A stretch of DNA of 45,852 nt from Prevotella sp. (lineage in GTDB: Bacteria; Bacteroidota; Bacteroidia; Bacteroidales; Bacteroidaceae): contig JAFZSR010000052.1 in assembly GCA_017619275.1 (NCBI GenBank), positions 1 through 45,852 of the forward strand, read 5' to 3'. How positions within the stretch are numbered: position 1 is the first letter of the stretch; every line of letters starts with the position of its first letter. This document shows positions 1 to 45,852 of this stretch, piece by piece. The position numbers and the translations under genes were made by a program. Below the pieces are notes generated by a model. The model was given only the letters and a program-made list of their open reading frames with translations. It made no database searches and was not told the origin of the DNA.

Positions 1-2
1 CC

Positions 3-65
3 GAGTCGGGGCTGCGCAAAGTACTTGCGAAACTTGACTTCGTGAGCAAAATTATAGGCAATTAG
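3..65 (+). CDS. C-terminal end of an unidentified gene (partial)
   Basis: An open frame enters from the left edge and stops with TAG at 63-65, giving about 20 residues ending in LAKLDFVSKIIGN. The alternation of lysines and hydrophobic residues looks like a genuine protein tail, and the other two forward frames close earlier. Too little is present to name a family. It may equally be chance, since the frame is short. Confidence 0.3.
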   Translation, partial: ESGLRKVLAKLDFVSKIIGN

Positions 66-225
66 GAAAATTCGTTTCGAAAGATCAAGCTGTATTTTCT
101 GTTTTCATTCACGATGCCATTCCAACCGTACAGATCGAAATCTTTCAGTTCCATTATGTCGTTCAATTTTTTATCTGATTTTGAAATACATTTTGTGAGA
201 TTTTGAGCGTAGCGACCATTGCGAC

Positions 226-447
226 CTACAGCAGCTTGATCTTTTCGATGTCGCCATTGTCGTAACGTTGATACCATTCAGAAAAGAGGCGGTCGGGGCC
301 GAAGTTTATCAACATACCATAGTGGATGTGCGTCAGGTTCATGTAGTTCCACAGCTGGCGGCGATGCTCCTTGTCGGCAAAGTTGACGGCCTTCAACTCA
401 AGAATGATGTTGTCGTTGATGAGGGGGCTAAGGATGACAATCTTATG
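226..447 (-). pseudogene. Truncated GxxExxY protein (C-terminal half only)
   Basis: Reading the minus strand from 447 gives about 73 codons to a TAG at 226-228. The segment matches the second half of GxxExxY (PD-(D/E)XK-like) proteins: IILELKAVN carries the catalytic E-x-K, and NYMNLTHIHYGMLINFG is the conserved C-terminal core. A TAA at 448-450 closes the frame upstream, and neither the GxxExxY motif nor the first acidic residue is found in any frame before the GlsB-type gene starts at 541. I read it as a decayed copy of the family that is intact at 22129-22509. No heptad arrays remain beside it. An alternative is a short functional derivative, but no suitable start codon is evident. Confidence 0.65.
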
Positions 448-484
448 TTATTTACGATTACCGGCTAAGAATTTTCTCCTTTTC

Positions 485-516
485 TTTGGCATTTCGCCAT
501 AAAATGCGTATTTTTG
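485..516 (+). promoter_or_regulatory. Bacteroidetes-type promoter of the GlsB-like gene
   Basis: TTTG at about 485-488 is followed after 20 bases by TATTTTTG at 509-516, matching the Bacteroidetes sigma-ABfr consensus TTTG-N19/20-TAnnTTTG. It lies about 25 bases before the ATG at 541. Confidence 0.6.
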
Positions 517-540
517 CCCCAAATTTTCCATTGTATTATT

Positions 541-780
541 ATGAATATTGTATTATCTTGTATTATCGGCTGCCTGGCAGGCTTCTGCGCCGGCAAGCTC
601 ATGAAAGGCGGTGGCTTCGGCCTGGTGTTGAATCTCATCCTGGGCATCCTGGGTGGTGCGCTGGGCGGATGGCTCTTCGATGTGTTGGGCATCTCATGGG
701 GCGGCCTGGTCGGTCAGCTGGGCACAGCCTTGGTGGGTGCTATCGTCATCATCGCGGTGGTTAACTTGCTGAAGAAATAA
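541..780 (+). CDS. GlsB/YeaQ/YmgE-family small membrane protein
   Basis: This 79-residue protein is almost entirely hydrophobic and glycine rich. It contains the family pattern of three short membrane segments: IIGCLAGFCAGKLMKGGG near the start, LILGILGGALGGWLFD in the middle, and VGAIVIIAVVNLL at the end. The family (transglycosylase-associated / GlsB stress response proteins) sits in the cytoplasmic membrane; its biochemical role is unsettled and it is often stress induced. I chose the ATG at 541 rather than the in-frame TTG at 514 because the promoter's -7 element ends at 516 and the family length is about 80 residues. The stop is only 3 bases before the aldo/keto reductase start, so the two are probably cotranscribed. 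Confidence 0.9.
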   Translation: MNIVLSCIIGCLAGFCAGKLMKGGGFGLVLNLILGILGGALGGWLFDVLGISWGGLVGQLGTALVGAIVIIAVVNLLKK

Positions 781-783
781 CTC

Positions 784-1737
784 ATGGACGGTTACCTCCC
801 CAGCCCCTCACGCTACGACGTTGGCGTGATGAGGTATGAGCGGTGTGGCTGCAGCGGCGTGCTGCTGCCACAAGTGTCGCTCGGCTTCTGGCACAACTTT
901 GGCAGCGTGGACCCCTACGAGCGTTCACGCGAGATTACGCGCTATGCACTCGACCACGGCGTGGTGCATTGGGACCTGGCCAACAACTACGGCCCGGCCT
1001 ACGGCTCGGCCGAGGAGACGATGGGTCGACTGATGGACGACGACTTCCGCCCCTATCGCGACGAGCTGTTCATCGCCACAAAGGCGGGCTACGACATGTG
1101 GCCCGGCCCCTACGGCAACTGGGGTTCGCGCAAATACCTCATGGCCAGCCTCGACCAGTCGCTGCGCCGCATGCATCTCGACTATGTCGACCTGTTCTAC
1201 AGCCATCGCTACGACCCTGACACCCCACTCGACGAGACACTGCAAGCGCTGGTCGACGTGGTGCGTGCAGGCAAGGCGCTCTACGTGGGCATCAGCCGCT
1301 GGCCGCTGGAGGCCACCCGCTATGCCTACGACTATCTGCGACAGCGCGACGTGCCCCTGCTCATCTATCAGGGCAAGCTGAACATGCTCGACCGCGAGCC
1401 GCAAGAGGAGGGCATCCTCGACTTCTGCGCCGAGAAAGGCGTGGGGTTCATCAGCTTCTCGCCCCTGGCACAGGGTCTGCTCACCGACCGCTACCTGGGC
1501 GATGGCATTCCCGAAGACTCACGCATGGCGAAAGCCAAGTTCCTAAAGCCAAGCATGCTCACGCCCGACCTGCTCGCCCAGCTGCGCCAATGGAACGCCG
1601 AAGCCCAGGCCCAAGGCCAGACTTTGGCCGAACATGCCCTGCGCTGGATTCTGCAGCAGCGCGGTGTCACCAGCGTCCTCGTTGGTGCCAGCAGCACCGC
1701 GCAATTGGCAAAGAACCTGAAAGCAGTAGAGCAATAG
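784..1737 (+). CDS. Aldo/keto reductase (YghZ/Kv-beta-like clade)
   Basis: A cytosolic NADPH-dependent oxidoreductase of 317 residues with a TIM-barrel fold. The catalytic tetrad is visible: Asp64 and Tyr69 (DLANNYG), Lys100 (ATKAGYD) and His141 (YSHRYD). The long GPYGNWGSRKYL loop after the lysine resembles L-glyceraldehyde-3-phosphate reductase (YghZ)-type members, which reduce small aldehydes. The C-terminal cofactor segment SVLVGASSTAQLAKNL is present. It follows the GlsB-like gene by 3 bases. The natural substrate cannot be told from sequence. Downstream the heptad array at 1782-1918 separates it from the pyridoxal kinase. Confidence 0.92.
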   Translation: MDGYLPSPSRYDVGVMRYERCGCSGVLLPQVSLGFWHNFGSVDPYERSREITRYALDHGVVHWDLANNYGPAYGSAEETMGRLMDDDFRPYRDELFIATKAGYDMWPGPYGNWGSRKYLMASLDQSLRRMHLDYVDLFYSHRYDPDTPLDETLQALVDVVRAGKALYVGISRWPLEATRYAYDYLRQRDVPLLIYQGKLNMLDREPQEEGILDFCAEKGVGFISFSPLAQGLLTDRYLGDGIPEDSRMAKAKFLKPSMLTPDLLAQLRQWNAEAQAQGQTLAEHALRWILQQRGVTSVLVGASSTAQLAKNLKAVEQ

Positions 1738-1781
1738 GAACCACAAACATACGAACAAAATAGAAATCTGCTTAAATCTAT

Positions 1782-1918
1782 CGTCTATAGTCTATAGTCT
1801 ACAGTCTAAAGTCAAAAAACTACAGTCTAAAGTCTACAGTCTACAGTCAAAAAACTATAGTCTACAGTCTACAGTCAAAAAACTATAGTCTAAAGTCTAT
1901 AGTCCAAAGCCTACAGTC
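1782..1918 (+). repeat. Tandem heptad array, AGTCTAY family (~20 units)
   Basis: About twenty 7-base units run in unbroken register: variants of AGTCTAT, AGTCTAC and AGTCTAA, interspersed with AGTCAAA-AAACTAY pairs (two units of 7). The last unit, starting at 1915, reads AGTC followed by ATG, so the array runs directly into the start codon of the next gene. It fills most of the 181-base gap between the reductase and kinase genes. Related arrays occur at 18386-18546, 21992-22110 (opposite orientation), 22512-22606 and 40759-40799. Confidence 0.95.
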
Positions 1919-2734
1919 ATGAAGCAGGTATTACTGATAAACGACATTGCCGGCTACGGGAAGGTGGGCATGGCAGCCATGCTGCCCGTGCTGAGCTACA
2001 TGGGCATCCCAGCGTTCTGCATGCCCACGGCACTGGTGTCGAACACACTCGACTACGGCGAGTTCACCCAGATGGACACCACCGAATACATGCAGCACAC
2101 GTTTCCCATCTGGAAGCGGCTGGGTTTCCATTTCGACGCCATCAGCACGGGTCTGATGTTCAACCCCCAGCAGGCCGAGCTGGTGGAGGCCTACTGTCGC
2201 GAGCAGGCACAGCAGGGTTGCATCATCTTCGTCGACCCCGTGATGGGCGACGGCGGCCGCCTCTACAACGGCATCACCCAGCGACAGGTGGTGCTCATGC
2301 GTCGCATGGTGAGCGTAGCCCATCTGGCCAAGCCCAACTACACCGAGGCGTGCTACCTCTGCGGCGTTCCTTTCCGTCGCGACGGCATCACCCGCGACGA
2401 CGGCCGTCGGCTCGTCGACAGCATCCTCCTGTTAGGCGCCCGCTCGGTCATCATCACCAGCTGCATCATCGAGGGCAAGAACATGGTCTGCGGCTACGAT
2501 GCCGACACACAGAGCTATTTCTTCCACGAGTATGAAGAGATTCCCGGTCTGTTCCACGGCACCGGCGACATCTTCTCCGCCGTCCTCATCGGTAGTCTGC
2601 TGGGACAGGGCAAGTCGCTGCCCGATGCCACCCGCCGCGCCATGGACGTGGTGAGCCAGATGATCAGTCGCAACCGCGACGTCAAGGACCACTGCTGCGG
2701 CATCTTCATTGAACGCTGCTTGGATTTATTGTAA
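1919..2734 (+). CDS. pdxY: Pyridoxal/pyridoxamine kinase (PfkB/ribokinase superfamily)
   Basis: A 271-residue cytosolic kinase that would phosphorylate pyridoxal or related B6 vitamers to salvage pyridoxal 5'-phosphate. It shows the PdxK/PdxY arrangement: INDIAGYGKVG at the start, DPVMGD at 106-111, KPNYTEA at 138-144 (metal/ATP site), and the anion-hole and catalytic-base motif GTGD at 214-217 followed by IFSAVLIG. Length is normal for the family. The gene starts directly at the end of a heptad array, so its ribosome-binding region consists of repeat units. rbfA follows 49 bases later. The symbol is by family resemblance; the substrate could also be hydroxymethylpyrimidine, but the GTGD context favours PdxY. 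Confidence 0.85.
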   Translation: MKQVLLINDIAGYGKVGMAAMLPVLSYMGIPAFCMPTALVSNTLDYGEFTQMDTTEYMQHTFPIWKRLGFHFDAISTGLMFNPQQAELVEAYCREQAQQGCIIFVDPVMGDGGRLYNGITQRQVVLMRRMVSVAHLAKPNYTEACYLCGVPFRRDGITRDDGRRLVDSILLLGARSVIITSCIIEGKNMVCGYDADTQSYFFHEYEEIPGLFHGTGDIFSAVLIGSLLGQGKSLPDATRRAMDVVSQMISRNRDVKDHCCGIFIERCLDLL

Positions 2735-2783
2735 ACGACAACTCGAACATTATCCCTGTTGTCTTCCCAAAATAGAAAAAAAC

Positions 2784-3125
2784 ATGCAAGAAACAAGACA
2801 GAACAAGATTGCACGTCTGCTGCAAAAAGAGCTGAGCCAGATATTCCAGGAGCAAACCCGGAGCATGCACGGCGTGATGGTAAGCGTGACGCAGGTGCGC
2901 ATCAGCCCCGACCTGAGCGTGTGCACCGCCCATCTGAGCATCTTCCCGTCGGAACGGGGAGAAGAACTGCTGGCCAACATCAACAAGAACAACCAGCAGA
3001 TTCGCTACACACTGGGCCAGCGCGTGCGCCATCAGCTGCGCATCATCCCCGAACTGCGCTTCTTCATCGATGACTCCTTAGACTACATCGACCGCATCGA
3101 CGAGCTACTTGGAGTTAGGAGTTAG
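2784..3125 (+). CDS. rbfA: Ribosome-binding factor A
   Basis: This 113-residue KH-like protein assists 30S subunit maturation and binds 16S rRNA near helix 1. The opening TRQNKIARLLQKELSQIFQ and the segment VSVTQVRISPDLSVCTAHLSIF are typical of RbfA, as is the C-terminal RFFIDDSLDYIDRIDELL. The ATG at 2784 fits the family start better than an upstream GTG-type extension. The last four codons and the TAG stop (3111-3125) are supplied by the GGAGTTA heptad array, so the C-terminal residues GVRS are repeat-encoded. In related bacteria rbfA is, to my knowledge, usually followed directly by the permease gene that here lies behind the cassette at 3111-3556. Confidence 0.93.
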   Translation: MQETRQNKIARLLQKELSQIFQEQTRSMHGVMVSVTQVRISPDLSVCTAHLSIFPSERGEELLANINKNNQQIRYTLGQRVRHQLRIIPELRFFIDDSLDYIDRIDELLGVRS

Positions 3126-3145
3126 GAGTTAGGAGTTAGGAATTA
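3111..3145 (+). repeat. Left heptad array (GGAGTTA x5) of the four-helix-bundle cassette
   Basis: Four exact GGAGTTA units and a fifth GGAATTA run from 3111 to 3145. They contain the rbfA stop codon (3123-3125). The array is the reverse complement of the TAACTCC array at 3515-3556, so the pair forms inverted terminal arrays around the ORF at 3160-3531. Confidence 0.95.
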
Positions 3146-3159
3146 AAAAGAGTTGGGCT

Positions 3160-3531
3160 ATGGATGATTTTCGTTCATTCATATATGGTAAGTGTTTGGA
3201 TTTTTCTATACGAATATCTAAGCTTTATACGTATTTGTGTACTGTGAAGAAAGAGTATGTTTTTTCCAAACAAATCTTACGAAGCGGAACCAGTATAGGC
3301 GCGAACTTGGCTGAGGCACAGTATGGCATCAGCAGAAAGGACTTTTACAGCAAAGTGTATATCTCGCTGAAGGAGACGGCAGAGACAATGTATTGGTTGG
3401 AAATATTGCACAGAGACAACCAACTTGACGACAATCAGTTTAACTCTCTCTTCCATGATTGCGAGGAGCTGAAGAAACTCTTTATGTCAATCACTAAGAC
3501 CACCAAAGCCTCATTAACTCCAAACTCCTAA
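3160..3531 (+). CDS. Four-helix-bundle protein, S23 / 23S rRNA intervening-sequence family
   Basis: A 123-residue all-helical protein with the S23 family signature: RSGTSIGANLAEAQYG at 41-56 and SLKETAETMYWLEIL at 69-83. Related proteins are encoded inside intervening sequences of 23S rRNA genes in Leptospira and Coxiella. The Avd accessory protein of diversity-generating retroelements has the same fold. No enzymatic activity is known for the family. The gene is clearly more AT rich than its neighbours and sits between inverted heptad arrays (3111-3145 and 3515-3556). Its last residues, LTPNS, and its TAA stop are encoded by the right array. Placement between rbfA and a co-directional permease suggests a cassette inserted in an operon. 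The family call is strong; mobility is inferred. Confidence 0.93.
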   Translation: MDDFRSFIYGKCLDFSIRISKLYTYLCTVKKEYVFSKQILRSGTSIGANLAEAQYGISRKDFYSKVYISLKETAETMYWLEILHRDNQLDDNQFNSLFHDCEELKKLFMSITKTTKASLTPNS

Positions 3532-3556
3532 CTTCTAACTCCTAACTCCTAACTCT
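3515..3556 (+). repeat. Right heptad array (TAACTCC x6), inverted relative to the left array
   Basis: Six units (TAACTCC with variants AAACTCC, TAACTTC and TAACTCT) run in register from 3515 to 3556. They contain the stop codon of the four-helix-bundle gene (3529-3531) and end one base before the ATG of the permease at 3558. In RNA they could pair with the GGAGTTA units at 3111-3145, giving a stem of about 35 base pairs enclosing the ORF. Confidence 0.95.
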
Positions 3557-3557
3557 T

Positions 3558-4787
3558 ATGACCTTTCCTTTCTATATCGCTCGCCGTTATCTCTTCTCGA
3601 AGAAGTCGACCAACGTCATCAACCTCATCAGCGGCATCTCCGCCGTGGGTGTGGCCTTGGCCACGATGGCCATGGTGGTGACGCTGAGCGTGTTCAACGG
3701 CTTCAGCGACTTGGTGGCCACGCTCTTCACCAATTTCGACCCGCAACTGGAGCTGACGCCCATTGAGGGCAAGACCGCCCCTGCCGACGATCCGCTGCTG
3801 GCGCAGGTGCGCGAGCTGCCGCAGGTGGAGGTGGCCACCGAGTGTGTGGCCGATCAGGCACTGGCCGTCTATGCCGACCGTCAGGCCATGGTCACCGTGA
3901 AGGGCGTAGACGACAACTTCGACCGTTTGACGCGCATCCGCGATATTCTGCAGGGCGACGGCGAGTTTGAGCTGCACGCCGCCGACATGCACTACGGCAT
4001 CCCCGGCATACGTCTGGCCGAGATGCTGGGCACGGGCTATCGCTACGACCGGCCCCTGCACATCTATGCTCCCCGCCGCGAGGGCCAGCTCGATATGAAC
4101 GCCCCCGAGGAGGGCTTCGTCGAGGACTCGCTCTATTCGCCCGGCGTGGTGTTCAGTGTGCTGCAAGCCAAGTACGACCGTGGCTATATCCTTACCAGCA
4201 TCAGCTTCGCCCGCCGCATCTTCGACCAACAGGGTATGCTCTCCAGCCTGGAGTTGCGCCTGAAGCCCGGCAGCGACTTTGAGGCAGTGAAAAGCCGCAT
4301 CCGCCAAATTTGCGGTGAAAAATATAACGTGCGCGACCGCTATGAGCAGCAGGACGACACCTTCAGCATCATGAAGATTGAGAAGCTCATCGCCTACGTC
4401 TTCCTCACTTTTATCCTCATCGTGGCCTGCTTCAACATCATTGGAAGCCTCTCGATGCTCATCATCGACAAGCGCGACGACGTGCAGACGCTGCGCGCAC
4501 TGGGTGCCAACGATGGCCAGATATCTCGCATCTTCCTTTTTGAGGGTTGGCTCATCAGCATCATTGGCGCCATCGTGGGCATCCTCGTGGGTCTGCTGCT
4601 CTGCTGGCTGCAGCAGCGTTTCGGCATCATCGCCTTGGGTCAGAGCCAAGGCTCGTTCATCGTCGACGCCTACCCCGTCAGCGTGCATCCCTGGGACGTG
4701 GTGCTCGTCTTCGTCACGGTGATGGTGGTCAGCTTCCTCTCCGCCTGGTATCCCGTCCACCACTTCTCACGTCGCTTGCTGGGCTGA
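3558..4787 (+). CDS. FtsX/LolC-LolE-type ABC transporter permease
   Basis: An inner-membrane protein of 409 residues with the LolE/MacB layout. There is one N-terminal membrane segment (NVINLISGISAVGVALATMAMV, split here by no charge), a periplasmic domain of about 220 residues, then three membrane segments near 276-300, 330-350 and 375-400. FtsX-family permeases of this type extract lipoproteins from the inner membrane together with an ATPase; none is encoded next door. The opening PFYIARRYLFSKKSTN is typical of Bacteroidetes members located after rbfA. The ATG at 3558 immediately follows the heptad array. The lipoprotein-sorting role is inferred from the family. Confidence 0.85.
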   Translation: MTFPFYIARRYLFSKKSTNVINLISGISAVGVALATMAMVVTLSVFNGFSDLVATLFTNFDPQLELTPIEGKTAPADDPLLAQVRELPQVEVATECVADQALAVYADRQAMVTVKGVDDNFDRLTRIRDILQGDGEFELHAADMHYGIPGIRLAEMLGTGYRYDRPLHIYAPRREGQLDMNAPEEGFVEDSLYSPGVVFSVLQAKYDRGYILTSISFARRIFDQQGMLSSLELRLKPGSDFEAVKSRIRQICGEKYNVRDRYEQQDDTFSIMKIEKLIAYVFLTFILIVACFNIIGSLSMLIIDKRDDVQTLRALGANDGQISRIFLFEGWLISIIGAIVGILVGLLLCWLQQRFGIIALGQSQGSFIVDAYPVSVHPWDVVLVFVTVMVVSFLSAWYPVHHFSRRLLG

Positions 4788-4893
4788 AACCGTTCTCGGC
4801 AGTCGATTATCCTTTCCGTTGACAGCAAAAAATGCTGGCTCACCCGACCATTGGCTGTGGGCTGGCGACCCTCTTATCGACCTGCAAAAAAAA

Positions 4894-4908
4894 TCGTTAC
4901 CAAAATTT
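4894..4908 (+). promoter_or_regulatory. Shared upstream element TCGTTACCAAAATTT (copy 1)
   Basis: This 15-base sequence, preceded by an A tract, lies about 130 bases before the CotH gene start. An identical copy occurs on the minus strand at 40825-40839, again upstream of and pointing toward a secreted-protein gene. It could be a regulator site for exported-protein genes. Confidence 0.45.
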
Positions 4909-4944
4909 AGCATCCTTTTTACCGCTATTTCCGTTTTTTCTTTT

Positions 4945-4952
4945 TACCTTTG
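4945..4952 (+). promoter_or_regulatory. -7 element (TACCTTTG) of the CotH gene
   Basis: TACCTTTG followed by C matches the Bacteroidetes -7 consensus. A clear TTTG at the expected -33 position is lacking (only a T-rich run). The transcript would have a leader of roughly 80 bases. Confidence 0.5.
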
Positions 4953-5035
4953 CACCCGAATTTCAAAATGAACCAAGATGGGGAGCGCAACCAAGCGAAT
5001 TATTCGAAGCCACCTCAAATGAACTTGACTTAAAA

Positions 5036-8000
5036 ATGACCATGCGAAAGAAAAGATTGTTGTTCCTGTGTAGCCTCCTTATCATGGGCTGTCGTTCGCT
5101 CTTTGCGCAAGACGGCCTCATCATCAACGAGGTGATGGCCTCCAACGCAGGGATGGTGATGAGCCCGGCATATAATTTCGACAGTTGGATTGAAATCTAT
5201 AACCCCACGGGGCAGAGCAAAACCCTTACGGGCTATTACCTGAGCACCGACCCCGGCAATCTCACCCGCTGGAAGATGCCCTCAACCATTGGCACTGTTC
5301 CCGCCCATGGTTTTCTGGTGCTGTGGTTGGGTTCCGACGACATCAAAACCAATCAGGCTCCTTTCCACCTCGACTGCGATGGAGGCACCATCTGCCTTAC
5401 TGCACCCAGCGGTGAGCTCGTCACCAGCGTGGACTATCCCGAGGCCATGAGCCGCACGGCCTGGGCACGCAAGACCGATGGCGGCAACGAGTGGGGCTGG
5501 ACGGCAGAGCCCACGCCAGCTGCCACGAACGTCACGTCGCACTTCGCCACGGAGCGCCTCGATCCGCCCGTGGTCAACATCGGCAGTCAGCTCTTCAACG
5601 GCTCGCTCACGTTCAAGGTGGACATCCCTGAGGGCACCACGCTGCGCTACACTACCGACAACAGCATGCCCGACGCCCAGGATGCCCGGAGTGCCGACGG
5701 GCGCTTCACCGTGACGGGCAGCACGAACTACGTGTTCCGCCTGTTCAAGGAAGGCTATCTGCCCAGCGTTCCCGTCACCCGCAGCTTCATCCAGACCAGT
5801 AATACGTACACCATCCCTGTGATTTCGATTGTGGGCGACGAGCGCTACTTCACCGATTCGATGTGGGGCATCGATGTGAAGGGCAGCAACGGCAAGTCGG
5901 GCTTGGGCAGAGACGACCCCGTGAACTGGAACATGCCTTGGGACCGTCCGGTGAACATGAGCTACATCACACCCAACGAGGGAATGGTGTTCAACCAGGA
6001 CGTCAACATCAGCGTGTCGGGTGGTTGGTCGCGTGCCTCCACTCCTCGCTCCATGAAGCTGAAATCGAACAAGGTGTTCGACGGACTGAACCATCTCGAC
6101 TACGTCTTCTTCCCGCAAAAGCCCTTTATCCGCAGCAAGACCCTTTTGGTGCGCAACGGTGGCAACGACATGGGCAACTTTCATGCGCGCTTCACCGATC
6201 TGGCACTGACCAACATCTTGCAGCGGTCGGGGATGGACGTCGATGTGCAGAGCTATGTGCAGGTGGCCGAGTATATCAACGGTCGCTTCAAGGGCGTGCT
6301 GAACCTGCGCGAACCCAACAACGACAAGTTTGTGTATGCCAACTACGGCTACGACGATGACGAAATCGACATGTTCGAGAACGGCAGTTTCAGCAACGGC
6401 ACTGCCGATGCCTACAACAGCCTGTGCGAGCTGGCCACGCATATCAGTGAGGATGGGGTGTACGACGAGGTGAAGCGGCGGCTCGATGTGGACGAGTTTA
6501 TCAATTATATGGCGGTGGAGCTGTTCCTGGGCAACGACGACTGGCCCGAGAACAATGCCAAGGGCTTTCGCAGCCAGAACGACGGGCGCTTCCGCTTTAT
6601 CTGCTTCGACCTCGACCTCACGTTCAATCCCTGGGGAAGGGAGAGCTTCTCGAGCCTCAACACCCATCGCAGTGTGAAGATGGTCGCCCTGTTCTTGAAT
6701 CTGCTCAACAACGATGAGTTCCGCAAGCAGTTCATCGACACCTTCTGCATCGTGGCGGGCAGCGTCTACGAGAAGAGCCGTGCCATCCAGATTGTGAATG
6801 AGCTGTCAAGCGCCCTGCGACCCATGGCGGAGTACGACGGCTACGTGCCCGACCGTGCGGCCAACAACATCAAGAACAAGCTGAACAACAGGATGGAGGA
6901 GATGACCAACCGCATGCAGCAGTTCAAGCCCATGCAGCTCACGGGCGTCGCCAAGCAGAGCGTCACCATCGCCTCGGAGGTGGAGGGCGCCACGCTCTTC
7001 GTCAATGGACGGCAGATTCCTTATTCCTATTTCAAGGGCCGCCTCTTCCAGCCCGTGCAGTTGGAGGCCAAGGCCCCGGCGGGCTATACCTTTGCGGGCT
7101 GGCAAAAGGCTTCAGGCTCTACCATCAAACTGTTCGAATACGACACCACGTGGAAGTTCTACGACCAGGGCGAGCTGGGCGCCAACTGGCGCACAAATGA
7201 TTTCAGCGATGCATCGTGGCCTTCGGGCGAGGCCCCCTTGGGCTATAAGATGGCTGGCGTGACCACCACCGTGAGCTATGGCTCCGACTCGCAACGCAAG
7301 AATCCCACCACCTATTTCCGAAAGACCATCGTCCTCAATGCCAATCCCACCAGTGCCGACGTCTTTCAGCTGAACTATCAGCTGGACGATGGTTGCGTGG
7401 TCTGGGTCAACGGTCAGGAGGCAGGGCGGGTGAACATGCCGAGCGGCACCGTGGGCTACACCACGTTCTCGTCAACATACGCTGGTGATGATCCGCTCAC
7501 CGGCACGCTCGAGATCTCGCCCACGCTCTTCAAAAGGGGTTACAATGTCATAGCCGTGGAGGTGCACAACACCAGCTACACATCGGGCGACTTGTTCTGG
7601 GCATGCGAACTCCTTACATCGCTGGGCGCCGGCTCTAAAGAAGACATGCTGACCGACCCCATCATCGACCTGCCCGAAGGAAACAACGTGACGCTGACGG
7701 CCTGCTTCGACCCGCTGACCGAAGAAGAACGGCGGGCGCAAGGACTCACTCCCGTGCGCATCAACGAGGTGAGTGCCGCCAACGACATTTTCGTCAACGA
7801 ATACTTCAAGCGCAACGACTGGGTGGAGCTTTACAACACCACCGACGACGACATCGACGTGGCGGGCATGTATCTGAGTGATAAACCCGACAATCCCAAG
7901 AAATACCAGATTGTTGGTGGCGAGGGAATCTCGACCATCATCCCCGCGCATGGCTATCTCATCGTATGGTGCGACAAGCTGGAGCCGCAGTCGCAGCTCC

Positions 8001-8491
8001 ATGCGTCGTTCAAGCTGGCAGCCGATGGCGACGACGTGCTGCTCACCGCTGCCGACAGCAGTTGGACCGACCGCATGACCTATTCCTCCATGAAGGGCGA
8101 CGAGACCGTGGGCCGCTATCCCGACGGCAGCAATCAGGTCATCACCATGAACGTGCCCACCATCGCGAAAGCCAACATCACGAGCAGCTATGCCGAGATT
8201 GTCGACCAGCCCGAGCAGAGTGGCATCAGCGACATCGCTCTTGACGAAACGATTGGGCTCAGCGTGCGCTATCTGGCCCACCGCCTGGTGCTCCGCAGCA
8301 CGATGCCAACGGCCGTCGCCCATGTGGAAATCTGCAACCTGGCCGGCCAAAAGCTTTCCGAGCACGTCGTGACCCTGCGTGACGGCTTTGCCGAGCTGAT
8401 GCTCAACGGTCTGTCTTCAGGCTATTATCTGGCACGCCTCTCCGACGGGAACGGACACCAAGCCTCCTGCAAGTTTATAAATAGACCTTAA
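5036..8491 (+). CDS. Secreted CotH-family protein with two lamin-tail domains and T9SS sorting domain
   Basis: A surface or secreted protein of 1151 residues. A signal peptide (RKKRLLFLCSLLIMGCRSLFAQ) is followed by a lamin-tail domain (LIINEVMASNAG onward, about 24-150). A beta-rich segment comes next, then a CotH kinase-like domain whose core DLDLTFNPWGRE lies at 525-536. A beta-sandwich region of about 700-890 precedes a second lamin-tail domain from about 908 (VRINEVSAAND). The last 85 or so residues look like a type A T9SS sorting domain (VEICNLAGQKLSE, SSGYYLARLSDG). CotH proteins are atypical protein kinases; the substrate here is unknown. The ATG at 5036 (or 5042) is preferred over the upstream in-frame ATG at 4832 because it begins a proper signal peptide downstream of the promoter element. 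Confidence 0.87.
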   Translation: MTMRKKRLLFLCSLLIMGCRSLFAQDGLIINEVMASNAGMVMSPAYNFDSWIEIYNPTGQSKTLTGYYLSTDPGNLTRWKMPSTIGTVPAHGFLVLWLGSDDIKTNQAPFHLDCDGGTICLTAPSGELVTSVDYPEAMSRTAWARKTDGGNEWGWTAEPTPAATNVTSHFATERLDPPVVNIGSQLFNGSLTFKVDIPEGTTLRYTTDNSMPDAQDARSADGRFTVTGSTNYVFRLFKEGYLPSVPVTRSFIQTSNTYTIPVISIVGDERYFTDSMWGIDVKGSNGKSGLGRDDPVNWNMPWDRPVNMSYITPNEGMVFNQDVNISVSGGWSRASTPRSMKLKSNKVFDGLNHLDYVFFPQKPFIRSKTLLVRNGGNDMGNFHARFTDLALTNILQRSGMDVDVQSYVQVAEYINGRFKGVLNLREPNNDKFVYANYGYDDDEIDMFENGSFSNGTADAYNSLCELATHISEDGVYDEVKRRLDVDEFINYMAVELFLGNDDWPENNAKGFRSQNDGRFRFICFDLDLTFNPWGRESFSSLNTHRSVKMVALFLNLLNNDEFRKQFIDTFCIVAGSVYEKSRAIQIVNELSSALRPMAEYDGYVPDRAANNIKNKLNNRMEEMTNRMQQFKPMQLTGVAKQSVTIASEVEGATLFVNGRQIPYSYFKGRLFQPVQLEAKAPAGYTFAGWQKASGSTIKLFEYDTTWKFYDQGELGANWRTNDFSDASWPSGEAPLGYKMAGVTTTVSYGSDSQRKNPTTYFRKTIVLNANPTSADVFQLNYQLDDGCVVWVNGQEAGRVNMPSGTVGYTTFSSTYAGDDPLTGTLEISPTLFKRGYNVIAVEVHNTSYTSGDLFWACELLTSLGAGSKEDMLTDPIIDLPEGNNVTLTACFDPLTEEERRAQGLTPVRINEVSAANDIFVNEYFKRNDWVELYNTTDDDIDVAGMYLSDKPDNPKKYQIVGGEGISTIIPAHGYLIVWCDKLEPQSQLHASFKLAADGDDVLLTAADSSWTDRMTYSSMKGDETVGRYPDGSNQVITMNVPTIAKANITSSYAEIVDQPEQSGISDIALDETIGLSVRYLAHRLVLRSTMPTAVAHVEICNLAGQKLSEHVVTLRDGFAELMLNGLSSGYYLARLSDGNGHQASCKFINRP

Positions 8492-8530
8492 AGAGCCTCG
8501 GCCCAGCTAGCTTCTAAATAGTAAAATGAC

Positions 8531-8580
8531 CATAAAAGTTGATTTTTTCATCAAATTATTTGGTAGAATCAACTTTTATG
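8531..8580 (+). promoter_or_regulatory. Inverted-repeat operator overlapping the XRE-gene promoter
   Basis: A perfect 14-base inverted repeat, CATAAAAGTTGATT at 8531-8544 and its complement at 8567-8580, is separated by 22 bases. A promoter is embedded in it: TTTG at 8559-8562, then 20 bases, then TATTTTTG at 8583-8590. One half-site therefore fills the spacer of the promoter and the other lies just upstream. This is a natural operator for the helix-turn-helix protein that follows. It could also act as a weak terminator for the CotH gene. Confidence 0.6.
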
Positions 8581-8629
8581 TTTATTTTTGGGGCAATATA
8601 ATGAAGATGAATAGGGAAAGGAGGCGTTT

Positions 8630-8947
8630 ATGAAGACTAACAAGATAATGGATGATATTCGCAGTACCATCTCGCCGGAAATGAAGTTACAGATGGAACT
8701 GTCGGTTGCTATCTCCAATCGTATTTACGACATTCTAGAGAGAAAAGGAATGTCGCAAAAGGAATTCGCTCACATGATGGGTAAGACGGAAACAGAGGTT
8801 AGCCGTTGGCTGTCGGGAACCCATAACCTTACATTGGCTACCATCTGCAAAATATCTATTGCCCTGGGTGAAGATATTGTCAGAGTGGTGGGCGGTTCGT
8901 ATCAACCTGTTTATGATATCGAACCTATGGTGGCTGCTGAGCCATGA
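8630..8947 (+). CDS. XRE-family helix-turn-helix regulator (antitoxin-like)
   Basis: A 105-residue cytosolic DNA-binding protein. The helix-turn-helix spans about residues 32-88: KGMSQKEFAHMMGKTETEVSRWLSG is interrupted only by the turn, followed by HNLTLATICKISIALG. This resembles the antitoxins of HigBA/RelBE-like modules. No toxin gene is found on either side: the CotH gene is upstream, and a convergent exported-protein gene downstream. It is preceded by a strong Shine-Dalgarno (AAGGAGG about 8 bases before the ATG), which is unusual in Bacteroidetes, and by an inverted-repeat operator at 8531-8580, pointing to autoregulation. It is more AT rich than its neighbours. It may be an orphan antitoxin or a stand-alone repressor. 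Confidence 0.85.
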   Translation: MKTNKIMDDIRSTISPEMKLQMELSVAISNRIYDILERKGMSQKEFAHMMGKTETEVSRWLSGTHNLTLATICKISIALGEDIVRVVGGSYQPVYDIEPMVAAEP

Positions 8948-8974
8948 CTATGCCAGTGCAGCTTGCGGATAATC

Positions 8975-9012
8975 AATTAAAAACTACAGGGAGCTCATTA
9001 CTGAGCCCCCTG
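8975..9012 (-). terminator. Rho-independent terminator of the small exported protein gene
   Basis: The hairpin CAGGG-a-GCTCA / TGAGC-c-CCCTG (8987-9012) has one internal mismatch and a 4-base loop. On the minus strand it is followed by TAGTTTTTAA, a T-rich tail. It lies about 40 bases after the stop of the gene at 9054-9665. Confidence 0.7.
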
Positions 9013-9053
9013 CGTGTGTCCTTCTTGCGAAGGCATATAGAGAGTTTGCGGGA

Positions 9054-9665
9054 TTAGCGGCGTCCAGCTCCGAAGCTGCCCGAACTACGGCTGGTGTTCT
9101 GCGCTGTGCGATGGTTGGGCGTGCCATGCCCCCTGTTGTCGTGATGAACAGTGGCACCTGCGTGGCCTGCATCGCGCCAGCCCCTGTCGTTGTTGGGATG
9201 AGCTACGGGACGGTCGTTACGCCAGCCGGCATAGAAGCGATCGCTCTTTCTATTGTTTCCACCCCTGTAGTGAACGAACACCGACGGACGGCCCTTGAAG
9301 AAGAGACCCCTATCAGTATAGTGACCATAGATGTCGAATCTCCAGCCACCAGCGTGCCACGACACGGGACGATAGAAGTAGCTCACTGCGATGAACTTCT
9401 CATACTGCCAAGGGGTCAGCACATACTTCAGGTCGGCATTGCGACGGTTCCACCAAGGACCGTAGACATCTGCACGGCTGTCGACACTCAGCAAGTAGTC
9501 GAGGTTGATTTCATACACTGCGTCATATTGTGCTGCGGTCAGGTTCAGCTCGTAGGCCATCTTGTCGCTCAGGAACAGGGCCTCGCTCTTTGCCACCGTG
9601 TAGCTCATTGCGTTGGCCGAGATGGTCATGACCATCATCAGTGCCAGGGTAAAAATCTTCTTCAT
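9054..9665 (-). CDS. Exported hypothetical protein, basic/histidine-rich C terminus
   Basis: A 203-residue protein with a clear signal peptide (MKKIFTLALMMVMTISANA). The mature N-terminal part has helices built around LNLTAAQYDAVYEINLDYL and LTPWQYEKFIAV, an arrangement reminiscent of LTxxQ/Spy-like periplasmic proteins. The rest is rich in Arg, His, Asn, Gly and Tyr and looks disordered or nucleic-acid/metal binding. It is probably periplasmic. I do not recognise a named family. It has its own terminator at 8975-9012 and converges on the XRE gene. Confidence 0.8.
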   Translation of the reverse strand: MKKIFTLALMMVMTISANAMSYTVAKSEALFLSDKMAYELNLTAAQYDAVYEINLDYLLSVDSRADVYGPWWNRRNADLKYVLTPWQYEKFIAVSYFYRPVSWHAGGWRFDIYGHYTDRGLFFKGRPSVFVHYRGGNNRKSDRFYAGWRNDRPVAHPNNDRGWRDAGHAGATVHHDNRGHGTPNHRTAQNTSRSSGSFGAGRR

Positions 9666-9878
9666 AATTGTATCTCCTATTCTTTAATTGTTAAACCATT
9701 TTGTTTCCTTTTCTCACTATCATTGACGAATAGAAAGGGGCGGGAGGGCTGGGATTATCCCTAAAACGTGGTAGTGTTTTCCCTAAAGATGTAAGGGATT
9801 TTCATATCCCTTTGGGGCATCGATTCATTTGATTAACCGGCTTTTCATGGCCGATGCATACTTTTTCGGACATTTTTC

Positions 9879-9909
9879 TTTGCCTTTTGCCCACAAATTC
9901 GTAATTTTG
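9879..9909 (+). promoter_or_regulatory. Bacteroidetes-type promoter of the HAD phosphatase gene
   Basis: TTTG at 9879-9882, a 19-base spacer and TAATTTTG at 9902-9909 followed by C match the consensus exactly. It lies 22 bases before the ATG at 9932. The rest of the 266-base gap (9666-9931) holds the leader of the divergent gene and no further structure that I can identify. Confidence 0.75.
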
Positions 9910-9931
9910 CATCGAATGTTTAAACTGCATT

Positions 9932-10614
<683 letters not shown>

Positions 10615-10615
<1 letters not shown>

Positions 10616-12786
10616 TGAAACGACTACTAACGATGATGATGCTGGCGGCCATCAGCTGCACCGCCCTCGCCCAGGGCACCGTGGCCGACTACCAGCGTTC
10701 GAGTGCCATCCGTGGCAAGTATTCGAACAAGATGACTAATGGCGATGTGAATGTGCGCCGCATGCGTGGCGAAGGCCACAAGTTTTGGTACTCCGTTTGG
10801 AACGGTGACTCCACCGTGTATAAGGAGGTGGATGCCGACAAGAACACGGTGACGCTGTTGCCTGGCAACCCCGAGGAGCCACGCCAGCGCCGCTGGCAGG
10901 GAGGCGGTAGAGGTCCCCAGCGCCACTGGGCAGAGGTGCCCGACGAGAAAGACGGCTGGCAGCGCTCGCCCATCGACTCCACGCTCTCTGTCTTCCACCG
11001 CGACAATAACCTGTGGACCCGACAAGGCGGCATAGAGAAGCCACTCACCACCAACGGCGACAGCACCAACTATTACTCGGCATGGGGACGCTTCTCGGCC
11101 GATGGCCGCTACTATGCTACCGTGCGCATCAAGCCCGCGCCGAAGCATTACTATTATTATGTGGAGGCTTCCCCACGCCCAATGTTCAACGCTCAACGTC
11201 CAATGTTCAACGCTCAACGTTCACCGTCCAACGTTCACCGTTCACCGTTCACCGTCCAACAGCCCGTTCTCCATAAGCTGGAGTATGCAAAGCCCGGCGA
11301 CTCGCTCAACTATCGCGTGCCCGTAGTGGTGGAGGTGGCCACGGGGCGTGTGGTGGAACCTTCCACAGAGCTGTTCAAGCAACAATATGATGTGAGCGCC
11401 CCCCGCTGGGACAAGAACAACCGCACGCTCACCTTCACCTTCAACGAGCGCGGACATCACACCTATCGCCTGTTGGAATTAGACGCCGAGACGGGACAGG
11501 TGCGCACGCTCATCGAGGAGAAGAACGACAAATATGTGAACTATAACCGCCTCTACCGACACGACTTCGACGACGGGCGGCGCATCCTTTGGACCAGCGA
11601 GCGCGACGGCCGCAACCACATCTATCTCTACGACAGGGAGAAGGCTCAGCTCATCCGCCAGGTGACGAAGGGCGAGTTCTACGTGCGCAACATTGTTCAT
11701 GTCGACGAGAAGCAGGGCATCGTCTATTTCACGGCCAACGGCATGAACAAGGATGAAGACCCTTATCTGATTCATTATTATAAAATCAAGCTCGACGGCA
11801 AGGGTCTTACCTGTCTGACGCCCGAAGAGGGCAACCATCGCGCCACCTTCACCGAAGACATGCAATACCTCATCGACACCTACAGCACCGTGCTGAATCC
11901 TCCCGTCACCGTGCTTCGGCGTGCGAAAGACGGAAAGGTGATGCGCACCCTGGAGACGGCCGACATCACCCGCCTCGTGGCGGAGGGCTGGAAGGCGCCG
12001 GAGGTGTTCGTGGCTCCCGGCCGCGACGGCGTCACCCCGATGTGGGGCCTCATCCAGCGTCCCTCGAACTTCGACCCGCAGAAGAAATATCCCATCATAG
12101 AATACATCTACAGCGGTCCTGGCGACCAGTATGTGCCCAAGACGTTCACGCCATGGCTCTATTATCTGCAGGACTTGGCCGAGCTGGGGTTCATCGTCGT
12201 TCAGCTCGACGCCATGACCACCTCGTTCCGCACGCGGGCCTTTGAGGAGGTGTGCTACAAGAACCTGAAGGACGCCGGACTGCCCGACCGCATTGCCTGG
12301 ATTAAGGCGGCCGCTGCCAAGTACCCCTACATGGACATCGACCGCGTGGGTATCTATGGCTGCTCCGCCGGCGGACAGAACGCCATGGCGGCTGTGCTGT
12401 GGCATGGCGACTTCTACAAATGCGCCTACGCCGCCTGCGGTTGCCACGACAACCGCATGGACAAGATTTGGTGGAACGAGCAATGGATGTCCTATCCCCT
12501 CGACAGCAGCTATGTGGAGTGCAGCAACGTAGAGAACGCTTGGCGCTTGGAGCGTCCGCTGATGCTCGTCGTGGGCGAGATGGACGACAATGTGGACCCG
12601 GCCTCCACCATGCAGGTGGTGGCAGCACTGCAACGAGCCGGCAAAGATTTCGAGTTGGTGGTCATCCCCGGCGCTCGCCACACCATGGGCGAAACCTTCG
12701 GCGAGCACAAGCGGGCCGACTTCTTCGTGCGCCATCTGCTCGGCGTGGAGCCGCCAAAGTGGAACGAGCTAAAAGCCAGGAATTAG
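10615..12786 (+). CDS. Dipeptidyl-peptidase IV-like serine peptidase (family S9)
   Basis: An exported peptidase of 723 residues: signal peptide (KRLLTMMMLAAISCTALAQ), a DPP-IV N-terminal beta-propeller (about 90-450) and a C-terminal alpha/beta hydrolase domain. The triad is visible: Ser584 in YGCSAGG, Asp657/658 in EMDDNVDP and His689 in GARHTMGE. Such enzymes clip dipeptides (classically after Pro) from peptide N termini in the periplasm. Residues about 188-216 are encoded by a 12-unit heptad array that forms a repetitive, Asn/Gln/Arg-rich loop absent from typical family members. The ATG at 10615 starts the signal peptide; an ATG at 10597 lies within repeat sequence. The stop codon (12784-12786) again falls in a heptad array. 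Confidence 0.9.
11177..11260 (+). repeat. In-frame heptad array, GTTCAAC family (12 units)
   Basis: Twelve 7-base units (GTTCAAC, GCTCAAC, GTCCAAT, GTTCACC and GTCCAAC variants) occupy 84 bases, divisible by both 3 and 7, so the peptidase frame is kept. Gain or loss of one or two units would shift the frame. The same consensus recurs in the sense strand of the gene at 32791-36834. Confidence 0.93.
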
Positions 12787-12805
12787 TAATTTGTAATTCG
12801 TAATT
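12778..12805 (+). repeat. Short heptad array, NGTAATT family (4 units)
   Basis: AGGAATT, AGTAATT, TGTAATT and CGTAATT run in register, contain the peptidase stop codon (12784-12786) and end 6 bases before the obgE ATG at 12812. Confidence 0.8.
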
Positions 12806-12811
12806 ATATCG

Positions 12812-14041
12812 ATGGAATCGAATTTTGTTGACTATGTGAAAATATTGTGCCGCTCGGGCAAGGGCGGGCGTGGGTCGATGCACCTGCGCCACGTGAAATA
12901 CAACCCCAACGGGGGTCCCGACGGCGGCGATGGGGGCCGTGGCGGCGACATCATCCTGCGCGGCAACCACAACTACTGGACGCTGCTGCACCTGCGCTAC
13001 GAGCGCCACATCTTTGCCGAGCACGGCGGCAACGGCGGCAAGGACAAGTGCCACGGCACCGACGGCAAGGATGTCTACATCGACGTGCCCTGCGGCACCG
13101 TGGTCTACAATGCCGAGACGGGCAAATACATTTGCGACGTGACCTACGACGGACAGGAGGTGGTGCTGCTAAAAGGCGGGCGCGGCGGACTGGGCAACTT
13201 CCAGTTCCGCTCGGCCACCAACCAAGCCCCACGCTATGCCCAGCCCGGCGAGCCTATGCAGGAGATGACCATCATCATGGAGCTGAAGCTGCTGGCCGAC
13301 GTGGGTCTGGTGGGCTTCCCCAATGCGGGAAAGTCGACGCTCGTCAGCGCCCTGAGCAACGCCAAGCCGAAGATTGCCAACTATCCCTTTACCACGATGG
13401 AGCCCTCGCTGGGCATCGTGGGCTATCGCGACGGCATGTCGTTTGTGATGGCCGACATCCCCGGCATCATCGAAGGTGCCGCCGAGGGTCGCGGCTTGGG
13501 TCTGCGCTTCCTGCGCCACATTGAGCGCAACTCGCTGCTCCTCTTCATGGTGCCCGGCGACACCGACAACATCCTGCGCGAATACAACATCCTGCTCGAC
13601 GAGCTGCGCAAGTTCAACCCCGAGTTGCTGTCGAAACAGCGCGTGCTGGCCATCACCAAGTGCGACCTGCTCGACGAGGAGCTGATAGCGATGCTGCGCC
13701 AGGAAATTAAAGACCTCACAACCCCCACTACCCCCACTCAGCCCATTCAACCCATTCAACCCATTCAGTCAATCCCCATCGTCTTCATCTCTGCAGTCAC
13801 CAACTACGGCCTCGACGAGCTGAAGGACGTGCTCTGGCGCGAGCTGAACAGCGAGAGCAACAAGCTGCAGACCATACAGGCCGACGACCGACTTGTGCAC
13901 CGCGACAAGGACATGACCGTCTTTGCCCAAGAGCTGATAGACGAAAACGCCGACGACGACATTGAGTATGTCGACGACGGCGATATAGAAGACCTTGACG
14001 ATTTTGAATACGACGAGGACCTTGACGATGGCGAGGCTTAG
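12812..14041 (+). CDS. obgE: Obg-family GTPase with in-frame repeat insertion
   Basis: An essential ribosome-associated GTPase of 409 residues. The glycine-rich Obg fold covers about 1-160 ([36 protein letters not shown]). The G domain follows with GFPNAGKS at 168-175 (G1), [16 protein letters not shown] (G3), TKCD at 282-285 (G4) and FISA near 325-328 (G5). Residues 304-321 ([18 protein letters not shown]) are encoded by six 9-base repeat units and lie in the loop between G4 and G5. The tail from about 380 is very acidic (Asp/Glu-rich), common in Bacteroidetes Obg. Its TAG stop overlaps the TAA of the convergent protease gene. Confidence 0.95.
13721..13774 (+). repeat. In-frame nonamer array inside obgE (6 units)
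   Basis: Two ACCCCCACT units followed by CAGCCCATT, CAACCCATT, CAACCCATT and the degenerate CAGTCAATC make 54 bases and 18 codons. A period of 9 preserves the frame whatever the unit number, unlike the heptad arrays elsewhere in the window. Confidence 0.88.
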
Positions 14042-17000
14042 CGCCTCACCACCATCTTAAAGGTTGTCGTGGCTGTCTTCAGCAGATAGATGCCGCTTGG
14101 CAACTGCAATTGGCCGATATGCCCAGCAAGCGTGTCGGCCACTTTCTTTCCCCTGACATCATACACAGCCACCTTCTCGCCAGCGGGCAACGTCATGGCA
14201 TCGATACCGGAGAAATCCTGAATCAACACGGGTTTCTGAGTCATAGCCAGGTTCTTCACCGTCTGAGCGTTCACCACGGCGGTGGTGAGGATGCCGGTGA
14301 TGTCGAAGAACTTATAGGCTGTGCCGCCCTCGAAAGGTTCCGAGAGGTCAAAGGTGTTGTTGATGCGCACGAAGTTGTCGCCGTCAACGACATACAGGCC
14401 AGCCATTCCTTCCACGCTCTGCATCATCACATTGCGCAGCACAATCAGGTCGGCCAAGTCGGCCACGGTGAGCTGGCTCACGGTCACCTCGCGCAGCTCC
14501 GGCTGCTGACCGTCGGTGATGGTAAGCTCGTCGGCATTCGTTTCGCCCTCGATAGGCCTCAGCTCCGGCATCTGCTCGTTCAACATGAAGCTACCGCCGA
14601 CACGGCCATTGAGCACGTCGCCAGCCTTCAGCTGCAGTCCCGTGGAGGCGAAGCGGATGGCACTCGTGGCATCGCGCACATACGCGTCATGCATAAATGT
14701 ATAGAGCACCTGGGCATTGTTGAGCGTCAGATAGGCTTCTGAGCCAGGCTCCAGAGCCTTGAAGTGGGCAATGTCTTCCACGGTGGCGCGAGGCTCAGTC
14801 ACGGTGAGCATGGTCTGGGCCTTAAGACCGTTGTCCACATTCGTAACGGTGATGGTGGCGGAGCCGCTGGCCACAGCATGCAAGACGCCATCGGCACCGA
14901 CGGTGGCCACCTGCTCATCGCTGGAGGCGAAGGTGAGGAACACGTCGGCATCGGCGGGCGTCAACACGGGAGCGAGGGTAGTTTCATCGCCTACGACCAG
15001 CTGCATGGTGGCGGGCAGACTGATGCCCGTCAGCTCGGTGTAGGCAGCTGCGGTGGGCGACTTCAACAGATACAGCTCGTCGATGATTTGTCCGTTCAGA
15101 GTGTTGGTGCCAAAGATGGCGGTGATGTCGTAGCGTTTATTCAAGTCGGTGGGCACGGTGATGCGCGGGTTGGTGACGCCCAGCGTGTTGTAGAGGCGGT
15201 AGCGCTTGCTGCCCAGCACGGCAAACACGCCGCCGTCGTTCACCAGTTGAGCCTTCTCCACCAACACCATGTTGGCATAGTACTCATCACCCAGCTGACT
15301 GATGTGCAGGGCAATGGGCTCCACATTTCCACCCTGGCTGATGGTCAGGTTGTCGGCATTGGTGCTGCCCTCGATGGGCCTCAGCTCCGGCATCTGGTTG
15401 TTCAGCACATAGCAACCATAGACGCGGCCGTTGAGCACGTCGCCGGCCTTCAGCTGCAGTCCGGTGGCCGCGAAGCGGATGGCACCGCTGGCATCGCGCA
15501 CGTAGGCATTGTTACTCTTCACAAAGAGCACCTCGGCATTGTTGAGCACCAGGTCGGCCTCGCCCCCCAGCGGCAAAGCCTTGAAGTGGGCGATGTCCTC
15601 TGCGGTGGTGCGGTCGCCCACGGTGAGCACGGTCGTTGCTTGCAGCCCGTTGTTCATATTCGTCACAGTGATGGTGGTGGTGCCGCTGGCCAAGGTGTGC
15701 AGAACGCCGTTGGCATTGACGGTGGCCACCTCCTCATCGCTCGAAGCGTAGGTGAGGAACACGTCGGCGTTGGCGGGTGTCAGTTCAGGCATGAGGGGCT
15801 TAAACCGGTCTGTAGGCAGCACCATGGTAGGAGGCAGACTGATGTCAGTCAGCTCTACGTAGGTGGTGGCGGTGGGCGACTTCAACAGATACAGCTCTTC
15901 AATCACCTCGCCATTCAGGGTGTTGGTGCCAAAGATGGCCGTGATATCGTAGCGGCGGTTCATGTTGGTGGGCACCACGATGCGCGGGCTGGTGATGCCC
16001 AGCGTGTTGTAAAGTCGATAGCGCTTGTCGCCCAGCACGGCATATACGCCGCCATCGTTCACCAACTGTGCCTTCTCCACCAGCACCATATTGGCATAAT
16101 ATTGTTCACCCAACTGACTGATATGCACATTCACAGGCTCCACATCGCCTCCCTCGTCAACGGTAATGCCGGTGGCCATGGTCAGCCCTTCCACGCTGGT
16201 CATCACGGGCATCTTCACGGGACTGGTCTTCTTTCCATAGATGCAGCCATTGAGCACATTGCCCTTCGTGGCGGTCAAACCAAGTCCACGCAGGATGAGG
16301 CTACCCGTGGCATCGCGAACGTAGGTGTCGCCCTTACCGCTGTAGAGCACCTGCGCATTCGTAAGCGTGAGCAAGGCCTCCGTGTCGTCGGCCAACTCCA
16401 AGAAGTTGGCGATGCCATCGGCCACAGTGCAATTCTTCACCATGACGGTGCAGGTGGCTTGCAGCGATTCGTTGGCCGTCAGCGTGATTTGGGCGATACC
16501 CTCGCTGATGCCCACCACCACACCTTCGGGTGTCACGGTGGCCACCTGTTCGTTGTCGCTGCTCCACACAAAGGTATATGGGGCATAGTCGGGATAGCGT
16601 ACGGGATTCAGTTGCAAGGAGGTGCCCACGCCCAGCATCACCTGTTCGACGAGCGTGACGGAGAGGAGCGAGTTGGCATCAAAGACATCAAAGGTCACCA
16701 CGCCGTTGCTCTCCTCGATGTTGTCCAGTCCCAGCGGGGTAATCTTGCCCGACCACGAGCGCAAGTTAGCCGGCGTGGTCAGGTTGTCGAGTCGGTGTAC
16801 CATCCTTGTACCTGGGAAGGGGTCACTGGCGGTGCCGTAGTAATAACCACCGCTCATATAAGGCCCACCAGCACGCACCAGTTCGTAGTAAGGATGGTCT
16901 GGATTGTCGTTCACGGTGTTATAAGTCCACACCTGGTTGTTGGTACTATCGACGCGGAAGACAAGCATACCATGGCCCGGCAGCTCGGAGTCCCATTTCT

Positions 17001-18297
17001 CATGCTGGCGGTTCTCAAGGATAAAGTATTCCTTCTTCACCTGCGAATTGATGCGGTATCCAGCGTTGCTTTGGCCGATGTTTTCCAAGCTGAAGCTGCC
17101 TGGCTCTTCGATGAGCTGCGGCGTGGCAAAGCCAAGGGCATAGCGCTCAAAGAGTGAATAGGCGCAGGGGGTACGGCCGTAGTTATAGTCGGCGCCATTG
17201 GCCATCACCGACCATTCGCCGGGATCGATGCACATGCCAGGATATTCATTGTCGGTATCGTAGAAATCGGGCAAGCCCAACACATGGCTGAACTCGTGGC
17301 ACATCGTGCCGATGCCCTCCAGGATGCTCCAGTCGTAGCTCTCGTAGCCAAAGAGCTCGGTGCTACAGGCATAGCGGCCCAGCAGCACGCCGTCTTTGCG
17401 AGTACGCATATAGCCCAGGTCCGACTGGTGCGGCCACAGCAGGCGGGGGTCGTTGCCCTGTATATAGGCAGCGTTGCCAGCGAAGATGAAGTAGATCATG
17501 TCCACCACGCCATCGTTGTTAACATCGTAGTCTTTGAAGTTCACCTGCGAGTCGGCAGCGGTGCAGGCATCAACGAACAGTTGACCGCCGCCCGTGAAGT
17601 CCTTGCCACCAGGGAAGTATTGGCTGCGATTGATTTGCACAGGACCCACCACATCGAAGGTGGGGTCGAAGATGCCGTTGCTGTTGTCATAGAAATAGTC
17701 GCGCATGCTACCTGTGCACTGCAGTGTCTTGCTACCCAGCCAATAGGGCAGTGTGGGGTTGGTGCGCTCCTCGCCGGTGTAGTTCGGCTGGTTAATCATC
17801 TGCTGCATGATGTCGGCATAGTCGTCGTACTGGAACTGGCAGTCGTTATATTCCACCAGCAGCACCAAGCCCTTGAAGGCCGAATAGTCGTAGCGCTGGG
17901 CACGGCTGGCCTCGGCAGCCCTGCGGCGGCTTTCGGCATTCTGCTGCTTCAGCTGCTTCATCTGTGCGCTCATCTGGGGCTTCAGCTGTCCCGTCTGCTG
18001 CAGGAAGGCCAGTTCCTGGGCCGAGCGCTGGGCGGCATCGTGGGCCACCAGCGTGGTGGGTATCAGCTGTCCGTCGCTGTCGAGCTGGGCATAGACGTAA
18101 GCACCGTTGGCATCCTTCACCAAGGCAAAACCGTCGGCAGTGGTGTTATAGTGCAGATACTCATCACCCACCAAGCGCAGACTCAGGCGGGTGCCGTCGG
18201 GCTGATTCACGCTTACCGTGCCGCGAAGGGCGGGGCGTGCCCATGCCGATGCCACACCAAGCAGCACCGACAACATCAAGATCATTGTTTTCTTCAT
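14038..18297 (-). CDS. M6-family secreted metalloprotease with Big_2 modules and sorting domain
   Basis: An exported protein of 1419 residues. A signal peptide ([19 protein letters not shown]) and propeptide precede an M6 (immune inhibitor A-like) zinc peptidase domain of about 140-560. The zinc motif [11 protein letters not shown] starts at His334. Then come three Ig-like Big_2 segments (motifs [45 protein letters not shown]), alternating with OB-like modules (YVRDATGS / YVRDASGAI / YVRDATSAI). The C terminus ([23 protein letters not shown]) resembles a T9SS type A sorting domain. The modules repeat at DNA level with an offset of about 820 bases. It would be secreted and digest extracellular protein. 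Promoter at 18327-18358. Confidence 0.9.
15053..15300 (-). repeat. Intragenic direct repeat, copy A (second copy near 15872-16119)
   Basis: This stretch of the M6 protease gene recurs about 819 bases away (273 codons) at 15872-16119 with very few differences. Both copies encode the same run of motifs, including [19 protein letters not shown] and [11 protein letters not shown] third, more diverged module is present nearer the C terminus. The similarity points to recent internal duplication or gene conversion. Confidence 0.8.
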
Positions 18298-18326
18298 TAT
18301 CCTTGTTATTTTTCAATTTCAGCGTG

Positions 18327-18358
18327 CAAATATACGCATTTTATACGAACTGACCAAA
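18327..18358 (-). promoter_or_regulatory. Promoter of the M6 protease gene
   Basis: On the minus strand TTTG (18355-18358) is followed after 20 bases by TATATTTG (18327-18334), a good match to the Bacteroidetes consensus, 30 bases before the ATG at 18297. The element lies between the gene and the adjoining heptad array. Confidence 0.7.
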
Positions 18359-18385
18359 CAACACGCTCGATTTCTTGGTCAGCGC

Positions 18386-18546
18386 ATTCTAAAGTCTATA
18401 GTCTATCGTCTACAGTCAAAAAACTAAAGTCTATAGTCTACAGTCGAAAATCTAAAGTCTATAGTCTACAGTCGAAAATCTAAAGTCTATAGTCTACAGT
18501 CAAAATTCTAAAGTCTATAGTCTACAGTCAAAAATCTACAGTCAAA
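18386..18546 (-). repeat. Tandem heptad array, AGTCTAY family (~23 units, 28-base superrepeat)
   Basis: About 23 units in perfect 7-base register (plus-strand reading AGTCTAT, AGTCTAC, AGTCGAA, AATCTAA and similar). The quartet AGTCTAT-AGTCTAC-AGTCRAA-AWTCTAA repeats about four times, giving a 28-base higher-order period. The array contains the stop codon of the LOG-family gene (18542-18544). Confidence 0.95.
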
Positions 18547-19072
18547 AAAGTAGAGACTCCAGCTCGTCCAAAGTGTTTGCCACCTGGATGTAGCTTCGCC
18601 ATTGCTTGCGGGTGACGCCGCGCTGGTGCAGGTCGTCGAGACAAGCGATGAGCGAGTCCCAGAATCCTTTGATGTTATAAAGGATGATAGGCTTGTCGTG
18701 ATAGCCCAGTGTGGCAGCCGAGGTCACGGTGAACAGCTCGTCGAGCGTGCCGATACCACCGGGCAATACGATGAAGGCATCGCTCTGCGCCATCATCAGC
18801 GACTTGCGGTCGCTAAGGTCTTCGGTGGGGATGTGCACGTCGAGCCAGGGACTGAGGCGTCCCATCTCCTCAATCACGCGAGGCACCACCCCAATTACCA
18901 TTCCGCCGGCCTCCTTGGCCGCCTTACTCACCGAGTGCATCAACCCAGCGTCATGACCGCCAAACACGATGGAATGGCCGTTTTTTGCGGCCCACACGCC
19001 CAGCTCACGGGCTTTTTCAAAAAAGTCAGGGTCAATCTGCTGATTGGCCGAACAGAATACACAGAGTTTCAT
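18542..19072 (-). CDS. LOG-family protein (TIGR00730, nucleoside 5'-monophosphate phosphoribohydrolase-like)
   Basis: A 176-residue Rossmann-fold cytosolic protein with the family's PGGIGTLDE motif at 104-112 and an early GGHDAGLM nucleotide-binding loop at 38-45. LOG proteins cleave the base from (cytokinin) nucleoside monophosphates; in bacteria many act on AMP or other nucleotides, and the in vivo role is often unknown. The last residue and TGA stop come from the heptad array that begins here. A -7-like element (TACCTTTG on the minus strand, 19121-19128) lies about 50 bases upstream of the ATG. Confidence 0.9.
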   Translation of the reverse strand: MKLCVFCSANQQIDPDFFEKARELGVWAAKNGHSIVFGGHDAGLMHSVSKAAKEAGGMVIGVVPRVIEEMGRLSPWLDVHIPTEDLSDRKSLMMAQSDAFIVLPGGIGTLDELFTVTSAATLGYHDKPIILYNIKGFWDSLIACLDDLHQRGVTRKQWRSYIQVANTLDELESLLF

Positions 19073-19120
19073 TTTATTGGTTATTCCTCATTGAGTTTTT
19101 TACGTTTCGCTAATAGGTTG

Positions 19121-19128
19121 CAAAGGTA
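19121..19128 (-). promoter_or_regulatory. -7 element of the LOG-family gene
   Basis: The minus strand reads TACCTTTG followed by CAACC, the Bacteroidetes -7 element. No clean TTTG is seen at the -33 distance. Confidence 0.5.
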
Positions 19129-19221
19129 CAAATAAAACCAGATAATCTGATGAGACCATCTGGAATTTAGGAATAATTTGCAATCATTGGTGTCTTGGTA
19201 AAATGAGCCTTTCATTTGTTT

Positions 19222-19302
19222 AAACCGCGACGCGGTCTATATAAACCGTGACGCAGTTTTTATAGACTACGACATAGTTTATAAAAACCACGACGTGATT
19301 TG
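19222..19302 (+). repeat. 21-base-period palindromic repeat cluster (4 units)
   Basis: Four units start at 19222, 19243, 19264 and 19285, each exactly 21 bases. Each has an imperfect palindrome at its core: ACCGCGACGCGGT, ACCGTGACGCAGT, ACTACGACATAGT and ACCACGACGTGAT, joined by A/T-rich spacers. Paired changes in the two arms (C/G to T/A) suggest that the palindromy is maintained. A 13-base direct repeat, AATAATTTGCAAT, flanks the cluster at 19172-19184 and 19362-19374. The rest of the 439-base gap (19073-19511) contains promoters only. Confidence 0.75.
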
Positions 19303-19449
19303 AAGAATGTCTGCATGTCTAGAGCATAAGTCCTGGTGCAGGCCGTTTTTCCCTTGACACCAATAATTTGCAATACATAGCCAGAGGGCTGCGCATTTGC
19401 AGGGTGATATTTTTGATTTTTTATCGCTTATGAAAAGAATTGTATTTCT

Positions 19450-19484
19450 TTTGTGCTTACTTCTTCGAAAAATTCGTACCTTTG
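19450..19484 (+). promoter_or_regulatory. Promoter of the YfhO-like gene
   Basis: TACCTTTG at 19477-19484 followed by CAAGC matches the -7 element. A TTTG at 19450-19453 is present but with a 23-base spacer, longer than ideal. The ATG is at 19512. Confidence 0.55.
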
Positions 19485-19511
19485 CAAGCAAATTGTACAA
19501 TTAATTACATC

Positions 19512-22007
19512 ATGAACAACATTTTGAAACGGTGGCTGCCCGATGTGGTGGCCGTGGTATTGTTTGCCGCACTAGCATTTGCCTATTTCTACCCCGCCGA
19601 CACCGAGGGGCGCATCCTCTATCAGCACGACACCTCGGCCGGAGCCGGCGCCGGACAGGAAGGGCTGGAGTATATGAAAACCCACGACGGTGAGCGCACC
19701 CGCTGGACCAACAGCCTCTTTGGGGGCATGCCCACCTACCAGTTGGCCCCATCGTACAACAGCACCCAGGCGCTCTCGGTGGCCGAGAAAGCCTACCACC
19801 TGTGGCTGCCCGACAACGTGTGGTTCCTCTTCGCCTATCTGCTGGGCTTCTACATCCTGCTGCGCGCCTTCAACTTCAAGCAGTATTTGGCAGCGTTGGG
19901 CAGCATCATGTGGGCCTTCAGCACCTATTTTCTCATCATCATAGCCGCCGGACACCTGTGGAAAGTGATGGCGCTGGCCTACCTGCCCCCGCTCATCGGT
20001 GGCATCGTGCTTGCCTATCGCGGCAAGCTGTTGCCTGGACTGGCCGTGACGGCCATCTTCACCGCACTGGAGATTCACGCCAACCACATGCAGATGACCT
20101 ACTACTACCTGTTCCTCATGCTCTTCATGGTAGTGGCATGGGCAGTGGAGGCCGCTCGCAATAAGCAATGGATGCGCTGGCTGAAGGCCACGGGCGTGTG
20201 CCTGCTGGGCGGACTATTGGGCGTGCTGGTGAACCTGTCGAACATCTACCACACGTGGGAGTACTCGCAACATACCATGCGCGGCGGCACCGAACTGAAC
20301 CAGGGTGACGGTCAGGCTGGGACCAGCGGCGGACTGGACCGCGACTACATCACGCAGTGGAGCTATGGCATCGGCGAAACGTGGACACTGCTCATCCCCA
20401 ATGCCAACGGCGGCTCGCACAATGAGCAGCTGCGCGATAACAAGGCGGCGATGGAAGCCAGCGACCCACAGCTGCGCGACTTCTGCGGACAGTGGTATCC
20501 CTACTTCGGACAGCAGCCCTTCACGGCGGGTCCCGTCTATGTGGGCGCCTTCGTGCTCGCCCTCTTCGTGCTGGGACTCTTCGTGGTAAAAGGGCCGATG
20601 AAATGGGCACTTTTGGCGGCTACCATCTTCAGCATCCTGTTGTCGTGGGGCAAGAATTTCATGCCGCTCACCGACTTCTTCATCGACCATGTGCCGATGT
20701 ATGCCAAGTTCCGCACGCCCAGCAGCATCCTCGTCATCGCCGAGTTTACCATACCGTTGTTGGCCATGCTCACGCTGAAGAAAATCATCGACGAACCGGA
20801 ACTGCTGGCCAAGAAGATGAAATATGTTTGGGCATCGCTGGGACTCACCGCTGGCTTCTGCCTGCTCTTCGCCCTGCTGCCCACGACATTCTTCGACTTC
20901 GTGAGCGATGGCGACACGCAGCGCCTGTCGCGCTATGTAGACCCGCAGAGCATGAGCATGGTGACCGACAACCTGGCAAAGATGCGTGTGCCTGTGTTCA
21001 CACAAGACTGCTGGCGCTCGTTCATTATTATCATCATCGGCTTCGCCCTGCTGTTGCTCTACAAGGCCAAGAAGCTGAAGGCCATGCCGATGGTGGGGCT
21101 GATGGCGGTGCTCTGCCTGGTTGACCTGTGGATGGTGAACAAACGCTACCTGAACGACTCGATGTTCGTGGATGCTGGCATCAAGCAGACCTCGCACGCC
21201 ATGAAGCCCGTGAACAAGTTCATTCTGCAAGACAAAGACCCGAACTTCCGCGTGCTGAACTTTGCCGGCGACACGTTCAACGAGAACGAGACCAGCTTCT
21301 ACCACAAGTCGGTGGGTGGCTACCACGCTGCCAAGCTGGGCCGCTACAACGAGCTGATTTCGGCATATATCGCACCGGAGATGCAAAGTGCCATCGGCGC
21401 CATCCAGCAGGCACAGGGCGTGATGGACAGCATAGAGGGTGGAGCCTCGGTCTATCCGGTTATCAACATGCTCAACACAAAGTACTTCATCGTGAGTGAC
21501 GACATGGCACTGCCCAACCCCTTCGCACAGGGCAACGCCTGGTTTGTGGATAGACTACAGTATGTGGCCGACGCTAACGAGGAGCTGGCAGGACTACGGC
21601 AAGTGGACCTGCGGCACGAAGCTGTGGCCGACCGCAAGTTTGAGTCCGTGCTGGGACAGCCGGCAGCAGCCGACTCCACTGCCAGCGTGCATCTCGACAG
21701 TTATGAACCCAACCAGCTGAAATACACCGTCGACAGTCAGACGGGCGGCGTGCTCGTCTTCTCGGAAATCTACTATCCCGGTTGGACGGCCACCGTTGAC
21801 GGACAGACGGCCGAGCTGGGACGCGTGAACTATGTACTTCGCGCCATGCACATCGCGCCGGGTAAACACCAGGTGGAACTGAGCTTCTTCCCGCAGACGG
21901 TGAAGAACACCGAGACCGTCGCCTATGTGGCACTCATCGTCATGGCACTGCTACTACTTGCCGCCATCGGTTTTGGACTAAAGAAAAGAAAGACTATAGA
22001 AGGTTGA
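19512..22007 (+). CDS. YfhO-like polytopic membrane protein (GT-C-type)
   Basis: A protein of 831 residues with an N-terminal membrane helix, then a series of hydrophobic segments over roughly 85-500 (for example VWFLFAYLLGFYILLRAF and VTAIFTALEIHANHM). A large soluble C-terminal part follows, with a last helix VAYVALIVMALLLLAAIGFG at the end. This matches Bacteroidetes proteins annotated as YfhO family, related to membrane glycosyltransferases of the GT-C fold that use lipid-linked sugars. The early acidic HDTSAGAGAG region and the HANHMQMTYY motif fit that class. The donor and acceptor are unknown. The TGA stop (22005-22007) lies inside the GACTATA heptad array. The upstream in-frame extension to 19440 is rejected because it overlaps the promoter. 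Confidence 0.8.
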   Translation: MNNILKRWLPDVVAVVLFAALAFAYFYPADTEGRILYQHDTSAGAGAGQEGLEYMKTHDGERTRWTNSLFGGMPTYQLAPSYNSTQALSVAEKAYHLWLPDNVWFLFAYLLGFYILLRAFNFKQYLAALGSIMWAFSTYFLIIIAAGHLWKVMALAYLPPLIGGIVLAYRGKLLPGLAVTAIFTALEIHANHMQMTYYYLFLMLFMVVAWAVEAARNKQWMRWLKATGVCLLGGLLGVLVNLSNIYHTWEYSQHTMRGGTELNQGDGQAGTSGGLDRDYITQWSYGIGETWTLLIPNANGGSHNEQLRDNKAAMEASDPQLRDFCGQWYPYFGQQPFTAGPVYVGAFVLALFVLGLFVVKGPMKWALLAATIFSILLSWGKNFMPLTDFFIDHVPMYAKFRTPSSILVIAEFTIPLLAMLTLKKIIDEPELLAKKMKYVWASLGLTAGFCLLFALLPTTFFDFVSDGDTQRLSRYVDPQSMSMVTDNLAKMRVPVFTQDCWRSFIIIIIGFALLLLYKAKKLKAMPMVGLMAVLCLVDLWMVNKRYLNDSMFVDAGIKQTSHAMKPVNKFILQDKDPNFRVLNFAGDTFNENETSFYHKSVGGYHAAKLGRYNELISAYIAPEMQSAIGAIQQAQGVMDSIEGGASVYPVINMLNTKYFIVSDDMALPNPFAQGNAWFVDRLQYVADANEELAGLRQVDLRHEAVADRKFESVLGQPAAADSTASVHLDSYEPNQLKYTVDSQTGGVLVFSEIYYPGWTATVDGQTAELGRVNYVLRAMHIAPGKHQVELSFFPQTVKNTETVAYVALIVMALLLLAAIGFGLKKRKTIEG

Positions 22008-22110
22008 CTTTAGACTATAGACTGTAGACTATAGAGAAAAAACTATAGATAAAAGACTGTAGACTATAGAGAAAAAACTATAGATAAAAGACTGTAGACT
22101 TTAGACATTA
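21992..22110 (+). repeat. Left heptad array (GACTATA family, ~17 units) of the GxxExxY cassette
   Basis: Units GACTATA, GACTTTA, GACTGTA, GAGAAAA, AACTATA and GATAAAA run in 7-base register from the last codons of the YfhO-like gene to 22110. A 35-base block (GACTGTA-GACTATA-GAGAAAA-AACTATA-GATAAAA) occurs twice. The orientation is opposite to the AGTCTAN array at 22512-22606, so the two form inverted arrays around the ORF at 22129-22509. Confidence 0.93.
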
Positions 22111-22128
22111 CTAATAAGCAATATTAAT

Positions 22129-22509
22129 ATGGATGCTATTGAACTGAAGAATGCCATTGCTGATTGTGCCAAGCGTGTGAGGAGGCAGCTGACGCCAGGC
22201 TTTGAGGAAAAGGTGTATCAGAACGCTATGGTCATTGAACTGAAGGACAGCGGCTTGAACGTAGAAACTGAAGTACCCATAAAAGTGTATTATAAAGACC
22301 ATGTGGTGGGCGATTACCGCGCCGACCTTATCGTGGAAAAGAAGATGATTGTAGAGTTGAAAGCAGTCAGCGCTATCTTGCCCATCCATGAAGTACAGCT
22401 GGTGAACTACCTCACTGCAACCGGCATTGACAGCGGCATGCTCATCAATTTCGGCTCCGACATCATAGAAATCCGCTACAGAACACGACTATACAAAATC
22501 AAACCATAA
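22129..22509 (+). CDS. GxxExxY protein (PD-(D/E)XK nuclease-like)
   Basis: A 126-residue protein with the name-giving motif G24-F-E-E27-K-V-Y30 and a PD-(D/E)XK-type core: Asp66 (YRADLIVE), then Glu76-Leu-Lys78 (MIVELKAVS). The C-terminal SGMLINFGS is conserved. The fold predicts a divalent-metal nuclease, but no activity is established for the family; members are abundant as solitary genes in Bacteroidetes and cyanobacteria. The gene is less GC rich than its neighbours and lies between inverted heptad arrays at 21992-22110 and 22512-22606, the same layout as the four-helix-bundle gene at 3160-3531. A truncated relative lies at 226-447. A cassette origin is inferred from this parallel. Confidence 0.93.
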   Translation: MDAIELKNAIADCAKRVRRQLTPGFEEKVYQNAMVIELKDSGLNVETEVPIKVYYKDHVVGDYRADLIVEKKMIVELKAVSAILPIHEVQLVNYLTATGIDSGMLINFGSDIIEIRYRTRLYKIKP

Positions 22510-22511
22510 AC

Positions 22512-22606
22512 AGTCTAAAGTCTATAGTCTAAAGTCAATAATCTACAGTCTACAGTCCATCATCTAAAGTCAATCATCTACAGTCTAAAGTCAAACCTAC
22601 AGTCAA
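22512..22606 (+). repeat. Right heptad array (AGTCTAN family, ~14 units)
   Basis: Units AGTCTAA, AGTCTAT, AGTCAAT, AATCTAC, AGTCTAC, AGTCCAT and CATCTAA continue in register to 22595. They are followed by one 5-base broken unit and then AGTCAA directly before the ATG of the AraC gene at 22607. This is the reverse-complement family of the array at 21992-22110. Confidence 0.92.
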
Positions 22607-23497
22607 ATGAATGAGTCGAGAGTCCTGCACGAGATAACTCCGCTGGCCGACAACGACTTCATGTATGTTGCCGACCGTCATAAAAAGGAGTTCACCTACC
22701 CCATCCACTGCCACGAAATCTTCGAATTGAACTTCGTCGAGAACGCTGCGGGTTGTCGCCGCACGGTCGGAGACTCAAGCGAGGTGATTGGCACAGTGGA
22801 CCTTGTGCTCATCACCAGTCCACAGCTGGAACATGTGTGGGAGCAGCACGAATGCAGGAGCGACGACATCCACGAGGTGACCGTCCAGTTCTATGTCGAC
22901 TTCCTCGGCAGCGGGCACAGCATCTATCAGACCAAGCCCTTCCGTTCCATCTACGACATGTTTGTGCGTGCGCAGAAAGGGCTGGCGTTCCCATTGCCCG
23001 CCATCATGCAGGTCTACCACCGGCTGATGCGGCTGAGCACCATCCAGGAAGGCTTCTATGCCGTGCAGGAGCTGATGACCATCCTCTACGAGTTGTCGAA
23101 GCAGGATGGCGCTCGCGAGCTGTCGTCGACGGCCTTTGCCAAGGTGGAGGCGCAGAGCGACTCGCGCCGCGTACTGAAGGTGAAGAACTATATCGAGGAC
23201 CACTACCGCGACGAGCTGCGGTTGGCACAGCTGAGTCAGATGGTGGGCATGACCGACTCGGCCTTCAGCCGCTTCTTCAAGCAGCGCACGGGCAAGAACC
23301 TCAACGAATATATCGTCGATGTGCGTCTGGGCCATGCCGCCCGTCTGCTGGTCGATACCACCCACACCGTGTCGGAAATCTGCTACCAAACCGGCTTCAA
23401 CACCGTATGTAACTTCAATCGCCTGTTCAAGAAACGCAAAGGCTGCAACCCCACCGATTTCCGCAGCAAATACCGGAAGACAAAGATTATCGTCTGA
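22607..23497 (+). CDS. AraC-family transcriptional regulator
   Basis: A 296-residue cytosolic regulator. The N-terminal half contains a cupin-like sensor segment (FTYPIHCHEIFELNFVENA). The C-terminal 100 residues are a standard AraC double helix-turn-helix: VKNYIEDHYRDELRLAQLS, MTDSAFSRFFKQRTG and VSEICYQTGFNTVCNFNRLF, with the closing GCNPTDFRSKYR motif. It probably controls a carbon-use or stress gene; the ligand is not evident and no obvious target gene adjoins it. The start codon touches the heptad array, so its ribosome-binding region is repeat-derived. Confidence 0.9.
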   Translation: MNESRVLHEITPLADNDFMYVADRHKKEFTYPIHCHEIFELNFVENAAGCRRTVGDSSEVIGTVDLVLITSPQLEHVWEQHECRSDDIHEVTVQFYVDFLGSGHSIYQTKPFRSIYDMFVRAQKGLAFPLPAIMQVYHRLMRLSTIQEGFYAVQELMTILYELSKQDGARELSSTAFAKVEAQSDSRRVLKVKNYIEDHYRDELRLAQLSQMVGMTDSAFSRFFKQRTGKNLNEYIVDVRLGHAARLLVDTTHTVSEICYQTGFNTVCNFNRLFKKRKGCNPTDFRSKYRKTKIIV

Positions 23498-23555
23498 CCA
23501 ATCATTGCCCTATCTCAGTTTTTAAGTCTTCCTAAATAGATTTGACAGCAAGATT

Positions 23556-23586
23556 TTTGCACTCTCATCTTTTTTGTGTACCTTTG
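23556..23586 (+). promoter_or_regulatory. Promoter of typA/bipA
   Basis: TTTG at 23556-23559, a 19-base spacer and TACCTTTG at 23579-23586 followed by C fit the Bacteroidetes consensus exactly. The ATG is 36 bases further on at 23622. Confidence 0.8.
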
Positions 23587-23621
23587 CAGCCGTTTTAGAA
23601 CAAGGTATTAGAAATATTAAT

Positions 23622-25472
23622 ATGCAAGACATCAGGAACATTGCTATCATAGCACACGTAGACCACGGTAAGACCACGCTCGTCGACAAGATGATGCTGG
23701 CAGGCAACCTCTTCCGCGAGGGACAGAACCTGAGCAGCCAAGTGCTCGATGCCAACGACTTGGAGCGCGAGCGCGGCATCACCATCCTCTCGAAGAACGT
23801 CAGCATCAACTGGAAAGGCACCAAAATCAACATCATCGACACACCGGGACACAGCGACTTTGGCGGCGAAGTGGAGCGCGTGCTCAACATGGCCGACGGC
23901 TGTCTGCTGCTCGTCGATGCTTTCGAGGGTCCCATGCCGCAGACCCGTTTCGTGCTGCAAAAGGCTTTGCAGATTGGCCTAAAGCCCATCGTGGTGGTGA
24001 ACAAGGTGGACAAGCCCAACTGTCGACCGGAAGAGGTCTACGAGATGGTCTTTGATTTGATGTTCGCACTGAATGCCACCGAGGACCAGTTGGACTTCCC
24101 CGTCGTCTACGGTTCGGCCAAGAATGGCTGGATGGGCGAAGACTGGCAGAAGCCTACAGATAACATTACCTATCTGCTCGATAAGATTGTGGAGGTGATT
24201 CCCGCCCCGAAGCAGATTGAAGGCACGCCGCAGATGCTCATCACCAGCCTCGACTACAGTAGCTACACAGGCCGCATCGCCGTGGGCCGCGTGCATCGTG
24301 GCATCCTGCGCGACGGCATGCAAATCACCATCGCCCACCGCGACGGCACGATGGAGAAGACAAAGATAAAAGAGCTGCACACCTTCGACGGCATGGGCCA
24401 CCACCGCACCGACACCATCGACTGCGGCGACATCTGCGCCGTCATCGGACTGGAGAAGTTTGAGATTGGCGACACCATCTGCGACCTGGAGAATCCCGAA
24501 CCGCTGCCGCCCATCGCTATCGACGAGCCAACCATGTCGATGCTCTTCACCATCAACGACTCGCCCTTCTTTGGCCGCGAGGGAAAGTTCGTCACCAGCC
24601 GCCACATCGCCGACCGTCTGGCTCGCGAACTGGAGAAGAACCTGGCCCTGCGCGTGGAGCCTTTCGAGGACAGCACCGACAAATGGATTGTCTCAGGCCG
24701 CGGCGTGCTGCACTTGAGCGTGCTCATCGAGACCATGCGCCGCGAGGGCTACGAGCTACAGGTGGGACAGCCGCAAGTGATTTATAAGTGGCAGCCCATA
24801 GGTTCCGGACAATCCGAATTTTCCGGAATCTCCGGAGAATCCGACAAAGTGAAGTGCGAGCCTATCGAAGAACTCACCATCAACGTGCCCGACGAGTTCG
24901 CCTCGAAGATGATTGACATGGTGACGCGCCGCAAGGGCGAGATGACCTCGATGGAGAGCCAGGGCGAGCGAACCAACATTGAATTTGAGATTCCTTCGCG
25001 CGGCATCATCGGCTTGCGCACCAACGTGCTCACCGCCAGCCAGGGCGAGGCCATCATGGCCCACCGCTACAAGGAATACCAGCCCTACAAGGGCGACATC
25101 GAGCGCCGCGTCAATGGCTCGATGATTGCCTTGGAGACCGGCACCGCCTACGCCTACGCCATCGACAAGCTGCAGGATCGCGGCAAGTTCTTCATCGACC
25201 CCGGCGAGGAGGTATACTACGGCCAGGTAGTGGGCGAGCACGTGCACGACAACGACCTCGTCATCAACGTGTGCAAGGCTAAGCAGCTCACCAACGTGCG
25301 TGCCAGCGGCTCCGACGAGAAGGCGCGCGTCATCCCCAAGGTACTCATGAGCCTCGAAGAATGTCTGGAATATATCAAGGAGGACGAGCTGGTGGAGGTG
25401 ACCCCCAAGTCGATGCGCATGCGCAAGACCATCCTCGACCACGACCAGCGCAAGAAGGCGAACAAGAACTAA
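23622..25472 (+). CDS. typA: Translational GTPase TypA/BipA with in-frame repeat insertion
   Basis: A ribosome-binding GTPase of 616 residues, EF-G-like, involved in 50S assembly and stress adaptation. G1 is AHVDHGKTT at 11-19, the switch I region RERGITI follows, G3 is DTPGH at 73-77 and G4 is NKVDKP from 127. Domain III and the BipA-specific C terminus ([37 protein letters not shown]) are present. Residues 395-409 ([15 protein letters not shown]) are encoded by five 9-base units and interrupt the normally contiguous VIYK...VKCEPIEEL region. The ATG at 23622 is preferred over an upstream extension that overlaps the promoter. A strong terminator follows. Confidence 0.95.
24804..24848 (+). repeat. 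In-frame nonamer array inside typA (5 units)
   Basis: TCCGGACAA, TCCGAATTT, TCCGGAATC, TCCGGAGAA and TCCGACAAA make 45 bases or 15 codons in the gene's own frame. The period is 9, as in the obgE insertion, although the consensus differs. Confidence 0.85.
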
Positions 25473-25508
25473 TATTCACTAGATTCAAGCCCTCAAGCAT
25501 AAACCAGC

Positions 25509-25550
25509 ACGGAGACCCTGAGCAACAGCGCTCGGAGTCTCCGTGTTTTT
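25509..25550 (+). terminator. Strong rho-independent terminator after typA
   Basis: Arms CACGGAGAC (25509-25517) and GTCTCCGTG (25537-25545), extended inward by partly paired CTGAGC/GCTCGG, are followed by TTTTT. It may serve both typA and, from the other side, the convergent small peptide gene. Confidence 0.88.
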
Positions 25551-25580
25551 GATAGGATCCTTATCCAGGATATTGCGTCG

Positions 25581-25784
25581 TCACGGATTGGTGATAATCC
25601 AACCCATGTCATCGTCGTCATCCCAGAGGCTGTTCACATAGCGGCCACGGCCGATGGCATCATCGCCGGCTGTGCCCACGCCCAGTCCAGGCAGAGTGGT
25701 GTCGGTTGGCGACACAGCGTCCAGTAGATTCTCGTTTTCCACCCATTCGCTCGTGGCGGAAGGTGCTGAATATGTCTTCTTCAT
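25581..25784 (-). CDS. Small MKKxYSxP...WDDDD peptide, copy 1
   Basis: This 67-residue peptide begins MKKTYSAPSATSEWVE and carries a Gly/Thr-rich middle. Its tail is basic then acidic: GRGRYVNSLWDDDDD followed by MGWIITNP. It has no signal peptide or membrane segment. A second peptide with the same two ends is encoded at 32587-32748. Both lie 42-45 bases downstream of a giant secreted-protein gene on the same strand, so both are probably the last or later cistron of that gene's transcript. I recognise this as a pattern of small hypothetical proteins in Prevotella-like genomes but know of no function. A peptide precursor or secretion accessory are possibilities only. Confidence 0.75.
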   Translation of the reverse strand: MKKTYSAPSATSEWVENENLLDAVSPTDTTLPGLGVGTAGDDAIGRGRYVNSLWDDDDDMGWIITNP

Positions 25785-25829
25785 AATGATTCCGTTCTTT
25801 TTGATGATTCGTTATTCTTTTATTCTACC

Positions 25830-28800
25830 TTATCGCACAACCATCTTCTTGCCGTTCTGGATGTAGAGACCCTTCTGAGCCTTCTTCACCTGTTGTCCAG
25901 CCATGTTGTAGATGGCGCCATTGGCATTGACATCCACTCCGTCGATGGTGCCGATGGCAGTGGCCACGCCGTCGATATTGATGGACAGACGAGTCTCGTC
26001 GGCACCACCGGTTGTCTTCTTAATGTAAGCACGATATGCGGGCACCTTGTTGCCGCCGTTGCTGCGCAGGAAGTCGCTCTCGCCCAGGATATAGTCGCCG
26101 TCGGCCACTTCGGTCAGCTGGTAGACACCGGCAAACTCATAGCCAGCGCCCGTGCTGGTAACAGTATTGCCTACCACGATGTGGCGGTTGGGCAGGGTGA
26201 CGGTGAGCTGTCCGAAGTTATAGGGCGAGTACACAAGATAAGGCACATTGGCCTCGATGGCGGTGCCAGCATTTTCGAAGTTCAGTTCTGAGCCCGTCAT
26301 GCCTTTGTAGGAGTAAAGTGCCAAATCACTGAGTTGGGCACCGGAAGCTAAGAATGCTGCGAGAACAGACGCGGGCAGTGCCGACACAAGTTCGCTGACG
26401 CTGACGCTGAAGGGCACCACGATGCTGTTCCATCCGTTGTAGAGAGTCTTCGTCATGGTGACATTAGCATCGTCGATATCCTCGCTGAACGAGGTGCCGA
26501 GTTCCTCGGTCATGGTCACGTTAATGGCCGAGCCGTAATAGTAGAGGTGGAAGTTATCCCAAATCACCCAGTCCATATTGGTCTCGCACTTGAAGCCAAT
26601 CTTCAGGTCGCCAGCCTCCTTGATGAGCGTCTCCACCTTGTTGGTGTAGAAGGGTTCCCCAGTAAGCGGGTTGGTCTTTTGGAACCAATAGTAGGCACCC
26701 GTCATGCCATTGGGCTGGTAGACAGTCTTGCCGTCGAGCGTATAGCTCAGGTCGTAGTTCCAGTCGCCCAAGGCGGTGACACCATCGTAGTAGTACGACT
26801 CTTCGCTATACTCGTCGCGGATGCCCTTGATGGGCTGATTGACGATTCCACAGTAGAGGTTGGTCTTGTCGGTGTCAGAACCGTCATGACGTGCAAAGCC
26901 CTGCAGCGTCACCTCGTAGGTACCCTTGGGCAGGTCGGTGACCGTCTGGCTCAAGTTAAATGCCCTCCGGTAAGCCTCAAAGTTGTGGGTTGCGGTGCGC
27001 AACTCGGTGATGCTTCCGCTCTCAAGCGTCCAGCCAATGGGATTGTCGCTGCTTCCATAATAGAAGTGTGGGTTCACAAGGAGGGCGGTGAGGTCGAGAG
27101 CTTGGTTGGCCTTAACGGTGACGCTCTTCACGAAGGTCTTTGCGGCAGCCAGAATGTTGGCCGTTTCGGCTGTGATGGCGGCGGCAGTGAGGGCAGCCTC
27201 CACATTTGCGTCAGCTGCGTTCAAGGCAGTCTCGAATGCTCCCTTTGCATTACTTGGGTCGTTGTAGGTGTCCTGGTCAGGCAGTGTCTGCAAAGCTGTC
27301 CTTTGTGTCTTGTAGAGGGCGTAAGGCTCCACCATGGCCCTGGCCACGTCGATGAGCCCGTTCACCTCGTCAATGGCGGCCAAGAATTCAGCTGCGGTGT
27401 CGAGCGAGGTGTAGGTGTAGTTCTGATACTTGGCAACTATATCGCCGAGTGCATCCTTCATGCCGCTGGGGATGTCGAGCGTGTTGGCGAGCGACTGAGC
27501 GTTGGCAACTGCTGTGGCCAGCTGATCGGCCAGCGGTATGCGCTCATCGGCCAGCTCGGCAAACTTCACATTCTTGTACGACAGCCAGCTGCTGCCGCTT
27601 TCGACTGCCACCACAATCTTCACGGTCAGCTTACCATTGGCATCGGTTTTGCCCGAAGCATTGAACACATCGGCATAGAGGCGTGAAGTACCTATCTGGG
27701 TGGCCTTGGTGAAGTCGACGACATTGCCCTCGCCCACCTGCATCGTCACTCCATTGGTGGCAAACGTTTTGTTGTTGGTGGCGCGGAGGCGTGCCCAGAT
27801 GTCAACCTCATACAGCTGGTTGGGCTTCAGGCCTGTCATCTCGCCCTGAATGGTGGCAGCGCCAATCTGGTCGTTGTCGCCCACCCAGTACTCAAAGAAC
27901 GGTGTCCTGAAGTTCGAGCCGTCGTTGTTTCCTTCTGTCGACCAAGTGTTCATATAGGGCTTTCCTGCCGTAAGGGCTGGCGTGCCGTCAAACGTCCAAG
28001 CCGAGAGCAGCAAAGCGGGCATGTTGCCATCGACGCGTGAGCCGAAATTGAGCGCACTGGCCTCCTCGGTGGTCAGCGTTCTTGCATCATATTTTGCCTT
28101 GGGAGCGGTATAGTTGGCATTGTAGGCATCGGCCGTATAGAAATTGGTGTTGGCCAATTCAGCTTCAATCCGAGTGAAATAATCGTTTGCACTGGCATAG
28201 GCCGCAATAGATTTCTCGACGGCAGAAACAGCTTCAAGCAGTGCAGAAGTAGCGGCTTCAAGAGCATCGGCATCATTCTTATCAACGTTGCTGTTGGCAG
28301 TAATAGCTTGTTGCAGGGCTTCCATCAACGAGGTCTGCATCGGGTCGGTCTTTTTGGCAGTATTCTGTGCATTCTCAAGCGCAGCCTCATAAGCAGAAAT
28401 CAGTCCAGATAAATCAAGGTTCTTCGTGTAGATGAGCGACTTGATTTGAATGGCGTGCCACTCCGTCTTTCCAGATGTGGCGATGTTGTAGCTGAGTGTG
28501 AGTTGCCCGTCATCGCCCACCTCAATGCCACTCAGCGTGTAGATGCCGGGGCCATCAGCAGTAGGATAGCCGGGACCGCGACGGGCGTTGATCCACGTCT
28601 TTAAATCATAAACACCTTCGGCCATCACGAAGCCTACGTCGCCAGCATCGTTTTGCAGGTTTGCGTTGTTGTTCCATTCGTTCTGTGAATAAGCATAGAC
28701 AACAGCCTCGTAGGTTCCCTTGCCAAGGCCCGTAACGGTCTGGTAAATCTGTTTCCCCTCCTGAGAGTTGCCATATCTTGCAGCCATCTGGGTATTCCTA

Positions 28801-29597
28801 CCGTCGTCGGTCGTAACACCATTTCCCTGCATGCCGTCGGTGGCATTAATCCAATTGGTGTTAGCTTGCACGCCCACCTTACTTGTAACATTCTCGAAAT
28901 AGGTGTTCTTCAGAATCTTCACATTGTCGACGAAGAGGTGAGGCATGTTGGCATTCCCTGTAGGACCAACGTAACCCATTGAAATCTTACCTGCCGTCTC
29001 CTCAGTGAGATTGAAAGTAACGGCAACCGTTGACCACTGGCCGATGGCGAAAGTCTTGCTTGGTGCAAAATAGGTGGCGCCACCATCAGCAACAAAACCA
29101 AAGAGATTGGTGGTGATAAACTTGCCGCTGCCGTTGTTGGTTGTGGCATTGTAGACAACATACCTAATGGTGTAGCTTCCAGGTTTCAGCGTGACACTCT
29201 GAGTGTACTGCACGCTTCCACCCCACACAGCGCAAAGACCAGCGGCATTGCCGGCATTGCCTTCAGGGCCAGTTTCAGGAGCTGGCGTTCCCACACCTGC
29301 AAGCCAGGGAGTGCTACCATAAGCAAAGATTGCACCTGCAAGTTTGCTATTCTCATAGCCTTTGTCATCGGTATCACCGACACTCTCATTAGTCCATCCT
29401 TCGATGGCCTGGGCACCATAAAAGGTAGTGCCATTGCCTTCCATGTCCTTTCCATAAGTACAGACATTGTTGTCGATAGGCGTTCCCGATGAAAAATCGG
29501 CATTCGTCAGGTAGGTGCTTGTCACATCCTCCTGCGCCTGCACGCCGACACTGGCAAGCAGTGCACATGCAGCAAAGAAAATCTTTAGTTTGTTCAT
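25830..29597 (-). CDS. Giant secreted beta-sandwich protein with C-terminal sorting motif
   Basis: An exported protein of 1255 residues. The signal peptide (NKLKIFFAACALLASVGVQAQ) is followed by several carbohydrate-binding-like beta-sandwich repeats with the pattern GTYEVTLQGFARHDG and GKGTYEAVVYAYSQN. A helical FIVAR-like stretch lies in the middle (AYEAALENAQNTAKK, ALLEAVSAVEKSIAAY). The C terminus, IYNMAGQQVKKAQKG then LYIQNGKKMVVR, has the shape of a T9SS-type sorting tail common in Prevotella. It is probably cell-surface attached and binds glycan; no catalytic motif is visible. It has its own promoter at 29678-29708 and is followed by the small peptide gene at 25581-25784. Confidence 0.85.
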   Translation of the reverse strand: MNKLKIFFAACALLASVGVQAQEDVTSTYLTNADFSSGTPIDNNVCTYGKDMEGNGTTFYGAQAIEGWTNESVGDTDDKGYENSKLAGAIFAYGSTPWLAGVGTPAPETGPEGNAGNAAGLCAVWGGSVQYTQSVTLKPGSYTIRYVVYNATTNNGSGKFITTNLFGFVADGGATYFAPSKTFAIGQWSTVAVTFNLTEETAGKISMGYVGPTGNANMPHLFVDNVKILKNTYFENVTSKVGVQANTNWINATDGMQGNGVTTDDGRNTQMAARYGNSQEGKQIYQTVTGLGKGTYEAVVYAYSQNEWNNNANLQNDAGDVGFVMAEGVYDLKTWINARRGPGYPTADGPGIYTLSGIEVGDDGQLTLSYNIATSGKTEWHAIQIKSLIYTKNLDLSGLISAYEAALENAQNTAKKTDPMQTSLMEALQQAITANSNVDKNDADALEAATSALLEAVSAVEKSIAAYASANDYFTRIEAELANTNFYTADAYNANYTAPKAKYDARTLTTEEASALNFGSRVDGNMPALLLSAWTFDGTPALTAGKPYMNTWSTEGNNDGSNFRTPFFEYWVGDNDQIGAATIQGEMTGLKPNQLYEVDIWARLRATNNKTFATNGVTMQVGEGNVVDFTKATQIGTSRLYADVFNASGKTDANGKLTVKIVVAVESGSSWLSYKNVKFAELADERIPLADQLATAVANAQSLANTLDIPSGMKDALGDIVAKYQNYTYTSLDTAAEFLAAIDEVNGLIDVARAMVEPYALYKTQRTALQTLPDQDTYNDPSNAKGAFETALNAADANVEAALTAAAITAETANILAAAKTFVKSVTVKANQALDLTALLVNPHFYYGSSDNPIGWTLESGSITELRTATHNFEAYRRAFNLSQTVTDLPKGTYEVTLQGFARHDGSDTDKTNLYCGIVNQPIKGIRDEYSEESYYYDGVTALGDWNYDLSYTLDGKTVYQPNGMTGAYYWFQKTNPLTGEPFYTNKVETLIKEAGDLKIGFKCETNMDWVIWDNFHLYYYGSAINVTMTEELGTSFSEDIDDANVTMTKTLYNGWNSIVVPFSVSVSELVSALPASVLAAFLASGAQLSDLALYSYKGMTGSELNFENAGTAIEANVPYLVYSPYNFGQLTVTLPNRHIVVGNTVTSTGAGYEFAGVYQLTEVADGDYILGESDFLRSNGGNKVPAYRAYIKKTTGGADETRLSINIDGVATAIGTIDGVDVNANGAIYNMAGQQVKKAQKGLYIQNGKKMVVR

Positions 29598-29677
29598 AAA
29601 TAAATATATTAGTTAGTAATAAATGATGTAAATTCATACCATTTGACACCTTCGAGGCGACAGGAAATATGGTTTTG

Positions 29678-29708
29678 CAAAGTTACGAATTATTTTAGAA
29701 ATGGCAAA
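29678..29708 (-). promoter_or_regulatory. Promoter of the secreted protein gene at 25830-29597
   Basis: On the minus strand TTTG (29705-29708), a 19-base spacer and TAACTTTG (29678-29685) match the Bacteroidetes promoter consensus. The leader to the ATG at 29597 is about 75 bases. Confidence 0.75.
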
Positions 29709-29728
29709 AGAAACAACAGAAAAAACTC

Positions 29729-29792
29729 AAAAAAAAGAAGTACACACTGTACATCGGCAATGTACACTTTAAAACTCAATGCGACTTCTTTT
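29729..29792 (-). terminator. Terminator of the five-gene secreted-protein operon
   Basis: Directly after the stop of the FISUMP-like gene the minus strand reads AAAAGAAGT (29784-29792). Its complement ACTTC plus a run of T's lies at 29729-29741, and a smaller TGTACAT hairpin is nested in the loop. The T-run and position suggest transcription termination. Confidence 0.55.
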
Positions 29793-30557
29793 TCAACGCA
29801 CTGGTCGGATGGAGAAGCCGTAAGCTCTGCTGGCCGACCAGTCTGCTGCGTAGCCTCGGAAGTTGATGTTGTAGGCCGACGAGGGCATGTCGCGATTGAG
29901 CGTTCCCGTCCAGTAGTATCCGCTGGTGCCCTTTTCCTTGCGCTCCGTGCTGTCCTGATAGCCTGCCGAAGGGAGGAAGATGCTGTTGCCGTTGGTGCCT
30001 GTCACTCGGTAGCCCGGCACGCCCTCCAGCTCCTCGGCCGTCCAGGTGCAGAGCGTTTTCAGCTCCTCCACCTCGGCACGGGTAGGCAGTCGCCAGTGAC
30101 TGCCCCATAACAGGTAGGCCGCGTCGTAGCTGGTGCCACAGATGTTGGTGCCTATATACTGGTATTGTCCTTGGGTATAGTAGGCATAGTTGTCCTCGGA
30201 ATAGTTTGTTTTCGGGCTGGTCTCGCCCCATGAGTATAGGCTGCCATAGTCGTGAGGCGCGCTGCCACCCAGGTTACACGTGGCCCACTTCACCGACAGC
30301 CCCAGGTCGACCGCCTGATGACGGTCTTCTCTGAAGGTAATCCACCGTAGGTCGGCCTTGGCAAACGACTGCTCGCCACCTTTCTTGGGGTGGATGACCA
30401 TCGCGCCATCCGTGAAGTCGATGAAGTCTATCTCGTCGGAACAGAACAGCTGCCGCGTTCCGTCCGTCTTGGATTGGACGGACAGAACGAAGCAGCTCTC
30501 TTGTGCGATGGCACTGATGCAGCAAGTCGTCAATAACGCAAGTATCAGACGGCGCAT
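29793..30557 (-). CDS. Exported FISUMP-like (TIGR02145-type) protein
   Basis: A 254-residue protein with a signal peptide (RRLILALLTTCCISAIAQ). The first 80 residues include a beta-rich segment. From about residue 90 it shows the Fibrobacter succinogenes major paralogous domain pattern: VDLGLSVKWATCNLG, SLYSWGETS, HWRLPTRAEVEEL, YYWTGTL and a closing GFSIRPV. The domain is common in Bacteroidetes surface proteins and is related to C-type-lectin-like folds; the function is unknown. It starts 6 bases after the PI-PLC gene stop, so it is the last gene of that operon, followed by a terminator at 29729-29792. Confidence 0.82.
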   Translation of the reverse strand: MRRLILALLTTCCISAIAQESCFVLSVQSKTDGTRQLFCSDEIDFIDFTDGAMVIHPKKGGEQSFAKADLRWITFREDRHQAVDLGLSVKWATCNLGGSAPHDYGSLYSWGETSPKTNYSEDNYAYYTQGQYQYIGTNICGTSYDAAYLLWGSHWRLPTRAEVEELKTLCTWTAEELEGVPGYRVTGTNGNSIFLPSAGYQDSTERKEKGTSGYYWTGTLNRDMPSSAYNINFRGYAADWSASRAYGFSIRPVR

Positions 30558-30563
30558 GTTTCT

Positions 30564-32564
30564 TTATCTTCTACGGGAATAAACCGTTCCGCCATCAGCA
30601 TACTCGTCGCTGGAAATATCCACACCAGTGTCAGTGCCAGACGCCGAAGCGGTGGAGCAGCGCGTACGGTTCTTATAAACGTACTTGTAGTTCTGCTGGT
30701 GAATCAACTCGAACATCTGGTCACCCTTCTGCGAGGAAGAGAAGAGGAAGTCAACCATCATTATGCCAAAACGCCCGGTGTGATTCGTGAAGGTAGAGGA
30801 ACCTAAAACGGCAGTGTTGACACTATTAGCCAAAGAACTCACATTGCTTGTACCACTGGCAATATTCGTATTGTTCACAAAAGTATAACCCGCATTTGTC
30901 TCGTTGGCTGCGATATGGTCATTGAGCATGGTCGTAAGATTGTCCAGTTTAGTTGACGAACTACTTGTACTATATTCATCCTGATAGCGCAGGGTGCCGT
31001 TAGCTGTATTGCTGCCAATACCAGTCATAATGCTCTTATCACTGAACGAACTACCCCAGCCCACCTTGCCACAACCCAGGTCTGTTGTGCCGTCACCATC
31101 AGTATAGTTGTCACGGAAGATGACAACCATCTTACCGCGACAAGGATTCAAGTTGCCTTTCCAGCCATACGAAGCAATGTAATCGGAAAAACCATTTACG
31201 CAGTTCCAAACACGAGTAGCCCATATTGTGGAATGAGAGGCCGATCCAATCAAACTGGTATATTCCTCATGAATGAGAATGAACACTGTTTCTGTCGGAT
31301 TGGCAATAAGGAAATCCTTAATCGCAGTAAGTGCAGCGGATAGTGTAACATTCGTATTTCCATTGCTGTGATAAATATTTAGATTTGAATCATCGTAGCC
31401 TGGACGCAAATCAAATGCACGACAGCCCATTGCCAACTGGTCGGATATCGTATAAGCTTGACACTTATATGCATTTCCCGACAACGAACTCGTTGCTGCA
31501 TCATGCGTTCCTGGCAGGCTCAGATGGTTGAACTTGATGTTTCCCGGAATCATGGCCATCCAGTTTTGGGTGCGTGCAGATGCCTTGGTGCCGAAGTTAT
31601 ATTTCTTGTAATAGGGCTTGCAGAGCGTGCCACCGGTGATGCCCGACTGCGAGGTGATATAGGTATTATCGTCAGTAGTGGCGGTACCCACCGAATTACT
31701 GGATGACTTCGTGTAGTACTTGCCGTCGGAGCAGCGAACCGTGATAGTGAAGCCAGCCGTTTGCTGAACGGGTAGGACAAAGAAACGGACGGTGGGTTGT
31801 GTTTCGTTAATCTCTGAGACGCGCACCACCTCACTTTGCAGACTGTTGCTATAGCCGGCACCGTCGTTGCCGCTGATGGTAGCAGCCTTCGAAGCGACAT
31901 TGAACTTCATGCTTCCTGCCAGGCTAACCTGTGAGTTGGCATAAAGAGCGACCGATTCCACCTCACCGCCGTCGAATGTGGACAGGTCCACATCGATGAT
32001 TGAGCAGACGTGTCCAAACTCAAAGCTGGCGTTGGCGCCGCCTCCCGTCGTGGTGGCCTGGGCAACCATATACGGCCCCATGACGCCACTGTTGTCTACG
32101 TTTTCGGAATACTTTTGCTCGGTGTAGATCATCGTGGAAACGGTGGTGCCGTTCCAGCCAAGCACGGCGTCGGCGGGATAGAAGGCATAGAAGATGCCAT
32201 CCGTACCCGTTCCATCGGTAAGGAAGGAGGAACCGGTCTTGCTTTCAAACGAACAGGAGGTGCCGTCAATGGAGCCATCCTTAGGCTGGTAGGTGTACAT
32301 CAATGTTCCGTCGCTGATGCTGATCTTGTCGGTGGTTGACCACTCTGTCAACGCTCCGTCCTCTGTTGTAGCACGGGTTGTCAAGGCTCCATCGAGGTTC
32401 TCCTCGCCAAGCATTTCCAGCTGGTCGCCCATGCTGCTGCTGAACGCGATTTCTTCACCCGCCGGCACAATGTTCTGTTCCACCATGCTGTCATCGTCGC
32501 TGCTGCATGCTGCCAGCAGGAAGCCGACGGCCATCATTGTCGTATATAGAATATTCTTCTTCAT
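30564..32564 (-). CDS. Lipoprotein with fimbrillin-like N terminus and PI-PLC X domain
   Basis: A 666-residue lipoprotein: the signal sequence ends in LLAACSSDDD, where the Cys would be lipidated and the acidic run resembles the Bacteroidetes surface-export signal. Residues about 30-310 have the beta pattern of fimbrillin-family proteins (YPADAVLGWNG, SFEFGHVCSIIDV, VRFFVLPVQQTAGFTI). Residues about 335-640 are a phosphatidylinositol-specific phospholipase C X domain: NHLSLPGTHDAATSS with catalytic His354, FDLRPG, and IYHSNG with His399. Bacterial enzymes of this type cleave inositol phospholipids or GPI anchors without calcium. I start at 32564 (signal sequence) rather than at ATGs up to 32603. 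It follows the small peptide gene by 22 bases. Confidence 0.85.
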   Translation of the reverse strand: MKKNILYTTMMAVGFLLAACSSDDDSMVEQNIVPAGEEIAFSSSMGDQLEMLGEENLDGALTTRATTEDGALTEWSTTDKISISDGTLMYTYQPKDGSIDGTSCSFESKTGSSFLTDGTGTDGIFYAFYPADAVLGWNGTTVSTMIYTEQKYSENVDNSGVMGPYMVAQATTTGGGANASFEFGHVCSIIDVDLSTFDGGEVESVALYANSQVSLAGSMKFNVASKAATISGNDGAGYSNSLQSEVVRVSEINETQPTVRFFVLPVQQTAGFTITVRCSDGKYYTKSSSNSVGTATTDDNTYITSQSGITGGTLCKPYYKKYNFGTKASARTQNWMAMIPGNIKFNHLSLPGTHDAATSSLSGNAYKCQAYTISDQLAMGCRAFDLRPGYDDSNLNIYHSNGNTNVTLSAALTAIKDFLIANPTETVFILIHEEYTSLIGSASHSTIWATRVWNCVNGFSDYIASYGWKGNLNPCRGKMVVIFRDNYTDGDGTTDLGCGKVGWGSSFSDKSIMTGIGSNTANGTLRYQDEYSTSSSSTKLDNLTTMLNDHIAANETNAGYTFVNNTNIASGTSNVSSLANSVNTAVLGSSTFTNHTGRFGIMMVDFLFSSSQKGDQMFELIHQQNYKYVYKNRTRCSTASASGTDTGVDISSDEYADGGTVYSRRR

Positions 32565-32586
32565 AATCATTTGCCTTTTTTTCGGT

Positions 32587-32748
32587 TTAATACTCATCAT
32601 CATCCCAATTGCTCCGTCGGGACATACTTTCCTCGCCCTCGTTTTTCAAGGAACTGGAGTTATACGAACCCTTGGCAGAGCCTAATATAAAGGTGGAAGG
32701 CCTAATCTCAGTCAGTATGACGACTGGTGAACTATATTTTTTCTTCAT
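32587..32748 (-). CDS. Small MKKxYSxP...WDDD peptide, copy 2
   Basis: A 53-codon frame from ATG at 32748 to TAA at 32587-32589 encodes a peptide starting MKKKYSSPVVILTEI and ending SRRSNWDDDEY. It shares both ends with the peptide at 25581-25784 (MKK-x-YS-x-P; basic residues, Asn/Ser, Trp, Asp run) and the same place, 42 bases after a giant secreted-protein gene. The PI-PLC gene starts 22 bases downstream. The middle is unrelated, so the family is defined by its termini. There is no signal peptide. Function unknown; the conserved termini and repeated context argue it is a real gene. Confidence 0.7.
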   Translation of the reverse strand: MKKKYSSPVVILTEIRPSTFILGSAKGSYNSSSLKNEGEESMSRRSNWDDDEY

Positions 32749-32790
32749 TGTTTTTTCATTTATTGTTAAACAGAAATTACCACATATTAA

Positions 32791-35700
32791 TTACTGGACA
32801 ACGGTCTTACGTCCGTTCACGATGTAGAGTCCCTTTTCGGGCTTAGCCACGCGGCGGCCCTGCAAGTCGTAATAATGTTGAACGTTGGACGTTGGATGTT
32901 GAACGTTCTCTATGCCGTCCGTCTCGTCGAAGACGACGTGGATGGCCCTCACGGCGCTGGCCTGCTTTTTGATGTAGGCACGGAAGGGGTTCACCGTAGG
33001 CTTGGTGGTGCCCACTAGATAGAAGGCCACGCCCTCGCCACTGGTGTGGTTCTGCAGCACGTAGCTGCGCTCTGGGGCTGTCAGCGCCGTATAAGTACCT
33101 ACAAGCTCTCCGCTGGTAAACGTTGCACCGCTGGCCACCACAGGCACAGTGACATTGCTACCGCTGTAGTTGCCAGCAGCCGTAACAAGCACAGGGCTGT
33201 TGGCGGCAATCGACGAAGCCTCCGTAGCATAGATGTTCCCGTCAATCAAGTTGATTCCTTGGTCGAGCGTATATGCCTTGCCGCCACTTGGCACGTTGGC
33301 GGCGAATGGAACCATCAGCGTGGCAAACTTTCCGTCTGCCAGCTCGCCAGTTCCCAATGTGTACTTGGCAGCCGTAGCTGTGAATTCCGTCGGGTTGACA
33401 AACGGATGTCCCTTCTCCAACTGGAGGCTGGCGCATGTGGTGCCTACCACCTCGTTCTTGGCTGCCGAGGTCTGATCATCTTCTTTGACAAAGACCAGTC
33501 CGTTGGGGTTTGTGAAGGTGACAGCAGAAGAGCCGGAAGTGAACGTGGCACCCTTTATATCAATCACAGGCACCTCATCCGTCACCTCCAAGGATGGAGC
33601 CGTAGCAAACGTACCAATATACTTATGGATGCCGTCCTTCACGAAATCTGCGTTTTGGCCGATATATAGAAGGTGCATCTCACCGCAGTCGGCTTCGCGG
33701 CCACTATTCACATTCGAGAGTGCAATGCTGATGGTTTTGTTTTCATCGGCTGAGGTGGTGGCAAAATAGATGTCGTTGTATGCCCAACCATTGCCAATAT
33801 TGGCACTGCCAGTTTGGATTCCACGAGTCGTGGTGCTCTCGTCACCAATAGTGATGGTGGCGTAAGAGGCATCATAAACTGGCCGCACAACTGTACGAAG
33901 CAGATAAGCACCAACTTCAGGAATGGCTACCGCTTGTGATCGGGCGGCACCATCCTCATGGTTCTGAGTGAAATAAGTGCGAGAGCTACCATCGTAGTAG
34001 GTGCCAGTGCCATCCGTTCGTCCGCTGCCTAGCCAAGCATCATTGCTTGTACATTCCCAACCGTTAATAATACCCTCTGTCACATCCACGGGATGTGTAA
34101 TGGAGGCATTCACCCACTGGTAGTTGGCGTAATTGTTTTTCATATAATCAACAGCTGCACTCAATGTAGCCACATCCGTTGACTCTGTATAAGTCAGATA
34201 GGTGTTGTACTGCGTGGTATAGCCAGTGGCATCGTCGGCGGCAGATATGTCGCTATAAGGAGCGTGTGATGTCATTGCAGCCTTAAACACGGACCAATAG
34301 TTTTCGCTATAAAGAGACAGTGAGATAGAGTTGGTGGTATAACAGCACCATCTTCCATTATCAACACTGGCACAACCATCAATCTTGATGCCGTAGGAGT
34401 AAGTACCAGGTGAGGAGATATAAACCCAAATGGTGTTTTCGTACTTGTTGTCTTGGAAGGCGGCCTTTGCGCCATCCTGACCATTGGGATAGTAATAGCC
34501 ACCGTACTGTACACAGTTGTTGCCATAGTTTGTGGTATTGTTTTCCAAGTCCATGACAGACATGAGCGGTGTCGTTACGTCGCCGAAGAAAGCATAGAAG
34601 GGAGACACGTCGGCATTCTCCTGCTGGAGAGCAGACACCTCATCGTTGCCCGTCAGGCGACCGAAACCTTGAATAGTCAACTTATAGAGACCTGAAGTAG
34701 CTATCGCAACATCAGCAGAATAAGTTGTCAAGGTTGCTTGCCAGTTATAGAAAGGATTGTACGACTCTGTCGTAGTAGTGACACTGGCCGGTTCAATGAC
34801 TGGGGTAAAGTTCCATCCGCTGACAGCACTCTCCAGCTCACTCGTTGTCGTAATGGATGATAGTCCTGCAGCCGTTGCCGCTGTAGCAGCCTGACAGTTC
34901 TTGTTGGCTGTCATCTGTGCCTTATGAGCCGTGCCGTTATGGGCAGTCCATGAATATGGTGTTTCACTTAAAGCCAAGTCACTACCACTTATCGTGAGAT
35001 AGGAATCGGCATATACAGATTTGATGTTATATGTGCCACTGCCAGATGCAGTCAATGTCCAACTGTTATTATTGCTATTATCGGCATAGACTGCTGTTTT
35101 GTCGTCTGTAACATAGACATAAAGATTCGTGTCATAATACTGTAAGGTTGTTATTCCTTCAGCGTCCGTGGCCAGATTAAGAGGCAAGCCCCAAGGATTG
35201 ACACATGCACGTGTGCCATAGCTTGAACCGCGACCTACATAAGAACCGTCCTGAGCCTGTAGATAATAAATTCCATCAAATAATGCGGGAGTCTTAAAAA
35301 TGATATCCTGTGCGGCATTATAGGTGTTTCCTTCTGAATAGCCGAAGGCATCAGCAGGGATGGAAAGAATGTAATCGGTACCCGCCGTCACTGTGGGAAC
35401 TATAAAGGTGAAGCCTTTATCTGTGGTGGCACCTTCATAATTGGTAATTGCCGTGCCATTAAAAGTAATACCGCTTATATTCTTGGCGAAGGTTGCTGTG
35501 GGGTCGTTGGTACTTGCATCTGCGTATGTGATGGTCACTGTCTCACCGCCCTGCACGTAGGCATGACTGGCTGTAGCAGAGCCTACATTATATTTGTAGC
35601 TGATAGAGAGCGTAGTGGCTGCATCGGACTTTAAATAAAGTTGGCCAGCCGAAAGAGAAATGTTTTTCGTCTCACCAGCAGTGAATGATACAGAAGTTCC

Positions 35701-36834
35701 CGTTGCCGAAGAAGCAAGCTGAGTTCCATTCTGCGTGTAAGTGATGGTTGCCGCAGCCGAAGAGCTAACTTCGTACTCATCATCAGTAGGAATAGCACCA
35801 TAATTATACCACTTGCTCGTGGTCATCGGTGAAACCATTTCATCGGCAGCGAACGACAATTCTGGGTCAAGGAACTTTACTGTGAATTCGCGCCATGTTA
35901 CCCAACCACAATTACTTTCACATTTTACACCGACACGTAAATTCCCATCGGTAACGGTTACAGTAACTGGTGAAGTAAGATAAGTATCGTCAACAAGAGC
36001 CCGCGTAGCATTATCAGCATTCTCTGTACCAATATTTCCCATTGTAGGCAAAGTTATGGTTTCATTATTTGCATACATATAGGCAGCTGTGTTATTATCT
36101 CCTCCATCCAAACGGTTGAAACCCTTGACCGTCACTTGGTACCGGCCATTAGGAAGACCTGTAAGGCTCTGGTAGTTGTCAAAGGTCTTATGCCATTGCC
36201 CAACAGAGGTGCAACCACCTGAGTAAAGTCCATCTGCGTTGGCGTTAAAAGAACCATTGTCGCTTACATCTGTACCCGAAAAAGGGTTACTAGGTGACCA
36301 ATTGCGACGAAGCTTGGGATTCGTCATAAAGAAAGATGCATCCACTGGTGAACTTGGCGTGGCACTCTTCATATTATTGATTAAATCTTCCCGCGAGACA
36401 ATCTGCCAATAACCTGCATCAGTAGAGGGAGGTGTTGTGGTGGTATTGTCTGCCACTGCACCTGAAACGAAAACGAGATAGTTATCTCCGTTCTTCATGG
36501 TGTATTTGCCAGCGCTGACTTCTGAGAAAGTCCAATTGGCAGCAGTACCATTGTCCATATACGCATTGTCGCCCAAATAATGATTAGCGCCGAAAGCCGC
36601 TGCGGTGGAGATGGTGTATACGCCATCAGCCCCAGCCAGCGTCAAGAGCATACCATCGTCGTCCATAGCTGCGTGTGTTCCCCACCAGCATCCTGATGTC
36701 AGGAACTTGTTGGCACCTACATTGTAGAGATAGAAGTCTCCTTGTTGAGGAGCGTTTCCTGTCCAGGTTTGTCCCCATGCTGTGGCAATTCCCACAAGCA
36801 GCATGGTACAAAGTGTTGTTAGTTTTCTTTTCAT
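32791..36834 (-). CDS. Giant secreted multi-domain surface protein with sorting tail
   Basis: An exported protein of 1347 residues: signal peptide (KRKLTTLCTMLLVGIATAWGQ), an N-terminal ricin/lipocalin-like region (GDFYLYNVGANKFLTSG) and several beta-sandwich modules of carbohydrate-binding type (GRYQVTVKGFNRLDGG, LYKLTIQGFGRLTG). A CTD follows with FATLMVPFAANVPSG, and the final tail is YYDLQGRRVAKPEKG then LYIVNGRKTVVQ. No enzyme motif is seen. It starts 17 bases after the upstream gene and is probably cotranscribed. A short GTTCAAC-type heptad array (32877-32904) encodes NVQHPTSNVQH just before the sorting tail. Confidence 0.85.
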   Translation of the reverse strand: MKRKLTTLCTMLLVGIATAWGQTWTGNAPQQGDFYLYNVGANKFLTSGCWWGTHAAMDDDGMLLTLAGADGVYTISTAAAFGANHYLGDNAYMDNGTAANWTFSEVSAGKYTMKNGDNYLVFVSGAVADNTTTTPPSTDAGYWQIVSREDLINNMKSATPSSPVDASFFMTNPKLRRNWSPSNPFSGTDVSDNGSFNANADGLYSGGCTSVGQWHKTFDNYQSLTGLPNGRYQVTVKGFNRLDGGDNNTAAYMYANNETITLPTMGNIGTENADNATRALVDDTYLTSPVTVTVTDGNLRVGVKCESNCGWVTWREFTVKFLDPELSFAADEMVSPMTTSKWYNYGAIPTDDEYEVSSSAAATITYTQNGTQLASSATGTSVSFTAGETKNISLSAGQLYLKSDAATTLSISYKYNVGSATASHAYVQGGETVTITYADASTNDPTATFAKNISGITFNGTAITNYEGATTDKGFTFIVPTVTAGTDYILSIPADAFGYSEGNTYNAAQDIIFKTPALFDGIYYLQAQDGSYVGRGSSYGTRACVNPWGLPLNLATDAEGITTLQYYDTNLYVYVTDDKTAVYADNSNNNSWTLTASGSGTYNIKSVYADSYLTISGSDLALSETPYSWTAHNGTAHKAQMTANKNCQAATAATAAGLSSITTTSELESAVSGWNFTPVIEPASVTTTTESYNPFYNWQATLTTYSADVAIATSGLYKLTIQGFGRLTGNDEVSALQQENADVSPFYAFFGDVTTPLMSVMDLENNTTNYGNNCVQYGGYYYPNGQDGAKAAFQDNKYENTIWVYISSPGTYSYGIKIDGCASVDNGRWCCYTTNSISLSLYSENYWSVFKAAMTSHAPYSDISAADDATGYTTQYNTYLTYTESTDVATLSAAVDYMKNNYANYQWVNASITHPVDVTEGIINGWECTSNDAWLGSGRTDGTGTYYDGSSRTYFTQNHEDGAARSQAVAIPEVGAYLLRTVVRPVYDASYATITIGDESTTTRGIQTGSANIGNGWAYNDIYFATTSADENKTISIALSNVNSGREADCGEMHLLYIGQNADFVKDGIHKYIGTFATAPSLEVTDEVPVIDIKGATFTSGSSAVTFTNPNGLVFVKEDDQTSAAKNEVVGTTCASLQLEKGHPFVNPTEFTATAAKYTLGTGELADGKFATLMVPFAANVPSGGKAYTLDQGINLIDGNIYATEASSIAANSPVLVTAAGNYSGSNVTVPVVASGATFTSGELVGTYTALTAPERSYVLQNHTSGEGVAFYLVGTTKPTVNPFRAYIKKQASAVRAIHVVFDETDGIENVQHPTSNVQHYYDLQGRRVAKPEKGLYIVNGRKTVVQ
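32877..32904 (-). repeat. In-frame heptad array, GTTCAAC family (4 units)
   Basis: In the sense (minus) strand the units read GTTCAAC, ATCCAAC, GTCCAAC, GTTCAAC, the same family as the array inside the peptidase gene at 11177-11260. It sits in the linker before the C-terminal sorting tail. Confidence 0.82.
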
Positions 36835-36851
36835 CGTAATGGTTGTTAGTT

Positions 36852-39800
36852 TTATTGAATTGTTTGTTTCTTTCCATGGTGGATGTAGAGACCCTTCCTT
36901 GTGGGCTGGCCCTTGACGGGGCGACCATCAAGCGTGTGCCAGGAAGCTTCACTTTCGGCACTTCTCCGATTGGAAAGGGGAGCGGTTATGCCTGTCGATT
37001 CCCCGTCGCCGATGTTGAGCACAAACTGGCGGGCGGCGTTGCCGTCGGCCAGGTGGAAATAGGCGCGGAAGGCATTCACCTTGAAATTGTCAACGCTGGG
37101 GTAATAGAGCGTGTTGCCATCGCCTATGTAGAGGTTGGATTTGTCGTCCTTGTCGAGGGCGACGGGCGTGTAGGTGCCCTGGAAGATGACGCTCTCGTCG
37201 GCACTTTGGACTGCGGCGGCAGGCGTGTTGGATATCGTCACGCCGCTGAAGACGGGATTCTCGATGTCGTTGCCGTTGGCCCATTTAATAATATATGGTA
37301 CGCCCGCGCGAATGCCCTCTGTGGCGTTCTTGAAGTTCAGGTAGAGCGTGTTGCCGTCGAGGCCGGTGGCGTGGCCGTCGTCGCTGATGGTCCATTGCCC
37401 ATCTACCATTGCCCATTTGTTATCTACGTCGAATTCCATGAGCGCAGCAGGTGCAAGCTGTTCCGCCACCTGCTCGGCGGTCATGCTGAATGGCAGACAG
37501 AGGGAGTTCCACGAATTGTTCTTGACGAGTGTGCGGCCAGAGAGTGTCACATTGGCGAGCACGCCTTGGGCATTGCTGATGGCAGTGGCGTTGTCGTCGG
37601 CGTCGTTGAGGGTAATGTCGGCAGCCACCACATCGCCCGACATTTGGTACTTGAAGGTGACAACCACGGGGTTGTGGTCGCCCAAGGCCTTCGTATTACC
37701 GTCGTGGTCTACGTAGTCGTAGGTGTAGTCCTGCTCTATGCGGAAGCTCTGCGGTTTCAGTTGCACGGTGTTGGCGGCCGTGGGGTTGATGTAGATGATT
37801 TTGTCCACAATCTCGTATTTCGAGTAATCCGTGGGGTCGCTTTTGTCGGTCAGGTCGCCCATGTTGGTGGTTGGATAGACGCCATAGCGATAGAACTCCA
37901 CCCACACGTCGCTCATGGTGAAATCGCTGCTGAGGCGGTTGATGAAGTGTGTGATGATGTCCTCGCGGGTGTAGCGGCTGTTGGTGTCGCCGATGATGAG
38001 CTTTGCACGTGTTTTGTCGCTGGCGTTGATGGCGTCGCACAGCTGTTCCCACTGCGAGTGTCGCGATTCAGTGGCGTTGGTGTCGCCAGCATCCATGTGG
38101 AGCACGTAGACGTCGATGGTGGGGCCATTCTCGCCGTTGAGCTGCACGTCGTAATGACGGAAGCCTTTCTTCACGTATTGGTTGCCGTCGGTCTCAGCCA
38201 GCGAGTTCCACTGCGTCCAGCTCTCGTTCGATGCACTGACCGTACTCTTCTTCCAAATGAGGTTCAGACCGTCGGTGTCGAATCGAAAACCATTAAGGAG
38301 CATAGAGAGGGACAAGCCTGAGGCACTTAGTGTGGCGCGTTCCTTCCCCCAGCTATAATCGTTTTGTAATGAGTAGATGAGTGAGCCATGATAGTTGAAG
38401 TCTTCGCTACATCCTATGAAATCATAGCCCTTCGATGCCAGATATTGGCTAATTTTCTTGGTTCCCTCGCTACCAGGGCCATCGGGGTTTAGATCAATGC
38501 CTAATATGGAGTTTGGCAGTCCGTCTACGTTGAGTGCTACAGCCGTATAGGTGCCCTCCTCCACGCTGCGGTAGGGGGCTATGACGAGGGTGGCATCTTC
38601 GGCAGCAGTCTTGAAGTAGGTGCGGCCTGCGGGTAGGGTCATCTGTCGGGTGACGGCAGCCTCTGTCGCAGAAGCACAGGGCACCAGCCCGTTGGTGGTG
38701 TAAACCATGTCGGTGGTGTTGCCCACGAGCACATATTCCGTGCTGTAGTCGGTCTCATAGTAATACCACTGGCCTGGTACGAGCTTCGTCCCGTTGTTGG
38801 GCAAGCGAACAGCCAGGGCATCGAGGAAGAGCGAGGTGCAACGGAGCTGCACATCGTCGAGTTTGAAGAAGCCCTGCTTATCCTGATCCGTGGCGTTTGC
38901 TTCGTCCGTCCACCAGTCGGTGGTGCTGCCAGCGTTGATGGTCATTTGGCCGTCGGTTCCTATGGTGACGGTGGTCTTCACCTTGATGCCGCCGTCGGCA
39001 TGCACGCCATAGGCCGTTGTCGTATTGGCATTGGCAGAGAAGGTGACGGGGCGGTCTTTCCACGAGGCCACCATTCCCGACAGCTCATATTCGCCGGCTG
39101 GCAGGGTGGTGACTGTTTGGCTTACGCTGAACGATGATGCCCACCATTGATAGGCGTTCATCAGCCATGCGCCACCCTTGCCGGTCATGCCGTAATCGCG
39201 GGCGGTGAACTCGTCGTTGCCGTTGGCATCCTTGCCGTCGAGTGTCCATCCCGTCTCTCCCTGCTCGAACGAGGGGTTGGCAACCTTCCATGTCATGTCG
39301 GCGGTAGAATCGTCACCCACATTCTGCATGAGGGTGAAAAGGTCGGCACGGCTGATGCGCCACAGGCGATAGTGTCCAGCCTCGTCGTCAGTAGCGTTCG
39401 TGCGGTTGGCGGCTATCGGCTCATCTGCTTCCACGCGGTTGTTCCACGGGCCGATGAATCCTTTGTAGTCAGCATCGCTCGACATGGGGTACTTGCCGTT
39501 CTCCATCAGCCAGTAGCCGTTCTGGAAGGTGGGAATGAGGTAGCACCAGTCGCTCATGGTGGGCTCGGTATAGGTGAGCACGTACATGTAGCCCGCACCG
39601 TCGTGGGTCTGGAAGAGACTGGTGTGGTGCACCACATTGCGCAGACCTATGAACTGCTCGTCCTTCTCGATGGTGAAGAAGTTCGACAAGTCGGCCACGG
39701 GATTGCCCGCCTGACGATAGCGCAGGGCTTTCGTGTCCTCACCGGCCCATCCCGGCTTGGCCTCGTACTTGCCCACTCCCACAAAGAGGCTGGGCTGCTC

Positions 39801-40556
39801 GGCCGAGGTGATGAGGTAGACGTACTGCTGGTCTGTCAGCATATCGTCGGTGCTTGTCACTTCGGTGAAGCCGTTGGCCTGGGTGAGCACCATGCTGTAA
39901 AGGCGCAGTGCCATGAGGTCGGTGCGCTTGATGCGGAAGAGGCGGTAGTGGCCAGCCTCGTCGTCAGCGGTGTTCCTTCGGTTCAGGGCAATGGGTTCGC
40001 CCAAGGCCACGCTTTTGTTCCATGGGCCGAGGTAGCCGCATGCCCAGTTCCCACTCGACATGGGGTACTTGCCGCTTTCGAACAGCCAGTAGCCATCCTG
40101 GTAGGTGGGTGTGAGCTGGCTCCACTCATCAAGCGTCTTATCCGTGTAAGTGTTCACATACATGTAGCCCGCATTGTCGTGTGTTTGAAACAGGTCGGTG
40201 TCGTAGACCACGTTGCGTAGCCCAATGTAGTTGCCGCTCTTCTCGATGGTAAAGAAGTTCGAGAGGTCGAGCACGGGGTCGGTGGCTGCCGAATGGTAGC
40301 GCAGGGCCTTCGAATCCAAGCTGGCCCAACTGGGTATTTCCATGTAGTCTCCCACGCCCACAATGAGTTCGTTGGTTTCGGCTGGAGCCAACAGATAGTA
40401 ATAGTCGGCATCGCCCAAAATGTCGTCAAGGGCGATCACTTCGGTGAAGCCGCGAGCGGCTGTAAGATAGGTGGAATAATCTGCTGCATAGCCCTTGTTG
40501 GCGCTGATTGATAGCAGCAACGAAGCAACAAAAAATAAAGTTCTGCTCATTAGCAT
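36852..40556 (-). CDS. Secreted endonuclease/exonuclease/phosphatase-domain protein (sphingomyelinase-like)
   Basis: An exported protein of 1234 residues with a signal peptide (FFVASLLLSISANKGYA). Two copies of an N-terminal module (SNFFTIEKSGNYIGLRNVV / SNFFTIEKDEQFIGLRNVV) lie in residues about 25-420. A beta-sandwich of about 425-580 follows. An EEP-superfamily catalytic domain runs from about 670 to 965: Asn676 in ALNVDGLP, Asp857/Asn859 in GDTNSRY and Asp960/His961 in GDHNPVVV. Family members include sphingomyelinase C, DNase I and inositol phosphatases. The tail (WHTLDGRPVKGQPTRKG, LYIHHGKKQTIQ) is a sorting signal. It heads an operon with the genes down to 29793. Substrate not established. 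Confidence 0.85.
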   Translation of the reverse strand: MLMSRTLFFVASLLLSISANKGYAADYSTYLTAARGFTEVIALDDILGDADYYYLLAPAETNELIVGVGDYMEIPSWASLDSKALRYHSAATDPVLDLSNFFTIEKSGNYIGLRNVVYDTDLFQTHDNAGYMYVNTYTDKTLDEWSQLTPTYQDGYWLFESGKYPMSSGNWACGYLGPWNKSVALGEPIALNRRNTADDEAGHYRLFRIKRTDLMALRLYSMVLTQANGFTEVTSTDDMLTDQQYVYLITSAEQPSLFVGVGKYEAKPGWAGEDTKALRYRQAGNPVADLSNFFTIEKDEQFIGLRNVVHHTSLFQTHDGAGYMYVLTYTEPTMSDWCYLIPTFQNGYWLMENGKYPMSSDADYKGFIGPWNNRVEADEPIAANRTNATDDEAGHYRLWRISRADLFTLMQNVGDDSTADMTWKVANPSFEQGETGWTLDGKDANGNDEFTARDYGMTGKGGAWLMNAYQWWASSFSVSQTVTTLPAGEYELSGMVASWKDRPVTFSANANTTTAYGVHADGGIKVKTTVTIGTDGQMTINAGSTTDWWTDEANATDQDKQGFFKLDDVQLRCTSLFLDALAVRLPNNGTKLVPGQWYYYETDYSTEYVLVGNTTDMVYTTNGLVPCASATEAAVTRQMTLPAGRTYFKTAAEDATLVIAPYRSVEEGTYTAVALNVDGLPNSILGIDLNPDGPGSEGTKKISQYLASKGYDFIGCSEDFNYHGSLIYSLQNDYSWGKERATLSASGLSLSMLLNGFRFDTDGLNLIWKKSTVSASNESWTQWNSLAETDGNQYVKKGFRHYDVQLNGENGPTIDVYVLHMDAGDTNATESRHSQWEQLCDAINASDKTRAKLIIGDTNSRYTREDIITHFINRLSSDFTMSDVWVEFYRYGVYPTTNMGDLTDKSDPTDYSKYEIVDKIIYINPTAANTVQLKPQSFRIEQDYTYDYVDHDGNTKALGDHNPVVVTFKYQMSGDVVAADITLNDADDNATAISNAQGVLANVTLSGRTLVKNNSWNSLCLPFSMTAEQVAEQLAPAALMEFDVDNKWAMVDGQWTISDDGHATGLDGNTLYLNFKNATEGIRAGVPYIIKWANGNDIENPVFSGVTISNTPAAAVQSADESVIFQGTYTPVALDKDDKSNLYIGDGNTLYYPSVDNFKVNAFRAYFHLADGNAARQFVLNIGDGESTGITAPLSNRRSAESEASWHTLDGRPVKGQPTRKGLYIHHGKKQTIQ

Positions 40557-40592
40557 TTAGGTTAGTAAACTAAGAATTGCAATTCAGGGGTG

Positions 40593-40600
40593 CAAAGGTA
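40593..40600 (-). promoter_or_regulatory. -7 element of the secreted-protein operon
   Basis: The minus strand reads TACCTTTG followed by C about 40 bases before the ATG at 40556, matching the Bacteroidetes -7 element. A -33 TTTG is not clear. Confidence 0.6.
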
Positions 40601-40758
40601 CACAAAAATTTCAAGAAGCGAATAGTTTTATAGTTAAATATCTTAAACCGAGGTCAAAGGCACCCAAATGAACGTTGAAGTCTTTCAGAAACAAAGACTT
40701 TTGGGGAAACGAATTTGACTAATTGCTCCTAATTCTATTCACAAATTCACATGACAAA

Positions 40759-40799
40759 TAGTCCAAAGCCTATAGTCTACAGTCCTTATCTATAGTCCT
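40759..40799 (+). repeat. Remnant heptad array, AGTCTAY family
   Basis: Units AGTCCAA, AGCCTAT, AGTCTAC and AGTCCTT are followed by a 6-base unit and AGTCCTT. The AGTCCAA-AGCCTAY pair is the same as at the end of the array at 1901-1914. It looks decayed and is not next to a start or stop codon. Confidence 0.8.
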
Positions 40800-40824
40800 T
40801 CAAAAAAGGGGGTGGCGGCTTATG

Positions 40825-40872
40825 AAATTTTGGTAACGACTTTTTGAAAAACGGTAACGACTTTTTAAAAAA
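40825..40872 (-). promoter_or_regulatory. Shared upstream element (copy 2) with 21-base tandem duplication
   Basis: Minus-strand 40839-40825 reads TCGTTACCAAAATTT, identical to 4894-4908. Next to it GGTAACGACTTTTT (plus strand) occurs twice, at 40832 and 40853, a spacing of 21. Relative to the operon starting at 40556 it lies about 270 bases upstream and in the same orientation as copy 1 before the CotH gene. Confidence 0.45.
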
Positions 40873-40890
40873 TCTCGTACGAGATTTTTT
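40867..40890. terminator. Perfect 24-base palindrome, likely bidirectional terminator
   Basis: Arms AAAAAATCTCGT and its exact complement meet at 40878/40879 and are bounded by A and T runs. It would fold as a short hairpin with flanking U tract in either direction. It lies about 105 bases after the stop of the glycosidase gene on the minus strand. The rest of the 440-base gap (40557-40996) contains the promoter and repeats listed here and nothing else recognised. Confidence 0.55.
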
Positions 40891-40996
40891 TGTCCGAAAC
40901 CTTGGAACTAAAAAGGACTGTATATCAATGGTTTATTTCAACGTCGTTCGAAAAGCGAAACGGCAGCGCTGAGGGGAGCATGGGATACTACCTCTG

Positions 40997-43900
40997 TTAT
41001 CGGATGTCGATGTCGGCATAGCCCATGCGCTCACCGGTGGTCAGGCGGTCGGCATCGAACTTGAGGATGCGGGCCTTGGTGGCTGGGAAGGTGACGGTTT
41101 GCCAGATGGGGTTGTTGACGATGTTCGAGAACTCGCCCGAAGCCAGCTTCTGCCAATGGCTCCAGTCGGAGGAGGCCCAAAGGGTGTAGTGGGTGATGGT
41201 GCCGTCGCTGCCGTCTTGTGGTGGCAGATAGCGGAATGTGGTAAAAGTCTGGTCGGTGTCCCAGTCGATGAGCATCTGACGGGGACTGCTGAAGAAGATA
41301 TGCAGGGCCGACGATTTCTTCTCGCCCGAATGGGGGATGTCGGCCGTAAGTTCAGGAGCCAGATAAACGCCGAGGCGCTTGATGATGGGCTGGGCTTTGG
41401 CATCGGTGATGGTGAAGCGCAGCTGGGTGGCAGTGACGGTGGGGAAGCAGATGATGCGTCGGTGGCCGATGGTGGTGAGACCGTCGCCCTGCTCCACCAA
41501 TGCATCGCGGAGGGGCTGCCACTGTCCATCAACGAGAGCTTCGAGTGTGAAGGCCTTCACGCGCTGGCCATGCGCGATGTCTTCCTCAGCCAGGAAGCGG
41601 TTGAAGGCGGTGGGGCTCTGGAAGGAGATTGTAGTGGTGAGAGGTGAGAGGTGAGAGGTGGGAGGTGAGGAGGTGACGGTGGCCTTGTCGATAAGGTTAT
41701 CCGTGAACACTTGGTCAATCATGCGCTTGAAGGCGAGGCCGCGCAGACTGTCGACAGGATGGATGCGCCCGTTGGGGGCGATGGGGAAGTTGAGCAGCAG
41801 CGTGGAGCCTCGCCCCACCGACTTGTAATAGGTGTCCATGAGCTTCGACAGGCTTTTCACATGCTCGTTCTCGGTGTCGTGGTAGAACCATCCGGGGCGT
41901 ATGCTGGTGTTGGTCTCACCCGGGCACCACACATCGCCGTCCTCCACGCCATAGTGCAGCATGTGCCACGGCGTGTCGCCCTTGGCGGGCATGAGGCACC
42001 AGTTGGTCTCGCCCACATTGCCAGCCTCGGTGCCCACCCAGCGCAGGTCGCCGCGGTCGCCACCATCGTTCCATATCAGGCAGTGGGGCTGCCACTGGCG
42101 AATCATGCGGTAGGTCTCGGGCCACTGGTAGTAGGTGGTACGGTCGATTTTGCGTGTCTCGTTGGCCCCGCCATACCACCCGTCGCCGCCGTTGGCCCCG
42201 TCGAACCACACCTCGAAGATGTCGCCATACTGGGTGAGCAGCTCGCGCAGCTGGTTGCGAAAGTAGGTGATGTATTCGGGACGGCCGTAGTCCTTGTGAT
42301 TCCTGTCCCACGGCGAGAGATAGACGGCGAACCGCAGCCCCTCCTCTCGACAGGCCACGGCCAGCTCGCGCACCACGTCGCCCTTGCCCTGCTTCCACGG
42401 GGCGTTCTTCACCGAATACTCTGTGTATTTCGACGGCCACATGCAGAAGCCGCAGTGGTGCTTGGCAGTGAAGATGATGCCGCGCATGCCCGCCTGTTTG
42501 CACACCCGAGCCCATTGTCGACAATCCAGGTTGGAGGGGTTGAAGAGCTTAGGGTCCTCGTTGCCGAAGCCCCACTCTTGGTCGGTGTAGGTGTTGAGCG
42601 AGTAATGGATGAAGGCATACATCTCCATGTCGTGCCAGCGCAACTGGTCGTCCGTAGGCACGGGACCAACGTCGTTGACGATGGGGCTGGGATAGGGCAT
42701 GCAGAGCTTCACGGCCTTTCCGTCGCGGGTGACGATGTTCACGCCGTGGGCGAGCTGGCTGCGGGGTGTTCCATCGAGCGCATAGATGGCCTGGGCGCCT
42801 TCGTGAAGGGCTTGGGGAGCGACTACATGGGCAGCCTGCTGCATTTCTTGCACAAAGGCATCCAGATTGGCGGTGAAGCCCACATAGCTGACGACGGATT
42901 TGCCCTGCGCATGGGTGGAGGTGAGGCCGAAAACGGTCTCGCCAGTGAGCGCATAGCCTTCGTTCTCTTCGATGCTCCACGACACCATAATGCGCCCGTC
43001 TTGCAGGGTGCGCACATCCACGGGGTTGACAATGTTCACCCAGGTGCCGTTGATGTACCATAGCTGCGAGTCGTTCTTGCTCTTCGAAACGTCGGTAGCC
43101 ACCGCCACGAAGTATTTCATGCCCGGCTCGCGGTATTTCTTCTCCATGTAGCGGAGGGCGATGTTCTGTGCGCCCTTCTTGGTGATGGTAATGGTGTTTT
43201 CCTGACTGCTGTAGCGGATGTCGGAAGCGGCAAGGCGGTCGGCAACCCGGTTGCGATACCAGTCGACGGCTTTCCAAGTGTAGAGGTTGGTGGGGATGGC
43301 AGCCTCAACGGTGAACGAGGTGTGATGGTCGGTGCCGAAGCCATCGGTGTAGGTCACGTCGATGGTGGCCTGTCCTTCCTTGTTGTTGGCATGAATGAGC
43401 CCGTCGCGGACGTAGGCCACCAGCGAGTCGCTGCTCTCGCACACGGCATCGAGGGTGACATACTGCTTGGTGCCATCGGTGAGCGTGGCCTGGACGGCGA
43501 AGGGACGCGTCTGCCCCAAGAACAGCTGCACGGTGGCCGGCGTGGCCTCAATGCGCTGCACGGCGGCCTGCGGCTCGGCGATGAGATGGTCGTTGTCAAT
43601 CTTGACCGAAAGTTCCGAACCTGCGTAAACCACGTCCTTGCTGAAACGAACAGACTGCTTGATGCCCAGTCCCAAGCGGCGGTCGGCATCGACGAGCACG
43701 ATGCGGAAGGTGCGGGTGGGGAGCATTCCCTGGAAGGCTCCACTGCGCTGGCCGATGGTGAGGGTGTGGGTGGCGTCGTCCCACCGGAAGGGAATCTCCG
43801 AGTAGCTGCCCTGCTCGTAGTTGTAGTTGTCGCGCTCGTCCTCGTAGAGCGTGAACTGTCCGTCGGCACCCGGATAGATGCGCAGCTCCAGATTGTCCCA

Positions 43901-45852
43901 GTTGTGCTGCTCGCTGTACTGCACGTCGGGGCCCCATGGGAGGATGGAGCCCTGTCGCACAAAGAGGGGCATGAGCGCCAGATTGACCGCACGGTCCACC
44001 GTCTGACCGCCGTCGTACTGTTGTCCGCTCCAGATGTCGGTCCATTTGTCGCCTTTAGGCAGATAGATGCTGCGCTGCAGGGCCTGCGGCTGCAGCACGG
44101 GGGCCACCAGGATGTCGCGCCCGAACAGGAACTGGTCTTTCAAGGCGTGGGTGGCGGCATCGGCAGGAAAGGCGATGCCCATGGCCCGCATGAAGGAATA
44201 GTCGTCGGCATGGACGCGGCGGGCAGTGCTGTAGATATAAGGCAGCAGGGCATAGCGCAGGTGGATGTAGCGATTGATGACGTCGTAGTAGCTCTCGCCC
44301 TCTTGGCCAAACTGGTAGATGGCGCGGTCGGCTCCTGAGCCGTGGCTGCGCATGATGGTGCAGAAAGCACCGAACTGAATCCAGCGGCAGTAGAGTTCGT
44401 TGTAGGTGTCCTGCCCGGCACCCTGATAGCTGCCATTGAAGAAGCCGCCAATGTCGCTGTTCCAGCTGGCTACGCCACAGGCCGAGTAATTGAGCGCGGC
44501 GGGAATCTGATTGGCCAGCGTCTCCCACGACGAGGTGATGTCGCCGCTCCAGGTGCCGGCACCATAGCGCTGGAGTCCGAGGAAGCCGGAACGCGTCATA
44601 ATCATCACGCGCTTGGCTTCGGTGAGTTCGGCTTGCTGGGCGCGATGGCCATTATACACGCCACTGGCATGCATCAGGGGAAAGACATTACGCACGGAAC
44701 GCCAAGTGTGATACGTCTGCAGCGAATGGGGGTTCAGTGTAGCATTATCCTCGTCGTCCTTGTTGAGCACGATGAAATCACTGGTCTTCTCCCAGTCTTC
44801 ACCGCCTTGGTAATGGTCGGGCTCGGAGGAGTCCACCCAATAGGCGTCAACGCCCTTGTTCACCAGTCCTTCGTAGAGGCACTGCCAGTAGTAGTCGCGG
44901 GCCGACTGCTGGTAGGGGCTGTAGATGCCCACGCCAGCGTTGTTGGGCCAAGTGGCCGACATGATGTCGTCGCCCATCTTCATCAGCTGGTTGTGCTCCT
45001 TGAAGTGCTTGAACTGCTTGGTGTCGGGACCGAAGTTGGCCCAGACAGAGATGAGCAGGTGGGCGCCGTCGGCGTGCATGCCGTTGATCATCGTGGGGTA
45101 GTCGTTCCTGAACTGCGGACTCAGGAACTCCATGGCGTTCCATTGGTTGTTGCCACCCCAATACTGCCAGTCCTGCACCACGCAGTCGATGGGCACGCGC
45201 AGCGAGCGGTATTTCTGCAGCACGCCCAGCGTCTCCAGCGCGCTCTGATAGCGCTCCTTGCTCTGGAAATAGCCGTAGGTCCATAGGGGCACCATCGTGG
45301 CCTTGCCCGTCAGCTCACGGATACGGCGCACCACGTCGTCGCCTTCGTTCTCACGCCCCACCAGCACGTAGTAGTCGACGGCATGGGCGGCCTCGGTCTT
45401 GAAGGTGGCTCCACCAGCGGCGTTGTCGCTGAAGTCGCAGGGGCCATAGAGGTCCCAGTAGAGGCCGTAGCCACGGGTGGAATGGAAGAACGGAATCCAC
45501 ACCGACATATTGTTCTGCACCATGTGGCTGTAGCTCTTGTTGCGATGATTCAGATTGCCGTCCTGCACCTGCCCGAAGCCGTAGATGGCCTCGTCGGTGG
45601 AAAGCCTAAACGACTGCGCCACGTTGTAGGGGTCGATGGTGTGGGAGGTGCGACGAGTGAAGGCGGCCTTTGCGCGCTCCTTTATCAATACGGTTCCGTC
45701 GGGGCGGAAGAAACCGAGCAGGCCCGTCTGCTTGTTGCAGGTCACCATCACCTTGTCGGTCAGCAGCGTGTCCTCCCTGTCGCCCTCGCGCTTCACGGGG
45801 TTCACCGCTTGGGGCGTCATCGTCACCACCACCTTCGGGTCGGTCTTTCCCA
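40997..45852 (-). CDS. GH31-GH29 fusion glycosidase (partial, 5' end outside window)
   Basis: At least 1617 residues; the frame is open to the right edge, so the GTG at 45832 is not the start. The first part is a GH31 alpha-glycosidase (alpha-xylosidase/glucosidase-like). Its nucleophile Asp lies in YWVDSSEPD (codon at 44831-44833) and the acid/base Asp in WSGDITSSW (44540-44542). A linker with Ig-like segments follows (ATVQLFLGQTRPF, SLVAYVRDG). A GH29 alpha-L-fucosidase domain comes next, with HHCGFCMWPSKYTEYS and nucleophile Asp in VWFDGANGG (42200-42202). The C terminus resembles an F5/8-type (discoidin) module. Such a pair would strip xylose/glucose and fucose from substituted glycans, for example xyloglucan. 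A heptad array encodes part of the linker before the last domain. Confidence 0.88.
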   Translation of the reverse strand, partial: GKTDPKVVVTMTPQAVNPVKREGDREDTLLTDKVMVTCNKQTGLLGFFRPDGTVLIKERAKAAFTRRTSHTIDPYNVAQSFRLSTDEAIYGFGQVQDGNLNHRNKSYSHMVQNNMSVWIPFFHSTRGYGLYWDLYGPCDFSDNAAGGATFKTEAAHAVDYYVLVGRENEGDDVVRRIRELTGKATMVPLWTYGYFQSKERYQSALETLGVLQKYRSLRVPIDCVVQDWQYWGGNNQWNAMEFLSPQFRNDYPTMINGMHADGAHLLISVWANFGPDTKQFKHFKEHNQLMKMGDDIMSATWPNNAGVGIYSPYQQSARDYYWQCLYEGLVNKGVDAYWVDSSEPDHYQGGEDWEKTSDFIVLNKDDEDNATLNPHSLQTYHTWRSVRNVFPLMHASGVYNGHRAQQAELTEAKRVMIMTRSGFLGLQRYGAGTWSGDITSSWETLANQIPAALNYSACGVASWNSDIGGFFNGSYQGAGQDTYNELYCRWIQFGAFCTIMRSHGSGADRAIYQFGQEGESYYDVINRYIHLRYALLPYIYSTARRVHADDYSFMRAMGIAFPADAATHALKDQFLFGRDILVAPVLQPQALQRSIYLPKGDKWTDIWSGQQYDGGQTVDRAVNLALMPLFVRQGSILPWGPDVQYSEQHNWDNLELRIYPGADGQFTLYEDERDNYNYEQGSYSEIPFRWDDATHTLTIGQRSGAFQGMLPTRTFRIVLVDADRRLGLGIKQSVRFSKDVVYAGSELSVKIDNDHLIAEPQAAVQRIEATPATVQLFLGQTRPFAVQATLTDGTKQYVTLDAVCESSDSLVAYVRDGLIHANNKEGQATIDVTYTDGFGTDHHTSFTVEAAIPTNLYTWKAVDWYRNRVADRLAASDIRYSSQENTITITKKGAQNIALRYMEKKYREPGMKYFVAVATDVSKSKNDSQLWYINGTWVNIVNPVDVRTLQDGRIMVSWSIEENEGYALTGETVFGLTSTHAQGKSVVSYVGFTANLDAFVQEMQQAAHVVAPQALHEGAQAIYALDGTPRSQLAHGVNIVTRDGKAVKLCMPYPSPIVNDVGPVPTDDQLRWHDMEMYAFIHYSLNTYTDQEWGFGNEDPKLFNPSNLDCRQWARVCKQAGMRGIIFTAKHHCGFCMWPSKYTEYSVKNAPWKQGKGDVVRELAVACREEGLRFAVYLSPWDRNHKDYGRPEYITYFRNQLRELLTQYGDIFEVWFDGANGGDGWYGGANETRKIDRTTYYQWPETYRMIRQWQPHCLIWNDGGDRGDLRWVGTEAGNVGETNWCLMPAKGDTPWHMLHYGVEDGDVWCPGETNTSIRPGWFYHDTENEHVKSLSKLMDTYYKSVGRGSTLLLNFPIAPNGRIHPVDSLRGLAFKRMIDQVFTDNLIDKATVTSSPPTSHLSPLTTTISFQSPTAFNRFLAEEDIAHGQRVKAFTLEALVDGQWQPLRDALVEQGDGLTTIGHRRIICFPTVTATQLRFTITDAKAQPIIKRLGVYLAPELTADIPHSGEKKSSALHIFFSSPRQMLIDWDTDQTFTTFRYLPPQDGSDGTITHYTLWASSDWSHWQKLASGEFSNIVNNPIWQTVTFPATKARILKFDADRLTTGERMGYADIDIR
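41637..41671 (-). repeat. In-frame heptad array, GTGAGAG family (5 units)
   Basis: Plus-strand units GTGAGAG (three times), GTGGGAG and GTGAGGA lie in register inside the glycosidase gene. They encode the Ser/Thr/Pro-rich linker SSPPTSHLSPLTT between the GH29 domain and the discoidin-like module. Confidence 0.85.

What the first reader, a model, noticed from the sequence alone, without database searches (positions are those of the whole stretch)
3111..22606. Two unrelated small ORFs packaged identically between inverted heptad arrays: a candidate cassette/mobile system
Directly visible: the S23-type four-helix-bundle gene (3160-3531) lies between GGAGTTA x5 and TAACTCC x6, and the GxxExxY gene (22129-22509) lies between GACTATA x17 and AGTCTAN x14. 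In both, the flanks are inverted, the period is exactly 7, the upstream gene's stop codon is inside the left array, and the right array ends at the next gene's ATG. Both ORFs are more AT rich than their neighbours. Established: S23 proteins occur in 23S rRNA intervening sequences flanked by inverted repeats cut by RNase III. Inference: these are intervening-sequence-like or non-autonomous mobile cassettes whose ends are made of short tandem repeats. Both families may be cargo or partners of the same repeat-making machinery.
Basis: partly seen in the sequence, partly recalled or inferred. Interest (0 to 1): 0.88.

Follow-up and report, generated by a model that had tools for sequence, protein, structure and literature searches.

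The report
Mobile hairpins with tandem-repeat ends
Two small bacterial genes of unknown function sit between mirror-image arrays of short DNA repeats, and comparison across genomes suggests that they are the protein-coding members of a widespread class of tiny mobile elements whose gene-less copies may account for many unexplained short repeats between bacterial genes.

Summary
The S23 gene (3160-3531; PF05635/TIGR02436) and the GxxExxY gene (22129-22509; PF13366/TIGR04256) lie between inverted arrays of 7-bp units, inside operon-like gene pairs. It is a rule: 30 of 41 S23 and 17 of 25 GxxExxY loci of the genus have inverted flanks at a score that 0 of 262 other genes of this genome reach. S23 loci of many phyla, cyanobacteria included, show the same. 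Units differ between loci but agree within one.

The arrays also occur without the gene, as hairpins or solo arrays. Some are present in one close relative and missing in the other. Four keep the S23 inner box but have a 13-53 nt loop in place of the ORF. The closest relative has only two GGAGTTA units at the S23 site. A prediction written beforehand held in the one genome tested: a gammaproteobacterium rich in the published Xanthomonas heptad GGGAATC has one S23 gene, between inverted GGGAATC arrays.

Best reading: ORF-bearing members of small mobile hairpin elements, of which the 23S rRNA intervening sequence is one resident. Mobility is inferred from comparison; its mechanism is not shown.

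The parts
3111..3145 (+). left array, GGAGTTA x5; holds the stop of the upstream gene (3125)
3160..3531 (+). S23-type four-helix-bundle ORF, 123 aa (TIGR02436, PF05635)
3515..3555 (+). right array, TAACTCC x5.9, inverted copy of the left array; overlaps the end of the ORF; next ATG at 3558
   Evidence: pairs with 3111-3146 as an inverted repeat
21991..22105 (+). left array, 7-bp units of the type GACTATA/GACTGTA, interrupted by A-rich stretches; holds the stop of the upstream gene (22007)
22129..22509 (+). GxxExxY ORF, 126 aa (TIGR04256, PF13366); PD-(D/E)XK catalytic residues invariant in 24 aligned relatives
22510..22606 (+). right array, AGTCTAN units, inverted relative to the left array; next ATG at 22607
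   Evidence: inverted repeat with 21991-22065
1771..1911 (.). solo array without ORF, unit of the same type as the GxxExxY arms (GTCTATA/GTCTACA); the relative G059 has a different hairpin at this junction
18384..18536 (.). array without ORF, same unit type
10563..10616 (.). solo array TAAATGA without ORF, between two genes; unit resembles the arms of another S23 locus of this genome (L004)

Best explanation
The two loci are ORF-bearing copies of small (about 0.45-0.6 kb) mobile elements. Each end is an array of short tandem units, the two ends inverted to each other; in some S23 elements an inner box (GAC[GA]ATAGT or close to it) follows. The ORF (S23, an Avd-like four-helix bundle; or GxxExxY, with the catalytic set of PD-(D/E)XK nucleases) most likely recognises its own arrays and helps the element spread. 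Copies that lost the ORF but kept the arrays survive as hairpins and solo arrays, are moved in trans, and make up part of the known intergenic heptad repeats. Elements settle where a hairpin does least harm: between co-directional genes, nearly always sense, and in loops of structured RNA; they are transcribed with the host operon and fold into a long stem. The 23S rRNA intervening sequence would be one resident of the class. Shown here: anatomy, prevalence, ORF-less derivatives, presence/absence between relatives, sense orientation, purifying selection. Inferred: that the protein drives mobility, and that the mobile form is the hairpin, as RNA or single-stranded DNA.
For: Inverted flanks: 30 of 41 S23 and 17 of 25 GxxExxY genus loci versus 0 of 262 other genes; above all 60 shuffles in 37/41, 61/79 and 24/30 S23 and 19/25 and 25/30 GxxExxY loci, versus 1/9 long weak PF05635 proteins. 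Empty sites: none of 29 relatives has the S23 gene at this junction, 8 of 28 with both neighbours have overlapping stop/start, the closest has two GGAGTTA units; GxxExxY absent from two relatives with the same neighbours; 1 of 5 S23 sites shared with the closest relative. ORF-less copies: 156 GGAGTTAGGAGTTA in G059, reversed-string control 1; four elements with array plus inner box on both sides and no ORF; presence/absence in both directions. Sense between co-directional genes in 36/41 and 62/75 S23 loci, antisense there 0 and 1; background 117 and 42 of 272. dN/dS 0.095 for one S23 pair, 0.031 for the window GxxExxY gene. S23 of L037 matches Avd, 8.8e-16. Prediction written met in G722. Hairpin in an RNase P RNA loop. 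Coxiella IVS: heptamers before the S23 start, variable copy number, RNase III excision (PMC4990558, passages).
Against: No movement, binding or cleavage was observed, and no target-site duplication was found. S23 has no known catalytic site. A minority of loci lack inverted arrays; two genus S23 loci have direct arrays (L072, L074) and 13 of 25 genus GxxExxY loci have significant direct repeats. Some sites are shared across genera and one array is letter-identical in G000 and G059, so copies can be long-lived. Arm-protein similarity outside shared sites is weak. The inner box is on both arms in only 6 of 32 genus S23 loci with arms. The window S23 itself has no PHROG match. Sense orientation could merely reflect the ORF's need of a host promoter; 2 of 10 cyanobacterial plasmid loci are antisense. 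The Xanthomonas paper found its heptads mostly at conserved places and not associated with known mobile elements (PMC4692102, passages); the Beggiatoaceae TAACTGA sets are mostly direct (PMC4679880, passages).
Confidence: 0.6

Rival explanations
1. Arrays first: heptad arrays arise by slippage or another process, and S23 and GxxExxY genes are separate selfish genes that insert into ready-made arrays or ready-made hairpins.
For: Arrays without the gene are commoner than with it (32 solo arrays outside the S23/GxxExxY loci in 445 kb). The closest relative has two GGAGTTA units without the gene at the very site. Heptads are said to be over-represented in bacteria, with slippage proposed (PMC4692102, passages).
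Against: Insertion into a direct array would leave the same orientation on both sides; the flanks are inverted (37 of 41 genus S23 loci above all shuffles, against 6 of 41 for direct). ORF-less hairpins carry the S23 inner box. The association holds across phyla with different units.
Confidence: 0.15
2. A third enzyme (a reverse transcriptase, a host recombinase or replication template switching) makes and moves the hairpins; S23 and GxxExxY are accessory factors or passengers.
For: S23 has no known catalytic centre, and its relative Avd works beside a reverse transcriptase (PMC10053308, passages). Two unrelated ORFs share one architecture.
Against: Of 12 inverted pairs with 300-800 nt loops in 445 kb, 9 hold S23 or GxxExxY (two of the 9 are pairings at one GxxExxY locus), 1 a weak PF05635 protein and 2 neither; random cargo should be more varied. 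Unit length differs between the two families.
Confidence: 0.15
3. Not mobile: operon-junction RNA devices. The stem is cut (RNase III) or stabilises the mRNA, and the small protein regulates its own operon.
For: Sense orientation inside operon-like pairs, long stems, some conserved sites such as sdhA|sdhB and kduI|kduD-like pairs (gene names by recall).
Against: 4 of 5 S23 sites are not shared with the closest relative; host genes are unrelated from locus to locus; hairpins also lie within coding frames and in RNase P RNA.
Confidence: 0.07
4. Defence or toxin-antitoxin cassettes flanked by recombination-prone repeats.
For: Small ORFs with patchy distribution; one is nuclease-like.
Against: No PADLOC match for either protein; arrays also spread without the ORF.
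Confidence: 0.03

Closest known systems
23S rRNA intervening sequences (IVS) with an S23 ORF, e.g. of Coxiella burnetii (PMC4990558, passages read)
   Same: S23-family ORF between inverted flanks; heptamers of variable number next to the start; carried in a transcript; the paper calls it a selfish element
   Different: These lie between protein genes, not in 23S rRNA (no LSU rRNA in 20 loci tested; none in the window); both arms are tandem arrays, and ORF-less copies abound in the genome
REPINs with RAYT transposases (PMC3116915, abstract read)
   Same: Short repeats as inverted doublets forming hairpins in extragenic space, linked to one protein gene; gene-less copies dominate
   Different: Protein is an S23 four-helix bundle or a PD-(D/E)XK family member, not a tyrosine transposase; ends are head-to-tail arrays of 7-11 bp units
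Heptad repeat arrays: cyanobacterial STRRs (recalled; use as fingerprint seen in the PMC5088731 listing), GGGAATC/GGGGA[TC]T (PMC4692102, passages), TAACTGA (PMC4679880, passages)
   Same: Intergenic 7-bp tandem units, genome-specific, partly in inverted pairs
   Different: The passages seen do not link them to S23 or GxxExxY genes ('S23' and 'four helix' do not occur in either paper's main text)
MITE with tandem repeats 'BrickBuilt' of Porphyromonas gingivalis (PMC4596501, abstract read)
   Same: Bacteroidota, intergenic, tandem repeats within an inverted-repeat element
   Different: 23-bp units between small inverted ends; no ORF-bearing partner described in the abstract
Diversity-generating retroelements (Avd)
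   Same: S23 is in the same protein family as Avd (PMC10053308, passages)
   Different: No search for a reverse transcriptase or template/variable repeat near the two genes was made; none is evident from the ORF list

Membership tests
23S rRNA IVS element | ORF of the S23 family (PF05635) | tested here: met
   3160-3531: PF05635 2e-24, TIGR02436 5e-28
23S rRNA IVS element | inverted flanks forming a stem | tested here: met
23S rRNA IVS element | located in a 23S rRNA gene | tested here: not met
   no Rfam match in the window; no LSU rRNA in 20 S23 loci
23S rRNA IVS element | excised from RNA by RNase III | not testable with these tools
   needs RNA end mapping
REPIN/RAYT | inverted doublets of a short repeat forming hairpins, many copies per genome | tested here: met
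   G059: 156 double units; 11 of the 17 sites I chose to read have both orientations
REPIN/RAYT | associated RAYT (Y1 tyrosine transposase) gene between the repeats | tested here: not met
   the ORFs between the arrays are PF05635 and PF13366
MITE of an S23 element | ORF-less copies share the termini of the ORF-bearing copy | tested here: met
   array plus GAC[GA]ATAGT-type box on both sides at L028, L361, L382, L301, as in the S23 elements L001 and L271; found only for the WQ-type S23 clade, not for the window S23
transposable element | target-site duplication | tested here: inconclusive
   none seen by eye; array ends and divergence blur the junctions
transposable element | presence/absence at orthologous sites | tested here: met
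diversity-generating retroelement | Avd-like protein | tested here: met
   S23 of L037 to phrog_3206, 8.8e-16; the window S23 itself has no match
diversity-generating retroelement | reverse transcriptase and template/variable repeats nearby | not tested
   no dedicated search was made
PD-(D/E)XK nuclease (GxxExxY) | catalytic D...ExK | tested here: met
   D66, E76, K78 and also E27, Q90, Y94 invariant in 24 sequences; PF13366 4e-38
PD-(D/E)XK nuclease (GxxExxY) | nuclease activity | not testable with these tools
   bench assay needed; structure prediction could not be run

The most novel reading that the evidence does not exclude
S23 four-helix bundles and GxxExxY nucleases are the enzymes or specificity factors of two parallel, unrecognised classes of bacterial mobile element that spread as a transcribed hairpin (perhaps RNA, by analogy with Avd and the RNA-borne IVS). 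They are the source of the heptad and related arrays of Bacteroidota, cyanobacteria, xanthomonads and others, and the 23S rRNA intervening sequence is only their best-known landing site.
Probability: 0.38. Interest if true: 0.95.

Novelty: new variant of a known kind. Interest (0 to 1): 0.86.

Why it matters
If true it ties together orphans that have been studied apart: the S23 protein family, the GxxExxY family, the 23S rRNA intervening sequences, and the 7-bp repeat arrays described in cyanobacteria, Xanthomonas, Beggiatoaceae and Bacteroidetes. It offers mobile elements with no recognised transposase and, in each genome, a protein-repeat pair that can be tested at once. It would also explain why such arrays occupy operon junctions, RNA loops and protein linkers.

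Tried and rejected
Rejected or weakened: (1) rRNA as the reason for homologous outer flanks of similar S23 loci: Rfam found no LSU rRNA in 20 loci; the flanks are protein genes. (2) Defence cargo: no PADLOC match. (3) Period 7 as universal: of 94 periodic S23 arm pairs (9 loci counted twice) 87 have period 7, 8 or 14 and 7 have 9-11; of 36 GxxExxY arm pairs only 20 are periodic, 11 of them with 9 or 10. (4) The longer weak PF05635 proteins as the same kind: 1 of 9 passes, though one (L032:13117-13818) has 9-bp inverted arms. (5) Strong protein-repeat co-evolution: the Mantel signal (p <= 0.001 in the genus set and in the wide set) comes largely from homologous sites; without them arms match (score >= 30) in 13% of 53 pairs at protein similarity 0.6-0.7, 5.5% of 253 at 0.5-0.6 and under 1% below. 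(6) The cross-locus 99th percentile was inflated by repeats shared between loci (0 of 41 S23 loci exceed it), so background genes and shuffles were used instead. (7) Link of solo arrays to resident genes is only moderate: 18 of 32 match a resident arm against a mean of 7.3 for foreign arms, and 6 of 200 draws reach 18.

Led nowhere: PDB searches for GxxExxY (nothing below E 0.36); dN/dS of the neighbouring genes (the script crashed after the two element pairs); structure prediction (never ran).

Rows dropped or capped: of 47 PF05635 places over cut-off, 41 were used (2 partial or broken and 4 long-ORF places left out). Of 29 GxxExxY places, 25 used (4 fragments left out). One search fetched 30 loci from the top of a much longer list. 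One search listed 46 places, 30 were fetched, several are broken genes, and 9 repeat loci. 10 of 33 plasmid hits were opened. The 17 short G059 sites were chosen by me from the first places listed, many because a pair was visible.

Print: no paper linking S23 or GxxExxY genes to heptad arrays appeared in the listings (open-licence PMC only), apart from the Coxiella heptamers, a partial precedent.
Full report
What is there. The window is contig C71 of an incomplete genome (3.59 Mb, 127 contigs), probably close to Prevotella (an inference: records most like its S23 relatives are Prevotella and Prevotellaceae). At 3160-3531 is an S23-type four-helix-bundle gene and at 22129-22509 a GxxExxY gene. 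Both lie between inverted arrays of 7-bp units, wedged between two co-directional genes, with the upstream stop in the left array and the next start just after the right one. Both ORFs are AT-richer than their neighbours. As RNA each element folds into a long stem (about 31 bp around the S23 ORF; z = -5.7 and -7.2).

It is a rule. I aligned the flank left of each ORF to the reverse complement of the flank right of it. Of 262 other genes in 445,852 bases of this genome none reached score 34 (maximum 28); in the genus (20 genomes) 30 of 41 S23 and 17 of 25 GxxExxY loci did. Against 60 dinucleotide shuffles per locus, the inverted score beats all shuffles in 37 of 41 genus S23 loci, 61 of 79 S23 loci of many phyla, 24 of 30 S23 loci of nine genomes from other phyla (9 loci shared with the previous set), 19 of 25 genus and 25 of 30 phylum GxxExxY loci, and 1 of 9 longer weak PF05635 proteins. 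The direct score does so in 6, 8, 2, 13, 8 and 1. At the fixed threshold of 34 the wide sets give 35 of 79 (99th percentile of cross-locus pairs 35.2), 23 of 30 (36.2), 11 of 30 GxxExxY (34.6) and 6 of 10 cyanobacterial plasmid loci (42.7). Examples: AGTAGTC/AGTAGCC in a deltaproteobacterial MAG (31 of 31 identical), GGGGAGT in a treponeme, TTAGCCG in a clostridial MAG, GGTCGGA in a phycisphaera, TAGGGAG in a Nostoc plasmid. The unit differs from locus to locus but agrees between the arms of one locus. S23 arms mostly repeat every 7 or 8 bp; GxxExxY arms are less regular (20 of 36 periodic, 11 of those with 9 or 10 bp).

The same arrays occur without the gene. The closest relative, G059, has 156 exact GGAGTTAGGAGTTA (reversed-string control 1). 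Of 17 such sites that I chose to read, 11 hold both orientations around a short loop. In this genome the commonest period-7 unit is GTTGAAC (13 of 46 runs in 445 kb, element arms included), the arm unit of another S23 gene here (L002). Of 32 solo arrays 18 match a resident arm, against a mean of 7.3 for arms of other genomes of the genus (6 of 200 draws reach 18). Most telling are four elements, one in this genome and three in G059, that keep array and inner box GAC[GA]ATAGT on both sides but have a 13-53 nt loop instead of an S23 ORF (L028, L361, L382, L301). The same box stands inside two full S23 elements found by that scan. With a looser pattern the box is on both arms of 4 of 12 WQ-type and 2 of 20 other genus S23 loci (0 of 1600 shuffles). 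It marks some S23 elements, not all, and not the window's.

They come and go. At this S23 junction none of 29 relatives has the gene; of 28 with both neighbours, 8 have overlapping stop and start codons, and the closest (the two neighbours 96% and 91% identical) has just two GGAGTTA units. Others have unrelated solo arrays or ORF-less inverted pairs at this very place (by eye). At the second junction G059 has the GxxExxY gene with rearranged arrays, and two other relatives have the neighbours without it (gaps 97 and 20 nt; the neighbour pair was found in 4 of 30 loci, own included). Of five S23 genes here, one shares its site with G059. Of 48 array clusters of this genome 10 could be placed in the G059 stretches held, and 11 of 82 the other way; at least five are present in one and missing in the other, some are changed, and one is letter-identical. 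Some S23 sites are shared across genera, so copies can last.

The proteins matter. Between the two species dN/dS is 0.095 for the one shared S23 gene (L005/L287, not the window's) and 0.031 for the window GxxExxY gene. GxxExxY keeps E27, D66, E76-x-K78, Q90 and Y94 in all 24 sequences aligned, the pattern of PD-(D/E)XK nucleases with a QxxxY motif (likeness to RecB and Cas4 is recalled). A canonical S23 (L037) matches Avd of diversity-generating retroelements (8.8e-16; a phage Avd gene at 2e-6; PMC10053308, passages); the window S23 itself has no PHROG match. A profile of four S23 proteins matches the solved 2GSC (9e-36).

Orientation. S23 is sense between two co-directional genes in 36 of 41 and 62 of 75 loci and antisense there in 0 and 1; ordinary gene triples give 117 and 42 of 272. 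GxxExxY: 17 of 23 and 24 of 30, antisense 1 and 2. Two of ten cyanobacterial plasmid loci are antisense. So the element is normally transcribed with its host operon. That fits an RNA-borne life like that of the 23S intervening sequence, or simply the need of the ORF for a promoter; I cannot separate the two.

A test stated in advance. Xanthomonas is known for intergenic GGGAATC heptads, with 70 and 75 inverted pairs in two genomes (PMC4692102, passages). Among 369 genomes around a gammaproteobacterium 9 had the double unit, and one, G722, had many (29; control 0). I then wrote that its S23 gene, if any, should lie between inverted GGGAATC arrays. It has one PF05635 match, which looks frameshifted, between what look like accB and accC (names by recall), and GGGAATC arrays flank it in inverted orientation (score 48). 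Three other GGGAATC sites there are inverted pairs too. This is one genome. Against it, the paper reports its heptads mostly at conserved places and not associated with known mobile elements.

Link to the rRNA intervening sequence. In Coxiella the 23S element carries the S23 ORF with heptamers of varying number just before its start, and RNase III removes it (PMC4990558, passages). In the present genome a GTTGAAC-type hairpin sits in a loop of the RNase P RNA. I therefore read the rRNA element as one resident of a wider class.

Mechanism and limits. Most likely the protein recognises its own arrays and helps spread hairpin copies, with gene-less copies moved in trans; this step is inferred. 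No movement, binding or cleavage was seen, no target duplication was found, arm-protein co-variation outside shared sites is weak, and a minority of loci have direct or no arrays. Several genus GxxExxY loci (L079, L083, L085, L091, L093, L100) carry whole hairpins as direct repeats on both sides, which this reading does not explain in detail. If S23 has no enzymatic role, a third enzyme must do the copying.

Noticed in passing
L023:187-630 (- strand), insert about 448-487: RNase P RNA (RF00010, 172 bits) of this genome carries a GTTGAAC-type heptad hairpin as an insert in one of its loops, a parallel to intervening sequences in rRNA.
   Followed up: partly
window 11194-11265, 32872-32909, 41629-41673: Heptad arrays inside reading frames, read in frame as NVQR- or SHLSPLT-like linkers; the last is missing from the relative G059.
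   Followed up: partly
window 286-426 (- strand): A partial GxxExxY match (positions 65-110 of 117, 46 bits) near the contig end.
   Followed up: no
L301:10446-10577; L027:1932-2074: A further hairpin type, AAGCCCCCTAA...GGGGGTCTGAAC, sits at intergenic sites; in G059 it replaces the window's solo array at 1771-1911.
   Followed up: no
L301:11416-12120: G059 has two small ORFs between the neighbours at window 2734-2781 that look like a HigB/HigA toxin-antitoxin pair (by eye).
   Followed up: no
L032:13117-13818: A 233-aa protein with a weak N-terminal PF05635 match lies between inverted 9-bp GTAGGTNNN arms; most such long proteins have no inverted flanks.
   Followed up: partly
L079, L083, L085, L091, L093, L100: GxxExxY genes flanked by long direct repeats, each itself a hairpin of short-unit arrays.
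   Followed up: partly
L359 and L351: An S23 gene with AAAGCTA-type arrays lies between cas6 and cas4 on a Pseudanabaena plasmid; another with TAGGGAG arrays lies antisense between ribonucleotide reductase genes on a Nostoc plasmid.
   Followed up: no
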